Source of the DNA: Bacteroidales bacterium
Lineage (GTDB): Bacteria; Bacteroidota; Bacteroidia; Bacteroidales; UBA932
Assembly: GCA_015060405.1 (NCBI GenBank)
Contig: SUYN01000003.1
Span: 62,001 to 126,000, forward strand
Reading direction: 5' to 3'
DNA: 64,000 nt
This document shows, in pieces, positions 1 through 64,000 of the stretch. The position numbers and the translations under genes were made by a program. The notes under the pieces are model-generated. The model saw only the letters and a program-made list of their open reading frames with translations, ran no database searches and was not told where the DNA came from. Each line of letters opens with the position of its first letter. The first letter of the stretch is position 1.

Positions 1-594
1 GACTATCCGGGAATGTATATGCTCGCAGAGGGAGAGGAGCCGAAGCTCCACTCGCTTTCGGGCTTCAATTCATCATATGCATGGGAACTTCATCATATGC
101 TCAATGCCATAGCACGTGGTGAGAAGAACATTCCTGAACTTCTCGAGTACATTCAGAGAGATGCAGAGAGACATCCTGCAGACGCCTTCCGTCTGATGTT
201 CACTTCAAATCACGACGAGAACTCATGGGCAGGTACCGAGTTCGAGAGAATGGGGGACGCTGCAAAGCTTATGGCAGTCCTCACATTTACCCTTCCTAAT
301 GGTCAGCCACTCATCTACACAGGTCAGGAGATGGGCTGGAACAAGAGATTCGAGTTCTTTGAGAAAGATCCGATTCCTGCCTGGGAGAAGAACGAGTATT
401 TCGATTTCTACAAATGGCTCATCGGCATCCGTCACGACAATCCTGCTCTTGCAGCAGGTGACAAGGGAGGTGTGTTTGAAGTCGTTTCTACAGATGACAG
501 CACACTCGTGTTCACACGCACTCTTCCTGGCAACAAGGTGACAGTAAAGGCAGAGCTCAAGGCTCCTTGGTCATATGAAATCACAGCTGAATAG
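1..594 (+). CDS. Alpha-amylase family glycoside hydrolase (GH13), C-terminal part
   Basis: The reading frame is open from base 1, so the 5' part lies outside the window; the first ATG in view (13) is internal. The visible part carries the GH13 region IV motif FTSNHDEN, whose Asp stabilises the transition state. It continues with PNGQPLIYTGQEMGWNKR, typical of amylase or maltogenic enzymes, and ends in a small beta-rich C-terminal domain. The family hydrolyses alpha-1,4-glucosidic bonds. The next two genes are a second GH13 and a GH97, so this is the end of a starch or maltodextrin utilisation cluster. Exact specificity cannot be told because catalytic regions I-III are missing from view. Confidence 0.9.
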   Translation, partial: DYPGMYMLAEGEEPKLHSLSGFNSSYAWELHHMLNAIARGEKNIPELLEYIQRDAERHPADAFRLMFTSNHDENSWAGTEFERMGDAAKLMAVLTFTLPNGQPLIYTGQEMGWNKRFEFFEKDPIPAWEKNEYFDFYKWLIGIRHDNPALAAGDKGGVFEVVSTDDSTLVFTRTLPGNKVTVKAELKAPWSYEITAE

Positions 595-595
595 C

Positions 596-623
596 TGTCC
601 TGCCGGGCGAAGTCGAGGAATCT
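596..623 (+). repeat. Dispersed intergenic repeat, copy 1
   Basis: The segment starts TGTCCTGCCGGGCGAAGT and ends CGAGGAATCT. It begins two bases after the preceding stop codon and fits a dispersed TGTCAT...GAATCT intergenic repeat type. Related copies are seen at 2571-2682, 60152-60187 and 61432-61458. Confidence 0.55.
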
Positions 624-637
624 CAAAAACAAAGTAT

Positions 638-2569
638 ATGAATAGAATAATAACAGCAATAGCAACAGCAGTCCTTCTGGCTGCATGTTCAACCCCATCT
701 TTCGACCCTGCTTCAGTTGCAGACGCAACGCAGGATCAGGTAACCCGCGTGGAGCCTCTCTCATGGTGGGTAGGAATGAAGACAGACCTTCAGCTCATGG
801 TCTACGGAAAAGGCATCTCGGAATATGATGTCAGGATAGAAGGCGGCAAGGGCGTGTCTGTGGAGAAGGTCACGAAGGCGGAAAGCCCCAACTACCTTTT
901 CGTGGACGTGAATGTCGCTGCTGATGCGCAGCCGGGCACATACTATATCGTCTTCTCGAAGGACGGTGAGTCATTCAAGTATCCATATGAGATCGCAGCC
1001 CGTGCGGAGGGCTCTGCTGAGCGCAAGAGCTTCACGACAGCGGATATGGTATATCTCATAATGCCTGACCGTTTTGCAAACGGTGATGCATCAAATGACT
1101 CTACCGATGACACGACAGAGGATGCTGACCGCTCACACGGCAACGGACGTCACGGCGGTGACATCCAGGGTGTGATCGACCATCTCGACTACATCAGCGA
1201 GCTTGGCGCCACATTCATCTGGACGACTCCGTTCCTTGAGGACAACGATCCGAGGGGCTCATATCACGGATATGCCGCTTCGGATTACTATCACATCGAC
1301 TCCCGCTTCGGCTCGAACGAGCTTTACAGGACTCTTGTGGACAAGGCACGCGAGAAGGGTCTCGGCATCATCATGGACATAGTTCCTAACCATTGCAGCT
1401 ACGTCCACTGGTGGATGGAAGACCTTCCTTTCCAGGACTGGATCCATCAGTTCGATACTTATACGGGTACCAATGTGGCATTCTCGACCAACATGGACCC
1501 GAACGCTTCTTCGAAGGACCTTTATATCCAGGAGAGCGGCTGGTTCGTCCCTACCATGGTCGACATGAACCTCGACAATCCTTATGTCCTCCAGTATTTC
1601 ATCCAGTGGGGAGTGTGGTGGATCGAGTACTCCGGTCTTAACGGCTTCCGTGTGGATACATATCCATATAATGAGAAAGGTCCGGCTTCAGAGTGGTGCA
1701 AGGCCATCATGGAAGAGTATCCGGACTTCAACATCGTAGGTGAGTGCTGGACTTCTTCCATCCCTCAGCTCGCTTACTGGCAGGGTGGCAACGCCAACAA
1801 GGACGGCTTCGATTCGCATCTTCCGTCGATCATGGACTTCCCGCTTCACGACGCGATGCGTGCAGCCCTTGCAGAGGATGAAGGCGGCTGGGGAATGGGC
1901 ATGACCAAGGTCTATGACATACTTTCGCATGACTTCGTATATCATGACCTTTCGAAGATGCTCATCTTCCCGGGCAACCACGACACCGCACGTATCGGTG
2001 ACGTGGTCCGCAAGGATCCCCGTGCCCTCAAGCTCGCGATGACGATGATGGCGACCATGCGAGGAATCCCTCAGATATTCGCAGGTGACGAGCTCATGTT
2101 CGTTTCCAGCAGGCCTGACAATGTGGGTGACCACCCTGGCCTGCGTGTGGACTTCCCTGGAGGATGGGAGGGTGATGAGATCAACCTCTTCACCGAGGAA
2201 GGACGTAAGGCACAGACCCATAATACAGACGGCCTCAAGGTTCAGAAAGGTCAGGCAGATGACCTCTTCAATCATGTAAGCCGCCTCTTCCAGTGGAGAA
2301 AGACAGCTGATGTCATCCACAACGGCAAGACAATGCATTTCATGACCCGTGACAACACATATGCATATTTCCGCTACAATGACGAAGAAGCCGTGTTCGT
2401 CTACATCAACAACACACTTGAAGACAAGACGGTTCCGTGGTCATACTATTCCGAGATCAGCGAAGGCCTCAAGGACGGTGTGGATGTGCTTACGGGCGAG
2501 CCTTTCGAGGTTTCTGATGATACCGTAGTCGCTCCGAAGACCGCACTGGTAGTAGAATATAAAAGGTAA
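638..2569 (+). CDS. Lipoprotein alpha-amylase / neopullulanase-like GH13
   Basis: A 643-residue secreted lipoprotein: the signal MNRIITAIATAVLLAAC ends in a lipobox with Cys at residue 17. An open frame extends upstream to 575 but would begin in the preceding gene and run through an intergenic repeat, so ATG 638 is chosen. An N-terminal Ig-like domain (about residues 25-120) precedes the GH13 barrel. All four GH13 motifs are visible: DIVPNHC, GFRVDTYPY (nucleophile Asp near residue 339), IVGECW (acid Glu near 369) and FPGNHDTAR (Asp near 448). By family knowledge it would cleave alpha-1,4 bonds of starch or pullulan at the cell surface or in the periplasm, like SusA/SusG. It is followed by the GH97 gene, probably in one transcript. 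Confidence 0.92.
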   Translation: MNRIITAIATAVLLAACSTPSFDPASVADATQDQVTRVEPLSWWVGMKTDLQLMVYGKGISEYDVRIEGGKGVSVEKVTKAESPNYLFVDVNVAADAQPGTYYIVFSKDGESFKYPYEIAARAEGSAERKSFTTADMVYLIMPDRFANGDASNDSTDDTTEDADRSHGNGRHGGDIQGVIDHLDYISELGATFIWTTPFLEDNDPRGSYHGYAASDYYHIDSRFGSNELYRTLVDKAREKGLGIIMDIVPNHCSYVHWWMEDLPFQDWIHQFDTYTGTNVAFSTNMDPNASSKDLYIQESGWFVPTMVDMNLDNPYVLQYFIQWGVWWIEYSGLNGFRVDTYPYNEKGPASEWCKAIMEEYPDFNIVGECWTSSIPQLAYWQGGNANKDGFDSHLPSIMDFPLHDAMRAALAEDEGGWGMGMTKVYDILSHDFVYHDLSKMLIFPGNHDTARIGDVVRKDPRALKLAMTMMATMRGIPQIFAGDELMFVSSRPDNVGDHPGLRVDFPGGWEGDEINLFTEEGRKAQTHNTDGLKVQKGQADDLFNHVSRLFQWRKTADVIHNGKTMHFMTRDNTYAYFRYNDEEAVFVYINNTLEDKTVPWSYYSEISEGLKDGVDVLTGEPFEVSDDTVVAPKTALVVEYKR

Positions 2570-2570
2570 G

Positions 2571-2682
2571 AGATTGCCGGTCAAGCCGACAATGACGACT
2601 CTAAGTCATCCCCGGCAACGACGGTTCTAAGTCATCCCCGGCAACGACGACTCTAAGTCATCCCCGGCCTGACCGGGGATCT
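2571..2682 (+). repeat. Compound intergenic repeat: two inverted TCAT/ATCT elements enclosing a 26-bp tandem
   Basis: 2571-2597 is the reverse orientation of the element (AGATTGCCGG...AATGACG) and 2657-2682 the forward orientation (GTCATCCCCGG...GGGGATCT). Between them a 26-bp unit (CTAAGTCATCCCCGGCAACG plus six bases) occurs at 2601-2626 and 2627-2652, with a third start at 2653. The ends can pair as a large hairpin. No ORF is present. Confidence 0.7.
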
Positions 2683-2690
2683 GTAACTGA

Positions 2691-4922
<2,232 letters not shown>

Positions 4923-4979
4923 TATATGATATATTAGGTGTAATCTGTAATCATATTCGGATTTTCAATTAAAATTTTA

Positions 4980-4987
4980 TATATTTG
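4980..4987 (+). promoter_or_regulatory. -7 promoter box for the aminotransferase
   Basis: TATATTTG matches the Bacteroidota -7 consensus TAnnTTTG. It lies 31 bp before the start codon at 5019. No convincing -33 TTTG was found. The predicted start site would fall in the 5' arm of the hairpin at 4987-5011. Confidence 0.5.
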
Positions 4988-5018
4988 ACTCGGCTGCATA
5001 TCAGCCGGGTCATTTTTT
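4987..5018 (+). terminator. Rho-independent terminator abutting a start codon
   Basis: A 10-bp stem (GACTCGGCTG with CAGCCGGGTC, one T-G pair), a 5-base loop CATAT, then A and six T. The next base begins the ATG of the aminotransferase. It would end the GH97 transcript. Confidence 0.75.
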
Positions 5019-6329
5019 ATGGATACTCCTATCAAGACTTCAGCCCTTGCATCCGTATTGGCGGATATGGGCATATCGGACATCGCGGAAGCGACAATAC
5101 GTCAGTCGGGCGCTATCGCCCGTGCTCTTGAGAGCTCTACTTCAACCGAATTCCTGCATCTGGAAATGGGCATTCCGGGACTCCCTCCGTCAGCTGTGGG
5201 AGTGGAAGCGGAGTGTGCCGCCCTTCGTGCCGGCATAGCCTCACAGTACCCCAATATGCTTGGAGCCGAACCTCTGAAAAAACAGGCCTCAAGATTTCTG
5301 AAGGCCTTTCTCGACATCGATGTGGCACCTCTTGGCTGTGTTCCGACAGTAGGGTCCATGCAGGGCGGATTCTGTGCCTTCCTTCTGTGCTCGCATCTCT
5401 CTCCGGAGAAGGACACTATCCTGTTCATAGATCCGGGCTTCCCGGTCCAGCGCAAGCAGGTCCAGATCCTGGGGATCAGGTCAGAATCCTTTGATATCTA
5501 CGACTACAGGGGTGAGAAGCTCGGCCCGAAGATGAAGGAATACCTTTCGACAGGAAGGATTGCCGCCATCATATACTCAAGTCCGAACAATCCGGCATGG
5601 TTCAACCTTACCGAGGACGAGCTCAGGACCATAGGAACACTGGCTACGGAATATGACGCGATTGTGATAGAGGACCTTGCATATATGTGCATGGACTTCC
5701 GAAAACCATTGGGCAAGCCGTTTGAGGCACCGTTCCAGCCGACCGTGGCAAAGTACACGGACAATTATATGATAATGATGTCTGCATCGAAGATGTTCAG
5801 CTATGCAGGCCAGCGCATCGCCATACTTGCAGTGTCGGATGCCTTCTACAACAGGAAGTATCCCGAGCTGGAGCGCCGCTACAGGATGGCGCGTGCCGGA
5901 GATGCCCTGGTGCTCGGAATCATGTACGCCGTTTCTTCCGGCACAAGCCATTCGGCACAGTATGCCTTCGCAGCCATGCTCGAAGCGGCCTGCGACGGTT
6001 CTCTGGATTTTGTGGCCGAGACCTCGGAATATGCATCACGCGCAGCCGTGACCAAGAAAATGTTCCTGGACAACGGTTTCCATATAGTCTATAGCAAGGA
6101 TGGAGATGAGGATGTGAGCGACGGCTTCTTCTACACTGTAGGCTATGAGGGGCTTACGGGCGCGGAACTCATGAAGGAACTGATGCTGTACGGAATATGC
6201 TCCATAGCGCTCTCCCTCACAGGCAGCCGTCAGGACGGAGTCCGTGTCTGCGTGTCCCAGCTGAACCATCCTGAGCAGTTCGAGCTGCTGGAACAGCGCC
6301 TCCGCCAGTTTGCCATGATGCACAAGTAG
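5019..6329 (+). CDS. PLP-dependent aminotransferase class I/II
   Basis: A 436-residue fold-type I aminotransferase. Visible signs are the N-terminal substrate loop MGIPGLPPS, YPNMLGAEPLKKQASRF, the turn YSSPNNPAWF (the conserved Asn-Pro that contacts PLP), VIEDLAYMCMD (Asp to the pyridine nitrogen) and SASKMFSYAGQR, whose Lys forms the Schiff base. It transfers an amino group between an amino acid and a 2-oxo acid in the cytoplasm; the substrate is not evident. ATG 5019 is kept because the stretch before MGISDIAEATIR looks like this family's N-terminus. The CoA-transferase gene follows after 69 bp, possibly in one transcript; a link in amino-acid fermentation is an inference. Confidence 0.88.
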   Translation: MDTPIKTSALASVLADMGISDIAEATIRQSGAIARALESSTSTEFLHLEMGIPGLPPSAVGVEAECAALRAGIASQYPNMLGAEPLKKQASRFLKAFLDIDVAPLGCVPTVGSMQGGFCAFLLCSHLSPEKDTILFIDPGFPVQRKQVQILGIRSESFDIYDYRGEKLGPKMKEYLSTGRIAAIIYSSPNNPAWFNLTEDELRTIGTLATEYDAIVIEDLAYMCMDFRKPLGKPFEAPFQPTVAKYTDNYMIMMSASKMFSYAGQRIAILAVSDAFYNRKYPELERRYRMARAGDALVLGIMYAVSSGTSHSAQYAFAAMLEAACDGSLDFVAETSEYASRAAVTKKMFLDNGFHIVYSKDGDEDVSDGFFYTVGYEGLTGAELMKELMLYGICSIALSLTGSRQDGVRVCVSQLNHPEQFELLEQRLRQFAMMHK

Positions 6330-6350
6330 CTGATATATAATCGATTACAT

Positions 6351-6384
6351 TGAGTCACCTGCTCCATCTGCCGCAGGTGATTCA
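6351..6384 (+). other. Intergenic stem-loop before the CoA-transferase gene
   Basis: TGAGTCACCTGC (6351-6362) pairs with GCAGGTGATTCA (6373-6384), 12 bp with one G-T pair and a 10-base loop. No T-tract follows, so it is a poor terminator. It ends 14 bp before ATG 6399 and might stabilise or regulate the downstream message. Confidence 0.45.
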
Positions 6385-6398
6385 GACTAAAATATTGA

Positions 6399-7697
6399 AT
6401 GACAATGAGATATGTGACACCGGCTGAGGCGGTTCAGCTGATTGATTCAGGAGACAGTGTATATATTCAAGGCAGTACCTCCATCCCTGAGGTGCTGTCG
6501 CAGGCGCTTGCAGACCGTGGGGGCGAGCTTCGCGATGTGACGATATATGCGGCCTTCGCGGTCGGAAGATGTGAGGCTCCATACTGCAGGCCTGAGTATA
6601 AGGATTCGTTCAACGTAAAGAGTCTCTTTGTGGCCAACAACATCCGCAAGTGGCTTGCTGCCGGCTATGGGACGACGATCCCGGCCTTCCTCGGTGAGAT
6701 CCCTGCACTTTTCCGTGACGGGACCCTTCCTCTGGACGCGGTGTTCCTGAATGTGTCTCCACCGAATGACGAGGGTTACTGTTCGTTCGGCGTGTCTGCC
6801 GATCTTGCGGTATCTGCCACCGAATGTGCCCGCAAGGTCATCGTCCAGGTCAATAAGGCGATGCCGTTCTCATACGGAGATGCCCTGATACATGTTTCAC
6901 GAATAGATGCTGCTGTCGAGGTGGATGATCCTCTGGTGGAAGTCCCGACTGCAGTCCCTACAGAGACAGATTCCGCGATAGGAAGGCATATAGCGGAGAT
7001 GATTCCTGACGGAGCGACCCTTCAGATCGGAGTGGGAGGCATACCGAATGCCGTTCTGGCCGCCTTGAAGGACCACCGGCATCTCGGCCTTCACACAGAA
7101 GCCATGACCGACGGTGTGCTGCCTCTTCTGGAGAGCGGTGTCATAGACAACTCCTGCAAGAAGGTCTGCCCGGGTATATCTGTAGCCTCGCTGGCTCTGG
7201 GCTCCCGCAGGTTGTATGATTATATGGATTATCGTGAAGACCTCATCCTCAAGGATGTAGCCTGGACAAACGCCCCCTTCCGTATTGCACAGAATCCCAA
7301 GGTGATGGCCATCAACTCTGCGGTAGAGGTGGACCTTACAGGCCAGGTGTGCGCTGACTCGGTCGGTACCCGCATCATATCCGGAGTCGGCGGGCAGCAT
7401 GACTTCATGTATGGCGGCTCACTCTCCGAAGGCGGCAAGACCTTCATTGCGATTCCGTCCATGACGGACAAGGGGGTCTCCAAGATCAGGCCAGTCCTTA
7501 CAGAAGGAGCAGGAGTGGTCACTACGCGCCATATGATCCAGCACATAGTCACTGAATACGGTGTGGCTGTCCTCAGAGGAAAGAGTCTGGCAGAACGAGC
7601 CCGCGCTCTGATCTCCATCGCACACCCTTCGGTGCGCGAGGAGCTTGAGCGCGAAGCCGTCGCAAGGTTCGGCCATTCGTTCCTGAAGCTTAAATGA
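6399..7697 (+). CDS. Acetyl-CoA hydrolase / CoA-transferase family protein
   Basis: A 432-residue member of the acetyl-CoA hydrolase / 4-hydroxybutyrate or butyrate CoA-transferase family. Seen are PAEAVQLIDSGDSVYIQGSTS at the N-terminus, LQIGVGGIPNAVLAAL, HTEAMTDGVLPLLESG (the family's catalytic Glu region) and GVGGQHDFMYGGSLSEGGK near the C-terminus. The family moves CoA between acyl-CoA and acetate or other short acids. Size and motifs fit a single-chain class I enzyme. The first two ATGs (6399 and 6405) are both possible starts. The gene ends convergent with the nucleoside kinase, 18 bp apart. Which acids it uses cannot be read from sequence. Confidence 0.88.
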   Translation: MTMRYVTPAEAVQLIDSGDSVYIQGSTSIPEVLSQALADRGGELRDVTIYAAFAVGRCEAPYCRPEYKDSFNVKSLFVANNIRKWLAAGYGTTIPAFLGEIPALFRDGTLPLDAVFLNVSPPNDEGYCSFGVSADLAVSATECARKVIVQVNKAMPFSYGDALIHVSRIDAAVEVDDPLVEVPTAVPTETDSAIGRHIAEMIPDGATLQIGVGGIPNAVLAALKDHRHLGLHTEAMTDGVLPLLESGVIDNSCKKVCPGISVASLALGSRRLYDYMDYREDLILKDVAWTNAPFRIAQNPKVMAINSAVEVDLTGQVCADSVGTRIISGVGGQHDFMYGGSLSEGGKTFIAIPSMTDKGVSKIRPVLTEGAGVVTTRHMIQHIVTEYGVAVLRGKSLAERARALISIAHPSVREELEREAVARFGHSFLKLK

Positions 7698-7715
7698 TTC
7701 CTTTTCGGGTGAAGT

Positions 7716-9389
7716 CTAAAGAGTCTGGCCGTCTATGAATTCCCTAAGGATTGAAGTAGGGGGTATTGCTGCTATCTCGGCAGGGCTGAGGGCAGTGATG
7801 CTGTCCAGGAACTTCAACATTCTTGTCGCCTCCACAAATGCAGGTGAGGAAGGAGCTATGCGGCGAAGAAGAGGCTCTGCATAGTACTTCAGCACAGGAA
7901 GTTCGAATATGTGGGCTGAATTGATGACTGCATCCGCATTTTCCTGGAACGGGAAGATGTTCCTGTTCTCTCCACGTCGTACGCTTGCCCATCTTGTTAT
8001 GGTGTCTTCAGGGATGATGCCCCTTGTGCGGTTGTCGCGGATCATCCTCCTGAGCATCCTGTTGTCCGATGTGGAGATGTTGTTGTTTTCATCAAGTGAG
8101 AGTGATGTCAGGGCGGACACATAGACTCTGAACACTTTCGAGCCGTCCACATCAGGAATCATGGCAGGGTTGAGGGCATGGATGCCTTCCATGATGAGGA
8201 TGTCCTTGTCATGCAGCCGCATCATGTTGCCTTCGAAGAATTTCCTTCCTTCCTTGAAGTCAAAGCGAGGTATCTCCACTTCCTTGCCGTCAAGAAGGGC
8301 GTTCAGCTGTTCTCCGAGCAGCTTGAGGTCCATGGCGCCCAGACACTCGAAGTCGAACTCCCCGTTTTCATCGCGCGGAGTCTGGTCCCTTTCCACGAAA
8401 TAGTTGTCGAGTTCGATGACTTTAGGGTTGAGGCCGAGATTGCGGCACTGGAGTGCGAGGCGTTTCGAAGAGGAAGTCTTGCCGCTGCTTGAAGGACCGG
8501 CAATGAATACGATCTTGACGCTTCCCCTCCTGTCGTAGATCTGTCCTGCAGTTTCCGCGAACTTCTTCTCCTGGTATGCTTCCGACAGATTTATCAGCTC
8601 TATGATCTTTCCATTGATAACCTTCTCGTTCAGGGCTCCGACTCCTCTTACACCGAGTATATGGCACCAGTCCGAATGTTCCTTGAGGGCTTTTGAAAGC
8701 TTGGACTGTCTTTTCATCGACAGGACCTTGTCGGGGCTTCCGTCCAACGGATACTGCAGGCAGAATCCGTCATTGTAGCCCATAAGGTCGAAGGTCTTGA
8801 GAAAGCCTGTGGATGGAGCGAGGGGCCCGTAGAATGTATCTGCCTTTCCGTCAAGATAATAGACGCTGTAGTTGAATCTTCCGAGTGTCTTCACCAGATT
8901 GGCCTTTTCCCTCTGGTTGTTCTCCGTGAACACCTTGAATGCATCTTCATAACTGAGCATCTTCTTGGTGAACGGAAGGTCGGCGTCTATCATCGCCTTC
9001 ATCCTGGTCTTTACGGCGGCAAGCTCTTCGTCTGTGATGAAATATACTTTAGGCCTTCCGTCCTCCTGGGCCGTGGTCTCGCGTATTTCGCAATACAGGC
9101 CGCTTGGAAGAGAGTAGTCTATGGACAGAACCTTGTCGGGGAACATCTCCCTCACCACATTCTGAAGCACGAAACTCAATGAACGGATGTAGGTGCGTCT
9201 TCCGTCAGGGTGAGCGTAGCTTACAAATCTGATGTTATGCGGGGATATAATCCTGTAATCCAGAGACTTGAGCTTGTTGTCAACAAGGGCGGCGATGCAT
9301 CCGTCATGTGAGATCTCCTTGAGTGATGTCCCGAAATCCACATCCATATATTCCGATGTGTTCTCGCAATAGATTCTGATTCTTTCCAT
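7716..9389 (-). CDS. Bacteroidota-type nucleoside (uridine-like) kinase with N-terminal TGS-like region
   Basis: A 557-residue protein of two parts. Residues 1-60 resemble a TGS / ubiquitin-like fold and are followed by a threonyl-tRNA-synthetase-like second domain (to about 250). The C-terminal half is a P-loop kinase of the uridine kinase / phosphoribulokinase family: GPSSSGKTSSSKRL (Walker A), ELDNYFVERDQTPRDENGEFDFE (substrate loop), IPRFDFKEGRK and LIMEGIHALNP. The family phosphorylates nucleosides with ATP or GTP; the long fused form is common in Bacteroidota. It is the last gene of an MBL hydrolase, uvrA and kinase operon, 10 bp after uvrA. The role of the N-terminal part is unknown. 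Confidence 0.88.
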   Translation of the reverse strand: MERIRIYCENTSEYMDVDFGTSLKEISHDGCIAALVDNKLKSLDYRIISPHNIRFVSYAHPDGRRTYIRSLSFVLQNVVREMFPDKVLSIDYSLPSGLYCEIRETTAQEDGRPKVYFITDEELAAVKTRMKAMIDADLPFTKKMLSYEDAFKVFTENNQREKANLVKTLGRFNYSVYYLDGKADTFYGPLAPSTGFLKTFDLMGYNDGFCLQYPLDGSPDKVLSMKRQSKLSKALKEHSDWCHILGVRGVGALNEKVINGKIIELINLSEAYQEKKFAETAGQIYDRRGSVKIVFIAGPSSSGKTSSSKRLALQCRNLGLNPKVIELDNYFVERDQTPRDENGEFDFECLGAMDLKLLGEQLNALLDGKEVEIPRFDFKEGRKFFEGNMMRLHDKDILIMEGIHALNPAMIPDVDGSKVFRVYVSALTSLSLDENNNISTSDNRMLRRMIRDNRTRGIIPEDTITRWASVRRGENRNIFPFQENADAVINSAHIFELPVLKYYAEPLLRRIAPSSPAFVEATRMLKFLDSITALSPAEIAAIPPTSILREFIDGQTL

Positions 9390-9399
9390 ATGTATCGTT

Positions 9400-12156
9400 T
9401 TATAATACCTCTTTAAGAAACGGCCCTGTCACTGACGCCGGGTCATCCGAAAGTTGCTCCGGCGTACCCTGCGCAACTATCAGTCCTCCGGCCTTTCCTC
9501 CCTCCGGACCCATGTCAAACAGATAGTCCACTGACTTCAGCACATCCAGGTTGTGTTCTATTATTATTACTGTATTTCCTTGATCTACAAGTTGTTTCAG
9601 GACACCAAGCAGAATCTTTATGTCTTCGAAATGAAGCCCTGTAGTCGGTTCGTCGAGTATGTATAGAGTGTTGCCGGTGCCTTTTCTTGCCAGTTCTGCC
9701 GCCAGCTTCATCCTCTGGCTTTCGCCGCCCGAGAGCGTCACGGCTGACTGTCCCAGCTTCACATAGCCGAGTCCGACATCCACCAGCGCCTTGAGTTTCG
9801 GCGCTATGGTCGGGATGTTCTGGAAGAACTCATATGCCTCGCTTATAGGCATCTCGAGCACATCATTGATGTTCTTGCCCTTGTATTTTACTGCAAGCGT
9901 GTCGTTCTTGTATCTCCTTCCCCGGCATTCGTTGCACACGACATTGACAGACGGGAGGAAGTTCATTTCAATCACCTTTATTCCTGCACCCTTGCATTCC
10001 TCGCATCGTCCTCCTGCCACATTGAACGAGAACCTTCCTGCCTTGAAGCCCCGGACCTTTGCGTCCGGTGTCGCTTCAAAAAGGTTGCGGATGTCGTTGA
10101 AGACTCCGGTAAAAGTCGCAGGATTGCTCCGCGGGGTGCGTCCTATCGGACTCTGGTCTATCTCGATGAGCTTGTCTATGTTCTCTATTCCCACGATCCC
10201 GTCATACGGAAGAGGCTGCATCTTGGCGTTGTAGAACCTGTTCTTCAGCACCGGCATGAGGGTCTCGTTGATAAGGGAGGACTTTCCGCTTCCGCTGACT
10301 CCGCTGATTCCGATGAACATTCCGAGAGGGAAGTCCACGTCTATGTTCTTAAGGTTGTTGCCTCTTGCTCCGCGGATGCCCAGAGACAGGCCGTTGCCTC
10401 TGCGTCTGGCTGCCGGCACTTCAATGGATCTTATGCCCTTGAGGTAGTCCAAGGTCACTGAAGATGCCTTGTCTATGGCGGTGAGAGGACCGCTGTAGCA
10501 GATCTTTCCGCCTTCCTGTCCGGCGCCCGGACCGACATCTACAAGCCAGTCGGCCGCCATCATCGTCTCGGCGTCATGCTCCACCACCATCACGGAATTG
10601 CCTTCGTCGCGGAGCTTCTTCAGCGAGGCGATGAGTTTCCTGTTGTCTCGCTGATGCAGTCCGATGCTCGGTTCGTCGAGAATATAGAGGACGTTGACCA
10701 GCTTTGATCCGATCTGGGTCGCCAGGCGTATCCTCTGACTCTCGCCTCCTGACAATGAGGCGGTTGCGCGGTCGAGTGAAAGATAGTCCAGGCCTACATC
10801 CAGCAGGAAGGACACCCTGTCCTTGAGCTCCTTGAGGATGTCACGGGCAATGAGTCTTTCACGTTTTCCGAGCACGCCGTCAAGAGAGCAGAACCATTCC
10901 TTGAGCTGACTTATCTCCATTGCGGCCACTTCCGAAATGGTCTTTCCGTCTATCTTGAAGTACTCCGTGTCCTTGTTCAGCCTTGTGCCGCCGCATGTGG
11001 GGCAGACTATCTTCTCGCTGATGTCACCCACTATTCCTGAATATGAGACCATCTCTGATGATGCTCCTTCTCCCACCCTGAACAGTTCGTCAGAGCCGAA
11101 GACTATGAGCGACACGATCTCGTCGGGAAGATCCTCGACTGGGTCGTAGAGAGAGAAGTTATATTTCCTGGCAATCGAGCGTATCACATCGAATTTCTTG
11201 GTCTCGCGGATCTTTCCGAGCGGGACGATGGCACCGTCAGCTATCGAGATGGAGCGGTTCGGGATGATGGTGTCCATGTTCACGTCCACGATCATTCCAA
11301 GTCCCTTGCAGTGAGGGCAATATCCCTGAGGCGAGTTGAAAGAGAACGAGTGTGGTGCAGGCTCCGGCAGCGAAAGGCCGGTGTCAGGGCAGATGAGATG
11401 CTTGGAGAAATGCCGGATCTCGCCCGTTTCCATATTCATGGCGGCCAGCGAGCCTTTTCCATGATTCAACGCGGATATGACAGACGACCTGATGCGTTTC
11501 TCGTCCTTTGCCGAAGGCTTCAGCCTGTCGATGACAAGTTCTATGAAATGGGCCTTGTATCGGTCCAGGGCGGTCACTTCATTCAGCTCCCGCAGCTCTC
11601 CGTCTATCCTCACCTGGGTGTAGCCGCGCTTGCGCATCTGCTCGAGAAGCTCCTTGTAATGGCCTTTGCGGCCACGTACTATCGGCGCAAGAAGATAGCA
11701 TTTCTGCCCCTCATATTTTTCCATGATCAGAGAGACTATCTGCTCGTCCGTGTATCTTGTCATCTCCTTGCCGCTGTGGGGAGAATATGCAGTGGATGCC
11801 CTGGCATACAGAAGTCGCAGGAAGTCATATATTTCCGTGATCGTGCCTACAGTCGAGCGGGGATTGTTTCCGGTTGTCTTCTGCTCTATGGCTATTATCG
11901 GGCTGAGTCCGGTGATCGATTCCACTTCAGGCTTTTCCAATATGCCCATGAAATGCTTGGCGTATGTGGAGAGCGTGTCCATATACCTCCTCTGGCCTTC
12001 TGCATAGATCGTGTCGAAGGCAAGGGAAGACTTTCCGCTTCCGCTCAGGCCCGTTACCACGACGAACCTGTCTCTCGGAATGGAAAGGGTTGCTCCCTTC
12101 AGGTTGTGGGCCTTCGCCCCGACTATCTCTATAAATTCATTGTTGTTCTTTTCCAT
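9400..12156 (-). CDS. uvrA: UvrABC excinuclease subunit A
   Basis: A 918-residue UvrA with the two expected ABC ATPase modules: Walker A GLSGSGKSSLAFDTIYAEGQ near the N-terminus and GVSGSGKSSLINETL in the second half, each with a signature LSGGESQR and Walker B YILDEP. The second zinc module is intact (CEECKGAG...CNECRGRR). In the first, CPDTG stands where many UvrAs have a CxxC pair, while the partner CPHC is kept. UvrA recognises bulky DNA lesions with UvrB in nucleotide excision repair. It sits between the MBL hydrolase (20 bp upstream) and the nucleoside kinase (10 bp downstream), probably in one transcript. A 339-codon open frame on the opposite strand here is a shadow. Confidence 0.97.
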   Translation of the reverse strand: MEKNNNEFIEIVGAKAHNLKGATLSIPRDRFVVVTGLSGSGKSSLAFDTIYAEGQRRYMDTLSTYAKHFMGILEKPEVESITGLSPIIAIEQKTTGNNPRSTVGTITEIYDFLRLLYARASTAYSPHSGKEMTRYTDEQIVSLIMEKYEGQKCYLLAPIVRGRKGHYKELLEQMRKRGYTQVRIDGELRELNEVTALDRYKAHFIELVIDRLKPSAKDEKRIRSSVISALNHGKGSLAAMNMETGEIRHFSKHLICPDTGLSLPEPAPHSFSFNSPQGYCPHCKGLGMIVDVNMDTIIPNRSISIADGAIVPLGKIRETKKFDVIRSIARKYNFSLYDPVEDLPDEIVSLIVFGSDELFRVGEGASSEMVSYSGIVGDISEKIVCPTCGGTRLNKDTEYFKIDGKTISEVAAMEISQLKEWFCSLDGVLGKRERLIARDILKELKDRVSFLLDVGLDYLSLDRATASLSGGESQRIRLATQIGSKLVNVLYILDEPSIGLHQRDNRKLIASLKKLRDEGNSVMVVEHDAETMMAADWLVDVGPGAGQEGGKICYSGPLTAIDKASSVTLDYLKGIRSIEVPAARRRGNGLSLGIRGARGNNLKNIDVDFPLGMFIGISGVSGSGKSSLINETLMPVLKNRFYNAKMQPLPYDGIVGIENIDKLIEIDQSPIGRTPRSNPATFTGVFNDIRNLFEATPDAKVRGFKAGRFSFNVAGGRCEECKGAGIKVIEMNFLPSVNVVCNECRGRRYKNDTLAVKYKGKNINDVLEMPISEAYEFFQNIPTIAPKLKALVDVGLGYVKLGQSAVTLSGGESQRMKLAAELARKGTGNTLYILDEPTTGLHFEDIKILLGVLKQLVDQGNTVIIIEHNLDVLKSVDYLFDMGPEGGKAGGLIVAQGTPEQLSDDPASVTGPFLKEVL

Positions 12157-12176
12157 CTTCTGTCAGGAAACAGTCC

Positions 12177-12839
12177 CTATTCTTCGTACGGTTCGTTGAA
12201 AGGCAGCAGGAACGGGTTGGTCATGCCTTCTTCGGCTATGGATGTCGCCGGCCCATGTCCGGGAACCACCTCGATCTCCCCATCCAGGACCATGAGCTTC
12301 TCCAGGATGCTCTTCATGATGGCGTCGTAGTCGCCTCCCGGATGGTCGGTGCGGCCTATAGCCCCTGCAAAAAGCGTGTCACCGCTGAGCATGTAGCGGG
12401 ATTTCCTCTCGAGATAGCATACGCCTCCCGGAGTGTGGCCCGGCGTCTCGATGACTTCAAAGCAAAGGCTTCCTACTTTTATTTCCGCCCCTTCTGTAAT
12501 GTCGGTCGTCACGAATGCCTCAGGCATGGGAACTCCGAAGTTGCGGCAGAAGAATGAGTTGCTCTCCAGAGTCGCCTTGTCGGCGGGGTGCATATACACC
12601 GGCAGGCCGCCATAGACGGACGCCGTTTCCGCGACACCGAGGACGTGGTCGAAATGTCCGTGTGTCAGCAGGATGCAGACCGGCTTGAGGCCGTGTCCAT
12701 CTATAAATGACGTAAGGCGGTCGCGCTCCCTGGCCGACTCGAATCCGGGGTCTGCGATGGCGCAGAATCCCTCGTCATCCCAAATCACGCTGCAGCGTGT
12801 CTGGAACGCATTGAAGGTGAAATATTCCCTATGTATCAT
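12177..12839 (-). CDS. MBL-fold metallo-hydrolase (glyoxalase II-like)
   Basis: A 220-residue metallo-beta-lactamase-fold protein. The metal motif THGHFDH is at residues 59-65, followed by ETPGHTPGGVCYL, the metal-bridging Asp in SGDTLFAGAIGRTDHPGGD, and PGHGPATS. This matches the small glyoxalase II-like or persulfide dioxygenase-like group, which hydrolyses thioesters or related bonds with two metals in the cytoplasm. The substrate is not determinable. It is the first gene of the operon with uvrA, whose start lies 20 bp downstream. Confidence 0.88.
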   Translation of the reverse strand: MIHREYFTFNAFQTRCSVIWDDEGFCAIADPGFESARERDRLTSFIDGHGLKPVCILLTHGHFDHVLGVAETASVYGGLPVYMHPADKATLESNSFFCRNFGVPMPEAFVTTDITEGAEIKVGSLCFEVIETPGHTPGGVCYLERKSRYMLSGDTLFAGAIGRTDHPGGDYDAIMKSILEKLMVLDGEIEVVPGHGPATSIAEEGMTNPFLLPFNEPYEE

Positions 12840-13098
12840 TCAATTTATTCCATCTCCCGTTTCGCAAGTAATAAATGGCTGATTTACAGAAGGATGGTGG
12901 AACTTGCGAAACTTTTTCCCACCGCACCTTCCATGTTTACGTCACCTTTCCCCTGAATCCCCTTTCTCGGAAAGGGGACTTACCATCGACCTGAAGGTCT
13001 CAAATACAAGGTACTTTCGCATGCGAAAGTCAATTTATTCCATAAAACATACAAAAATACGAAAAGGTTTGTTATTTTTGCTGAATATTACGGGAAAA
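12840..13098. other. Intergenic region rich in palindromes and a direct repeat
   Basis: No ORF of note in this stretch. It holds an 11-bp inverted repeat (GTTTCGCAAGT 12859-12869 with ACTTGCGAAAC 12902-12912), a hairpin at 12959-12977 (CCCCTTTC with GAAAGGGG), an 18-bp perfect palindrome at 13013-13030 (ACTTTCGCATGCGAAAGT), and a direct repeat TCAATTTATTCCAT at 12840-12853 (first base shared with the gene edge) and 13030-13043. Confidence 0.6.
13073..13080 (+). promoter_or_regulatory. -7 promoter box upstream of the deoxynucleoside kinase
   Basis: TATTTTTG fits TAnnTTTG. It lies about 104 bp before the kinase ATG and 18 bp before the small frame at 13099. No clear -33 element was seen. Confidence 0.4.
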
Positions 13099-13183
13099 AT
13101 GTCGTCTTGTGAAGGAGGTGGCGGCTGTGCCGGCGGAGGCGTTTTCCCGCGATAGAGGACATGAATCATTAAAAACAGTACAT

Positions 13184-13804
13184 ATGCATATAGCTATAGC
13201 AGGTAATATCGGCAGCGGAAAGACAACCCTTACAAAGATGCTTGCCGCACATTACGGATGGACCCCGAAGTTCGAGTCCGTGGATTATAATCCATATCTC
13301 GCTGACTTCTATGAGGATATGGAAAGGTGGTCCTTCAATCTTCAGGTATATTTCCTTAACAAGCGCTTCAAGGATGTCGTTGACATATCGAAACTCGACG
13401 AGGTGATCATCCAGGACCGCACCATTTACGAGGATGCACGCATCTTTGCCCCTAACCTTCATGGAATGGGCCTTATGAGTACCAGGGACTTCGAGAACTA
13501 CTCGGATCTCTTCGACCTCATGATGTCCCTTGTCAATCCGCCTGACCTGCTCATCTACCTCAGAAGCTCTATCCCTAACCTCATCGGTCAGATCCAGAAA
13601 CGTGGCCGTGAGTATGAGAAGAGCATCCGCATAGACTACATAACAGGTCTGAACGAACGCTACGAGAACTGGATCAAGGACTATGGGCACAATCTTCTCA
13701 TCCTTGACGTGGACCGCATCAAGTTCGAGAACCGTCCTGAGGATTTCCAGGAGGTCGTGGACAAGATTGACGCGGAGCTGTTCGGACTTTTCCCGAAAGA
13801 ATAA
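13184..13804 (+). CDS. Deoxynucleoside kinase
   Basis: A 206-residue dNK-family kinase (deoxyadenosine/deoxyguanosine kinase-like). The start MHIAIAGNIGSGKTT places the P-loop at residues 7-15, as usual, so ATG 13184 is preferred over the open frame back to 13109. Further signs are WSFNLQVYFLNKRF, IIQDRTIYEDARIFA (the DR motif of the family) and LLIYLRSSIPNLIGQIQKRGREYEKSI, the arginine-rich lid. It phosphorylates deoxynucleosides with ATP for dNTP salvage in the cytoplasm. A short stem-loop and the acyl-CoA ligase gene follow. Which base it prefers cannot be read. Confidence 0.92.
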   Translation: MHIAIAGNIGSGKTTLTKMLAAHYGWTPKFESVDYNPYLADFYEDMERWSFNLQVYFLNKRFKDVVDISKLDEVIIQDRTIYEDARIFAPNLHGMGLMSTRDFENYSDLFDLMMSLVNPPDLLIYLRSSIPNLIGQIQKRGREYEKSIRIDYITGLNERYENWIKDYGHNLLILDVDRIKFENRPEDFQEVVDKIDAELFGLFPKE

Positions 13805-13824
13805 ACTAAAACCAGCAGGCGGCT

Positions 13825-13847
13825 TTCTCCGGAGCATGTCCGGAGAA
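13825..13847 (+). other. Stem-loop between kinase and acyl-CoA ligase
   Basis: TTCTCCGGA (13825-13833) pairs perfectly with TCCGGAGAA (13839-13847) over a 5-base loop. No T-run follows. It may be a weak terminator or a leader structure of the ligase gene starting 29 bp later. Confidence 0.45.
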
Positions 13848-13876
13848 GGCCTCTTGCCAATAAACTAATAATCGTT

Positions 13877-15787
13877 ATGGCAGAAAGAATAACCATTATC
13901 GACTTTGTCGAGAAGTATGTTGCCAAGTTCTCGAAGAATCCTTTCCTCTGGGAAAAGAATCTCGACACTAACGTATGGGAACCTACTACTTATGAAGAAA
14001 CCTTGAAAAAGGCCAAGCGTATTGCAGCGGGCCTCATGGCACTCGGAGTGCAGAAGGGAGAAAAGGTGTCTTACCTGAGCGAAGGCCGCGACATGTGGGT
14101 CATCGGTGAACTCGGAGTGCTTTACGCAGGTGCTGTCAACGTACCTCTTTCAATCAAGCTTGGTGAGGCTAATGACCTCGTGTTCAGAGTGAAGCATTCT
14201 GACTCGAAGTACGTGATCACTTCAAAATTCCAGCTTCCTAAAATCAGAACCATCCTTCCGGACTGCCCTATGGTGGAGAAAGTCATCATCTTCGACAGGG
14301 TGGATGACATGAAGGAGAACGAGATCTACATCGGCGACGTGATCGAGATGGGAGACAAGTTCCTTGCAGAGCATGAAGACCTCTTCATCCAGCGATACAG
14401 ATCAATAGGTCCTGATGATTATGCCAATATCAGCTACACTTCAGGAACCACGGCAGACCCTAAGGGAATCCTTCTTACACACAGGAACTACACTGCAAAT
14501 GTCGAGCAGGCGCACTCCGTGATCGGAGTCGGTCCGGAAGACAGGATGCTCATCATCCTTCCTCTCGACCACTGCTTCGCCCATGTTGCGGGATTCTACA
14601 CAATGATGTCCTACGGAGCTTCCCTCGGTATGGTACCTTCAGGCAAGTCAGGCAAAGAGGCTCTCAGGAACATCTCTCCGAGCATCCAGGAACTGAAGCC
14701 GAGCGTGATGCTTTCTGTGCCTACCCTTGCAAAGAGCTTCAAGAAGAACATCGAGACAACAATTGCAAAGAAGGGCGCGACAATCGAGAAGCTCTACAAC
14801 TTCGCTCTCAGGAATGCGATAGCATACAACAAGGAAGGCTACAACAAGGGAACACAGTTCGTGGACATATTCCGCAAGCCTCTGATGCTTCTCTTCGACA
14901 AGCTCATCTTCAAGGCTGTCCGTGAAGGTCTCGGCGGAAACATGAAGTTCTTCGTAGGAGGCGGTGCCCTCCTCGACATCGACCTTCAGAGGTACTACTA
15001 TGCCATCGGTATTCCGATGTATCAGGGCTACGGCCTTTCAGAGGCTACACCTATCATCTCTGCGAACTCTCCTGCAAGACACATCTTCGGTTCTTCAGGA
15101 AAGATCGTACAGCCTATGGAGATCAAGATCCTCGACGCAGACGGCGTGGAGCAGCCTTTCGGTTCCAAGGGTGAGATCTGCATCAAGGGTGAGAACGTGA
15201 TGGCAGGCTACTGGAAGAACCCTAAGTCTACAGCCGACACGATCGTGGACGGATGGCTTCATACAGGTGACATGGGATATATGCGTGATGCCGAGATGCT
15301 TTACGTCGTAGGCCGCTTCAAGTCACTCCTCATCTCTGCAGACGGTGAGAAATATTCTCCGGAGGGAATCGAGGAGAACCTCGTGGAAAGTTCGAAATAT
15401 ATTGACGGCGCTCTCCTTCACAACAGCCAGGACCCTTATACAATCGCCCTCATCACTCCTAACAAGGAGGCTCTGAAGGCTTATGCAAAGGATCTCGGCC
15501 TCGATCCTTCCACAAAGGAGGCGAAGGTGAAGATGCTTGAACTTCTCCAGGATGAGGTGAACATCTACCGCAAGGGCGGACGTCTCTACGGCGCATTCCC
15601 TGAAAGATGGCTTCCGGCCGCTGTCTGTGTGCTTCCTGAGCCTTGGACAGAGCAGAACCATTTCCTCAACAGCTCGATGAAGGTCGTACGCGGCCGCGTC
15701 GAAGAGGCTTACAAGGAACATATGGCCTATGCCTACACTCCGGAAGGAAAGAGCATAGTGAATGATATGAACCTGGCTTCTCTGTAA
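13877..15787 (+). CDS. Long-chain acyl-CoA synthetase (AMP-binding)
   Basis: A 636-residue ANL-family enzyme. The P-loop-like A3 motif YTSGTTADPKGILLTH lies near residue 186. GYGLSEATPIIS (A5), GWLHTGDMGYM (A7) and GRFKSLLISADGEKYSPEGIEE (A8 hinge) follow in order. It activates fatty acids with ATP and CoA through an acyl-adenylate, at the inner face of the membrane. The A10 Lys expected near the C-terminus falls around SSMKVVRGRVEE. It stands downstream of the deoxynucleoside kinase without obvious functional link and is closed by a strong terminator. The preferred chain length is unknown. Confidence 0.93.
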   Translation: MAERITIIDFVEKYVAKFSKNPFLWEKNLDTNVWEPTTYEETLKKAKRIAAGLMALGVQKGEKVSYLSEGRDMWVIGELGVLYAGAVNVPLSIKLGEANDLVFRVKHSDSKYVITSKFQLPKIRTILPDCPMVEKVIIFDRVDDMKENEIYIGDVIEMGDKFLAEHEDLFIQRYRSIGPDDYANISYTSGTTADPKGILLTHRNYTANVEQAHSVIGVGPEDRMLIILPLDHCFAHVAGFYTMMSYGASLGMVPSGKSGKEALRNISPSIQELKPSVMLSVPTLAKSFKKNIETTIAKKGATIEKLYNFALRNAIAYNKEGYNKGTQFVDIFRKPLMLLFDKLIFKAVREGLGGNMKFFVGGGALLDIDLQRYYYAIGIPMYQGYGLSEATPIISANSPARHIFGSSGKIVQPMEIKILDADGVEQPFGSKGEICIKGENVMAGYWKNPKSTADTIVDGWLHTGDMGYMRDAEMLYVVGRFKSLLISADGEKYSPEGIEENLVESSKYIDGALLHNSQDPYTIALITPNKEALKAYAKDLGLDPSTKEAKVKMLELLQDEVNIYRKGGRLYGAFPERWLPAAVCVLPEPWTEQNHFLNSSMKVVRGRVEEAYKEHMAYAYTPEGKSIVNDMNLASL

Positions 15788-15812
15788 TATCACTCCTATA
15801 TGAATATACGCA

Positions 15813-15842
15813 GCAGCCTGCCGGACCGGCAGGCTGCTTTTT
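15813..15842 (+). terminator. Rho-independent terminator after the acyl-CoA ligase gene
   Basis: GCAGCCTGCCGG (15813-15824) faces CCGGCAGGCTGC (15826-15837), followed by five T. The mirrored halves are so close that the loop must open some pairs, but the stem remains very strong. Confidence 0.85.
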
Positions 15843-15942
15843 GTCCATAATGCATATATGATTGTATAAAGGTCGAATAATTGCCTGTATCAAGAGGTGT
15901 GGACTGGTTTTTGCATGTCATTAGGTCGTAAAAATCTTCGAA

Positions 15943-16851
15943 ATGGAAATATCCACAACTTATAACCTCAGCATAAGCAAGATCAAGGATTTCTTTCCTC
16001 CATCACAGGTGATCGGCCTTGGGGAAGGATTCTGCATGATAGATGTAAGAGCCTCAGAAAGACTCAAGTCGTTTGAATATCCCTGCCGTTTTGACGGGGT
16101 GCTTGTCGTCTACTGCATCAGCGGTCGCGTGAAGGTGTCTGTCAATCTGAAGGAATTTGAAGCCGGGGAAGGATCGCTGTTCATCACAGTACCTAATAAC
16201 ATACTCAAGGTCTGCGACATTCCTGACGACGGAAAGGAACACCGTTATGTCGCCCTGGCCATGTCTCAGGAATTCGTCAGCGACATGAAGCTGGACTTCA
16301 AGAGGGTCATAGGCGAAGCCATGATGTGGGCCGAGCATCCCGTGGTCAGGCTCCAGGAGACGGACAAGGCTATGCTGGCGAAATATATGGAACTCATGGC
16401 GGGAATCGTGCGCTCGGACATGGAATATAAAGATGAGGCAGTGATGTCCATGGCTTCGTCCATGTTCTGTCTGTATATCAGCATATGGAAGAGGGGAGTC
16501 AGCCAGATGAAGGAAAGTCTTCCTGTCACCACGCGCAGCAAGATGGTTTTCGAGCAGTTCCTCAGGCTGGTCACCGAGTATCACACCATGCACAGGAATG
16601 TAGGATTCTATGCGGACAAGCTGTGCCTGACTCCGAAGTACCTTTCGAAATTGATCAAGACGGCATCAGGACGCTCCGCGCCGGAATGGATCGATTCATA
16701 TGTGATACTTGAATCCAAGAATCTGCTGAAGTATTCTGACATGGCCATCAAGGAAATAGTATACAGGCTCAATTTCCCGAATCAGTCAGTCTTCTACAAG
16801 TTTTTCAAGGCACGTACAGGCATGACCCCGAGCGAATACCGCAATTCTTAG
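15943..16851 (+). CDS. AraC-family transcriptional regulator
   Basis: A 302-residue regulator. Residues 1-150 form a cupin-like sensing domain (CRFDGVLVVYCISGRVKVSVNL). Residues about 200-302 are the double helix-turn-helix of AraC: VGFYADKLCLTPKYLSKLIKTASG, then IKEIVYRLNFPNQSVFYKFFKARTGMTPSEYR. It stands just before the sugar MFS and ROK kinase genes on the same strand, so regulating them is plausible but unproven. The 322-bp gap between them carries its own promoter. The effector is unknown. Confidence 0.9.
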   Translation: MEISTTYNLSISKIKDFFPPSQVIGLGEGFCMIDVRASERLKSFEYPCRFDGVLVVYCISGRVKVSVNLKEFEAGEGSLFITVPNNILKVCDIPDDGKEHRYVALAMSQEFVSDMKLDFKRVIGEAMMWAEHPVVRLQETDKAMLAKYMELMAGIVRSDMEYKDEAVMSMASSMFCLYISIWKRGVSQMKESLPVTTRSKMVFEQFLRLVTEYHTMHRNVGFYADKLCLTPKYLSKLIKTASGRSAPEWIDSYVILESKNLLKYSDMAIKEIVYRLNFPNQSVFYKFFKARTGMTPSEYRNS

Positions 16852-16953
16852 CATCCGACGATGGCGGGGTTCTTCTGATTGTTCTGCATGAAGCCATTTT
16901 GACTTTCATTTATGTCGATTGGTTGAAATTACAGTTAAAATCCGGTTGTTAAA

Positions 16954-16984
16954 TTTGGAAATTGATTTTAATTCATTACCTTTG
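16954..16984 (+). promoter_or_regulatory. Promoter for the MFS-ROK transcript
   Basis: TTTG at 16954-16957, 19 bp, then TACCTTTG at 16977-16984: a complete -33/-7 Bacteroidota promoter. The start site would be about 16990, giving a leader of about 185 bases. Confidence 0.75.
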
Positions 16985-17039
16985 CCATGGACATAGGAAT
17001 TTTATTTCGTGTCTATTTGTTAAGTTCGTTTTATATACG

Positions 17040-17075
17040 GCGGGATTCCTTGGGGAGGGGATCCCGCTATTTTCT
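17040..17075 (+). terminator. Terminator-like hairpin inside the MFS leader
   Basis: GCGGGAT (17040-17046) pairs with ATCCCGC (17061-17067); the 14-base loop can add CC-GG pairs. TATTTTCTTC follows. It lies between the promoter and the ORF, so it could attenuate transcription or end a short RNA. The remaining stretch to 17174 is T/A-rich with no other clear signal. Confidence 0.5.
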
Positions 17076-17174
17076 TCAAATATCGCCTGGAATGGCACCT
17101 TATCTCATTTTTTTTTGTAACTTAGGCCCGATTTTGACCAAACTGAATAATTATTAACAATAAAACTATCAAAA

Positions 17175-18452
17175 ATGAACAAGAACAAAATCAATTGGGT
17201 AGCGGTCCTCACCATGATGTTCCTCTTCGGAATGATCTCATTTGTGACCAACCTTGCAGCTCCGATCGGTACGATCTGGAAGCAGCAGCCCGGTATCGAG
17301 GGCTCTAACTTCTGGGGAATGATGGGTAACATGATGAACTTCCTCGCTTATCTCTTCATGGGACTCCCGGCTGGAAGACTCATCACCAGGTACGGCTACA
17401 AGAAGACTACCCTTATCGGAGTGGGCGTAGGTCTCGTCGGTGTCTTCGTGCAGTTCCTTTCAGGAAAGCTCGGTGTTGGCGCTACACTTGTCGGACTCCC
17501 TGCAAACTTCTTCGTTTACCTCCTTGGCGCGTTCGTGTGCGGATTCTCTGTATGTATCCTCAACACAGTCGTTAATCCTATGCTCAACCTTCTCGGCGGC
17601 GGCGGAAACAAGGGTAACCAGCTTGTTCAGATCGGCGGTACATTCAACTCCCTCATGGGTACCCTCACTCCGATGCTCGTCGGCGCGCTCATCGGATCTG
17701 TGACAAAGGACACTGCCATCACTGACGTGAACACAGTCCTCTTCATCGCGATGGGAGTATTTGCAGCTACATTCGCTGTCCTTATCTTTGTTCCTTTCGT
17801 AGAGCCTAAGCAGGAGACTACAGACACGTCTGTGAAGAGTCTTTTCAAATACAGACATCTTGTGTTCGGTGTCGTGTCCATCTTCCTTTATGTAGGTGTA
17901 GAGGTCGGTATCCCTGGTACTCTCAACTTCTTCCTTACCGACACGCTTGGAACCGCCAATGCTGCTACAACAGCCGGTTTTGTTGCCGGAACATATTGGT
18001 TCCTGATGCTTTGCGGACGCTTCATATCAAGCTTCATCAGCGGTAAGGTTTCAAGCCGCATGCAGCTCGGAGTCACTTCAGCTACAGCTATCATTCTTGT
18101 CATCTGCGCCATGTTCACTACCAATGTAAGCGCTTCAATGCCGGTCTTCACCGGTTCAGGCTTCGGTATGGCTCAGGTGCCTCTCACTGCCGTCCTCCTC
18201 GTTCTCTGCGGTCTCTGCACATCTGTAATGTGGGGTACGATATTCAATCTTTCCGTTGAGGGTCTCGGTGAGCACTCCGCTCTCGCTTCAGGTCTCTTCA
18301 TGACAATGGTTGTCGGTGGTGGAGTCCTTCCTCTCATCCAGAACGCCGTTGCAGATGCTGTCGGTTACATGCCAAGCTATTGGGTTATCGTAGCTGCCCT
18401 TGCATTCATCTGCTGGTATGCCTTCCTCGGATCAAGAGTAAAAAAAGCGTAA
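17175..18452 (+). CDS. MFS sugar transporter
   Basis: A 425-residue protein with about 12 hydrophobic segments. The cytoplasmic loop GLPAGRLITRYGYKKT after segment 2 is the MFS motif. It resembles the fucose/glucose permease branch of Bacteroidota. It probably imports a hexose across the inner membrane with a cation. The ROK kinase begins 30 bp downstream, which supports uptake followed by phosphorylation of one sugar. The AraC regulator upstream and the hairpin leader suggest regulation. The substrate is an inference; glucose is likely because a starch cluster is present nearby. Confidence 0.85.
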   Translation: MNKNKINWVAVLTMMFLFGMISFVTNLAAPIGTIWKQQPGIEGSNFWGMMGNMMNFLAYLFMGLPAGRLITRYGYKKTTLIGVGVGLVGVFVQFLSGKLGVGATLVGLPANFFVYLLGAFVCGFSVCILNTVVNPMLNLLGGGGNKGNQLVQIGGTFNSLMGTLTPMLVGALIGSVTKDTAITDVNTVLFIAMGVFAATFAVLIFVPFVEPKQETTDTSVKSLFKYRHLVFGVVSIFLYVGVEVGIPGTLNFFLTDTLGTANAATTAGFVAGTYWFLMLCGRFISSFISGKVSSRMQLGVTSATAIILVICAMFTTNVSASMPVFTGSGFGMAQVPLTAVLLVLCGLCTSVMWGTIFNLSVEGLGEHSALASGLFMTMVVGGGVLPLIQNAVADAVGYMPSYWVIVAALAFICWYAFLGSRVKKA

Positions 18453-18482
18453 TCAAGAACAATAACCAATAATATCATTAAT

Positions 18483-19439
18483 ATGGATTCAACATACGTA
18501 GTAGGTATTGACGTGGGAGGCCAGACCTCCAAGATCGGTGTCGTAGACGCAAGAGGAACCGTTCTTGCCCAGACAGTTATCCGTACTGACACATACGACA
18601 AGGTAGAGCCTTACATCGCAGAGCTTGCGGAGGCTGTGAACAAACTCATCAAGGAGTCAGGCACAGAAGGCAAGGTCAGAGGTATCGGAGTAGGCGCTCC
18701 TAACGGAAACTATTACACAGGTACTATAGAGAACGCCCCTAACCTTCTCTGGGGACGTGAGAGAGTGGAGTTCTCAAAGCTTCTTTCAGAGGCTATGGGC
18801 GGACTTCCTGTAGCTCTTACAAACGATGCCAATGCAGCTGCTGTGGGTGAGATGACCTATGGTGCGGCAAGAGGCATGAAGAACTTCATCATGATCACCC
18901 TCGGAACAGGTGTGGGATCAGGTATCGTCATCAACGGTGAGGTTGTCTATGGCCACGACGGTTTCGCAGGTGAGCTCGGTCACACATCGGCAGTGCGCAA
19001 CAACGGACGCACCTGCGGTTGCGGAAAGACAGGATGTCTTGAGACCTATGCCTCAGCTACAGGTGTGGCCCGCACGGCACGCGAGTGGCTCGAGCTGACA
19101 GACGAGCCTTCAGTTCTCCGCAGTCTCGACACAATCGCGTCAAAGGACGTGTATGAGGCAGCAAAGGACGGCGACAAGCTTGCTCTCAAGATCTTCGAGT
19201 TCACCGGAAAGATCCTCGGACGTTCATTTGCAGACTTCATCGCATTCAGTGCTCCTGAAGCCATCGTCCTCTTCGGCGGTCTGGCACGTGCAAAGGAATT
19301 CCTCACAGAGCCTATAGAGAATGCCATGAACGACAACGTGCTTCCATTGTGGAAGGGTAAGGTGAAAGTCGTTTACTCTCAGCTCAAGGAGTCTGATGCA
19401 GCCATCCTCGGTGCTTCAGCCCTCGCCTGGGAACTTTAG
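18483..19439 (+). CDS. ROK-family sugar kinase (glucokinase-like)
   Basis: A 318-residue ROK protein: phosphate-binding DVGGQTSKIGVVD at the N-terminus, LTNDANAAAVGEMTYGAARG with the catalytic Asp, TLGTGVGSGIVINGEVVYG, GELGHT and the zinc motif CGCGKTGCLE (about residues 177-186). It lacks a DNA-binding N-terminus, so it is a kinase rather than a repressor. It would phosphorylate glucose or a related sugar brought in by the MFS protein encoded 30 bp upstream. A strong terminator follows. Confidence 0.9.
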   Translation: MDSTYVVGIDVGGQTSKIGVVDARGTVLAQTVIRTDTYDKVEPYIAELAEAVNKLIKESGTEGKVRGIGVGAPNGNYYTGTIENAPNLLWGRERVEFSKLLSEAMGGLPVALTNDANAAAVGEMTYGAARGMKNFIMITLGTGVGSGIVINGEVVYGHDGFAGELGHTSAVRNNGRTCGCGKTGCLETYASATGVARTAREWLELTDEPSVLRSLDTIASKDVYEAAKDGDKLALKIFEFTGKILGRSFADFIAFSAPEAIVLFGGLARAKEFLTEPIENAMNDNVLPLWKGKVKVVYSQLKESDAAILGASALAWEL

Positions 19440-19455
19440 GAATATACTTATATGA

Positions 19456-19496
19456 ATTGAGGACGGCTCCTTCAGTGGAGACCGTCCTCAATTTTT
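19456..19496 (+). terminator. Rho-independent terminator after the ROK kinase gene
   Basis: ATTGAGGACGG (19456-19466) pairs with CCGTCCTCAAT (19482-19492), followed by TTTT within a T-rich stretch. Confidence 0.85.
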
Positions 19497-19520
19497 ATAT
19501 GCCGCTGCCGATGAACTTCT

Positions 19521-20210
19521 CTAAAATCGGAGAATCCGCATTTCCGGTCCTACCCTGAATTTTGTGGACCTGATGAAAAGCAGCCACTGTGCAAGGAAAT
19601 ATGTGACAAGCACCAGGTAATGGCGGTATGGTACAGGCTCCACGAACTTGTTCCATGCGAGGATGAAGTCGGAGAACACGAAGAGGATGGCTCCCAATGC
19701 GAACAGGCTGCTTCGCTGAAGCAGGGCTGTAACCATCATGATGCTTATCAGCGTCGCGTAGATGCACACTCCGATGCGGATTATTCCGGCAGGTGCCTCA
19801 GGGGCGATTCTGGTGAAGGCTACGGTCAGGAGAGCCAGTGCGCAGAATACCACCATAGCAAGGTAGCCTTTGGCCTTTCCGGTCAGCTTCCTGTCCTTCT
19901 CGACCCTCTCGAAATATCTTCTTACGAAATAGACTATGTACCAGACGTGACCTAAGGCAAAGAACCCCATCTGTCCGAGGAAGTTGTTGCAGGATCCCAT
20001 GTGGTCTCCGAGTGTGGAGAACAGCAGCGCCAGAGCTATCTCCCATGGGCATAGCCAGAGCGAAGCGAGGGTCAGGATGCTGACGCAAAAAGTGATCTTG
20101 TGCGGAATCTCCACAGGGAGAAAGAACAGCACACATACACATAGATAAAGGCCTGTCGCAGCGAGTGCGGCCGGCCTTGTGTATCTTTCATTCAGTTTCA
20201 AGATTGCCAT
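19521..20210 (-). CDS. YhhN-family membrane protein (lysoplasmalogenase-like)
   Basis: A 229-residue protein with about seven to eight hydrophobic segments. The family signature is seen in LLFSTLGDHMG and ALGAILFVFSDFILAWNKF. YhhN/TMEM86 proteins hydrolyse the vinyl-ether bond of lysoplasmalogens; in many Bacteroidota the role is not proven. The start lies only 39 bp after the stop of the PorV-like gene on the same strand and no terminator separates them, so read-through from the left switchable operon is possible. Confidence 0.8.
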   Translation of the reverse strand: MAILKLNERYTRPAALAATGLYLCVCVLFFLPVEIPHKITFCVSILTLASLWLCPWEIALALLFSTLGDHMGSCNNFLGQMGFFALGHVWYIVYFVRRYFERVEKDRKLTGKAKGYLAMVVFCALALLTVAFTRIAPEAPAGIIRIGVCIYATLISIMMVTALLQRSSLFALGAILFVFSDFILAWNKFVEPVPYRHYLVLVTYFLAQWLLFIRSTKFRVGPEMRILRF

Positions 20211-20249
20211 ATCTGCATTTTTCTGCTAATATAGCAATTTTTCTGCTGA

Positions 20250-21179
20250 TCAGAAGCAATATCCCACCGATATAGAAAGTGTGTTGCTGAGGGGAGAACC
20301 GCTTCCGGTGAGCAGATAGGCCAGATTCAGCTTGACTCCCGAGAACTTCACTCCGGCTCCAACGGACGCAAATGAAGGGATGGGAGAATCCCCGCCGTAT
20401 CTGTAGCCTGCCCTGAACGACACCAGGTCATCGAAGGTGTATTCAGCTCCCAGGGAAGCTGCTGTCCATCCGCTGAAGAAATAGTCAAAGTCGAGGTCAG
20501 CCTCCACCTGATGCTTCTGGCCGAACTCCTTCTCATAGCCCGCTCCCAGAGCGATGGAGCCTGGGATGCAGAATTCCTGACCGGTCGCAGACCTGACAGT
20601 GCCAAGCACGTTCGACACTCCTGCTGCAACCTTGATCTGTGAGAACTTCGCCATCACGAAAAGGTCTGCTGCGACAGTTCCGTACGAATGGCCCTGAGCC
20701 AGCGTGCTGGATGCATATCCCAGATTCACTCCTGCAGACATGTTCGGAAGGAACTTATAGGCAACGCCGACAGCCGCATGCAGGTCTGACGGCCTGAAGG
20801 TCCCGTCCGAAGCACCCGTACCATCGGTAATGTCATATGAAGGATGCATGCCATAGTACAGGCCTGCGGAAACTCCCAGCCTGTCATTGAACTTTGCCGC
20901 TCCGGCAGCATTCAGGATGCCGGTCTTTGCTGCGCCCGGCTGCCACATCGTGTAGCCGGCTGCCACATCGAGAGCAGCCTCTGAAAAAGGGATGGCGGCA
21001 GCATTCGTAAACGCCGCATGTGAAACAGCCCCTGTCTCGGTAAGCCCCGTTCCGCCCTTGGCAAGAATCACTGGATCCACATCAGCAATCGTGAAAGGAA
21101 GTGCCTGGGCACCCGCAAGAGCAGGCATCAGAAGCATAAGGGCTCCTGCCAGATATGTTTTGATATTCTTCATCGTCAT
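20250..21179 (-). CDS. PorV/PorQ-like outer-membrane barrel, left operon
   Basis: A 309-residue protein with a signal peptide ending near GAQA and a FadL-like beta-barrel pattern of repeated amphipathic strands (AGVNLGYASS, GAGYEKEF, ASLGAEYTF), ending in a C-terminal aromatic (GYCF). PorV binds T9SS substrates and brings them to the attachment complex; PorV-like paralogues are common. Its ATG overlaps the stop of the S8 peptidase gene by one base (TGATG), suggesting translational coupling. Residues from about 24 to 290 are, but for one residue (Ala for Ser), identical to those of the right operon's copy at 38583-39500. It may escort the adjacent peptidase, an inference. Confidence 0.75.
   Translation of the reverse strand: MTMKNIKTYLAGALMLLMPALAGAQALPFTIADVDPVILAKGGTGLTETGAVSHAAFTNAAAIPFSEAALDVAAGYTMWQPGAAKTGILNAAGAAKFNDRLGVSAGLYYGMHPSYDITDGTGASDGTFRPSDLHAAVGVAYKFLPNMSAGVNLGYASSTLAQGHSYGTVAADLFVMAKFSQIKVAAGVSNVLGTVRSATGQEFCIPGSIALGAGYEKEFGQKHQVEADLDFDYFFSGWTAASLGAEYTFDDLVSFRAGYRYGGDSPIPSFASVGAGVKFSGVKLNLAYLLTGSGSPLSNTLSISVGYCF
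20317..21111 (-). repeat. 795-bp inverted repeat, left arm (PorV-like gene)
   Basis: This tract reads in reverse complement as 38645-39439. Both arms are 795 bp and I found a single base difference (giving Ala here, Ser there). Identity breaks off sharply at both ends inside the two genes. Confidence 0.9.
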
Positions 21180-23776
21180 CAGAGTTTTATTACATTCTGC
21201 TTGTATTCATTGCCACCGAAAGCAACTGTCATAGTATATACGCCAGGAGGGCATGAGCTCATGTCTATCCTCGCGGGCTCATATCCGCTCACTACAGCGG
21301 TCTCATCATACATGGTTTTTCCTGTCTGGCTCACGATGACAATCCGTGTCTGGGAAGCATCAAGCGTGCTCACATTCACGAAGTCAGTAACAGGGTTCGG
21401 ATATACAGACACCGGCTTGGACGGATCCTTGACCTGGACCTTGAACGTACATTCTGCCGATTCGCCTTTGGCATCTTTCGCAACCAGAGTCACGTCAACT
21501 GTTCCATATCCAAGCGCAGTTCCGAGCAGCTGGTCTTTCTTGGATGTAATGTGAAGAACCTTCGGATCAGAGATTATGGCCTCATATTTCAACTGTTCTC
21601 CATCAGGATCCGTGAAATACCCGGTCATGTCAAGAGTGAACTCCTGACCCTTTGCGGTCAGAAGAATATTATCAACATCCTTGATTTTCTCCGGAGCAAG
21701 ATTGCCAAGAATTGTGTATGTGAATTCTTTCTCCGCAATCATCCCATACTCATCTTCAGCCTTGACTTTTGCCGTGTACACACCTTCAGGTGCCGCGCTG
21801 CCGACAATGGTTATCCTCCAGGTGCCGTCTGGTATGAGCATGATGCTGTCAGCTTCCGATCCGTTCTCATAAATCACATTTATCGAGTGTCCGTCAGGAT
21901 CAGCGACAGTTATTGATATATTAAGAGTCTCTGATGACTTCACTTCATAGCTGCCTTCATAAGAAGTGGAGATTACAGCTGCATTATTCTTTGTTGTGGA
22001 GACTTCGTATACATCAGTCGGCTCCGAGTAACTGCGGCCGTATGAGTAGGCTATCACCTTGACATAATATGTAGCTGAAAAGTCAAGTCTGCTGATGGTA
22101 TATGAAAATGTCTCTCCTATTCCCTTATCAGGAGTGACTGTGACGAAGTCGGCACCTTCATGGGAATCCACCGTAGCCTTCTCCACCTTATCTTTGTCCT
22201 GGCCGTAGATAAGCATGAATCCATATGCGGGATCACCTTCCGAATCCGAAGGGATCTGCCATGAAAGGTCGATGCTGTTTCCCCTTGCTTCCAGTTCAAG
22301 ACCTGTTACGGGACCCACCTCGACCTGCTTTCCATAGACGAAGGCACCATATGCATCCAGAAGGCCACCTATCTCATATGCCGGTGAGAGCACAGAGGTG
22401 TTCGCGCTTCCAAGGATTCTTTCCTTGAGCATCTCGTTGGTAAAGCCGGGGCCGCCGAAATGTGAAACCAGAAGAGCCGCGACACCTGACACATGTGGGC
22501 AGGCCATGGAAGTTCCATTCATGCTGCCGTATGAATTGTCGGGCATAGTACTGTAGATTGCCGTGCCCGGAGCGGCTATGTCAACCCAGCTGCCATAGTT
22601 CGAGAAGGATGAACGAGTCCCTTCAGATGTTATCGAGCCGACAGCGATGACCTCGGAATAATTGGCTGGAGCCGCATTGAACAAAGCGTCATTTCCTGCC
22701 GCAAAGATCACGACGCCACCTTTCATCGGAGAGTCCGGAAGCTGATTGCCGTTATTGTCGCATCCTGCATATTTGATGAAGTAGTCTATCGCCTGCCTGT
22801 CTGCCGCATTTACCTTTGCATTCTTTGCCCTTTCTATCTCTTCGGAACTGAATTGACCGTCCCCGTCAATGTCATAATTATAACCCCAGCTGTTCTGGCT
22901 GATTACGGCTCCATTGTCAGCTCCCCATTTGATTGCAGCCGGTGAGTCTCCTGAAATGACAGTTCCGTCAGGACCGTCCTTGAAGATCTGACAAGACATT
23001 ATCTTAACGCCGGCTCTGCCGTTCGCATAGTCTCCTCCTGCGATTCCGGCTATACCCTTGCCGTTGTTGCTGACGGCAGCGATCGTACCCGCAACATGGG
23101 TTCCGTGAGATCCGGCAACGACAATCGAGTTGTCATCTACGGAATTGTAATGACCTGATACAAGACAATTGGCAGCAAGGTCTTCATGCTTGAGATCGAC
23201 TCCTTCGTCGACAACAGAGACAATTACATCCGGGCTTCCTGTAGTGTAGCTGTTCCATACGGGCTGAACATTTATGTCAAAACCCGGATAACTGAGGTTC
23301 TTCAGGCCCCACAGCTTTGTGTCAAGGTCATTGAAGTCATTGATTCTGATCTGCCTTACCGGTTCTATGTAATCCACTCCAGGTACAGCCTTGAATCCTT
23401 CTTCCGCTTTTGTGTGAGGTATGTCCTCAGAATACTTTATGACATACCAGCGGTGAAGTCCCTCCTTTCTGGTACGAGGCTCGAACTCTCCGGCATGAGG
23501 GAAAAGCCTCCTCATATGAGTGATGCCAAGATTGTCAAGGACCGCATTAAGCTCTACGGACTTCGTCCGGACTTCACCTGCTGCTATCTGACTCTCGACC
23601 ATAGCTGTCATTTCCTCACTGAAATATACATAGGCTTCACCGGGAACATATACATTATTGCCGTTCTCCATGGAATCCTCTGTCTGTGAGTCTTCCGGGG
23701 CGACACCAATGATCTCCCTGTCAGTACATGAAAGGAGAATTACTGCCATCAAAAAAGCAGATAAACCATGCTTCAT
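21179..23776 (-). CDS. S8 subtilisin-like peptidase lipoprotein with T9SS sorting domain, left operon
   Basis: An 865-residue protein. The signal MKHGLSAFLMAVILLSC has a lipobox-like end; ATG 23776 is preferred to an upstream TTG. A propeptide-like region precedes the S8 domain, with catalytic Asp near 190 (VVDEGVD), His near 224 (GSHGTHVAGT) and Ser near 423 (NGTSMACPHVSG), and oxyanion Asn in AAGN. A fibronectin III-like domain and two cadherin-like repeats (DPDGHSINV, DPDGEQLKY) follow. The last 75 residues (SVYPNPVTDFVNVS to the end) are a T9SS type A sorting domain. It is likely a surface protease that feeds peptides to the SusC/SusD pair of its operon. Having both a lipobox and a T9SS domain is odd. 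Confidence 0.9.
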   Translation of the reverse strand: MKHGLSAFLMAVILLSCTDREIIGVAPEDSQTEDSMENGNNVYVPGEAYVYFSEEMTAMVESQIAAGEVRTKSVELNAVLDNLGITHMRRLFPHAGEFEPRTRKEGLHRWYVIKYSEDIPHTKAEEGFKAVPGVDYIEPVRQIRINDFNDLDTKLWGLKNLSYPGFDINVQPVWNSYTTGSPDVIVSVVDEGVDLKHEDLAANCLVSGHYNSVDDNSIVVAGSHGTHVAGTIAAVSNNGKGIAGIAGGDYANGRAGVKIMSCQIFKDGPDGTVISGDSPAAIKWGADNGAVISQNSWGYNYDIDGDGQFSSEEIERAKNAKVNAADRQAIDYFIKYAGCDNNGNQLPDSPMKGGVVIFAAGNDALFNAAPANYSEVIAVGSITSEGTRSSFSNYGSWVDIAAPGTAIYSTMPDNSYGSMNGTSMACPHVSGVAALLVSHFGGPGFTNEMLKERILGSANTSVLSPAYEIGGLLDAYGAFVYGKQVEVGPVTGLELEARGNSIDLSWQIPSDSEGDPAYGFMLIYGQDKDKVEKATVDSHEGADFVTVTPDKGIGETFSYTISRLDFSATYYVKVIAYSYGRSYSEPTDVYEVSTTKNNAAVISTSYEGSYEVKSSETLNISITVADPDGHSINVIYENGSEADSIMLIPDGTWRITIVGSAAPEGVYTAKVKAEDEYGMIAEKEFTYTILGNLAPEKIKDVDNILLTAKGQEFTLDMTGYFTDPDGEQLKYEAIISDPKVLHITSKKDQLLGTALGYGTVDVTLVAKDAKGESAECTFKVQVKDPSKPVSVYPNPVTDFVNVSTLDASQTRIVIVSQTGKTMYDETAVVSGYEPARIDMSSCPPGVYTMTVAFGGNEYKQNVIKL

Positions 23777-23849
23777 AAACAAGTCTTATAAATTGTAAAA
23801 AGGTGGGCGGCCAAAAGGCCGCTCACCTCAAAAAGTAATATCAATGAAT

Positions 23850-24722
23850 TTAGTTCTTTGACAATGTCAGGCCTCCAAGGTATGCACTGTACCATCCGCC
23901 GGCGTTTGAAGAATAGACACCAAACGCATTAGGAATAGTAAGAGTGCCATCTGTATTCAGATTGAACAGAGCATACTGGGTCGTATTTGCTGAACTGAGA
24001 TCCGGACCGTCAAAGCCCATAATCACACAGTCATCGTAACCGATAGGCTGGCCAGACTCGAGAAGGAGCTGAGTCCTGTCCTCATTTGCTACAGCAAGGA
24101 AGATGTTGCATCCACTAGCCGCAGAGAAGCCGGCACCAGCGAAGTAAGGGTCGATGTTCTGAATGAGTACAGAGTTGAATGTAGGATCATTGTCATTCGA
24201 AACGATCGAAATGTTGAGAGCATACTGGTCGCCGTAGAAGAAGTCAACGAGCGGACCACCTGTCCAATCACCGATGAATGCTGCAAGCGGATGATCAAGG
24301 TCCTTGATTGTAAAGAATGCTGTGTCATAGCTACCTACAGAAACACCAGCAGTTGCACTTGCAATCTCGATTGTAAAGTCCTTGCCACCTGTAAACTCAC
24401 CAGAGAAGTCAGTAATCTCTACCTCAATGTTCTGAGTTGTAGTCTCGCCTGAGAAAGTAAGGATTCCCGAAGCAGGTGAAACGATTTCATAGTCTACACC
24501 TTTGACACCCTTTCCGTCTACAGCCTTCACAGTTACCTGCACTTCTGCACCTGTGGGATTGTAGATTGACACAGGAACCGCAACCTTACCGACTGTCTCA
24601 TCGACTGAGAAAGTAACAGCATCCAATGTCGCAAATGTCTGAGGCTGAAGCTCGATTGCCCTGTTGCATGAAGCAGAGGTCAGGAGCACGATTGCAGCTG
24701 CTATATAATATAACTTTTTCAT
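23850..24722 (-). CDS. Surface lipoprotein with Calx-beta-like domain, left operon
   Basis: A 290-residue lipoprotein (MKKLYYIAAAIVLLTSASC). Residues 35-130 look like a Calx-beta or similar beta-sandwich (VTFSVDETVGKVAVPVSIYNPTGAEV, ILTFSGETTTQNIEVEITD). The C-terminal half is a beta-rich domain of unknown family. It occupies the place after susD where Bacteroidota PULs often encode a surface glycan- or ligand-binding protein, so a substrate-binding role is an inference. Spacing is 24 bp from susD. The right operon has a lipoprotein of the same length at the same position with little visible sequence likeness. Confidence 0.75.
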   Translation of the reverse strand: MKKLYYIAAAIVLLTSASCNRAIELQPQTFATLDAVTFSVDETVGKVAVPVSIYNPTGAEVQVTVKAVDGKGVKGVDYEIVSPASGILTFSGETTTQNIEVEITDFSGEFTGGKDFTIEIASATAGVSVGSYDTAFFTIKDLDHPLAAFIGDWTGGPLVDFFYGDQYALNISIVSNDNDPTFNSVLIQNIDPYFAGAGFSAASGCNIFLAVANEDRTQLLLESGQPIGYDDCVIMGFDGPDLSSANTTQYALFNLNTDGTLTIPNAFGVYSSNAGGWYSAYLGGLTLSKN

Positions 24723-24746
24723 ATCTGATTCAGTTTTAAAGGATTA

Positions 24747-26306
24747 TTACTCAGCTGTATAACCTGGATTCTGTACGAGGTTCTCGTTCAGCTTGATCTC
24801 ATAAGAAGGAATAGGCCAGTTAAGGAAATGGCTGTCAGCTGAAAGTGCTCTTTCATTGTAGTACTCGCCTGTCATGATGAGGAACTCGACGCCAGGCTGA
24901 GCTGCTCTGACAGCAAGGCCGTCACCCCAACGCTTGATGGAAGCGAGACGAAGGCCCTCACCAACTGTTTCACGGAACCACTCCTTCTTGATGTTCTCCA
25001 TTGTACCGGTTGTGTTTACAGCCTTACGCGCAGCCTGAAGCTGGTTAAGGGTGCTCTGTGCGGCAGCAGCATTTCCCTCCTGTGCATGAGCCTCAGCAGC
25101 GATAAGATACATCTCGCTGATAAGAAGCGGCTTTGCAGCATGTGCACCTGTCTCGACAGAACCTGTATGAAGACCAGGGTTGTCAAGATATTTTGTGAAC
25201 ACATATACGCCGTTATGGTAAGAACCGTTCATCTTCACAGGATAAAGGCTGTCAGTAAACCAGTTTGCCAGGCGGAGGTCAGACTCATCATATGAACCTA
25301 CAAGAAGAGATGACGGGATGAAGTAAGGAGAGAAATACTTTCCTACTGTGTCGTCATTTCCTACCTGAGTGAAGATTGTATTGCCTACTGCACCCTCTGC
25401 CATGTTTGCAAAAAGCTGGATGATAGGCTCTGTACCTGCATCATTGGTAAACTCTGCTGTCATTTCTTCCTGACTTGCAGCGAGCTTGTAGCCTGCAGCG
25501 GAAGCAATTACAGACTCGGCTGCATCAGCAGCATTGGCATAATCCTGAACATCAAGATAATAACGTGCCTTGAGAGCGTTTACAGCATCAACAGTAGGGA
25601 CACCTGCCCTTACCTGTCCGGCGAGATTCACCTTCTCCGCCTTGACAGTGACTGTGATTCCTGCGGCAGCTGCCTCGGAAAGAAGATACTCAGCATCTTC
25701 AAGGTCAGTCAGGATCTGGTCATAAACTTCCTGCACTGTAGCGCGTGCTGGCTTCTCAAGCTGATCATATTTGAGGACAAGCGGAACACAGAGGTCTGTC
25801 GATGCAGTTGCAGGATCGTATGCATTACCGAAATGTCTTGCAAGTGTCAGATAAGATGACGCTCTGCAGAAAAGGGCGATACCCTTAAGTACATTTGCAG
25901 ATGCCTTGAGGTCCTCCTTCACATTGTCTGCATTGGCAATGGCGATGTTGTAGTTCTTTATTGCCGCATAGTGGTTAGACCACATGTCTTCAGTATCGTA
26001 TTCTCCTGGAGTGAAAGAGTTGTCGCAACGGTGCACAGCACCATAGTTGTTACCATAATCGATGGTGGCGTTGAAACCGTCGCACTGGACTTCAGATGTC
26101 TGTGTGAACACACCATACTGAAGGGCGCGGTAAGAAGCCAGGACACCATTCTGGAATGCTGTCACATCATTCTCTGTAAGGAATAACTCGCTTCCCTCCT
26201 CATACGCAATGTCGGTAGTAGGGAGAAGGTTGAGGTCGCATGACGAAAGCATCGTCACAGCCGCTCCACTTACTATAAAATATTTGAGAATATTCTTCAT
26301 TTTCAT
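24747..26306 (-). CDS. SusD/RagB-family outer-membrane lipoprotein, left operon
   Basis: A 519-residue SusD-like lipoprotein with lipobox VTMLSSC. Family signs are NYNIAIANAD, ALKARYYLDVQDYANAADAAESVI (TPR-like helices), LLISEMYLIAAEAHAQEGN, and FRETVGEGLRLASIKRWGDGL close to the C-terminus. SusD acts as the lid of the SusC channel and captures substrate at the surface. It lies 26 bp after susC. Given the adjacent peptidase rather than glycosidases, peptides or glycoproteins are more likely than polysaccharides as substrate, as in RagAB; this is an inference. Confidence 0.95.
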   Translation of the reverse strand: MKMKNILKYFIVSGAAVTMLSSCDLNLLPTTDIAYEEGSELFLTENDVTAFQNGVLASYRALQYGVFTQTSEVQCDGFNATIDYGNNYGAVHRCDNSFTPGEYDTEDMWSNHYAAIKNYNIAIANADNVKEDLKASANVLKGIALFCRASSYLTLARHFGNAYDPATASTDLCVPLVLKYDQLEKPARATVQEVYDQILTDLEDAEYLLSEAAAAGITVTVKAEKVNLAGQVRAGVPTVDAVNALKARYYLDVQDYANAADAAESVIASAAGYKLAASQEEMTAEFTNDAGTEPIIQLFANMAEGAVGNTIFTQVGNDDTVGKYFSPYFIPSSLLVGSYDESDLRLANWFTDSLYPVKMNGSYHNGVYVFTKYLDNPGLHTGSVETGAHAAKPLLISEMYLIAAEAHAQEGNAAAAQSTLNQLQAARKAVNTTGTMENIKKEWFRETVGEGLRLASIKRWGDGLAVRAAQPGVEFLIMTGEYYNERALSADSHFLNWPIPSYEIKLNENLVQNPGYTAE

Positions 26307-26332
26307 AACTTCTTTATTTAATACGTCCCGTT

Positions 26333-29320
26333 TTAGAATGTAATTTCAAGACCGAAGAGGTACTGCTTGGAGTTTCCGGCACGACCATAGGTGAGGTTCG
26401 AGTCGACCTCAGGGTCAATACCTGAGAACTTGGTTACAGTAAAGATGTTACGGCCTGTGAATGAAACTTTTACACCGTTGATCACCTGCTGGTTTCCGAG
26501 GAATCTTCTTGGAAGGTCGTAGGCAACCTGAAGGTTCTTAAGACGGAGGAAGTCAGCATTCTCATACATATGAGTGTCAAACTGCATTATCGCACCCTTA
26601 GACCAGTCCGGCCACTGAGCATCAGTATTCTCCGGTGTCCAGAAGTCAGCGACAGTCTTGTGCTGGTTCATACCTGAGAAGCTGTTAGGGTTGGCGTAGA
26701 AGTACATATCGTTGTTGATAAGGGTCTTTCCAAGAACGTATGCGAAGTCAGCCTGGAGTGAAAGTCCTCTCCAGCCGCCACCGATGCTGAATCCTCCATA
26801 GATCGGAGAATTGAGCTTCTTGCCTGTGTTCTGAGTAAGACCGGCCTCGTCGAAGACCTTTGTTGTCTCTTTCATTGTAGTCACGTCTACGTCCTCGCCT
26901 GGGAGATACCACATAGGCATACCGTCTGCCGGATCGATACCTGCGAAGATAGGAGCATAGAAAGACACCGGCTGACCTACTACATATGCGAAGCCATAGC
27001 CGACCATCTCCCATCTGTCGAGACCGTTGAAGAGCTCGGTGACTTTTTCGTCATTGAAGTTGAAGGTAGTGCTTGCACGGAGCCAGTAATCCTTTCCACT
27101 AAGAATGTCAACACCCAAGGTGAGGTCAATACCCTGATTGAGGAGACCGCCGACATTGTCATAAAGGCTGCTGAATCCTGTAGTGTAGTTATAAGGAACC
27201 TCCATCAGCATTGAAGAAGTCTTTCTGTTGTAGTACTCCACGTTGAAATCAACTCTGTCAGCGATACGTCCGTTGAATCCTACTGTAAGAAGGGCCTGCT
27301 GCTCCCATGTAAGTCCAGGGTTAGAAGGCTGGCCTACAACCATTGAACTTCCTTCCGCATAGTTGGTTGAAGGAGAGAGCAGGGCATAGTGCTGGTAGTC
27401 ACCGATGGATGCGTTACCCTGGGTACCGTAGCTGACCTTGAAGTTGAGGTCATTCAGCCAATAGGCATTCCTCAAGAAGTTCTCATTCTTCATCTTCCAC
27501 ATGCCGCCGACTGCCCAGAATGTAGCGTTTCTGTTGTTCGGACCGAAACGTGAACATGCGTCATTACGTACGGAAGCATCAAAGTAGTACTTGTTTGCAA
27601 ATCCGTAGTCTACACGACCGAAGAAAGAGAGGAACTTGCTGGCTGTGAACTGCTCCTCGATGTCGTATTTAGCCTGAACACCATCCTGAAGATTGATCAG
27701 ACGGTCGTCAGTAATACCTTCAGAATATGCATAGATGTAATCGTAGCGGTTTGAAACGCCTTCCTGACCTGCAAGTACTGTGAAGTGGTGGTCCTCAGCG
27801 ATGTCGAATGCATACTCAATCGTATTGGTGATGGTAGCAGCATAATCGATGGCGTTAGACCTGCTTCTTGCACCGTTGAGAGGAGCAGAAATATATGTAG
27901 GCTTCCTGTACGATGTGCCATAAGAGATAGATCCGTCAACACCGGCACGAGAAGAAATCTTGAAGTTCTTGAACGGCTCGATCACGACATTGAATGCAGC
28001 GAGGAGACCGTAGCGCTGAGTGAGGTTAGGTACATTGGACATGTAGTAGTGAGGGTTCATGAGTCCGTTAGGGAATTTAGTCTCATAGTACTCACCTGTC
28101 TCGGGATTGATTACCGGATAAAGAGGGTTGTTAAGGAAAGAAAGACCTCCTGAAGTGTAGTTCGATACGCTTGACGCACCACCCCAGTTACCGTTGGTCT
28201 GCCTTGCATCATATGAAAGGCTGAGGTTGGCACCGACTTTCAACCATTCCTTCGGATGACCCTGAACGTTTGAACGTACGGTGTAACGGTCAAAGTAGTT
28301 TCCGATTGTCGTACCTCTCTGATGGAACTGAGATGCACCGATCATGTAAGCCACCTTGTTTCCACCGCCCTCTACAGTAACGTCATTCTGGAACTGAGGG
28401 TTGTTGAACTGCTGGAGTACGTTATACCATTTTGTGTCGGCATCAAATCCGTTGTCAGTATAGGTCGCTTTGATCTGTGCAGGAGTCATAAGACCAGCTC
28501 TTACCCAGAATTCCTTGAGCTCAGGACCCGAGAACATGTTCTCATAAAGAGTCATGTCGGCAAGAGTCGAGACACCGGCCTGGCTTCTTACGGTTACAGA
28601 AGCCTTTGCATCATAAGAACCGGATTTTGTGGTCACGAACACAACTCCGTTGGCAGCACGTGAACCATAGATGGATGTTGCTGAAGCATCCTTGAGGATA
28701 GAGATGCTGGCAATGTCATTCGGGTTCATCGCCATGATTGCACGGCTTGAAGACTGGATACCGTCAATAATGAACAGAGGAGTAGAGCTTGAACCGAGAG
28801 AACCTGTTCCGTGCAGAGTCATGGAAACGTTGTTCTCACCGGCGATACCTCCGGTTGTCATTACGGCAAGACCCGCAACCTGGCCCTGAAGCTGATCCAG
28901 AGGCGATGCGGAAGGAGCTGTAGCAAGCGCTTCAGACTGAACGGTAGTTACAGAGCCCACCATTGTTCCGACCTTTCTTGCAGAACCATAACCGACAGCA
29001 ACCGCACTCTCCAGAGTCTCTGTGTCGACCTTGAGGTCGCAATTTACAACTGCCATGCCGTTTACAGGAACTTCGGCATTCTGGTATCCGATTGATGAGA
29101 ATACGAGAATTCCATCCTTTGGAACCATAGAAAGCGAGTACTGACCGTTCACATCCGTGCTGACACCATTCATAGTACCTTTTACATGAACGGCAGCGAA
29201 AGGAACCGGCTCGCCTGTAGTGGCATCGGTCACATTACCCGACACTGTCAGACTCTGGGCATAAGCCACAGAAGCGACAAGCATCGCTAACGCTGTGAAA
29301 AATAGTTTCATTTTTCTCAT
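26333..29320 (-). CDS. SusC/RagA-family TonB-dependent transporter, left operon
   Basis: A 995-residue SusC-like transporter. Signal peptide to about residue 21 (SVAYAQ), carboxypeptidase-like regulatory domain (GNVTDATTGEPVPFAAVHV, residues 26-105), plug domain (LQGQVAGLAVMT, STPLFIIDGIQ, ILKDASATSIYGSRAANGVVFVTTKSG), then a 22-strand barrel ending in GLEITF. It drives TonB-dependent import across the outer membrane with the SusD lid encoded next. The first 12 codons lie in the inverted repeat shared with the right susC. In the orientation sequenced, the invertible promoter lies about 110 bp upstream and points into it, so this operon is predicted to be ON. Confidence 0.96.
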   Translation of the reverse strand: MRKMKLFFTALAMLVASVAYAQSLTVSGNVTDATTGEPVPFAAVHVKGTMNGVSTDVNGQYSLSMVPKDGILVFSSIGYQNAEVPVNGMAVVNCDLKVDTETLESAVAVGYGSARKVGTMVGSVTTVQSEALATAPSASPLDQLQGQVAGLAVMTTGGIAGENNVSMTLHGTGSLGSSSTPLFIIDGIQSSSRAIMAMNPNDIASISILKDASATSIYGSRAANGVVFVTTKSGSYDAKASVTVRSQAGVSTLADMTLYENMFSGPELKEFWVRAGLMTPAQIKATYTDNGFDADTKWYNVLQQFNNPQFQNDVTVEGGGNKVAYMIGASQFHQRGTTIGNYFDRYTVRSNVQGHPKEWLKVGANLSLSYDARQTNGNWGGASSVSNYTSGGLSFLNNPLYPVINPETGEYYETKFPNGLMNPHYYMSNVPNLTQRYGLLAAFNVVIEPFKNFKISSRAGVDGSISYGTSYRKPTYISAPLNGARSRSNAIDYAATITNTIEYAFDIAEDHHFTVLAGQEGVSNRYDYIYAYSEGITDDRLINLQDGVQAKYDIEEQFTASKFLSFFGRVDYGFANKYYFDASVRNDACSRFGPNNRNATFWAVGGMWKMKNENFLRNAYWLNDLNFKVSYGTQGNASIGDYQHYALLSPSTNYAEGSSMVVGQPSNPGLTWEQQALLTVGFNGRIADRVDFNVEYYNRKTSSMLMEVPYNYTTGFSSLYDNVGGLLNQGIDLTLGVDILSGKDYWLRASTTFNFNDEKVTELFNGLDRWEMVGYGFAYVVGQPVSFYAPIFAGIDPADGMPMWYLPGEDVDVTTMKETTKVFDEAGLTQNTGKKLNSPIYGGFSIGGGWRGLSLQADFAYVLGKTLINNDMYFYANPNSFSGMNQHKTVADFWTPENTDAQWPDWSKGAIMQFDTHMYENADFLRLKNLQVAYDLPRRFLGNQQVINGVKVSFTGRNIFTVTKFSGIDPEVDSNLTYGRAGNSKQYLFGLEITF

Positions 29321-29412
29321 AGCTGTTACTTTTAGTTGTTAAACATAAATATTGATTTGATTATTTTCCGTACAGTATACACTACACTAACTGCACATAT
29401 TAACGAGCGTTT
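29285..29412 (-). repeat. Left arm of 128/127-bp inverted repeat bounding the invertible segment
   Basis: The reverse complement matches 30250-30376 with one substitution and one single-base insertion by my alignment. It covers the first 12 codons of the left susC, its leader, and most of the crossover site. Confidence 0.92.
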
Positions 29413-29421
29413 TTGCAAACA
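29392..29421. other. Left serine-recombinase crossover site
   Basis: Two 14-bp half-sites around the central dinucleotide AG (29406-29407). The outer half TGCACATATTAACG is close to the right site's halves; the inner half is diverged and agrees mainly in AACG next to the centre. Read on the minus strand the centre is CT, as at the right site. Confidence 0.7.
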
Positions 29422-29431
29422 ACTCGAAATG

Positions 29432-29463
29432 CAAATATAATATTTTTTTCATTTCAAATCAAA
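29432..29463 (-). promoter_or_regulatory. Invertible promoter, presently facing the left operon
   Basis: On the minus strand TTTG (29463-29460), a 20-bp spacer, then TATATTTG (29439-29432), a full match to the Bacteroidota -33/-7 consensus. Transcription would begin near 29425, close to the crossover site, and run into the left susC. The opposite edge of the segment (30204-30254) has no such pair facing right. The rest of 29440-29603 is AT-rich with no ORF. Confidence 0.8.
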
Positions 29464-29603
29464 ATTTAAAAGTCTTTCATCAAAAATTATCACCCAATCA
29501 TAAAGGTATTCAACTTCAATAATTTAAGTATAGCCCCATAAAAAGACAAGAATGGTAAGCGTGGCGGCCAAGAATAATTACAGATAGAAACTTTATTCGT
29601 GAC

Positions 29604-30203
29604 TTATGATTTAATATCGTCAAGATATTTTTTCAATGTGTTACGATGTATTCCATAAGCTCTGGCTATGGAAGAAAGGGAGACACCGTCATCTTTCATA
29701 GCCTTTATCCGCTCATAATCCTTATAAAATGTAACTTTCTTTTTCGAACTTCCGGGCGGACGTCCCAGTCTTACGCCCTCTATCCTCTTTACTGCCAATG
29801 CCTCCTTTGTCCGTTGAGAGATGAGGTTTCTTTCAATTTCGGCAGCCAGAGCAAAGGCGAAGGCAATTATCTTGGAATTGATGCTGTCTGTAAGATCAAA
29901 ATGATCCTTAATGGAATGTATGGATATCCCTTTGGATGAACATGCGTTAAGAATCCCCATGATCATCAACATGTTACGCCCAAGGCGAGACAGTTCCGTA
30001 CAAATCAGGACATCACCTTTCCCCATGCGTCCAAGCAGGGCGCCAAGCTCCCGCTTTTCCACTGCGACAGTGCCTGAGACGGTTTCGCTGATCCATTCAC
30101 CGATGCTTATACCCCTGCTTCTGCAGTAGGTTTCAATTTCATATCGCTGGCTCGCATAGTTCTGTATTTCTGTGCTGACCCTGATGTATGCATATACTGT
30201 CAT
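29604..30203 (-). CDS. Serine recombinase (resolvase/invertase family)
   Basis: A 199-residue serine recombinase. The N-terminal catalytic domain starts MTVYAYIRVST, with nucleophile Ser10, and holds CTELSRLGRNM and the long E helix FAFALAAEIERNLISQRTKEAL. The C-terminus (GRPPGSSKKK, then SLSSIARAYGIHRNTLKKYL) is the Hin-like helix-turn-helix. Size fits DNA invertases of the Hin/Pin type, the class to which the B. fragilis Mpi recombinase belongs. The gene lies inside the inverted repeats and is not accompanied by transposase or phage genes, so it most likely flips its own segment. Its transcription runs toward whichever operon faces the promoter. Its own promoter is not clear. Confidence 0.93.
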   Translation of the reverse strand: MTVYAYIRVSTEIQNYASQRYEIETYCRSRGISIGEWISETVSGTVAVEKRELGALLGRMGKGDVLICTELSRLGRNMLMIMGILNACSSKGISIHSIKDHFDLTDSINSKIIAFAFALAAEIERNLISQRTKEALAVKRIEGVRLGRPPGSSKKKVTFYKDYERIKAMKDDGVSLSSIARAYGIHRNTLKKYLDDIKS

Positions 30204-30240
30204 ATTGTAATATACCTGATGATTTGACGATTATTGACAC

Positions 30241-30270
30241 TGCACATATAAACGCTCGTTTATATGTGCA
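30241..30270. other. Right serine-recombinase crossover site (perfect 30-bp dyad)
   Basis: TGCACATATAAACG (30241-30254), centre CT (30255-30256), then the exact mirror CGTTTATATGTGCA (30257-30270). Two 14-bp half-sites with a 2-bp non-palindromic centre are the classic form of a serine-invertase site. Confidence 0.85.
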
Positions 30271-30376
30271 GTTAGTGTAGTGTATACTGTACGAAAATAA
30301 TCAAATCAATATTTATGTTTAACAACTAAAAGTAACAGCTATGAGAAAAATGAAACTATTTTTCACAGCGTTAGCG
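30250..30376 (+). repeat. Right arm of the inverted repeat bounding the invertible segment
   Basis: The mirror of 29285-29412. It covers the inner edge of the crossover site, the leader, and the first 12 codons of the right susC. The identity stops abruptly after codon 12 in both genes. Confidence 0.92.
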
Positions 30377-33300
30377 GCACTGATGACTTCTGTGGCCTTT
30401 GCCCAGAATATCACAGTGACCGGAACAGTCACTGACGCCACTACAGGTGAGCCGGTGCCTTTCGCAGCAGTTCACGTGGACGGCACCATGACAGGTACAA
30501 ATACTGATGCAGATGGTTTGTACACTCTCCAGGTTCCGGCTGATGGCCTTCTTGTGTTCTCTTCTATCGGATATGAGGATGCACAGGTGAATGTGGCAGG
30601 AAAGACCCGCATCAACGTCATTCTGAATCCGAATGCAGAGGCGCTCGACGAGACTATCGTTGTCGCTTACGGCGTTCAGAAGAAGTCTTCTTTTGCAGGT
30701 TCTGCCACTCAGCTCAGCGGAAAGAAGCTCGAGACAATGCAGACTTCAAACATCTCGAAGTCACTCGAGGGCGCGGTCGCTGGTCTCCAGACTTCAAGTT
30801 CATCAGGAACTCCGGGTTCAGGATCAAGCATGATCATCCGTGGTTTCGGTTCGATCTCTGCATCCCAGTCTCCGCTCATCGTGCTTGATGGTGTTCCTTA
30901 CGAGGGCTCGCTCAACTCTATCCCGGCTCAGGACATCGAGTCTCTTACTGTCCTCAAGGATGCAGCGGCTAACTCAATGTACGGTGCACGTGGTTCAAAC
31001 GGAGTCATCATGGTTACAACCAAGAGCGGTAAGGCTGGTAAGGTTCAGATCACTTTCGATGCAAAGGCAGGTATCAACTCAAGAGGTGTCCAGCCTTATG
31101 ACGTCATCACAAATCCTGGTGACTATTATGAAATGACATGGGAGTCCCTCAGAAATGCGGTATACTATCCAGGTACAATGTCACTTGCTCAGGCTAACCT
31201 CCATGCTTCTTCGGGAATCATCAACCAGTATGGCCTCTACAACATCTATAAGGGTGTAGGTAACACAGAACTCATCGATCCTGCAACAGGAAAGCTCAAT
31301 CCAAATGCATCAGAGCTCAAGTGGAATGACAGATGGATGACAGACGTATTCAAGCCAGGCGTACGCCAGGAGTACAATGTGACTGCATCAGGCGGTTCTG
31401 ACGCTACCAGAGCTTATATGTCGGTTTCATACCTCAACGACAACGGTTATGTGGAGAATTCAGGCTTCAAGCGTCTTTCTGTAAGAGGTAAGATCGACCA
31501 GTCTATCGGAAAGAAGATCGCTGCAGGTCTCAGCTTCGCATACTCGAATACAGACCAGCAGGTTTATAACGACTCTGAGAGAAACAACTTCTCTAACCTC
31601 TTCTGGATCAGCCAGTCTATGCCTTGTATCTATCCTATCTATCTCTATGACAGAGAGACAGGCGAGCGCCAGTACGGCAAACAGGGTGAGGACCTCTATG
31701 ACTGGGGTGAGGATGGCCGTCCGGCAGCAGCATCGACAAATGCATATGGCCAGCTCATGACATCTGACAAGAGCGACATCTCAGACAACATCTCTACAAG
31801 AGGATATGTGAGCGTTGACATTCTCAAGGACCTCAAGGCATCGGTAAACGTGTCATACGACGTGTTCAACGGCAAGTATGACTACTATACTACTCCAGTG
31901 GGTGGTGACGCCCTCATAGTAGGCGGACGTGGCCAGCAGCAGGTAAACAGGACAACAGCCCTCAACGCCAACCAGCTCATCACTTACACTCCGACATGGG
32001 GTGACCATTCTCTCAACGTCCTCCTCGGACATGAGACCAAGTCCGACAACAGCTACGTTCTTTCGGGTGAGATGACCAAGTTCTTCCTCTTGAACGTTAC
32101 TGACTTCTCAAATGCAGCAGTTTACCAGAATCTTACATCATACTCTTCAGAGTACTTCCTCGAGGGTGTGTTCGCAAGAGCAGAGTACAACTATGCAAAC
32201 AAGTACTACGGTACAGCTTCATATCGTCGCGACGGTTCATCAAGATTCCATCCTGACCGCAGGTGGGGTTCATTCTGGTCAATCGGTGGATCATGGAACA
32301 TGAAGAATGAGGCATTCCTCGCCGACTTCCCTCAGATCGACATCCTCAAGCTCAAGGCCAGCTACGGTACACAGGGTAACGATAACATCGGTTACACCAA
32401 GGTATATGAGGACATCTACTCTCTCAGCAGAACAGCTGAAGGCGAACACTCTATCACATATGCATTCCGCGCAGCCCCTGAGGTTACATGGGAGAAGTCA
32501 AACAACTTCAACATCGGTCTCGAAGGTAAGTTCTTCAACAGATTCGGCCTCAATGTCGAGTACTTCATCAAGGAGACAAAGGATATGATCTATGCACGTC
32601 CTCTCGCTCCATCAATGGGTCAGCCTAACAGCCAGCTCGTGAACGACATCGACATGAAGAACACAGGTGTCGAGTTCGAGATCACTGCAGACCTCATCAA
32701 GACTCACAACCTTTACTGGAACATCGCTTTCAACGGTACACACTACAAGAACATCATCACACGTCTTCCATCTGACTACCCTGATGAAGGAAAGCAGGTC
32801 GGCAGCTATTGGAGAGAAGTGGGCGGATCACTCTATAACTACTACCTCTATGAGTGGGCAGGTGTAGATCCTACCAACGGTCTTCCACAGTACAGCAGCT
32901 ACTATAACCTCGAACTTGATGAGAACGGCGAGGAGGTGAAGGTTCTTGATTCAGAAGGTGAATTCGTGGATCTCGTGAACTCGACTTCTTCAGGTGAGGC
33001 TACACAGATCAAGACAGGCAAGACTCCTATTCCTGACCTTTATGGTGGATTCAGCACTTATCTCTCATTCTACGGATTTGACCTCAGTGCAGCATTCGCA
33101 TACCAGATCGGCGGTTGGACACTTGACTCAAACTACCAGACTCTTATGACAGCCGGTGACCTTGGTTCAAACTGGCACAAGGACATCTTCAACCGTTGGA
33201 CTCCGCAGAACACTGACACAGATGTTCCACGCGTTCAGAACGGTTTCCAGGATGCAAACCAGACTTCAACAAGATTCCTCATCAATTCTTCTTACTTCAG

Positions 33301-33511
33301 TGTAAGAAATGTGACTTTGGGATACACACTTCCTAAGCACATTACTGACCGCATGGGAATGGAGAGACTCAGAGTATATCTGACAGGTGACAACCTTTGG
33401 TATACATCCAAGAGAAAGGGACTCGAGGTACGTAACTCATTCACAGGAGGGACAGGCTTCGTATACTCAGCTCTCAGAACTGTATCGGCAGGAGTCCAGC
33501 TTACATTTTAA
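30341..33511 (+). CDS. SusC/RagA-family TonB-dependent transporter, right operon
   Basis: A 1056-residue SusC-like transporter, signal peptide ending SVAFAQ, regulatory domain GTVTDATTGEPVPFAAVHV, plug with LEGAVAGLQTSSSSGTPGSG, SPLIVLDGVPYEG and LKDAAANSMYGARGSNGVIMVTTKSG, and a barrel ending AGVQLTF. It is a paralogue of the left SusC but clearly diverged after the shared leader, mostly in the barrel, so a different cargo is likely. No promoter facing it is visible between 30204 and 30340, so the operon is predicted OFF in the sequenced orientation. susD follows after 18 bp. Confidence 0.96.
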   Translation: MRKMKLFFTALAALMTSVAFAQNITVTGTVTDATTGEPVPFAAVHVDGTMTGTNTDADGLYTLQVPADGLLVFSSIGYEDAQVNVAGKTRINVILNPNAEALDETIVVAYGVQKKSSFAGSATQLSGKKLETMQTSNISKSLEGAVAGLQTSSSSGTPGSGSSMIIRGFGSISASQSPLIVLDGVPYEGSLNSIPAQDIESLTVLKDAAANSMYGARGSNGVIMVTTKSGKAGKVQITFDAKAGINSRGVQPYDVITNPGDYYEMTWESLRNAVYYPGTMSLAQANLHASSGIINQYGLYNIYKGVGNTELIDPATGKLNPNASELKWNDRWMTDVFKPGVRQEYNVTASGGSDATRAYMSVSYLNDNGYVENSGFKRLSVRGKIDQSIGKKIAAGLSFAYSNTDQQVYNDSERNNFSNLFWISQSMPCIYPIYLYDRETGERQYGKQGEDLYDWGEDGRPAAASTNAYGQLMTSDKSDISDNISTRGYVSVDILKDLKASVNVSYDVFNGKYDYYTTPVGGDALIVGGRGQQQVNRTTALNANQLITYTPTWGDHSLNVLLGHETKSDNSYVLSGEMTKFFLLNVTDFSNAAVYQNLTSYSSEYFLEGVFARAEYNYANKYYGTASYRRDGSSRFHPDRRWGSFWSIGGSWNMKNEAFLADFPQIDILKLKASYGTQGNDNIGYTKVYEDIYSLSRTAEGEHSITYAFRAAPEVTWEKSNNFNIGLEGKFFNRFGLNVEYFIKETKDMIYARPLAPSMGQPNSQLVNDIDMKNTGVEFEITADLIKTHNLYWNIAFNGTHYKNIITRLPSDYPDEGKQVGSYWREVGGSLYNYYLYEWAGVDPTNGLPQYSSYYNLELDENGEEVKVLDSEGEFVDLVNSTSSGEATQIKTGKTPIPDLYGGFSTYLSFYGFDLSAAFAYQIGGWTLDSNYQTLMTAGDLGSNWHKDIFNRWTPQNTDTDVPRVQNGFQDANQTSTRFLINSSYFSVRNVTLGYTLPKHITDRMGMERLRVYLTGDNLWYTSKRKGLEVRNSFTGGTGFVYSALRTVSAGVQLTF

Positions 33512-33529
33512 ATAATAGGAGATAGATTT

Positions 33530-35035
33530 ATGAAAAAGATATTATACATCGCGGCATTTGCCTTGATTGCAGCTGTTTCTTGCGAGAAGAGCTTTGACGT
33601 GGATAACACGGGAAATGTCTATGGTCCGCAGATAGCAGAGAAGGTGGAGCAGGATCCGTCCGTTCTTTCTTCTTATGTCGGTGGTCTCTACTCTTGGCTG
33701 ACAACCTACGGAATGGCTTATGATGGCCATGATGACTACGGTCTTCTCAGTGTAATGATGAACCTCGAGTATATGGGTAACGACATCGCCATGAACGGAA
33801 CTCAGAACTGGGGTCTCTATGACTATAACCATGATTATGGACAGGAACAGTACATCCGCAGTTTCCAGAACTGGACATGCTTCTATACATTGATCAACAA
33901 TGCAAACGCGATCATCAACTTCTTCCCTGCTGATTCAGATCCTACAGATGTGAATTCAAGAGGATTCCTCGGCCAGGCTTATGCGTTGAGAGCCTTTGCA
34001 TACACCAACCTTATCTACATCTTCCAGGATCCTGTTGATGAGAACGGAGACCTCAGGACAGATGCGCCTACAGTTCCTATCGTGTTCGCTACTCGTGACG
34101 GCGTAGATTCAGAGACAGTGACTGCAAGCCAGGGACGTAATCCTATGTCAACAGTGATGGCTCACATCGAGGAGAACCTCGCAAAGGCTCTTCCACTCCT
34201 CGAGGGTTATGTGAGACCTAACAAGAACGAGGTTGACTACTCGGTTGCTCAGGGTATCGCTGCAAGATACTATCTCCTTACTCAGCAGTGGGAGAAGGCA
34301 GCTGAGGCTGCTGCTGAGGCTATGAACGGCTACACCCTCATGGACAAGACCAGGCTCTATTCAGGATTCATGGAGATTGAGGACGGTGAGGTAATGTGGG
34401 GATTCAACCACTCTACTGAGACTCAGACAGCATATGCTTCATTCTTCTCACACATGAGTAACGAGAGCGAAGGTTACACCGGAATCGGTCAGATGATCAA
34501 GTGTATCGACGCCAAGCTTTACAGCCAGATTCCTGAGACTGACTTCAGAAAGGGTCTCTTCAATACAGAAGCTGGCGATCCTTCAGCAGCACAGCCAGGC
34601 GGACAGTATCCTTACGCATCAAGAAAGTTCGGTTTTGCTGACCAGTGGCTTCAGGACTACATCTACATGAGAGCTGCCGAGATGATCCTTATCAAGGCTG
34701 AGGCTGAAGCAAGATTGGGCAACAACGGACCAGCTGCAACTACTCTTAAGGTGCTGATGGCTCAGCGTGACCCAGGTTTCGGTAAGGGTTCTGTAACAGT
34801 TGAAGATGTTCTCCTTCAGAGAAGAATCGAGCTTTGGGGAGAAGGATTCCACTATTTTGACCTCAGAAGAAACGGTCTCGGAACAGTGAGAAATTACGAG
34901 GGCAGCAACCACCCAGAGTGGGCTCGCAAGGACTTCGCTCCTCATGCCCTTTCATTCAGATTCCAGATTCCTCTCCGTGAGATCCAGGAAAATACTGAGA
35001 TCAACGAGGAAGACCAGAACGAGTGGACACTTTAA
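33530..35035 (+). CDS. SusD/RagB-family outer-membrane lipoprotein, right operon
   Basis: A 501-residue SusD-like protein; signal MKKILYIAAFALIAAVSC. Family features are FYTLINNANAIINFFPAD, LGQAYALRAFAYTNLIYIFQDP, DYIYMRAAEMILIKAEAEARLG and LQRRIELWGEGFHYFDLRRNG, with RFQIPLREIQENTEI at the C-terminus. It is the surface lid and binding partner of the right SusC. It lies between susC and the 290-residue lipoprotein gene, with short gaps typical of a single transcript. Its sequence is only distantly like the left SusD. Confidence 0.95.
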   Translation: MKKILYIAAFALIAAVSCEKSFDVDNTGNVYGPQIAEKVEQDPSVLSSYVGGLYSWLTTYGMAYDGHDDYGLLSVMMNLEYMGNDIAMNGTQNWGLYDYNHDYGQEQYIRSFQNWTCFYTLINNANAIINFFPADSDPTDVNSRGFLGQAYALRAFAYTNLIYIFQDPVDENGDLRTDAPTVPIVFATRDGVDSETVTASQGRNPMSTVMAHIEENLAKALPLLEGYVRPNKNEVDYSVAQGIAARYYLLTQQWEKAAEAAAEAMNGYTLMDKTRLYSGFMEIEDGEVMWGFNHSTETQTAYASFFSHMSNESEGYTGIGQMIKCIDAKLYSQIPETDFRKGLFNTEAGDPSAAQPGGQYPYASRKFGFADQWLQDYIYMRAAEMILIKAEAEARLGNNGPAATTLKVLMAQRDPGFGKGSVTVEDVLLQRRIELWGEGFHYFDLRRNGLGTVRNYEGSNHPEWARKDFAPHALSFRFQIPLREIQENTEINEEDQNEWTL

Positions 35036-35050
35036 TTAAGGAGAATTATT

Positions 35051-35923
35051 ATGAAGACAATTAAATATTTAGCTATCGCTGCTTCGGCACTTCTTCTTGC
35101 AGTCTCATGCCAGAAGACACTTGAAAAGGCAGAGGTTGAGAAGGGATTCGCTCCAAAAGGTGCAGTGCCGACATCGACCATCAACACAAGTGACTTTAAG
35201 ATTGTTGAAGCTCAGAGTTATGCAGAAGTAACAGCGTCGTTCTCAGGCATAACATCTGATATGGATTCACTGGAGATCGGATTCCTCGTGTCAACAGATC
35301 CTGACTTCACATCATCTACATCATACCTTATCGAGAATCCTGCAGATGGTACATTCACTCAGCAGGTAAAGGTCAAGATAGGTACTATCAACTATGTCAA
35401 GGCGTTCGCAGGCAACACCGATGGCGCTTCTTTTTCAGAGACTCTCGCACTTGACGTTCCTACCGTAGAGTGGTACAAGGTCCTTGCCGGCAAGTATACA
35501 GCAGATGTATACAGCTATTGGGATGAAGGCGCCTGCTCATATGAGGACCACGTCCTTGAGATCGCTTTTGATCTTGATGCGAAGAAGATGACTATCAACA
35601 ACATCGACCCTTGGGCATATCCGCAGGGCGTACCTACATCACTCACAGGAGATGTAGACCTTGAGGCAAGAACTGTAACATTCGTGTCAGAAACAGGTTA
35701 CTTCGACACTGGTCTTTCAGGATATGGATTCATTACTTATGCTCTTGACCCTGCTGCTCTCAATGAGGGTAATCTGGTCCCTGTAGCAGAGATGACATTC
35801 AAATTCTCTGAGGATGGCCAGCAGATAAGTGCACCACTTTACTGTACTTATTCTATTCAGGAGGGTAACTCTGGAACAGTCGACATCTATTTGCCACAGA
35901 TTTACTCAGCAGTAAGCGAATAA
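35051..35923 (+). CDS. Surface lipoprotein of unknown family, right operon
   Basis: A 290-residue lipoprotein (MKTIKYLAIAASALLLAVSC). It is beta-rich. Residues 40-140 may be an Ig-like domain (SYAEVTASFSGITSDMDSLEIGFLVSTD); the second half starts near VEWYKVLAGKYTADVYSYWDEG. I do not recognise the family. It has the same length and operon position as the left operon's Calx-beta lipoprotein, but the two look alike only in general build. A role in surface capture of substrate next to SusC/SusD is an inference. Confidence 0.75.
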   Translation: MKTIKYLAIAASALLLAVSCQKTLEKAEVEKGFAPKGAVPTSTINTSDFKIVEAQSYAEVTASFSGITSDMDSLEIGFLVSTDPDFTSSTSYLIENPADGTFTQQVKVKIGTINYVKAFAGNTDGASFSETLALDVPTVEWYKVLAGKYTADVYSYWDEGACSYEDHVLEIAFDLDAKKMTINNIDPWAYPQGVPTSLTGDVDLEARTVTFVSETGYFDTGLSGYGFITYALDPAALNEGNLVPVAEMTFKFSEDGQQISAPLYCTYSIQEGNSGTVDIYLPQIYSAVSE

Positions 35924-35931
35924 TCTAAAAT

Positions 35932-38571
35932 ATGCAACACAGCAGATTGCTGACAATAATTATGGTGCTTTCCGTGATGCTGTCTTCTTGTGAGACAGCA
36001 CTCACGGAAAGTACTTTATTTGATTCCGATAAGACTGTGTCAGCGGGTCTTGATAACACGGTATCAAACAAATTACGAATAAAGGTCACGGAAGAACTGG
36101 CTCAGAAACTGCTTTCTGTAAAAGATAGCGAAGGTGTGATTCCAACTGAGGTGGCGGCCGAAGCAGGTCTCGGTCCTGAAACCGGGGTCAGCAAGGTCTC
36201 CACTTTATTCATGATTGGAGGAAAGTATGAATCACGTCAGAAGGCGGCAGGCCTGCACCTGTGGTATGAGATTGAACTTGATCCGGACCACGTGGCAACC
36301 AAGGCTTCCAGCGACCTTAAAGGTATTCAGGGATTGTCAGTAATCGAGCCTGTGGCCAGAATCAGAATGGCCAGTGTCATGAACGACCCTAAACTCAGCC
36401 TGCAGTGGCACTACCACAATACAGGCGCTTACAGTTTCAAGGAAGGATTTGACATAGGACTGGAAGAGGTCTGGAGAAGGTATCAGGTGTACGGAAGTCC
36501 GGAAGTCATTGTCGCGATATGCGACAATGGATTTGATGTGTCCCATCCTGACCTGATCGATAACCTCTGGGTAAATGAGGCCGAGTATAACGGAACTGAA
36601 GGTGTCGACGATGATATGAACGGCTATGTCGATGACATACATGGCTATAACTTCTCGAAAAAGTCATCCAAGTTCACTGTAGAGGATCATGGAACCCATG
36701 TTGCCGGAACTGTTGGCGCAGTCAACAACAACGGAATCGGTGTCTGTGGTGTCGCTGGCGGAAAATGGCCGGAGAAAGGAACCAGACTCATGCTGCTGGA
36801 GACCCTTAAGGGAGATGAACAGTCTTACCTCAAGGCTATGCAGTATGCAGTGGAGAACGGAGCCCTGATTTCCCAGAACAGCTGGGGTTACGAAGCGGGT
36901 GTGAAGATCCTCTATGAGTCCGACAAGGCGGGTATTGATTATTTTATCGACAATGCCGGTCTGGATGAAAACGGAAACCAGACAGGATTGATGAAGGGAG
37001 GACTCATGGTGTTCGCCTCAGGAAACGACACACAGGACTTCGGTTATCCGGGGCAGTACGAAAGATGTATGGCTGTCTCTGCTGTAGGACCTACAGGACT
37101 TGTTGCACCGTACTCAAACTATGGTGACTGGGTTGACGTCTCTGCTCCGGGAGGAGACAGGGGGCTCAGTTTCCAGTTCGGAGGAGTGTACAGCACTCTG
37201 CCAGGTGAGCAATACGGCGGATTGCAGGGTACATCAATGGCAGCTCCGCATGTGTCCGGACTTGCAGCGCTGATTCTGAGCGTTGCCGGGGGTGAAGGCT
37301 ACACGGCTGACCAGCTGTATGCTGACATTCTCAATTCTACGGATCCGACATTCTATAATTACAACCCGGGAAAGGAAGGACTTTACGGAGCCGGTGTGAT
37401 CGATGCGGTTCGTGCGGTTTCGCAGTTCAGCAAGATTGCGCCATCAGCGCATGAGCATGTGGAAGTAAGTCTCCAGTCCAATAATGCGGCTTTCACCCTT
37501 GATGTTCCTAAGGATGAGGACGACAGCACTGCATTCTATTATAACATCTACATAAGTGATAAGGAGATCAATGTGGCTGATGCTCAGAAGTATACCTTCG
37601 AGATAGAGAAAAGTGATGTCCTTGAAAACGGCCTGCATAAGGTGATTGTCAACAGGCTCGGATTTGAGCAGACATATCATTATGCCGTTTCGGCATCCGA
37701 TTATGCCGGCAACGAGTCGGTTCTCTCACATCACGGAACCTTCTCGACGGAGAAGAACAACATGCCTGTGCTGGAGGTCAGCGAAGACACAAAGATAGAG
37801 ATCAACTCGTATGACACGGCGACAAGAACATTCAAATATTCCGATCCTGACAACCACTCCGTGACAATCGAGTTCTCCACCACTGCAGAAAGAGGCATCA
37901 CATTTACAGAAGTGTCGGAAGGACTTGCAGTTGTGAAGATCGAAGGCAGCGAATCAGACAAGGGAGACTTCGAGTTCACCATATCTGTCACAGACGAATT
38001 CGGACTGGCAAATACTGCTACATACCAGTATACCATTCTGGACAATTCGGCTCCTGAACTTGTCTCCAGGATTGCTGATGTGACCTTGGCAGAAATCGGT
38101 TCAACTTATGAAATCAGTGTGAGCAAGCACTTCAACGATCCGGATGGGGAAAGCCTTTCATTGAAATTCGACGTCGCTGACAAGAAGGTTGCGACTGCAT
38201 CTGCCAACAAGGGAAACATCGTGGTCAAGGCAGTTGGAGCCGGTTCTACCACAATCAAGGCGACAGCATCCGATGCCTCCGGCGAATCTGTTTCTACCGA
38301 ATTCAATGTGGTCGTGTTCGATATGTCAGAGCCGTTCCTGATTTATCCGAATCCTGTTACCGACATACTTAATATCCGCGGAAAGGAAAGTGCGGAAAGC
38401 AGTGTCAGAATACTGTCCTCTACAGGACAGCAGGTGTACGAAGGCAGGCAGAAGACCGGTCTTGAGAGTGTTGTCAGCATCGATATGACGGCTAATGCTC
38501 CAGGCGTCTACACCGTCATCATCAATCCTGAAGGCGGAGAAGGATACACAAGGACAATCGTGAAACTCTAA
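35932..38571 (+). CDS. S8 subtilisin-like peptidase lipoprotein with T9SS sorting domain, right operon
   Basis: An 879-residue paralogue of the left peptidase. Signal MQHSRLLTIIMVLSVMLSSC; propeptide-like region; S8 domain with Asp near 198 (AICDNGFD), His near 252 (DHGTHVAGT), oxyanion Asn in ASGND and Ser near 435 (GTSMAAPHVSG). Fibronectin-like and cadherin-like repeats follow (DPDNHSVTI, DPDGESLSL). The C-terminal 75 residues, from LIYPNPVTDILNI, are a T9SS type A sorting domain. It starts 9 bp after the lipoprotein gene and is followed 11 bp on by the PorV-like gene. It should act on proteins at the cell surface when the right operon is on. Confidence 0.9.
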   Translation: MQHSRLLTIIMVLSVMLSSCETALTESTLFDSDKTVSAGLDNTVSNKLRIKVTEELAQKLLSVKDSEGVIPTEVAAEAGLGPETGVSKVSTLFMIGGKYESRQKAAGLHLWYEIELDPDHVATKASSDLKGIQGLSVIEPVARIRMASVMNDPKLSLQWHYHNTGAYSFKEGFDIGLEEVWRRYQVYGSPEVIVAICDNGFDVSHPDLIDNLWVNEAEYNGTEGVDDDMNGYVDDIHGYNFSKKSSKFTVEDHGTHVAGTVGAVNNNGIGVCGVAGGKWPEKGTRLMLLETLKGDEQSYLKAMQYAVENGALISQNSWGYEAGVKILYESDKAGIDYFIDNAGLDENGNQTGLMKGGLMVFASGNDTQDFGYPGQYERCMAVSAVGPTGLVAPYSNYGDWVDVSAPGGDRGLSFQFGGVYSTLPGEQYGGLQGTSMAAPHVSGLAALILSVAGGEGYTADQLYADILNSTDPTFYNYNPGKEGLYGAGVIDAVRAVSQFSKIAPSAHEHVEVSLQSNNAAFTLDVPKDEDDSTAFYYNIYISDKEINVADAQKYTFEIEKSDVLENGLHKVIVNRLGFEQTYHYAVSASDYAGNESVLSHHGTFSTEKNNMPVLEVSEDTKIEINSYDTATRTFKYSDPDNHSVTIEFSTTAERGITFTEVSEGLAVVKIEGSESDKGDFEFTISVTDEFGLANTATYQYTILDNSAPELVSRIADVTLAEIGSTYEISVSKHFNDPDGESLSLKFDVADKKVATASANKGNIVVKAVGAGSTTIKATASDASGESVSTEFNVVVFDMSEPFLIYPNPVTDILNIRGKESAESSVRILSSTGQQVYEGRQKTGLESVVSIDMTANAPGVYTVIINPEGGEGYTRTIVKL

Positions 38572-38582
38572 AGACATTGACA

Positions 38583-39500
38583 ATGAAGACAATAAGAACA
38601 TATCTGGCAGGAATCGCATTGTTGCTCACCCCTGCCGTATCCAATGCCCAGGCACTTCCTTTCACGATTGCTGATGTGGATCCAGTGATTCTTGCCAAGG
38701 GCGGAACGGGGCTTACCGAGACAGGGTCTGTTTCACATGCGGCGTTTACGAATGCTGCCGCCATCCCTTTTTCAGAGGCTGCTCTCGATGTGGCAGCCGG
38801 CTACACGATGTGGCAGCCGGGCGCAGCAAAGACCGGCATCCTGAATGCTGCCGGAGCGGCAAAGTTCAATGACAGGCTGGGAGTTTCCGCAGGCCTGTAC
38901 TATGGCATGCATCCTTCATATGACATTACCGATGGTACGGGTGCTTCGGACGGGACCTTCAGGCCGTCAGACCTGCATGCGGCTGTCGGCGTTGCCTATA
39001 AGTTCCTTCCGAACATGTCTGCAGGAGTGAATCTGGGATATGCATCCAGCACGCTGGCTCAGGGCCATTCGTACGGAACTGTCGCAGCAGACCTTTTCGT
39101 GATGGCGAAGTTCTCACAGATCAAGGTTGCAGCAGGAGTGTCGAACGTGCTTGGCACTGTCAGGTCTGCGACCGGTCAGGAATTCTGCATCCCAGGCTCC
39201 ATCGCTCTGGGAGCGGGCTATGAGAAGGAGTTCGGCCAGAAGCATCAGGTGGAGGCTGACCTCGACTTTGACTATTTCTTCAGCGGATGGACAGCAGCTT
39301 CCCTGGGAGCTGAATACACCTTCGATGACCTGGTGTCGTTCAGGGCAGGCTACAGATACGGCGGGGATTCTCCCATCCCTTCATTTGCGTCCGTTGGAGC
39401 CGGAGTGAAGTTCTCGGGAGTCAAGCTGAATCTGGCCTACGTCATGGCTTCAAGCCCTATGAAGAATACATTGGCATTGTCACTGGGCTATTCGTTCTAG
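38583..39500 (+). CDS. PorV/PorQ-like outer-membrane barrel, right operon
   Basis: A 305-residue barrel protein; signal MKTIRTYLAGIALLLTPAVSNAQ. ATG 38583 is chosen over an in-frame TTG at 38577. Its mature part is nearly identical to the left operon's copy, but the signal peptide and the last 18 or so residues (ASSPMKNTLALSLGYSF) differ. As a PorV-like protein it would bind a T9SS cargo and deliver it to the surface attachment machinery; the cargo is probably the peptidase encoded just upstream. A terminator closes the operon. Confidence 0.75.
   Translation: MKTIRTYLAGIALLLTPAVSNAQALPFTIADVDPVILAKGGTGLTETGSVSHAAFTNAAAIPFSEAALDVAAGYTMWQPGAAKTGILNAAGAAKFNDRLGVSAGLYYGMHPSYDITDGTGASDGTFRPSDLHAAVGVAYKFLPNMSAGVNLGYASSTLAQGHSYGTVAADLFVMAKFSQIKVAAGVSNVLGTVRSATGQEFCIPGSIALGAGYEKEFGQKHQVEADLDFDYFFSGWTAASLGAEYTFDDLVSFRAGYRYGGDSPIPSFASVGAGVKFSGVKLNLAYVMASSPMKNTLALSLGYSF
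38645..39439 (+). repeat. 795-bp inverted repeat, right arm (PorV-like gene)
   Basis: The mirror of 20317-21111; see that entry. The arms are about 17.5 kb apart and could serve for RecA-dependent inversion or gene conversion of the whole locus. Confidence 0.9.
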
Positions 39501-39520
39501 TGCTGCCATACCGACGATTA

Positions 39521-39556
39521 GAGGCGGTGGTCCATCATTTGGACCGCCGCCTTTTT
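39521..39556 (+). terminator. Rho-independent terminator closing the right operon
   Basis: GGCGGTGGTCC (39523-39533) pairs with GGACCGCCGCC (39541-39551) over a 7-base loop, then five T. Confidence 0.9.
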
Positions 39557-39621
39557 CATTTGGCAGATTTTTTGGGTTGCAACCCTCCGCGTCTGATAAT
39601 GAAATTAATAAATTGTTGGTT

Positions 39622-42600
39622 ATGGTTAGAAAAACAGTAATTACACTGTGCACCGTCATCGCTCTGACGACAGGAGCGGCAGCTCAGAATCTGACAGTAA
39701 CGGGTTCTGTCACTGACCGGGATGGCTATCCTCTTGAAGGTGCAACGGTTCAAGTCAAGGGTACGGCCACAGGGGTGATGGCCGACCCTGAAGGCAGGTA
39801 CGAATTGTCTGTACCTGAGGATGCGGTGCTCGTGGCCTCGTATCTGGGATACGTGTCACAGGAGATGCCTGTACGGGGAGAACACACCATCAACTTCATC
39901 CTTGCTGAAGATGCCCAGTACCTGGATGATGTGATCGTAGTGGCATACGGATCCATGTCCAGATCTGATTTTACAGGTTCCGCCACGCAGGTCAGCGGAA
40001 GCGATGTCGCCAATTCTTCAAGAGAATCCATTGACAAGGGAATGACAGGCAAGGTGCCGGGGGTGAGGGTCTCATCAGCTACCGGAGACCCTGGCTCTGC
40101 CGGAAGCGTGCAGATCCGAGGTGTCGGGTCAATCTCGGCCGGTACATCTCCCCTTTATGTCATAGATGGTGTGGTGATGTCCTCTTCCACTGCAAGTGAC
40201 CTGCAGCTCGGCTACAAAAGCATGGGAATCCTCAACACCATCAACCCCGAGGATATAGAGTCCATGACTGTCCTCAAGGATGCTGCCGCCGCTTCCCTGT
40301 ACGGTTCGCGGGCGGCAAACGGCGTGATAATCATCACGACCAAGAAGGGAAAGCAGGGGAAGACCAAGGTGACTTACACCGGTGAGGCCGGAGTGAGCAG
40401 CAAGGCGGTACGGAAAGCCTTGCGGATGCTCGACGGCCCGCAGTTTCTGCAGTACCTGAAGGATGCCGGAGACAATGCCTATGCCCTCAATCCGGCATAT
40501 TCCTATGGATATACGGGAGACCAGATTGCGTCCATGGCTGCCGATCCAAGCGGAAAGACCAGCACGGACTGGACTGACCAGGTGTTCCGACCCGCCTTCA
40601 TGACGAATCATCAGCTTGGCCTTAGTGCAGGAAATGACAAGACCCAGATATATGCAGGCCTTGGATATGACAGGACTGACGGCATAGTCCTGGGGTCGTA
40701 TTTCGAAAGATTCTCCGGACGCGTCAACGTGGACCACAAGGTGGCGCCATGGCTTAAGGTCGGGATCCGTCAGATGATTTCCTTTACCGGCACCAAAGGA
40801 CACAGTGACCAGAGCACGCAGGCGCAGGGGATGGGTTATGCCACCCCTGTAGGGGTGCTGACCCAGAGCGACCCGACTGCGGCACCGAAGAATCCGGACG
40901 GTTCGTGGAACGAATATGTGAGCTGGAGCGGACAGACGGGAAATCCACATCTTGTCTTCGACAGTGACACCCAGTACAACAGGACCCACACGATGCGAAG
41001 CCTCTCAAGCCTGGACCTGGTGGTTGACTTCACTGAGTATCTCAGCCTTTCCAATACCTTCGGCTATGACTACATAGACAACAAGCAGTACCTGTGGTGG
41101 GCCCCCTCTTCCATTGACGGCTCCGCCCTGAGCGGACTCAGTGCGACCTACGTATTCCAGACCGATGACCTGACGAACTCCACCATACTCCGCTATAACG
41201 ACAGCTTCGGAGGCAGCAACATATCGGCTCTTGCCGGTTTTGAAGTCTCCGACCACAGGGTGTCATATACCTATGCCGGAGCCAATAACTTCCCGAATGA
41301 CAAGCTCAATGCCCTTTCTGTCGGACAGATGTACGGGACGGGAGGAGCATCGGACAGGGCCTTCATGATGTCTGTGCTCGGAAGCGTGAACTATGATTAT
41401 GAGAACCGCTACTACGCGTCTGCGTCGTTCAGGCGTGACGGGTCGTCGCGCCTGGGACCGGACAGCCGGTGGGCAGGATTCTGGTCGCTGTCCGCTGCAT
41501 GGAGACTCAGCGGAGAGCCTTTCATGGAGGCTGTGTCAGACCTCTTCACCGACTTCAAGGTCAAGGCTTCGTATGGAACCAACGGCAACCTTCCGGCAGA
41601 ATACTATGCCTACAAGGGCTTGTACTCTGCAAGCGGAGGCTATGGGACTGCATCGGGAATATATTGGAGCAATCCTGAAAACAATGCGCTCGGCTGGGAG
41701 AAATCCCGTAACTTCAATGTGGGCTTTGACTGGAACATGTACAACCGTGTCAATGTGGCCCTGGAGTACTACAGCAAGTACACGAGCTCTCTCATATTCA
41801 ACATGCCCGCATCTGCCGTGACCGGCTTCAGCAGCTACACATCCAATGTGGGAAACCTCCTCAATGACGGAATTGAGCTGGAGTTGAGCTCGACCAACAT
41901 CTCCCGAAAGAACTTCACATGGTCCACCGACTTCAACTTCACATGGCAGAGGTCTCTGGTCAGGAGCCTTCCCAACGGGGGCAGCGACATAATATATGGC
42001 GACGGAGGCATGTACATCCACAGGGAAGGGGAGCCGATATATTCGTTCTATCTTCCGGAGTGGAAAGGAGTGGATCCTGACACGGGACTTGGAGAATTCT
42101 GGATAGATCCGGATGACCGGTCGAAGGGTGCAACGAATTACTATACGGAGGCAGGCAGCACGATTGTCGGTAAGGCATTGCCGGACTTTACCGGAGGAGT
42201 TACCAGCACGATGACCTTCCTGGGCGGTCTGATTGACCTTTCCTTCCTTATATCCTATCAGTTCGGGGGCTCCCTGTTTGATTATCCGGGCTATTTCACC
42301 CACAGTGACGGATTCCGCGCCGCTTCCATGAATGCCGCTGCAGATGCTGCAGACTATTGGACCCCGCAGAACAGGAATGCAAGATACCCTAAGCCGATAA
42401 TGAACAATCCGTACCGTTGGGACAGGTTCTCCAGCAGACTCATCAAGTCGACAGACAACATAAGGATGAGGGAGATCACCCTAGGCTGCAATGTGCCGGT
42501 CACACGCTATGTCAGCGGACTCAGGGTCTATTTCAGGACGGTCAATCCGTTCATGATCTGGTCTGCCGAGCCTGACATCGACCCGGATGTCGCCATCAAC

Positions 42601-42666
42601 GGATATCGTACTGCAGATGTGCCGGTGACAAAGTCTTTTGTCTTCGGTGTCAATATAACATTATAA
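39622..42666 (+). CDS. SusC/RagA-family TonB-dependent transporter (third pair)
   Basis: A 1014-residue SusC-like transporter. MVRKTVITLCTVIALTTGAAAQ is a good signal peptide, so ATG 39622 is preferred over 39577. Regulatory domain GSVTDRDGYPLEGATVQVKGT, plug with TGKVPGVRVSSATGDPGSAGS, SPLYVIDGVVMSS and LKDAAAASLYGSRAANGVIIITTKKG, barrel ending FGVNITL. It partners with the SusD 12 bp downstream. It lies outside the mirrored locus, after the right operon's terminator, and has no peptidase or glycosidase attached. The substrate is unknown. Confidence 0.95.
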   Translation: MVRKTVITLCTVIALTTGAAAQNLTVTGSVTDRDGYPLEGATVQVKGTATGVMADPEGRYELSVPEDAVLVASYLGYVSQEMPVRGEHTINFILAEDAQYLDDVIVVAYGSMSRSDFTGSATQVSGSDVANSSRESIDKGMTGKVPGVRVSSATGDPGSAGSVQIRGVGSISAGTSPLYVIDGVVMSSSTASDLQLGYKSMGILNTINPEDIESMTVLKDAAAASLYGSRAANGVIIITTKKGKQGKTKVTYTGEAGVSSKAVRKALRMLDGPQFLQYLKDAGDNAYALNPAYSYGYTGDQIASMAADPSGKTSTDWTDQVFRPAFMTNHQLGLSAGNDKTQIYAGLGYDRTDGIVLGSYFERFSGRVNVDHKVAPWLKVGIRQMISFTGTKGHSDQSTQAQGMGYATPVGVLTQSDPTAAPKNPDGSWNEYVSWSGQTGNPHLVFDSDTQYNRTHTMRSLSSLDLVVDFTEYLSLSNTFGYDYIDNKQYLWWAPSSIDGSALSGLSATYVFQTDDLTNSTILRYNDSFGGSNISALAGFEVSDHRVSYTYAGANNFPNDKLNALSVGQMYGTGGASDRAFMMSVLGSVNYDYENRYYASASFRRDGSSRLGPDSRWAGFWSLSAAWRLSGEPFMEAVSDLFTDFKVKASYGTNGNLPAEYYAYKGLYSASGGYGTASGIYWSNPENNALGWEKSRNFNVGFDWNMYNRVNVALEYYSKYTSSLIFNMPASAVTGFSSYTSNVGNLLNDGIELELSSTNISRKNFTWSTDFNFTWQRSLVRSLPNGGSDIIYGDGGMYIHREGEPIYSFYLPEWKGVDPDTGLGEFWIDPDDRSKGATNYYTEAGSTIVGKALPDFTGGVTSTMTFLGGLIDLSFLISYQFGGSLFDYPGYFTHSDGFRAASMNAAADAADYWTPQNRNARYPKPIMNNPYRWDRFSSRLIKSTDNIRMREITLGCNVPVTRYVSGLRVYFRTVNPFMIWSAEPDIDPDVAINGYRTADVPVTKSFVFGVNITL

Positions 42667-42678
42667 AACAGACAGGAA

Positions 42679-44061
42679 ATGAAAAAGTTCATATATATAT
42701 TGCCCCTGCTTCTTGCCTCGGCATGCGACGCTCTGGATCAGGAACCTTCCACAGCGGTCACGACAGATGCTGCCATCACCAGCGTGGATGACCTTGCCAC
42801 TGCCGTGAACGGAGCCTATTATGTCGCCACCTACGGAACGATGCTCACTGTAGCCTCCGAGATGGCCATATATGCAGACCTTGCAGGCCCCGACTCTTAT
42901 CAGCCGGCTTCGTCCGGACAGAATGCCTCAAGACTCGCGCAGTTCTCCCTGACTGCCAATGATACCTATAATATATATTATTATCTGTATGCGGCCATAG
43001 CCAGTGTGAACAATGCCATAGAAAAGGCTGCACTTCTGGAAGATGCTGAGGGCGCTGCCCCCTATGTGGCGGAACTATACGCGATGCGGGGTCTCTTCCA
43101 CTTCCATCTTGCCACCTACTTTGCTCCCATACCGACATCCGGGAATTCCAATCATATGGGCATAGTGCTTTCGGACAGGGTCTTTGATGTGGACTATATA
43201 GGGGAAAGGGCTTCGTTGACAGACACTTATGACTTCATTATAAGTGATTTTACCAGAGCTGTCGACAGCGGATTGAACAAGGACAGGAACACCGGGCATA
43301 TGAATTACTGGGCGGCTCTGGCACTGCGCGCACGTGCGAATCTCTATGCCGGCAACTATCAGGCTGCCTTGAAGGATGCAGTCCAGCTGATCGAGGAGTC
43401 CCCATACAGGCTCTACACGACCGGAAACTATATGAAGTCCTGGTCGCAGGAAGGGGCGGATGAGGTGATAATGGAATACCTGCAGACGGATACATACAAT
43501 CCGCAGCGTTATGCTCCGGGCTACTACACATCCCCGCGCGGCTATTCCGAGTACGGTGTCTCCCCTCAGTTCTATGAATGGCTTCAGTCGGATCCGGATG
43601 ATGTCAGGTCTCAGGCCGTCGCTGATTACAGTGTGGCTCCGTCTGGAGATCCGGACTATAACACGGGCTATTATCCGTTGAAATATCCGGGTAATGCAGG
43701 TGCTTCCGTGCCGGCGTATACCAGCAACATCAGGGTGTTCCGTCTTTCGGAGGCTGTGCTGATTGCGGCGGAGGCGGCTTACCGGACGGGCGCAGATGCG
43801 TCGGTATATATCAATATGCTGAGGCGCAACAGGATAGACGGCTACCAGGATGTGGCTTCCGTGACTTTCGAGGATATATTGAATGAGAGAAGGAAGGAAC
43901 TCTTTGCCGAGGGACAGATCGCTTTTGACTACTGGAGAAACGGTCTTCCTGTCGTCAGGGATGGACTTACAATAAAACCGCAGGACGGAAGGACCGTCCT
44001 GCAGCTACCTAAGGAAGAAATAGATATGTCTAAAGGAAAACTTGTCCAGAATCCTCTATAG
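42679..44061 (+). CDS. SusD/RagB-family outer-membrane lipoprotein (third pair)
   Basis: A 460-residue SusD-like lipoprotein (MKKFIYILPLLLASAC). Typical stretches are YYLYAAIASVNNAIEKA, LYAMRGLFHFHLATYFAPIP, LRARANLYAGNYQAALKDAVQLIEES, VFRLSEAVLIAAEAAYRTG and LNERRKELFAEGQIAFDYWRNG. It is shorter than the other two SusD proteins here. Its stop codon overlaps the stop of the convergent aldo/keto reductase gene: CTATAG at 44056-44061 provides both. Confidence 0.94.
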   Translation: MKKFIYILPLLLASACDALDQEPSTAVTTDAAITSVDDLATAVNGAYYVATYGTMLTVASEMAIYADLAGPDSYQPASSGQNASRLAQFSLTANDTYNIYYYLYAAIASVNNAIEKAALLEDAEGAAPYVAELYAMRGLFHFHLATYFAPIPTSGNSNHMGIVLSDRVFDVDYIGERASLTDTYDFIISDFTRAVDSGLNKDRNTGHMNYWAALALRARANLYAGNYQAALKDAVQLIEESPYRLYTTGNYMKSWSQEGADEVIMEYLQTDTYNPQRYAPGYYTSPRGYSEYGVSPQFYEWLQSDPDDVRSQAVADYSVAPSGDPDYNTGYYPLKYPGNAGASVPAYTSNIRVFRLSEAVLIAAEAAYRTGADASVYINMLRRNRIDGYQDVASVTFEDILNERRKELFAEGQIAFDYWRNGLPVVRDGLTIKPQDGRTVLQLPKEEIDMSKGKLVQNPL

Positions 44062-45423
44062 GGTCTCCTGTTTCAGCTTTTCTATATATCTGTCTATCTT
44101 ATGCAGTTCGCGTGGAATGTTGATCTTCTGAGGACAATGTTCCACGCACTGGTTACATCCTATGCAGTGGTCTGCCTGACGCAGGGCCGGTACAGCCCTG
44201 TCATAGCTGACGAGGTAGATCCTGCGTGCCTTTCTGTAGTTCTCGTCCTGCTGTGACTGGGATATGTTGCCCTCATTCACGCATTTGTTGTAATGCAGGA
44301 GGATGGCAGGGATATCTATGCCGTAAGGGCATGGCATGCAGTATTTGCAGTCGTTGCAAGGGACCGTAGGATAGGAAGCCAGCAGTCCGGCAGTCTCTTC
44401 GAGGAAGGCGAATTCCTCATCCACAAGCGGTACAAGCGGAGAGAAGGTCTTCAGGTTGTCCTGAAGGTGCTCCATGTAGGTCATTCCGCTCAGGACTGTC
44501 ATCACCCCTTTGTGGGAACCTGCGAAACGGAAGGCCCATGAAGCGACACTGCCCTGAGGATTACGCTCCTTGAGTCGCTGGGCGATGTGGTCAGGAACCT
44601 TTGAAAGCCGGCCTCCAAGCAGCGGTTCCATGATGTTCACCGGTATGCCTCTCTTTTCAAGCTCAGTGTACATGAATTCTGCAGTGGCTCCCCATGCATG
44701 GGTCCAGTCCAGATAGTTCATCTGGATCATGACGAAGTCCCAGTGATATTTCTCGTGCAGATCCATCAGTGCGAGGAATGTCTCCTTGTCCCCGTGGAAC
44801 GAGAAGCCCAGATTGCGTATGCGTCCGGCCTCTCTCTCCTTCAGCAGGAAGTCTATCACTCCGTTGTCGACGAAGCGTCTGTTGAATCCCTCTATGCCTC
44901 CTCCTCCTAACGAATGTAGAAGATAATAGTCTATGTAGTCTGTCTGGAGGCGTTTGAACGACCTGCTGTACATCTCCATGGCACCCTTATAGGTGAAGTC
45001 TCCGAAGTTCGACATCTTCGTCGCCAGGTAGTAGCTCTCTCTTGGATGACGGACAAGTGCATTGGCGGTCGCTTCCTCGCTCTGACCCTGGAGGTACATA
45101 GGAGCGGTGTCAAAATAATTGATTCCGTTTTCCAGAGCGTGGTCTATCAGACGGTTGACGGCTTCCTGATCTATTATGTCCTTGCCCTCATTGTCCTTGA
45201 TCATAGGCCATCTCATACATCCGTAGCCAAGTATGCTGACCTTTTCACCGGTCTTGGGATTGATCCTGTATGTCATCTCTCCCTGTCCTGCATCAGCAGA
45301 CGAGGATGTCTCCTGGGTCTTGCCTTTACCTGTGCATCCGTTGAGGGCGCTGAGGCCTCCTATCGCAAGAGCGGCAGCTCCGCCTCTCCTGATGAATTCT
45401 CTTCTGTTTATGTCGTGTTTCAT
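44056..45423 (-). CDS. Aldo/keto reductase with C-terminal 4Fe-4S domain, Tat signal
   Basis: A 455-residue protein. MKHDINRREFIRRGGAAALAIGG is a twin-arginine signal, ending near NGC, so start 45423 is chosen over an upstream frame. Residues 60-350 are an aldo/keto reductase barrel (GYGCMRWPM, NYFDTAPMYLQGQSEE, DYYLLHSLG, NLGFSFHGD). The C-terminus has CNDCKYCMPCPYGIDIP and CIGCNQCVEHCPQKINIP, cysteine sets for two 4Fe-4S clusters. It probably links NAD(P)H- or cluster-borne electrons to a carbonyl substrate, but the substrate is unknown. It follows the membrane ferredoxin by 11 bp, suggesting an electron donor. Confidence 0.88.
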   Translation of the reverse strand: MKHDINRREFIRRGGAAALAIGGLSALNGCTGKGKTQETSSSADAGQGEMTYRINPKTGEKVSILGYGCMRWPMIKDNEGKDIIDQEAVNRLIDHALENGINYFDTAPMYLQGQSEEATANALVRHPRESYYLATKMSNFGDFTYKGAMEMYSRSFKRLQTDYIDYYLLHSLGGGGIEGFNRRFVDNGVIDFLLKEREAGRIRNLGFSFHGDKETFLALMDLHEKYHWDFVMIQMNYLDWTHAWGATAEFMYTELEKRGIPVNIMEPLLGGRLSKVPDHIAQRLKERNPQGSVASWAFRFAGSHKGVMTVLSGMTYMEHLQDNLKTFSPLVPLVDEEFAFLEETAGLLASYPTVPCNDCKYCMPCPYGIDIPAILLHYNKCVNEGNISQSQQDENYRKARRIYLVSYDRAVPALRQADHCIGCNQCVEHCPQKINIPRELHKIDRYIEKLKQETL

Positions 45424-45434
45424 AGCAGCTGGCA

Positions 45435-46928
45435 TTAGATTGTTCTGTGTACTTCGTGGCCTTCCACCTTGATGGCACTTATAGGTCTTGCCGGACAGAG
45501 GTTCTCGCACGCTCCGCAGCCGATGCATCTTTCCTCATCTACTGTAGGAATCATCGGAGAATTCTTGTCGTCCGGATTCCTGTGTACCATCCTGATGGCT
45601 CCTGCAGGGCAGTGGCGGGCGCAGTTGCCGCATTTCACCTCATCCGTATTGACCAGACACAGGCTGAGGTCGACTACAGCGTGCCCGATCTGAATCGAGG
45701 ACTTCTCTTCCTTAGTGATCTCGAGGATGGCTCCAGCCGGGCAGACCTCCGAGCATCTTGTACATTCCGGACGGCAATAGCCGCGTTCATAAGACATCTG
45801 GGGCTGCATGAGGTTCATAAGTGAGGCCGATGGTCTCAGGACCTGGTTCGGACACACCGAAACACAGAGCTGGCATCCTGTGCAGTGGTCTGTGAAATTC
45901 TTGAGACTTACTGCACCTGCCGGTACGAGGGGAGTGCTTCTCTGCGGCACCTTCTTGTCGATGATCGGAGCAAGTCCGCCGTCAACCTTCTTCTGTGCGC
46001 TTGCAGTAGCGGCGCTGGTAAGGACTATGCCCGTTCCTATCATGAAGGCCCTGCGGCCCTGGTCCGGTGCTGCTCCTGTCTTTTCCTTCATTCCGGCCTT
46101 TCCGTATCTGCAGGCGTAATGGATCGCTCCGTCCTTGCAGGTGTCGATGCAGTCCATGCATGCGACGCATCTGCTGTAGTCGATCTTATGCTCCTTCATG
46201 TCTATGCACGAAGCCTTGCACTGCCTGCCGCAGAGGCCGCAGTTACGGCATTTCTCAGTGTCGATTACAGGTGCAAAAAGGCTGAATCTCGAGAAAAAGC
46301 CGAGTATTGTGCCCACAGGGCATATGGTGTTGCACCATGTCCTTCCGTTTTTCCATGCAAGGGCAAAGATGACTGCGAATGTGGCAGCGGCGACCACGAA
46401 TGTGGAAATGGACTTGAGCCAGACTTCAGTGCTGTAGAATGCATAGCTGCCGGCTCTTTCGGAAATCCACGCAAGGAGGTTGTTGCCCCAGCCGTACAGA
46501 GGAGCGAAGAGGTTGGATGCTATACGTCCGTATGCGCTGTATGGTGCTATAAGGGCTACGAGCGAGTGTACTCCAAGTATGAGTACAAGTATGAATATGG
46601 CGAGCATTCCGTAGCGCAGCCAGTTCCTTGCAGGGGAGTAGCTGAAACGGAAACGGTTCTTCTTCTTGGTCTTTCCATGAATCCATGAAATGATGTCCTG
46701 CATCACGCCGAGAGGACAGATTACGGAACAATAGACTCTGCCGAAAAGCAGGGTGAGGATGAGCAGTATCGCCACGACTGCAAGATTCAGTGCCAGAACG
46801 GCAGGAAGAAACTGGATCTTGGCCATCCATCCCAGCCAAGCATGCAGGGTTCCTGTGAAATCAAGGAACAGCAGGGTGATGCCGATGAAGAAGATGGATG
46901 CCAGAGTGATTCGGGTTTTTCTCAGCAT
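45435..46928 (-). CDS. Membrane polyferredoxin (NapH/CcoG-like 4Fe-4S protein)
   Basis: A 497-residue protein. The first half has about five transmembrane segments with CSVICPLGVMQD and CNTICPVGTILGF loops, the NapH/NosR-type CxxxCP motif. A ferredoxin pair follows (CRNCGLCGRQCKASC, CVACMDCIDTCKDG). A second signal-like hydrophobic stretch (RRAFMIGTGIVLTSAATASA) leads into a further ferredoxin domain with several CxxCxxCxxxCP sets. Start 46928 (MLRKTRITLASIF) is chosen because the -7 box at 46960-46967 lies just before it. It likely moves electrons across the membrane to the reductase encoded next. The physiological donor is unknown. Confidence 0.85.
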   Translation of the reverse strand: MLRKTRITLASIFFIGITLLFLDFTGTLHAWLGWMAKIQFLPAVLALNLAVVAILLILTLLFGRVYCSVICPLGVMQDIISWIHGKTKKKNRFRFSYSPARNWLRYGMLAIFILVLILGVHSLVALIAPYSAYGRIASNLFAPLYGWGNNLLAWISERAGSYAFYSTEVWLKSISTFVVAAATFAVIFALAWKNGRTWCNTICPVGTILGFFSRFSLFAPVIDTEKCRNCGLCGRQCKASCIDMKEHKIDYSRCVACMDCIDTCKDGAIHYACRYGKAGMKEKTGAAPDQGRRAFMIGTGIVLTSAATASAQKKVDGGLAPIIDKKVPQRSTPLVPAGAVSLKNFTDHCTGCQLCVSVCPNQVLRPSASLMNLMQPQMSYERGYCRPECTRCSEVCPAGAILEITKEEKSSIQIGHAVVDLSLCLVNTDEVKCGNCARHCPAGAIRMVHRNPDDKNSPMIPTVDEERCIGCGACENLCPARPISAIKVEGHEVHRTI

Positions 46929-46959
46929 AGGTTCGGGTGTTAAAAGTTGATAATCCTCG

Positions 46960-46967
46960 CAAATATA
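46960..46967 (-). promoter_or_regulatory. -7 promoter box of the ferredoxin operon
   Basis: TATATTTG on the minus strand, 31 bp before the start at 46928. It directly follows the T-tract of the pflA terminator. Confidence 0.5.
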
Positions 46968-46970
46968 AAT

Positions 46971-47009
46971 AAAAAAACAGAACCATCCTCGCATGTCGGA
47001 AGGTTCTGT
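46971..47009 (-). terminator. Rho-independent terminator after pflA
   Basis: On the minus strand ACAGAACC (47009-47002) pairs with GGTTCTGT (46984-46977), followed by a run of seven T. Confidence 0.85.
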
Positions 47010-47015
47010 CTGTCA

Positions 47016-47741
47016 TCAGTTCATCATGACGCAGTCAAAATACTCGTCGAAAAGCGCCTTTGCCCTGTCGAGCTGCTCCGGAGTGTTTGTCGGAGTGTCC
47101 TTCAGGCTGTACTCCTGACCGAGTGTCTCATATTTATGCACTCCGAGTGTGTGATAAGGCAGGATTTCGACCCGCTGTATCATCTTATAGCCCTTGAAGT
47201 GCTCTCCGAGAGCACGTATGTCATCCTCGAAGTCGCTGATTCCTGGCACGAGGACATATCTCATCCAGAAAGGCTTTCCGTGCTGTTCGAGCCAGAGGGC
47301 GGTCCTGAGGGTCTGGCTGTTGCTCCGCCCCGTAAGGTATGTATGTCTGCCGTCGTTGAACTGCTTCACATCGAGAAGGACCAGGTCGACCAGTCCGAAC
47401 ACTTCCTCGACATGGCTGTTCCACAGGCCTCCGTTGGTGTCTATGCAGGTGTGGATCCCCTCTTCCTTCAGACTTTTCAGAAGGGGCACGAGCTCCTTCG
47501 CCTGGACTGTAGGCTCTCCGCCGGAGAAGGTAACGCCTCCCTTTCTGCCGAAGAACGGCTTCTGATTGACGGCGCGGCTGACTATGTCCTCAATGCAGGT
47601 TTCCTTCCCTCCCTCAAAGGGGATGGTGTCAGGATTGGCGCAGTAGAGGCATCTGAAAGGGCAGCCCTGTAAAAATACGACGAGCCTCAAGCCCGGCCCG
47701 TCGTATGTTCCCATTGATTCGTATGAATGAACCTTTATCAT
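47016..47741 (-). CDS. pflA: Pyruvate formate-lyase activating enzyme
   Basis: A 241-residue radical SAM enzyme. CPFRCLYC places the cluster cysteines at residues 27, 31 and 34 (CxxxCxxC). VTFSGGEPTVQ is the SAM-binding GGE motif. It generates the glycyl radical on pyruvate formate-lyase under anoxic conditions. Its ATG overlaps the stop of pflB by one base (TAATG), implying coupled translation. A terminator follows the gene. Confidence 0.96.
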   Translation of the reverse strand: MIKVHSYESMGTYDGPGLRLVVFLQGCPFRCLYCANPDTIPFEGGKETCIEDIVSRAVNQKPFFGRKGGVTFSGGEPTVQAKELVPLLKSLKEEGIHTCIDTNGGLWNSHVEEVFGLVDLVLLDVKQFNDGRHTYLTGRSNSQTLRTALWLEQHGKPFWMRYVLVPGISDFEDDIRALGEHFKGYKMIQRVEILPYHTLGVHKYETLGQEYSLKDTPTNTPEQLDRAKALFDEYFDCVMMN

Positions 47742-49963
47742 TACATTGACTGATGGAAGGTTCTTGCAATCACCTCAAGCTGGTGCTCGCGGCTGAGCTT
47801 CGTGAAGTTCACGGCATAGCCCGAAACGCGGATTGTGAGCTGAGGGTATTTCTCAGGATGTTCCATCGCATCCTCAAGCATCTCTCTGTTGAGGACGTTT
47901 ACGTTGAGGTGGTGTGCACCCTTCGAGAAGTAGCCGTCCATCATTGTGATGAGGTTGTCGATCCTGTCCTCGACTGTAGGACCGAGAGACTTCGGAACGA
48001 TCGAGAATGTGTTGCTGATGCCGTCCTTTGAATCATAGTAGTCAAGCTTTGCCACAGAAGAGAGTGAAGCGATGGCTCCATGACAGTCTCTTCCGTGCAT
48101 AGGGTTCGCACCCGGCGCGAAAGCCACGCCTTTTGCACGGCCGTCAGGGGTAGCTCCCGTCTTCTTTCCGTACATCACGTTTGAAGTGATGGTGAGGAGG
48201 GAGAGGGTAGGCTCTGCGTCCTTGTAGACTGGGAACTTCTTGAGCTCATAGCTGAAGAGGTTCACGATCTTTCTTGCGATTGAGTCCACGTTGTCGTCGT
48301 CGTTACCGAACTGAGGATATGTCCCCTCGATCTCGAAGCCGTCAGTAAGGCCGTCTGCGTTGCGGTGAGCCGTCACCTTTGCATGCTTGATCGCCGAGAG
48401 TGAGTCTGCGGCAATCGAGAGACCGGCAACACCGTATGCAAGGTTGATCGTAGGGTTGGTGTCAATGAACGCCATCTGTGCCTTCTCGTAGTAGTACTTG
48501 TCGTGCATGTAGTGGATGATGTTCATCGTCTCATTGTAGACACGTGCAACCTCGTGCATCACCTTCTTGTAGTTCTCCATTACTTCCTCGAAGTCGAGAA
48601 CATCGCTTGAGAGAGGCTTGATGCCTTCCACGATCACTGTACCTGTGTTCTCGCAGCGTCCCTCGTTCAAAGCGAGGAGGAGAGCCTTTGCAAGGTTGGC
48701 GCGTGCTCCGAAGAACTGGATTGACTTTCCGATGGCCTGATAGGAAACACAGCATGCGATACCGTAGTCGTCGAAACCTCTTACACGACGCATGAGTGAG
48801 TCGTTCTCGTACTGGACAGAGCTGGTCTCGATCGAAACCTTTGCGCAGAACTCCTTGAATCCTTCAGGAAGCTCAGGATGCCAGAGCACGGTCATGTTCG
48901 GCTCCGGTGCAGGACCGAGGTTGTAAAGGGTCTGGAGGAAACGGAACGAAGTCTTGGTGACCTTGCTCTTTCCGCCTGTGAAGCGTCCTCCGATGGCCTC
49001 TGTGATCCATGTGGGGTCTCCGGCGAAGAGGTCGTTGTAGGAACCCATCCTGAGGTGACGCACCATCCTGAGCTTCATCACGAACTGGTCGATGAGCTCC
49101 TGTGCGAATGTCTCGTCTATGATGTTGTGGTCAAGGTCGTACTGGATGAAGATGTCGAGGAATGAAGATACGTTACCAAGTGACATTGCTGCACCGTCCT
49201 GCTCCTTCACCGAAGCGAGGTATGCCATGTATACCCACTGTACCGCCTCCTGTGCACTCTCGGCCGGTCTGCTCAGGTCAAGTCCGTAGTACTCTCCGAG
49301 AATCTTGATGTCGGCAAGTGCCTTGATCTGGTCTGCAACTTCCTCGCGAAGTCTTACACGAGCCTCGGTCATAGGTCCGGTCAGATGCTTGAGGTCCTGC
49401 CTCTTCACCTCGATGAGCCTGTCGATTCCGTAAAGTGCAAGTCTTCTGTAATCACCGATGATGCGTCCTCTCGAGTAGTTGTCGGGAAGACCTGTGAGGA
49501 AGCCGAGTGAGCGGTACTTCCTTATCTCCTCCGTATATGCGTCGAAGACACCGTCGTTGTGTGTCTTCCGGTAATGTGTGAAGATCTTCTTCACAGAAGG
49601 ATCAAGCTCGATCCCGTTCTCTGTGCAGGCCTTCTCCACGACCTTCCATCCTCCGAAAGGCTTGATCGCCCTCTTGAGGAGCTCGTCTGTCTGAAGTCCG
49701 ACGATGAGCTCGTCCTCCTTGTCGATATATCCGGCTGCATGTGATGTGATAGTAGAAATGGTCTTGTTGTCGATTGACCTCACACCGCCGTTTGCCCTTT
49801 CCTCCTCGATTGCCTCGAGGCACTTGTTCCAAAGTCTTTTGGTTCTGTCTGTTGCACCCTGAAGGAATGATGCATCTCCTTCGTAAGGGGTGATGTTGCT
49901 GTAAACGAAGTCAGCAACGTCGATCTTGCGGCTCCATCTGCCGTCGTTGAAATTCTGTACCAT
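47741..49963 (-). CDS. pflB: Pyruvate formate-lyase
   Basis: A 740-residue glycyl-radical enzyme. The two adjacent active-site cysteines are in [10 protein letters not shown], and the radical Gly lies in [12 protein letters not shown] near residue 715. Length and ends match formate acetyltransferase. It converts pyruvate and CoA to acetyl-CoA and formate during fermentation in the cytoplasm. The activase gene overlaps its stop. A TATCTTTG box lies 35 bp upstream. Presence of the pair indicates anaerobic life. Confidence 0.97.
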
Positions 49964-49997
49964 AAACAGTTTTTTTACTCTCTTTCTAAAACGGCCG

Positions 49998-50005
49998 CAA
50001 AGATA
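49998..50005 (-). promoter_or_regulatory. -7 promoter box of pflB
   Basis: TATCTTTG on the minus strand, 35 bp before the pflB start. A -33 TTTG is not evident. Confidence 0.55.
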
Positions 50006-50123
50006 GCTTATTTTCGTTAATGTACACTACCTTATGAACACAAATGTGCCGAAATGTAACAATTGGCTGACGAATGGTCGGCAGTCCTGATTGCAGCAAG
50101 AGTTAAACCGTTGATTATATGAA

Positions 50124-50150
50124 GGGTGCAGCCTTCATCTGACTGCACCC
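50124..50150 (-). terminator. Possible terminator after ssb
   Basis: GGGTGCAG (50124-50131) pairs with CTGCACCC (50143-50150). The stem is strong, but the T-tract on the minus strand is weak (TTCATATAATC). Confidence 0.5.
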
Positions 50151-50181
50151 GGGCGCATATTCTTTCGGGAATGGAACCCTA

Positions 50182-50526
50182 TCAGAAGTTATCCGGCTGC
50201 TCCGCATCAAGGAAGCGTACCTTGCTGGCCATCACTTCGTAGAAGGTCTTCTCGACTCCCTCGGCTGAGGTGTACTTTGATGTGCGCATCCTTCCTATGA
50301 CATGGATGGGCATGCCCTTGGTGAGTCTGCTGATGTCGGGGGTGTCCTTGCCGTCCCATAATGTCACATTGAACCAGGTTGCCTCTGAAATGACCTGCCC
50401 GTCACGTGCCTTGTACATGTGCTCGGTGATGACGGAAAAGTTGGCGACCTTGGTGCCGTTTACCTCATTGGTGCGGATCGTGCCGACCCGTCCCTTCAAT
50501 TCGATCCTGTTCAGGTGTTGTTCCAT
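50182..50526 (-). CDS. ssb: Short single-stranded DNA-binding protein
   Basis: A 114-residue OB-fold SSB. Seen are NRIELKGRVGTIRTNEVNGTKVANFSVIT, ATWFNVTLWDG and IHVIGRMRTSKYTSAEGVEKTFYEVMASKVRFL. It stops just after the OB fold with EQPDNF and lacks the long disordered linker and acidic DDDIPF-type tail with which classical SSBs recruit partners. Short SSBs of this kind are common as extra copies in Bacteroidota. It probably binds single-stranded DNA in replication, repair or recombination. It stands alone in the region. Confidence 0.88.
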   Translation of the reverse strand: MEQHLNRIELKGRVGTIRTNEVNGTKVANFSVITEHMYKARDGQVISEATWFNVTLWDGKDTPDISRLTKGMPIHVIGRMRTSKYTSAEGVEKTFYEVMASKVRFLDAEQPDNF

Positions 50527-50888
50527 AAGATTTTCTCTCTTTAGTGTTATACTTCATCTTCCCCACATCTTATGCGCGCTTGGTAGGTTGGGGGCAAAGT
50601 AAGGAAAAATCCCGGTCACCTGTACTATGCTGCAGGAGCCCGGATGTCAGTTTTTTCTTTTTTTATAAAAGATTGTCGTTTTTTTAACGTCCCTGTCTTC
50701 CGCCATTCGTCCCTGTGTCAGTCCCGGAATGTTAAAAATAAATCTTTAACGCCCGTCGGATTTAAAGAAAAAGAAAAAAGATGTTAAAAAAAGAGAAAAA
50801 ACTGCAGCGCGCTATTGTCCGGTTCGGAACCGCTTATGAATTTTGTGCAAAAACCCGTTTTATGGAATATAAGAAGCATGAAAGAAAC
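50527..50888. other. Intergenic region, AT-rich tracts
   Basis: Between divergent ssb and the zinc-ribbon gene. It contains T-rich (50652-50667, 50690-50697) and A-rich purine tracts (50764-50800). On the minus strand TTACTTTG near 50595-50602 is a one-mismatch -7 box for ssb. An open frame from 50781 joins the zinc-ribbon gene but its first 36 codons look non-coding. Nothing else was recognised. Confidence 0.4.
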
Positions 50889-51239
50889 ATGCCCCATTGT
50901 CTGGAATGCGGAGACCGTATCCGTTATGGGCGCAGTGACAAGAAGTTCTGTTGTGATGACTGCAAGACCAAGTACCATAACGACCAGGCCAGGAAAGGCA
51001 GGGCCTACAGGCTCAAGGTGGACGGACTCATCAGAAAGAACTATGAGATTCTGGATGAAATCATCCATGAGGGACGGGCTTCGGCTGATCTCGGGGAACT
51101 CATGCTGAAGGGGTTCTCCCCCGGGATGGGGACCTCGTTCCGCCGCTGCGGGAAGCATGATGTGTACGGATGTTACGACATAAAATATATAATGAGTACG
51201 ACGAGACTGTTTTCAATAATGAAAATAGAAAATCTTTGA
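50889..51239 (+). CDS. Small zinc-ribbon protein of unknown function
   Basis: A 116-residue protein. The N-terminus MPHCLECGDRIRYGRSDKKFCCDDCKTKYHN holds two CxxC pairs, forming a treble-clef or ribbon zinc site. A helical middle (LIRKNYEILDEIIHEGRAS) and a C-terminal part (LMLKGFSPGMGTSFRRC, YGCYDIKYI) follow. Similar small proteins occur widely in Bacteroidota without known function. ATG 50889 is preferred to 50781 because the zinc motif normally starts the protein. It ends just before the promoter of the M3 peptidase gene. Confidence 0.7.
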   Translation: MPHCLECGDRIRYGRSDKKFCCDDCKTKYHNDQARKGRAYRLKVDGLIRKNYEILDEIIHEGRASADLGELMLKGFSPGMGTSFRRCGKHDVYGCYDIKYIMSTTRLFSIMKIENL

Positions 51240-51240
51240 G

Positions 51241-51248
51241 TATCTTTG
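51241..51248 (+). promoter_or_regulatory. -7 promoter box of the M3 peptidase gene
   Basis: TATCTTTG, 43 bp before ATG 51292. The predicted start site (about 51254) excludes the in-frame ATG at 51253. Confidence 0.6.
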
Positions 51249-51291
51249 CGGGATGTTTTTAAGGCAAATATTAATTATTTATCAATATCTT

Positions 51292-53382
51292 ATGACAAAG
51301 AAACTCATTATCGCAGGCGCAGCGCTTGCAGTTATCAGCAGTTGTAACATGAAGAATCCTCTTCTTACGGAGTCTTCCGCACCATTCGGAGCTCCGGAAT
51401 TCGACAAGATCAGGAACGAACACTATCTTCCTGCATTTGAGGCCGGAATCGCTGAAGCGAAGGCGGAGATCGACGCCATCGTCGCCAATCCGGACGAACC
51501 GACATTCGAGAACACCATCGAGGCTATGGAGTACTCCGGAAAGACATTGAACAATGTGGTCGGCATATTCTATAACCTTATGGAGGCCAACACCAATGAC
51601 GAACTCCAGAAGATTGCCGAGGAGGTCTCTCCTATGCTGACGGAGTACTCTATGTACGTGTCCCTCAATCCTGCACTCTTCGAAAGAGTGAAGGCTGTGT
51701 ATGCAAAGAAGGACGAGCTCGGACTCGACAAGGATCAGATGACCCTCCTGGAGGACAGCTACAAGAGCTTCGTCCGTGGCGGCGCCAACCTTTCCGACGA
51801 GGACAAGGCCCTCTACAGCAAGTGGTCTGAGGAGCTGTCTCTCATTACTCTTCAGTTCAGCAAGAATGTGCTTGCTGCAACAAATGCATATGTCCTCAAC
51901 ATCACTGACGAGGCGGATCTTGCAGGTCTTCCAGAATACGTCAGGACAATGGCCAAGGAGACGGCGGCAGAAAAGGGACTCGAAGGCTGGGCCTTCACTC
52001 TTGATGCTCCAAGCTACAGCCCGTTCCTCAAATACAGCGAGAACCGCGAACTCCGCAAGGATATATGGACAGCCTACAACACAAGAGCTATAGGCGGCGA
52101 GTTCGACAACACAGAGATCGTAAGAAAGATCGTGGACCTCAGGATCAAGATCGCCAACATCCTCGGCTATGAGACTTACGCGGACTATGCTCTTGAGGAG
52201 AGGATGGCAAAGAACAGGACCACAGTGAACGAGTTCATCAAGAACCTTCTCGAGCCTTCGATGCCGTTCGCGAAGAAGGATATAGCAGATGTTCTGGCAT
52301 ATGCGAAGAAGAACGGTTTCAAGGGTGACAGGCTCGAGTCATGGGATTTCAGCTTCTGGTCAGAGAAGTATCAGCAGGCAGAGTACTCACTCAGCGCAGA
52401 GGAGCTCAAGCCTTATTTCCAGCTCGAGAGCTGCATAGACGCAGTCCTCGGACTCGCCACAAGACTCTATGGAATCACCTTCCACGAGCTCGACAATGTC
52501 CCTGTATATCACGAGGATGTGAAGGTGTATGAGGTGAAGGACGCAGACGGCAGCCACCTGGCTCTTTTCTATGCGGACTTCTTCCCACGCGCAAGCAAGA
52601 GAGGCGGTGCATGGATGACAGAGTTCCGCGGACAGAGGATAGAGGACGGGGTAGAGTACAGGCCTTTCATCAGCACCGTGATGAACTTCACCAAGCCTAC
52701 TGCCGACACCCCTTCACTCATCACTCATGACGAGCTCACTACCTTCCTTCATGAGTTCGGCCATGCCCTTCACGGAATCATGGCAGAGGGCAGATACGGC
52801 TCTCTTACAGGAACCAACGTGTCCCGTGACTTCGTGGAGCTTCCTTCTCAGATCATGGAGAACTGGGCCTTTGAGCCTGAGTACCTGAACTCTTTTGCAA
52901 AGCACTACCAGACAGGAGAGCCTATCCCGGCTGAACTTATCGCGAAGGTGGTTGCGGCCAAGAACTATCTTGCAGGTTATGCGCAGGTGCGCCAGCTTCA
53001 CTACGGCTACCTCGACATGGCATGGCATTCACTCACAGAACTTCCTGAAGCAGGCACAGTGGAGTTCGAGAAGAGCGTCCTCGACCCGTATGCAGTGATG
53101 CCGTCAGTTCCGGGAACCGCATTCTCGGGTTCATTCTCGCACATCTTCAGCGGCGGATACTCTGCAGGTTACTATTCATACAAGTGGGCAGAGGTGCTCG
53201 AGGCCGACGCATTCTCCCTCTTCAAGGAGAAGGGCATCTTCAATACTGAGGTTGCAGCTTCGTTCCGTGAGAACATCCTCTCAAAGGGTGGAGCAGAGGA
53301 CGAGGCTGTCATCTACCGCAACTTCCGCGGACATGACCCTCAGCCTGAGGCTCTGATGGAGAAGCTTGGGCTGACCAGATAA
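51292..53382 (+). CDS. dcp: M3-family metallopeptidase lipoprotein (peptidyl-dipeptidase Dcp-like)
   Basis: A 696-residue zinc peptidase. The signal MTKKLIIAGAALAVISSC ends in a lipobox. The all-helical M3 fold precedes FLHEFGHALHG, with HEFGH near residues 486-490; the third ligand lies in the following SRDFVELPSQIMENW. Downstream GYSAGYYSYKWAEVLEADAF is the conserved substrate loop. It should cleave dipeptides or short peptides in the periplasm. Start 51292 follows from the promoter at 51241. It ends in a bidirectional terminator. Confidence 0.93.
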   Translation: MTKKLIIAGAALAVISSCNMKNPLLTESSAPFGAPEFDKIRNEHYLPAFEAGIAEAKAEIDAIVANPDEPTFENTIEAMEYSGKTLNNVVGIFYNLMEANTNDELQKIAEEVSPMLTEYSMYVSLNPALFERVKAVYAKKDELGLDKDQMTLLEDSYKSFVRGGANLSDEDKALYSKWSEELSLITLQFSKNVLAATNAYVLNITDEADLAGLPEYVRTMAKETAAEKGLEGWAFTLDAPSYSPFLKYSENRELRKDIWTAYNTRAIGGEFDNTEIVRKIVDLRIKIANILGYETYADYALEERMAKNRTTVNEFIKNLLEPSMPFAKKDIADVLAYAKKNGFKGDRLESWDFSFWSEKYQQAEYSLSAEELKPYFQLESCIDAVLGLATRLYGITFHELDNVPVYHEDVKVYEVKDADGSHLALFYADFFPRASKRGGAWMTEFRGQRIEDGVEYRPFISTVMNFTKPTADTPSLITHDELTTFLHEFGHALHGIMAEGRYGSLTGTNVSRDFVELPSQIMENWAFEPEYLNSFAKHYQTGEPIPAELIAKVVAAKNYLAGYAQVRQLHYGYLDMAWHSLTELPEAGTVEFEKSVLDPYAVMPSVPGTAFSGSFSHIFSGGYSAGYYSYKWAEVLEADAFSLFKEKGIFNTEVAASFRENILSKGGAEDEAVIYRNFRGHDPQPEALMEKLGLTR

Positions 53383-53403
53383 GGTGGGCATACACCGGAA
53401 AAA

Positions 53404-53434
53404 AGTGGCAGATTCCGATCCGGGATCTGCCACT
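53404..53434. terminator. Bidirectional terminator
   Basis: AGTGGCAGAT (53404-53413) pairs with ATCTGCCACT (53425-53434). TTTCTT follows on the plus strand and six T on the minus strand, so it can serve both convergent genes. Confidence 0.85.
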
Positions 53435-53455
53435 TTCTTATGTTGATGCTAAGTG

Positions 53456-54736
53456 TTATGCGAGTTTTGTGTTGTCCTTCGGTTCCTTGAAGAGGATCAT
53501 GAAGGCTATTGTCACAACGAGTGCATATCCTGCGAATACATACCATGCTGCACTCCAGTCCGGCTCGGCTGCGTTATATACAAAGTGATTGACAACCGCC
53601 TGGGCGCTGAGGGTTCCGATGGTCGCTCCGATACCGTTGGTCATGAGCATGAAGAGTCCCTGTGCGCTGTTCTGGATCTTTCCTGTGGTTCTCTGATTTA
53701 CATAGAGGGAACCGGAAATGTTGAAGAAGTCGAATGCGACTCCGTACACGATCATGGAGAGGATGAGCATCCATACGCCTGCACCGGGGTCTCCGGCTCC
53801 GAAGAGTCCGAAACGGAGAACCCACGCAAGCATTGCGATGAGCATGACCTTCTTGATGCCGAAAAGCCTCATGGCTACAGGGATGAGAAGGATGCCGAGG
53901 GTCTCGGAGATCTGTGATATGGAGATGAGGGCATTGGCGTTGCGTGCGCCCCATGTCTGGGCGAACTCGGGAACTTCCTTGAAGTGCGAGATGAAAGGAT
54001 TGGCGAATCCGTTTGTGATCTGAAGAGCCACGCCAAGCAGCATCGAGAATATGAAGAAGATGGCCATCTGCCTGTCCTTGAAGAGCGAGAAGGCATCGAG
54101 GCCCATCTTCTGTGCAAATGTCTGGTTCTCGCCGCCTGCAGATACGCATGGGCATGCAGGAAGTGTGAAGCAGTAGAGGAACATGGCAGCACCCAGGATG
54201 CCTGAAACGAAGAACTGGTTGTAGGAGTGCTGATACTGTACTCCGTCACCGTTTGTCACGAAGTTCACGAAAAGCATCGCACAGATGAATCCGATCGTTC
54301 CGAATACGCGGATAGGAGGGAAGTCCTTGACGGTGTCGTAGCCGTTCTTTTCAAGGATGTTGAATGCTACTGAGTTGGACAGGGCGATTGTAGGCATGTA
54401 GAATGCCACGCTGAGGGCGTAAAGGCCGAAGAGGATGCCGAATGACACCTCGTTTCCGGCAGTCATTCCATAAAAGCCGGCTCCGATCATGGCTGCACCA
54501 GCGATGCCGTGGCAATAGCCGAGCAGTTTCTGTGCAGGAATGTATTTGTCTGCCACGATACCCATGAGGGTAGGCATGAATATGGACACGATGCCCTGCA
54601 TCGCATAGAAGATGCCGATGCGTGATGCAAGTCCGACGCCTGCGAGGTAGCTTCCCATCGAGGTGAGATATGATCCCCACACGGCCCATTGGATGATATT
54701 CATCACTATCAGCCTGAGTCTGATTGATTTGTTCAT
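53456..54736 (-). CDS. MFS nucleoside transporter (NupG-like)
   Basis: A 426-residue protein with about 12 hydrophobic segments. The N-terminus IRLRLIVMNIIQWAVWGSYLTSMGSYL is typical of the nucleoside:H+ symporter branch of MFS, as are MPTLMGIVADKYIPAQKLLG and DFFNISGSLYVN. It would import nucleosides across the inner membrane. Its gene is alone between a bidirectional terminator and a divergent promoter region shared with tgt. Nucleoside kinases occur elsewhere in the window, at 7716-9389 and 13184-13804. Confidence 0.87.
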   Translation of the reverse strand: MNKSIRLRLIVMNIIQWAVWGSYLTSMGSYLAGVGLASRIGIFYAMQGIVSIFMPTLMGIVADKYIPAQKLLGYCHGIAGAAMIGAGFYGMTAGNEVSFGILFGLYALSVAFYMPTIALSNSVAFNILEKNGYDTVKDFPPIRVFGTIGFICAMLFVNFVTNGDGVQYQHSYNQFFVSGILGAAMFLYCFTLPACPCVSAGGENQTFAQKMGLDAFSLFKDRQMAIFFIFSMLLGVALQITNGFANPFISHFKEVPEFAQTWGARNANALISISQISETLGILLIPVAMRLFGIKKVMLIAMLAWVLRFGLFGAGDPGAGVWMLILSMIVYGVAFDFFNISGSLYVNQRTTGKIQNSAQGLFMLMTNGIGATIGTLSAQAVVNHFVYNAAEPDWSAAWYVFAGYALVVTIAFMILFKEPKDNTKLA

Positions 54737-54780
54737 GGTGTTATTGGTAGTTTTTGTGTTGTCAAAATGCCAAAGGCAGA

Positions 54781-54788
54781 CAAATATA
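54781..54788 (-). promoter_or_regulatory. -7 promoter box of the nucleoside transporter gene
   Basis: TATATTTG on the minus strand, 44 bp before the start at 54736; no clear -33 element. Confidence 0.5.
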
Positions 54789-54810
54789 CGAGTTTTTGCC
54801 TAACTTTTAC

Positions 54811-54818
54811 TATCTTTG
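54811..54818 (+). promoter_or_regulatory. -7 promoter box of the tgt operon
   Basis: TATCTTTG, 41 bp before ATG 54860. It is divergent from the box at 54781-54788. Confidence 0.6.
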
Positions 54819-54859
54819 TCGGTTAAAACTATTATTCCGGCCCGGAGCCATCACATTAT

Positions 54860-55990
54860 ATGAAATTTGTAAAGACACATAAGGACCCCCAGTCCTCGGC
54901 CCGTTGCGGCATGATCACAACGGATCACGGACAGATCGAGACCCCTATCTTCATGCCTGTAGGCACAGTAGGGTCGGTCAAGGGCATATATCACAGAGAC
55001 CTGAAGGATGACATCAGGGCCGAGATAATCCTCGGAAACACATATCATCTGTATCTGCGTCCCGGCCTTGATGTGCTCAAGGCTGCCGGCGGACTGCATA
55101 AGTTCGAGTCGTGGGACAGGCCTATCCTCACCGACAGCGGCGGATTCCAGGTCTTCTCCCTCAGCCCTATCAGGAAGCTCACGGAGGACGGATGCATCTT
55201 CCGGTCGCATATCGACGGATCCAAACATATCTTTACACCGGAAAACAATATGGATACGCAGCGTGTGATCGGTGCCGACATAGTCATGGCGCTCGACGAA
55301 TGCTGCCCGGGAGACGCGGACTACAGCTATGCGAAGAAGTCCCTCAAGCTGACACAGAAGTGGCTGGAGCGTTGCATAAGGCATTTTGACCGGACCGAGC
55401 CGCTCTACGGCTACTCACAGGCACTTTTCCCTATCATACAGGGCTGTGTGTATCCGGACCTCCGTCGTGAGGCCGTGGAGCACGCCGCCGCATTTGACCG
55501 TGAAGGCTATGCCATCGGAGGCCTGGCCGTGGGAGAGCCTACTGAGAAGATGTACGAGATGCTCGAAGTCGTGTGCCCGATAATGCCGGACGACAAGCCG
55601 CGCTACCTTATGGGAGTGGGAACACCGGCGAACCTTCTCGAAGGCATCGCGAGGGGAGTGGACATGTTCGACTGCGTGATGCCTACCCGCAACGGCCGCA
55701 ACGGCATGCTGTTCACCTGGGACGGAATCATGAACATGAAGAACAGGAAGTGGGCGGACGACTTCTCTCCGCTCGATCCGAAAGGAACATCCTTCGTGGA
55801 TCATACATATACCAAGGCATATCTCCGTCACCTTTTTGTGGCGGGCGAGATATTCGCCGGACAGATAGCCAGCGAACACAACCTGGCATTTTACCTTGAC
55901 CTGGTCAGAGAGGCGCGCAAGCACATCAAGGCCGGTGACTTCAAGGCGTGGAAAGACGAGACAGTACGCAGGATAACAACAAGATTATAG
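54860..55990 (+). CDS. tgt: tRNA-guanine (queuine) transglycosylase
   Basis: A 376-residue TGT. LTDSGGFQVFSLS holds the active-site Asp, GLAVGEP the base-binding loop, and FDCVMPTRNGRNG the nucleophile Asp. It exchanges guanine-34 of certain tRNAs for preQ1. The zinc motif CxCxxC found in well-studied TGTs is missing: DFSPLDPKGTSFVDHTYTKAYLRH stands there, while a later His (SEHNLAFY) remains. It is the first gene of a four-gene operon with the LptF/G permease 3 bp downstream. Confidence 0.94.
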   Translation: MKFVKTHKDPQSSARCGMITTDHGQIETPIFMPVGTVGSVKGIYHRDLKDDIRAEIILGNTYHLYLRPGLDVLKAAGGLHKFESWDRPILTDSGGFQVFSLSPIRKLTEDGCIFRSHIDGSKHIFTPENNMDTQRVIGADIVMALDECCPGDADYSYAKKSLKLTQKWLERCIRHFDRTEPLYGYSQALFPIIQGCVYPDLRREAVEHAAAFDREGYAIGGLAVGEPTEKMYEMLEVVCPIMPDDKPRYLMGVGTPANLLEGIARGVDMFDCVMPTRNGRNGMLFTWDGIMNMKNRKWADDFSPLDPKGTSFVDHTYTKAYLRHLFVAGEIFAGQIASEHNLAFYLDLVREARKHIKAGDFKAWKDETVRRITTRL

Positions 55991-55993
55991 TAA

Positions 55994-57088
55994 ATGATAG
56001 ATCTCAGACCAAAGAAACTGGACGCCTACATCGTCCGGAAGTTCATCACCACATTCTTTGTGGCGCTGGTCCTCATCATCGGCATCGTCATTATCTTCGA
56101 CATCAGCGAGAAGATTGACGATTTTGTCGAGAAGGAGGCCCCGCTCAGAGCTATCATATTCGATTATTACCTGAATTTCGTGCCGTATTTCATGAATATG
56201 TTCAGTCCTCTGTTCGTGTTCATAACGGTCATATTCTTCACGTCGAAGATGGCTGCGGATTCGGAGATAATCGCAATCCTTTCGGGAGGCGTGAGCTTCC
56301 ACAGGATGATGATGCCGTATATATTCTCGGCCACACTGATCGCCATCCTGTCCCTGTGGCTGAATCTCTTCGTCATCCCGGACGCCAACAAGACAAGGGT
56401 GGCATTCGAGGATCAGTACTTCAAGACAAAGACCAAGAGTCTGGGACGAAACGTCCACTATCAGATCGCTCCGGGAGAGTTCGCTTATGCGGAGTCCTTC
56501 AGCTCGTGGAACAATACTGCCTACCGCTTTACCCTTGAAAGGATAGAGGACCACAGGCTTGTGTCCAAGATCTCAGCTGAGACTGCCGTCTATGACACGA
56601 CCCGAGGCTGCTGGAGGCTGAAGAAGTACTTCATCCGCGACTACAACGAGGACCTTACTGACAACATCCGCAGCGGCCGCCAGCTCGATACCATCATCCC
56701 TCTGACGGTCCAGGATTTCTTTGTGAATGAAAAGACGGTCCAGACGCTTGACTACCACGAACTGAATGAACTGATTGAAGTCCAGAAGATGCGAGGTGAC
56801 GCAAATGTGAAGATGGCGATGATCGAGCAGAACACACGCTTCGCCCTTCCGTTCTCCGCCTTTATCCTGACCATCATGGGAGTCGCCCTCTCATCCAAGA
56901 AGAGGAGGGGAGGAATAGGCTGGAACATAGGAATAGGCATTGCCCTGGCGTTTACCTACATCCTTTTCCTCCGTTTCAGCCAGATGTTCGTCCACACCGA
57001 CACACTGTCGCCGGCTCTTGCCCTTTGGCTGCCGAACATAGTGTTCAGCATAATAGCCGCCGTGCTGTACAAGATAGCGCCTAAGTAA
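55994..57088 (+). CDS. LptF/LptG-family lipopolysaccharide export permease
   Basis: A 364-residue YjgP/YjgQ permease. An N-terminal pair of transmembrane segments (YIVRKFITTFFVALVLIIGI; FMNMFSPLFVFITVIFFTSK) with the conserved DSEIIAILSGGVSFHRMM is followed by a periplasmic jellyroll (about 130-260) and three C-terminal segments (FILTIMGVALSSKKRRGGIG). It moves lipopolysaccharide from the inner membrane to the periplasmic bridge with the LptB ATPase. It overlaps an in-frame ATG of the next gene at its stop (TAATG). Confidence 0.92.
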   Translation: MIDLRPKKLDAYIVRKFITTFFVALVLIIGIVIIFDISEKIDDFVEKEAPLRAIIFDYYLNFVPYFMNMFSPLFVFITVIFFTSKMAADSEIIAILSGGVSFHRMMMPYIFSATLIAILSLWLNLFVIPDANKTRVAFEDQYFKTKTKSLGRNVHYQIAPGEFAYAESFSSWNNTAYRFTLERIEDHRLVSKISAETAVYDTTRGCWRLKKYFIRDYNEDLTDNIRSGRQLDTIIPLTVQDFFVNEKTVQTLDYHELNELIEVQKMRGDANVKMAMIEQNTRFALPFSAFILTIMGVALSSKKRRGGIGWNIGIGIALAFTYILFLRFSQMFVHTDTLSPALALWLPNIVFSIIAAVLYKIAPK

Positions 57089-57108
57089 TGAATATATATA
57101 ATGATACC

Positions 57109-59010
57109 ATGAAAAAAATACTGTTTTTTGTTCTTTTGTTTATCGGATCAGCTGTTTATGGCCAGACTGTTTCGGAGGTTTATGCCAATAAGGATCTGTA
57201 TGTCTATGAGATAGGATATGGTGAGACTTTGGAAGAGGCGGACAAGAATGCCATGACTGCCCTTTCCAATCACTCAGTGAAAGTGTTTCACTCGGCATCC
57301 TATTCTACAGAAGATGTCATGTCCACTGCCGGTAATTCAAGCAATTCTGCATATTCCGACCAGACATCGATTACCAGCATGATGTATCTTCCTAATGTTG
57401 GCCGTCACATTCTTTCTGATGAGAATGGCAAGAAGCGCGTGATGAGATTTGTCAGCAAGGAGGATTGGGAGCATCGTTATGATGCTTGTAAGTCAAAAAT
57501 CGAGGATTTTGTTGTCAGTGCCAGATATGCAGAGGAGGATGGAGTGATAGATGATGCATTGCGCCAGTTCAGCTGGGCTTATGCACTTTTGATGGTGTAC
57601 CCGGGTGAACCGATTGTGATTGAGGGAGTTACCGGTGGATTGTCGCAGTATTGCCTGTCTTCCATCAAACGAATCCTTTCTGGTCTGGACATCAAGGTCG
57701 TGGACGTTGAGGAAGTAGGCAAGGGGACGAATCAGCTGTATCCTTATCGTCTGAAGCTTGACCTCACCTACAAGGAAGAGCCGGTCCAGTATCTCACATT
57801 CAGCTATTTTGACGGAGTCGAGTTCGTAGACGGTTCCACAGCCAAGGACGGACGTACCATGGTGGAGATGCGCAGGTTGCCGGACAGTTTCACGCTGGAC
57901 GTGGAGTGTATTCATCGTGACCTCGCCATGAGCCTTGAGCCTAATATTCATGCAATCCTTCAGAGTCCTGGAGTAGATATGAAGTTCGAGGGCGAGATGA
58001 TCGACGTGGCCATAGACTATAATCCTGAGAGCGAGGCTGTGCAGGCAGCTGGTACAAACAGCTTTGCAGTCACAACCGAGGCTATCCGGTCTGCCGTTGA
58101 CAACAAGCTGAAACAGGCTGTTGCGACTCATAAGGCAGTCGAGTCGGAAATCCAGGATTATTCGAAATATGAAAAGGTGATGGCTGATGTCACAAAAGGT
58201 ATCAGGTCTTCAGACATGCAGCATCTCCGCGACCTTTTCACTGATGACGGCTGGAAAGATTTCTCTATGATTGTGGCGTCCGGAAATCCTGTCATCATCC
58301 GTGAGCCGGAATTCCGTTTCCTTCAGCTGGATTCCCTGCTTCTGTGCAGGAGCATCCCTGTGAAGCTCAAGTTCAGCGGAAACAGGTCTTTTGTAGAGGA
58401 TGTAACCTTCCGTTTTAATCTCAATACCAACAAGATCCAGTCAGTGGCCTATGCCTTGTCTTCAAGGGTGGAGTCCCACATCATGTCCATGGATTGGGAA
58501 GACAAGGGCCGACTCACTCTTATCAACTTCCTTGAGGACTACAGGACAGCGTATTGTCTTAAAGATATCGATTATATAAAGACGGTATTTGCGGATGATG
58601 CCTATATCATCGTCGGAAAGCAGTTGAGGAAGACCCAGCCTAAGACCAATGATGCTGTCAAGCTGAATCTTTCTTCAGAAACCATAGAGTATCAGACCAA
58701 GACCAAGGGTGAGTACATCCGTGACCTGAATCAGAGTTTCAGAAGCAAGGAGTTCGTGAATATCCGTTTTGAAGAGTGTGATGCAGATAAGGGATATAAC
58801 GAGAAGGAAGGAATATATGCAGTGCAGGTGAAGCAGCACTATTTCTCGAACAACTATGCCGATGAGGGCTTTCTTACACTGGCGATCGACATGAGGGATG
58901 AGAAGAATCCTCTGGTGAAGGTCAGGGTATGGCAGAAGGAACGTAATGAGGAATATACTGCCGAGACCATGATCGACAGGACAATCTCTACAGGTCACGG
59001 TATCTATTGA
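57109..59010 (+). CDS. Secreted protein with LPP20-like N-terminal domain
   Basis: A 633-residue protein from MKKILFFVLLFIGSAVYGQ, a standard signal peptide; an ATG at 57088 overlapping the lptF/G stop could add seven residues. The N-terminal part (DLYVYEIGYGETLEEADKNAMTALSNHSVKVF) resembles LPP20-family proteins. The middle has a beta-rich domain (LDLTYKEEPVQYLTFSYFDGVEFVDG). The C-terminal third, from FLEDYRTAYCLKDIDYIKTVFADDAYIIVG, looks like an NTF2-like fold. I do not know its function. It is co-directional with tgt, the LPS permease and a transporter, all spaced by less than 25 bp. Confidence 0.7.
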   Translation: MKKILFFVLLFIGSAVYGQTVSEVYANKDLYVYEIGYGETLEEADKNAMTALSNHSVKVFHSASYSTEDVMSTAGNSSNSAYSDQTSITSMMYLPNVGRHILSDENGKKRVMRFVSKEDWEHRYDACKSKIEDFVVSARYAEEDGVIDDALRQFSWAYALLMVYPGEPIVIEGVTGGLSQYCLSSIKRILSGLDIKVVDVEEVGKGTNQLYPYRLKLDLTYKEEPVQYLTFSYFDGVEFVDGSTAKDGRTMVEMRRLPDSFTLDVECIHRDLAMSLEPNIHAILQSPGVDMKFEGEMIDVAIDYNPESEAVQAAGTNSFAVTTEAIRSAVDNKLKQAVATHKAVESEIQDYSKYEKVMADVTKGIRSSDMQHLRDLFTDDGWKDFSMIVASGNPVIIREPEFRFLQLDSLLLCRSIPVKLKFSGNRSFVEDVTFRFNLNTNKIQSVAYALSSRVESHIMSMDWEDKGRLTLINFLEDYRTAYCLKDIDYIKTVFADDAYIIVGKQLRKTQPKTNDAVKLNLSSETIEYQTKTKGEYIRDLNQSFRSKEFVNIRFEECDADKGYNEKEGIYAVQVKQHYFSNNYADEGFLTLAIDMRDEKNPLVKVRVWQKERNEEYTAETMIDRTISTGHGIY

Positions 59011-59015
59011 TGTAG

Positions 59016-60029
59016 ATGGACCTGAAAAAGACAATAAAGGAATGGATGCTTCCCATCGCGATGGTGACGGGAGCATCCGTTTATCTTTTGTATCACATCA
59101 TGCCCGAACCGGTGCATCGTGCAGGGCCTTTCCTGGAAGGGCTGGTGGGTGTGGCACAGCCTCTTCTTATATTTCTGATGCTCTTCCTGACTTTCTGCCG
59201 TATAGAACCGAAGGATCTCAAGCTTCACCGCTGGCACTGGTGGCTTCTCCTGATCCAGGGAGGACTTTTCCTCATTCTCGGCCTGCTGGCGATGTGGCTC
59301 ATAGGTTCGTCGGAGGGTGGTCAGCATGAAAGGCTGGTGCTGGTGGAAAGCGCAATGCTGTGCCTGATCTGTCCGACAGCGACAGCTGCTGCTGTGGTGA
59401 CGAGGAAATTAGGAGGTGACGTGGCCGGAATCACGACCTACACTGTCCTCATCAACCTTCTGACAGCTCTTCTGGTTCCGCTGGTTGTCCCGCTGATCCA
59501 TCCGGTGCAGGGGCTCGATTTCATGACGGGGTTCTCGGTGATCATGGCAAAGATATTCCCGCTTCTGATCATGCCTTGCCTGGCTGCCTGGCTGGTGCGC
59601 TATCTTCTTCCGAAGTTCCACCGCCGCCTGCTGGAGTACCCTGATGTGGCCTTCTATCTCTGGGCAGTCGCCCTGACTCTTGCAATAGCGGTAACGACCA
59701 AGTCGATAGTCCACAGCACGATGAGTGTTCCGCTGCTTATGGTCATGGGGCTTGTCTCGCTTGTCTGCTGTGTCTTCCAGTTTGCCGTGGGACGTCTTGT
59801 AGGCAGGAGCTACCGCCCTCGGCGCAAGGACGTGAGTCCGGATGCCGGGGAGCGCGGCAGACAGATGCGCAAAGTCACCGCCGGACAGTCCCTCGGCCAG
59901 AAGAACACCGTCTTTGCCATCTGGATGGGTTACACCTTCATGACTCCCGAAACCGCCATCATCGGCGGCCTCTACAGCATCTGGCACAACCTCTACAATT
60001 CCTGGCAGCTCTATCGTGCCGGCAGGTGA
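59016..60029 (+). CDS. BASS-family transporter (bile acid:sodium symporter-like)
   Basis: A 337-residue membrane protein with about nine to ten hydrophobic segments. CPTATAAAVVTRKLGGDVAGITTYTVLINLL and the C-terminal GQKNTVFAIWMGYTFMTPETA match the two crossing motifs of the BASS fold (the second like GRQN). It imports or exports an organic anion with sodium; the substrate is unknown. It starts 5 bp after the LPP20-like gene and is the last gene of the tgt operon. A basic cytoplasmic stretch (YRPRRKDVSPDAGERGRQMRK) interrupts the last segments. Confidence 0.82.
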   Translation: MDLKKTIKEWMLPIAMVTGASVYLLYHIMPEPVHRAGPFLEGLVGVAQPLLIFLMLFLTFCRIEPKDLKLHRWHWWLLLIQGGLFLILGLLAMWLIGSSEGGQHERLVLVESAMLCLICPTATAAAVVTRKLGGDVAGITTYTVLINLLTALLVPLVVPLIHPVQGLDFMTGFSVIMAKIFPLLIMPCLAAWLVRYLLPKFHRRLLEYPDVAFYLWAVALTLAIAVTTKSIVHSTMSVPLLMVMGLVSLVCCVFQFAVGRLVGRSYRPRRKDVSPDAGERGRQMRKVTAGQSLGQKNTVFAIWMGYTFMTPETAIIGGLYSIWHNLYNSWQLYRAGR

Positions 60030-60151
60030 TCCACCCCGGAAATGCTGCGTGCAGTCCCATTTCAAGACTTGGTCTATGGGATTGTGCTGCCACCAAAGTC
60101 GCTCTTTTTCAGTGTCTTGTGCTCTGCTTTAGAACTTCTTCTGACGAAAGC

Positions 60152-60187
60152 AGATGTCTCGACTCCCGCTGGTTGCCCGACATGACA
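60152..60187 (-). repeat. Dispersed intergenic repeat, reverse copy
   Basis: On the minus strand it begins TGTCATGTCGGGC and ends GAGTCGAGACATCT, the same edges as the copies at 596-623 and 61432-61458 but with a longer, diverged middle. The rest of the gap 60030-60227 holds nothing else recognised. Confidence 0.45.
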
Positions 60188-60201
60188 TCGGCCTCGTTTT
60201 C

Positions 60202-60235
60202 TTTGTGGGATATATGATGGAAATTGTTATCTTTG
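60202..60235 (+). promoter_or_regulatory. Promoter of purM-purH
   Basis: TTTG at 60202-60205, 22 bp, then TATCTTTG at 60228-60235. It lies 25 bp before ATG 60261. Confidence 0.65.
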
Positions 60236-60260
60236 CAGGATATTATAATACATACCTGTT

Positions 60261-61430
60261 ATGAGCAATCAGAGATATATGCAGCGCGGTGTGTCGGCAT
60301 CGAAGGAAGATGTGCACAACGCTATCAAGAACATCGACAAAGGTATTTTCCCGAAGGCATTCTGCAAGATCATCCCTGACATCCTGGGAGGAGATCCCGA
60401 GTACTGCAACATCATGCACGCAGACGGAGCCGGAACAAAATCCTCACTTGCCTATCTCTACTGGAAGGAGACCGGAGATCTGGGAGTGTGGAAGGGCATA
60501 GCACAGGATGCGCTCATAATGAATATAGATGACCTGCTGTGCGTGGGAGCAGTCGACAACATTCTTGTGTCTTCCACCATTGGCCGCAACAAGCTCCTTG
60601 TCCCTGGAGAAGTCATCAGCGCAATCATAAACGGTACAGACGAACTTCTTGCTGAACTCCGCGAGATGGGAGTCGGAGTCTATGCAACAGGTGGAGAGAC
60701 TGCCGATGTGGGTGACCTTGTGCGCACCATCATCGTGGACTCGACGGTTACCTGCCGCATGAAGCGCAGCGATGTCATCGACAATGCCAACATCCGTCCG
60801 GGTGATGTGATCGTGGGACTTGCATCGTATGGCCAGGCTACATACGAAAAGGAATATAACGGCGGTATGGGAAGCAACGGTCTTACCAGCGCCCGCCATG
60901 ACGTGTTCTCGAAGTACCTTGCAGAGAAGTATCCCGAGAGCTACGACAAGGGAGTGCCGGAAGATCTCGTGTATAGCGGAGCCTTGAAGCTGACAGATGC
61001 TGTCGAGGGCTCGCCGCTTGATGCCGGAAAGCTCGTGCTTTCACCTACACGCACCTATGCGCCTGTAGTGAAGAAGCTTCTCGATGCCCTCAGGCCTCAG
61101 ATCCACGGAATGGTACACTGCTCAGGCGGAGCTCAGACCAAGATCCTGCACTTCGTGGGCGACAACATCCGCGTGATCAAGGACAACCTCTTCCCGGTTC
61201 CTCCTCTTTTCAGGACAATCCACGAGCAGAGCGGTACGGACTGGGCCGAGATGTACAAGGTTTTCAATATGGGACATCGTCTCGAAGTCTACCTCTCGCC
61301 GGAACATGCTGAGGAAGTCATTGCCATATCAAAGGGCTTCGGCATAGATGCCCAGGTGGTGGGCCGTGTCGAAGAGTGTGACCATAAGGAACTTATAATC
61401 AGGTCGGAATTCGGAGAATTTGTATATTAA
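60261..61430 (+). CDS. purM: Phosphoribosylformylglycinamidine cyclo-ligase
   Basis: A 389-residue AIR synthetase of the longer Bacteroidota type. It has YMQRGVSASKEDVHNAIKNI, HADGAGTKSSLAYLYW (glycine-rich ATP loop), DDLLCVGA, GVYATGGETADVGDLVRT (the conserved GGETA) and VIVGLASYGQAT. It closes the imidazole ring in step five of purine synthesis using ATP. purH follows after 42 bp, with a repeat element between, so the two are probably one purine operon. Confidence 0.9.
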   Translation: MSNQRYMQRGVSASKEDVHNAIKNIDKGIFPKAFCKIIPDILGGDPEYCNIMHADGAGTKSSLAYLYWKETGDLGVWKGIAQDALIMNIDDLLCVGAVDNILVSSTIGRNKLLVPGEVISAIINGTDELLAELREMGVGVYATGGETADVGDLVRTIIVDSTVTCRMKRSDVIDNANIRPGDVIVGLASYGQATYEKEYNGGMGSNGLTSARHDVFSKYLAEKYPESYDKGVPEDLVYSGALKLTDAVEGSPLDAGKLVLSPTRTYAPVVKKLLDALRPQIHGMVHCSGGAQTKILHFVGDNIRVIKDNLFPVPPLFRTIHEQSGTDWAEMYKVFNMGHRLEVYLSPEHAEEVIAISKGFGIDAQVVGRVEECDHKELIIRSEFGEFVY

Positions 61431-61431
61431 T

Positions 61432-61458
61432 CGTCATGCCCGACTTGTTCGGGCATCT
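61432..61458 (+). repeat. Dispersed intergenic repeat between purM and purH
   Basis: CGTCATGCCCGACTTG, then TTCGGGCATCT. GCCCGA pairs with TCGGGC as a hairpin. It begins one base after the purM stop. It could weaken read-through into purH. Confidence 0.6.
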
Positions 61459-61472
61459 TATAATTTAAATAT

Positions 61473-63023
61473 ATGAGAGCATTATTCAGTGTAAGTGATA
61501 AGACAGGCGTAGTAGAATTCGCCAGTCAGCTGGTTGAACTCGGATGGGAAATCATCGCGACCGGCGGTACAATGAAGCTTCTGCAGGATGCAGGGCTCAA
61601 GATCATTAACATCAGCGAGATCACAGGTTTTCCTGAGATCTGCGACGGCCGTGTGAAGACGCTTCATCCGAAGGTACACGGAGGTCTTCTTGGCCGTCGC
61701 GACCTCGACAGCCACATCGCCCAGCTCAAGGAGAACGGCATCGAGTTCATAGACATGGTCTGCGTGAACCTCTATCCGTTCAGACAGACGATCGCGAAGC
61801 CTGATGTGACAATGGAGGACGCCATCGAGAACATCGACATAGGAGGACCGTCGATGCTTCGCAGCGCTGCAAAGAACTGGAGCGCCGTGACGGTTGTCTG
61901 CAACCCTGATAACTATGCGAAGATCATATCGGAGATACGCGAGCATGGCAACACGACCAGAGAGACCCGTCTCCAGCTGTCTGCCGAGGCTTATACCCAC
62001 ACAGCCGAGTACGACATGATGATCGCTACATATATGCGCAAAGCCGCAGGCCTCAATGAGAAGCTCTTCCTTGAGTACGACCTCAAGCAGAGCCTCCGTT
62101 ATGGGGAGAACCCTCATCAGAGTGCGAAGTTCTATGCCACCCTTGACAAGGTGCCTTTCTCCCTGGCAACAGCAGAACAACTCAACGGAAAGGAACTTTC
62201 ATACAACAACATCCAGGATGCCAATGCAGCCCTTAACATCGTGCGTGAGTTCGATGCTCCGTTCTGTGTAGGTCTAAAGCACATGAACCCGTGCGGTGCG
62301 GCGATAGGAACAGATGTAGTCGATGCGTGGAAAAAGGCATATGAGGCTGACAAGGTGAGCATCTTCGGCGGCATCGTTGCGGTGAACCGTGAGATAAACA
62401 AGGAGGTCGCGGAGCTTATGAAGCCGATCTTCCTTGAGATCATCATGGCTCCGGGCTTCACTCCGGAGGCCCTCGAAGTCCTTTGCACAAAGAAGAACCT
62501 TCGTCTCCTGAAGGTGGACATGAGCAAGGAAGAAGGTGGCCACAACCAGTATGTCAGCATGAACGGAGGCATCCTTGTGCAGGAGCAGGACATAGACACA
62601 AAGACTGTTTCTTCAGACATGTGCGTGACACAGGTTAAGCCTTGCGAGGCTCAGCTGACCGACCTTGATTTCGCATGGAGGATCGTGAAGCATGTCAAGT
62701 CCAATGCCATCGTCGTGGTGAAGGACGGTGCGACCCTTGGTGTCGGTGCAGGCCAGATGAACCGTGTCGGCTCTGCAAAGATCGCTCTTGAGCAGGCAGA
62801 GGCTGCCTTGAAGGAGGCCGGTAAGGACATCAGAACCGAGGGACTTGTCCTCGGCTCAGACGGTTTCTTCCCATTTGATGACACAGTGACCCTCGCAGCG
62901 GAATATGGCGTGAAAGCCATCGTACAGCCGGGCGGAAGTGTCCGCGACGAGGACTCTGTCAAGAAGGCTGATGAGTGCGGCATCACAATGCTCTGCACAG
63001 GAATGCGTCACTTCAAGCATTAA
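61473..63023 (+). CDS. purH: Bifunctional AICAR transformylase / IMP cyclohydrolase
   Basis: A 516-residue PurH. The IMP cyclohydrolase domain is first ([44 protein letters not shown]). The AICAR transformylase domain follows, with [29 protein letters not shown] (the KH and NPCG motifs) and [28 protein letters not shown]. It performs the last two steps to IMP in the cytoplasm. It lies behind purM in the same direction. Length is that expected. Confidence 0.97.
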
Positions 63024-63034
63024 TATATAGGTGA

Positions 63035-63856
63035 TCAGTCATTGAAAGGGTTTCCTTCGGGAGATCTGCTTACTATCCACCTCAAGGCGTTTATCAAGAG
63101 CAGCTGCTGTGTGGCATCAATGTACTCTTCGTCTCCGTGGCCCATGTTGAGGTAGATCATCCTGTAGTTCCTGTTTGTCCACACCAGAGGCCAGTCGCCT
63201 CCGTAGACAATGTCCTTGAGTCCTATCGGGTAGTTCCTGTCAGACAAGGTGAGAAGCACCTCTATGTCCTTGTTCTGACGGGGCTCCGGTGACCACTGGT
63301 AGTATTCACTGGCCGGGATCACGAATTCCCGTGGGAGGTTCTTCGTCACAGGATGTCTGCGGCTTTCCGTCCTGACAAGGACAGGCTGAGGCGGCCAGTT
63401 GTTGCATTTGAAGACGCCTCCTCCGATGAATTCAAGGAACCATGGCCATCCGGTGGTCCTGTCGTTATAGGCTGCCGCATGGAATCCCACCCATCCGCCG
63501 CCGTTCTCCATATAATCTTCAAACAGTTTGCGCTCCTTTGCAGAATGCGGAGTGCAGTTGGCACTGATGATCACATCGTATTTCAGGATCTCTTCAAGGG
63601 TGTAGCCCTCCAGTGAAGTGGTCTGGTCCAGTTCGAAGCCGTTGCCTACGGTGAGCTTGCGGAAGAACCCTATGGTCTGATGAGCGAACTGCACATGAGC
63701 CTCTTCCGCGTATTCGGTGTAATGGATCAATGCCTTGAATCTGATTCTTGATCCGGCGTAGTCCGCCGGCTTTTCCTTCCTGCCGCCCGCAAGGCACTCC
63801 TGTGGCTGAAACAGTGCCGCCGCAGCGATGATGATGAGAATTATAGCCCGTTTCAT
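63035..63856 (-). CDS. Secreted ThuA-like protein
   Basis: A 273-residue protein with a signal peptide (MKRAIILIIIAAAALFQPQECLAGG). The rest is a ThuA / type 1 glutamine amidotransferase-like fold: LIHYTEYAEEAHVQFAHQTI, YDVIISANCTPHSAKERKLFEDYMENGGGWVGFHAA and WTNRNYRMIYLNMGHGDE. ThuA-like domains are common in sugar-related enzymes of Bacteroidota, but the reaction is unknown. It is convergent with purH, the stops being only 11 bp apart, and a terminator of the next gene precedes it. Confidence 0.82.
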   Translation of the reverse strand: MKRAIILIIIAAAALFQPQECLAGGRKEKPADYAGSRIRFKALIHYTEYAEEAHVQFAHQTIGFFRKLTVGNGFELDQTTSLEGYTLEEILKYDVIISANCTPHSAKERKLFEDYMENGGGWVGFHAAAYNDRTTGWPWFLEFIGGGVFKCNNWPPQPVLVRTESRRHPVTKNLPREFVIPASEYYQWSPEPRQNKDIEVLLTLSDRNYPIGLKDIVYGGDWPLVWTNRNYRMIYLNMGHGDEEYIDATQQLLLINALRWIVSRSPEGNPFND

Positions 63857-63905
63857 AATCTATAGGTCATGTCACTGCAAGATATGAATATTCGTTCAAA
63901 TAAAC

Positions 63906-63932
63906 AATCCCCGGACACAGGGGCCGGGGATT
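63906..63932 (-). terminator. Terminator of the truncated last gene
   Basis: AATCCCCGG (63906-63914) pairs with CCGGGGATT (63924-63932); on the minus strand GTTTATTT follows. Confidence 0.75.
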
Positions 63933-63953
63933 CTCATGGATATGGCTCTGATA

Positions 63954-64000
63954 CTACTGCTTGTTCAGGTGAAGCACGTAGTTCTGAGGAGCCACGAAGA
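63954..64000 (-). CDS. C-terminal end of an unidentified gene
   Basis: The minus-strand frame ending at stop 63954-63956 gives FVAPQNYVLHLNKQ and runs off the window. The terminator 21 bp beyond supports a real gene end. Nothing can be said of function. Confidence 0.5.
   Translation of the reverse strand, partial: FVAPQNYVLHLNKQ

What the first reader, a model, noticed from the sequence alone, without database searches (positions are those of the whole stretch)
20250..39500. Mirror-image pair of SusC/SusD/lipoprotein/S8 peptidase/PorV operons around a self-encoded invertase: a predicted either/or surface switch
Seen: two five-gene operons in the same order diverge from one serine recombinase gene. 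The recombinase is bounded by near-perfect inverted repeats containing crossover-type sites, and one outward promoter sits inside. Known: Hin-type and Mpi-type serine invertases flip promoters, and Bacteroidales phase-vary surface importers. Inference: inversion moves the only promoter from one operon to the other, so a cell makes one whole importer, protease and T9SS-shuttle set at a time, not merely on or off. I do not know a described system with this exact build.
Basis: partly seen in the sequence, partly recalled or inferred. Interest (0 to 1): 0.95.

Follow-up and report, generated by a model that had tools for sequence, protein, structure and literature searches.

The report
Either/or switch between importer operons
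In a bacterium of the Cryptobacteroides group, two mirror-image sets of SusC/SusD-type importer genes face away from a gene for a likely DNA-flipping enzyme, and the only strong outward promoter-like sequence lies on that enzyme gene's own segment, so flipping the segment is predicted to make each cell express one set or the other; the same layout of divergent importer genes recurs in 41 of 143 related loci examined.

Summary
In detail: two five-gene operons in the same order (SusC, SusD, lipoprotein, S8 peptidase, PorV-family barrel) diverge from one Mpi-like serine recombinase gene on an ~850-bp segment bounded by inverted AAACG-CT-CGTT sites, with one strong promoter match (10 of 10) aimed at the left operon. 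The layout recurs: of 144 non-redundant recombinase loci, 42 (window included) have susC diverging on both sides. In 37 of 40 testable loci both sites share the same central dinucleotide, though it differs between loci (shuffled mean 9.8, maximum 22); a promoter scoring >=8 lies on one arm in 30 of 40 and on the other in 5 (4.8 expected). Where both SusC partners are recognisable in two loci, they keep their sides in 14 pairs and are exchanged in 10, among them the window and its nearest relative L074. Inversion itself was not seen: no reads, one genome per species. The T9SS label fails: SprA and PorU were not found. Ten searches of the held library showed no description of this build. Verdict: new variant of a known kind, a predicted either/or importer switch.

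The parts
29604..30203 (-). Mpi-like serine recombinase (199 aa), predicted invertase
   Evidence: Resolvase + HTH_7; NF009949 259.6 bits, cut-off 272; PDB DNA-invertase 4m6f E 8e-15
29407..30255 (.). Predicted invertible segment, core to core (inferred)
   Evidence: Bounded by the two sites below
29391..29422 (.). Left predicted crossover site, core AG (plus strand) at 29406-29407
30240..30271 (.). Right predicted crossover site, perfect 15+2+15 inverted repeat, core CT at 30255-30256
29432..29463 (-). Promoter match TTTG-N20-TATATTTG aimed at the left operon
   Evidence: 10 of 10 letters
29133..29412 (-). Left repeat arm: site, 5' leader and start of susC
   Evidence: alignment
30250..30528 (+). 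Right repeat arm: site, 5' leader and start of susC, no promoter match
   Evidence: alignment
26333..29320 (-). SusC, left operon
   Evidence: Pfam; TIGR04056 652 bits
24747..26306 (-). SusD, left operon
   Evidence: Pfam
23850..24722 (-). Lipoprotein-like with Calx-beta domain, left operon
   Evidence: Pfam
21179..23782 (-). S8 peptidase with Por_Secre_tail, left operon
   Evidence: Pfam
20250..21179 (-). PorV-family barrel, left operon
   Evidence: NF033709 127.6 bits, cut-off 90
30341..33511 (+). SusC, right operon
   Evidence: Pfam; RagA and SusC structures
33530..35035 (+). SusD, right operon
   Evidence: Pfam
35051..35923 (+). Lipoprotein-like, right operon
   Evidence: No Pfam match; 28% identical to the left one
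35932..38571 (+). S8 peptidase with Por_Secre_tail, right operon
   Evidence: Pfam
38577..39500 (+). PorV-family barrel, right operon
   Evidence: NF033709 127.1 bits, cut-off 90
39520..39554 (+). Intrinsic-terminator-like hairpin closing the right operon
   Evidence: 15-pair stem
20317..21178 (.). Outer inverted repeat, left copy
   Evidence: 862 nt, 97%
38578..39439 (.). Outer inverted repeat, right copy
   Evidence: 862 nt, 97%

Best explanation
A Mpi-like serine recombinase gene lies between two divergent SusC/SusD/lipoprotein/S8-peptidase/PorV-family operons, is predicted to invert its own ~850-bp segment at inverted AAACG-CT-CGTT sites, and would thereby carry the segment's single strong promoter-like sequence from one operon to the other. 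Shown in sequence: gene layout, sites, promoter match on one arm only, almost identical leaders on both arms, and recurrence across the clade. Inferred: that inversion happens, that the promoter match is active, and that no other promoter drives the bare operon, so that a cell makes one complete importer set at a time. Also inferred: the two sets differ in ligand, since SusC, SusD, lipoprotein and S8 are only 26-34% identical between sides, while the nearly identical PorV-family gene sits in both operons so that either state supplies it.
For: Two sites in opposite orientation and found nowhere else in the genome within 3 mismatches; only recombinase match in the genome. 42 of 144 non-redundant recombinase loci have susC diverging on both sides; in a tree of 112 recombinases a 41-row group (SH-aLRT 98) is susC-flanked in 40 (31 both sides, 9 one). 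Cores match in 37 of 40 loci, shuffled mean 9.8, maximum 22 of 100,000. Promoter score >=8 on the recombinase 3' arm in 30 of 40 (8.7 expected), on the other arm in 5 of 40 (4.8 expected). Between-locus SusC pairs >=78% identical: 16 same side, 15 opposite side of 31. Of 861 pairs of two-sided loci, both partners keep sides in 14 and are exchanged in 10 (cut-offs chosen by me): the window's SusC pair families recur in five loci, L051 and L182 as in the window, L050, L074 and L124 exchanged. In-silico inversion puts promoter and leader before the right susC with spacing equal to within 1 nt.
Against: No reads and one genome per species, so no direct view of both orientations. No pair with both partners >=70% identical is exchanged; the 10 exchanged pairs are 37-68% identical, and operons also relocate: in L036/L192 both outer flanks and the segment keep their orientation while the operon changed side. 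10 of 40 loci score under 8 on the predicted promoter arm; L060, L099 and L196 score higher on the other arm and 5 tie. L055 has mismatched cores and a good promoter match on both arms. Loci are related and arms may be homogenised, so counts are not independent. 83 of 144 recombinase loci have no such susC at all.
Confidence: 0.86

Rival explanations
1. On/off rather than either/or: the segment inverts, but the bare operon has its own regulated promoter outside the segment or inside its shared leader, so the flip only adds expression to one side.
For: The leader between site and susC is conserved on both arms and could hide a promoter of another type; only one consensus was tested.
Against: Promoter scores on the bare arm are at chance (mean 6.62 against 6.50 shuffled).
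Confidence: 0.08
2. A locked relic: the recombinase no longer inverts here and one operon is permanently silent.
For: No orientation polymorphism could be tested; the inner half of the left site has diverged.
Against: The recombinase frame is intact with the conserved N-terminal Ser10; cores stay matched within loci while differing between them; both operons have open frames.
Confidence: 0.04
3. The sites serve mainly for operon exchange between species or sides rather than for expression switching.
For: Partner operons are mixed between loci; operon homology breaks at or close to the site in L036/L192 and L041/L182; L036/L192 is a relocation.
Against: It does not explain a promoter placed 16-21 nt inside one site in most loci. 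Breaks in L081/L191, L044/L048, L048/L099 and L194/L203 lie 24-165 nt away, as shared arms and ordinary homologous recombination would give.
Confidence: 0.02

Closest known systems
Mpi of Bacteroides fragilis (master serine DNA invertase)
   Same: Same recombinase family by best NCBIfam match; published repeat ARACGTTCGTN (passage in PMC8375218) has the same AAACG-NN-CGT frame; flips promoters of surface loci.
   Different: Mpi inverts 13 regions at a distance, seven of them capsule promoters (passage in PMC4747536); here the only sites found are the recombinase's own flanks, and the core differs from locus to locus. Score lies under the family cut-off.
Tsr0667 SusC/SusD shufflons of B. fragilis
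   Same: DNA inversion varies SusC/SusD family proteins (passage in PMC4747536).
   Different: A tyrosine enzyme (recalled from its name) and shufflon-type multiple inversions; here a serine recombinase and one promoter segment.
Invertible promoters near susC/susD in human-gut Bacteroidales
   Same: Orientation changes near SusC/SusD-like loci were seen in IBD cohorts (passages in PMC10939037).
   Different: The passages seen describe no pair of whole operons around a self-encoded serine invertase; the paper's supplementary tables were not seen.
Hin switch of Salmonella
   Same: Serine invertase gene and promoter on the invertible segment (recalled; PMC11868660 passages, describe Hin acting at hix).
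   Different: Hin's promoter drives one operon plus a repressor of the distant alternative gene (recalled); here the two alternatives flank the segment directly.
Campylobacter fetus sapA S-layer inversion (recalled, no call)
   Same: One promoter on an invertible segment between divergent alternative surface-protein genes.
   Different: Single surface-protein genes rather than five-gene importer operons, and no dedicated serine invertase on the segment (recalled).

Membership tests
Mpi family invertase | NCBIfam NF009949 curated cut-off 272 bits | tested here: not met
   259.6 bits, best family hit
Mpi family invertase | Serine recombinase with HTH acting at AAACG-NN-CGT type repeats | tested here: met
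   Domains; sites in both arms; published repeat seen in a passage. Action itself untested
Mpi family invertase | Global control of many distant promoters | tested here: not met
   21-mer with up to 3 mismatches found only at this locus; more divergent sites not excluded
Bacteroidota invertible promoter | Promoter consensus between inverted recombinase sites | tested here: met
Bacteroidota invertible promoter | Both orientations present in a population | not testable with these tools
   No reads; one genome per species
SusC/SusD transporter | SusC/RagA model NCBIfam TIGR04056, cut-off 368 bits | tested here: met
   Left SusC 652 bits; the right SusC was tested by Pfam and structures only
Tyrosine-recombinase shufflon | Tyrosine recombinase | tested here: not met
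   Resolvase domain
Type IX secretion system | SprA translocon in the genome | tested here: not met
   0 here and 0 of 81 genus genomes; 5 of 5 control genomes positive; genome 94% complete
Type IX secretion system | PorU sortase NF033707 | tested here: inconclusive
   No match, but no T9SS genome was run as control with this model
Type IX secretion system | T9SS PorV equivalog NF033710, cut-off 250 bits | tested here: not met
   80.5 and 78.6 bits; the wider PorV/PorQ family is met (127.6, 127.1; cut-off 90)

The most novel reading that the evidence does not exclude
A clade-wide two-slot selector: each locus has a private-core serine invertase that chooses between two interchangeable, mostly unrelated nutrient-capture operons, and operons are traded between slots and species at the crossover/leader sequence, so the lineage runs a cassette library with a one-at-a-time selector. 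In this window the selected unit includes a protease/PorV-like pair of T9SS ancestry that works without a T9SS.
Probability: 0.4. Interest if true: 0.88.

Novelty: new variant of a known kind. Interest (0 to 1): 0.78.

Why it matters
Bacteroidales inversions in the passages I read are on/off capsule promoters or shufflons. A dedicated invertase that would toggle between two complete, dissimilar importer-plus-protease operons, repeated with different cargo across some forty species-level genomes of an animal-gut lineage, would mean that nutrient choice, and with it exposed surface proteins, can be bet-hedged as a mutually exclusive pair. The matched, locus-specific core dinucleotides give a simple testable rule for which sites recombine with which.

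Tried and rejected
Rejected: T9SS secretion set; master switch for distant loci; the third susC/susD at 39577-44061 as part of the right operon, because a terminator lies between and the switch leader is absent there. The leader ATATTTATGTTTAAC is exact only on the two arms in this genome, but a relaxed form is present at only 59 of 100 switch susC genes and 3 of 13 others, so it is not used as a defining feature. Contig ends near the recombinase were considered as a hint of mixed orientations and dropped; not computed. Left-operon end: no strong terminator before the YhhN-family gene. Led nowhere: viral contigs with the single protein (no relative); viral contigs with the alignment (80 loci fetched, none analysed); defence library (no match). 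In one search, 2 of 42 loci were skipped (L087, no up site in range; L203, arm missing) and 3 of 40 mismatched: L055 (GT/AC, which are complements, as direct-repeat sites would give), L078 (I read a CC site in the printout that the picker passed over) and L194 (no good site on one arm).

Papers: listings only, except passages read in PMC11892184, PMC10939037, PMC11868660, PMC4747536, PMC8748976, PMC10994844, PMC12118408, PMC12632263, PMC13114119 and PMC8375218. The original Mpi paper is not held; most subscription papers are not in the library.

Full report
What is there. The window lies in a 2.43-Mb genome, 94% complete. Its genus includes a genome that is evidently Candidatus Cryptobacteroides faecipullorum: L040 (G052, same genus) and the named L080 have the same recombinase DNA and contig length. 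Two operons of five genes in the same order diverge from a 600-bp recombinase gene. Partner proteins are 34% (SusC), 26% (SusD), 28% (lipoprotein) and 34% (S8) identical, but the PorV-family pair is 93% identical and makes an 862-bp outer inverted repeat. The right SusC matches solved RagA and SusC structures.

Recombinase. Resolvase domain plus HTH. Its best NCBIfam match is the Mpi family, under the cut-off (259.6 against 272). Among solved structures it matches DNA-invertases best. It is the only match to itself in the genome at E <= 0.001, and its site occurs nowhere else within 3 mismatches of a 21-mer.

Sites and promoter. The right site is a perfect 15+2+15 inverted repeat around CT; the left one keeps the outer half and the core. 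One promoter match (TTTG-N20-TATATTTG) lies 19 nt inside the left site, aimed at the left operon; the right arm scores 7 of 10, like shuffled sequence. Flipping the segment in silico places promoter and leader before the right susC with spacing equal to within 1 nt.

Recurrence. In 151 genus genomes (window's own included) the recombinase has a match in 65. I fetched wide stretches for 40 of the matches listed there, 80 named loci out of 566 candidates (the best 80 are kept), and 36 more after a family search in which 114 of 398 genomes matched the alignment at 1e-60. After removal of duplicates 144 recombinase loci remain: 42 with susC diverging on both sides within 1.6 kb, 19 with one side, 83 with neither. 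Of the 19 one-sided loci, 12 have a contig that ends within 2.3 kb on the bare side (lengths); in one of them, L041, that side matches chromosomal flank of L182. In a midpoint-rooted tree of the 112 loci held at that time, a 41-row group (SH-aLRT 98) holds 31 two-sided, 9 one-sided and 1 unflanked (L039, cut off 456 bp past the gene). L060 lies in another Mpi branch with its promoter match on the other arm and looks like a second origin. Of the 28 new loci returned by the family search (best scores, one being the window), 16 have susC on both sides, 11 on one, 1 on neither; the two-sided L179 and L181 belong to another genus of the family.

Matched cores. With sites chosen by arm letters only, 40 of 42 loci have a site of >=7 of 10 in both arms; cores agree in 37 of 40 (shuffled mean 9.8, maximum 22 in 100,000). 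From the listing I count the matched cores as CT 16, CC 7, GA 6, AC 5, TC 2, GT 1; none is palindromic, as directional inversion would need. Identity between the two arms of a locus is background at -30 to -11 inside the site (0.26, other loci 0.27), 0.93 at the core (other loci 0.38) and 0.72 just outside (0.46). Relatedness and arm homogenisation inflate these counts, but six different cores are involved. The B. fragilis Mpi repeat ARACGTTCGTN has the same frame (passage in PMC8375218).

Promoter asymmetry. Score >=8 on the recombinase 3' arm in 30 of 40 (8.7 expected) and on the 5' arm in 5 of 40 (4.8 expected); higher on the 3' arm in 32, lower in 3, tied in 5.

Sides and partners. Between loci, SusC pairs >=78% identical over >450 aa lie on the same side in 16 and on opposite sides in 15 of 31 pairs. 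Of 861 pairs of two-sided loci, both partners are recognisable and keep their sides in 14, and are exchanged in 10 (cut-offs are mine, chosen, and the pairs share members). The window's two SusC families recur in L051 and L182 as in the window and in L050, L074 and L124 exchanged; L074 has the recombinase nearest to the window's (77%), but its partners are only 41% and 37% identical to the window's. No pair is exchanged with both partners >=70%; the one pair above that, L200/L201, keeps its sides. In L036/L192 operon homology (5.9 kb, 87%) breaks at the 12-mer in both, in L041/L182 16 bp from the core in both; in L081/L191, L044/L048, L048/L099 and L194/L203 breaks are 24-165 nt off. L036/L192 keep both outer flanks and segment orientation while the operon changed side, so that case is relocation, not plain inversion. 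An outer repeat such as the PorV-family pair, or the 670-bp, 89% repeat at the two ends of the L041 contig, could flip everything between; that would leave the promoter-operon relation unchanged but move operons relative to the chromosome (inference).

Cargo. Of 31 two-sided loci with more than 9 kb on both sides, an S8 hit is present on at least one side in 20 and on both in 9; a PorV-family hit in 10 and on both in 3. One S8-less locus, L143, has a C10 peptidase. A surface protease with a SusCD importer is thus common but not universal cargo; peptide uptake is a guess from RagA kinship.

T9SS. Both PorV-family and both Por_Secre_tail matches of the genome lie in these operons. SprA_N is absent here and in all 81 genus genomes searched, with 5 of 5 control genomes positive; the PorU model gave nothing but had no T9SS control. 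The right PorV-like protein still matches a solved T9SS PorV over 65 residues (E 2e-5). How the tailed S8 reaches the surface is unknown.

Literature. None of the ten searches in the held library listed a Mpi-type invertase between two SusCD operons; on/off capsule promoters, SusC/SusD shufflons and invertible regions near susC/susD are described (passages). Most subscription papers and all supplementary tables were out of reach, so this is not proof of novelty.

Verdict. A new variant of a known kind: a self-encoded, locus-private, Mpi-like promoter switch predicted to select between two whole importer operons. Inversion itself remains to be shown.

Noticed in passing
window 20250-23782 and 35932-39500: The genome's only Por_Secre_tail proteins and only PorV-family proteins lie in the two switch operons, in a genus where no SprA was found: an orphan protease/PorV-like pair of T9SS ancestry.
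   Followed up: partly
window 20317-21178 and 38578-39439; L041 contig 897-1564 and 12696-13363 (oriented by recombinase): Outer inverted repeats around the whole locus (862 nt 97%; 670 nt 89%), which could let the whole block flip by homologous recombination.
   Followed up: partly
L186, about 17481-18052 (oriented by recombinase): A second divergent susC pair with several AAACG-NN-CGTT-like sites between the genes and no recombinase gene there: perhaps a satellite switch acted on in trans.
   Followed up: no
L060 (G088): Divergent susC pair around a recombinase of a different Mpi branch, promoter match on the opposite arm, SusC partners 75% identical: looks like an independent origin.
   Followed up: partly
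L034 8371-13201 and G122 37416-42255 (extended L038 context): A third susC operon behind the promoter-side operon, related (68%) to the opposite-side operon of L038: possible spare cassette.
   Followed up: partly
L184 7576-10398: Three sites with the same core family and an unidentified 407-aa ORF (7706-8929) between the susC-side site and the recombinase.
   Followed up: no
window 44056-49963: Glycyl-radical enzyme, radical-SAM protein and Fe-S/aldo-keto reductase proteins beside the locus; looks ordinary.
   Followed up: no
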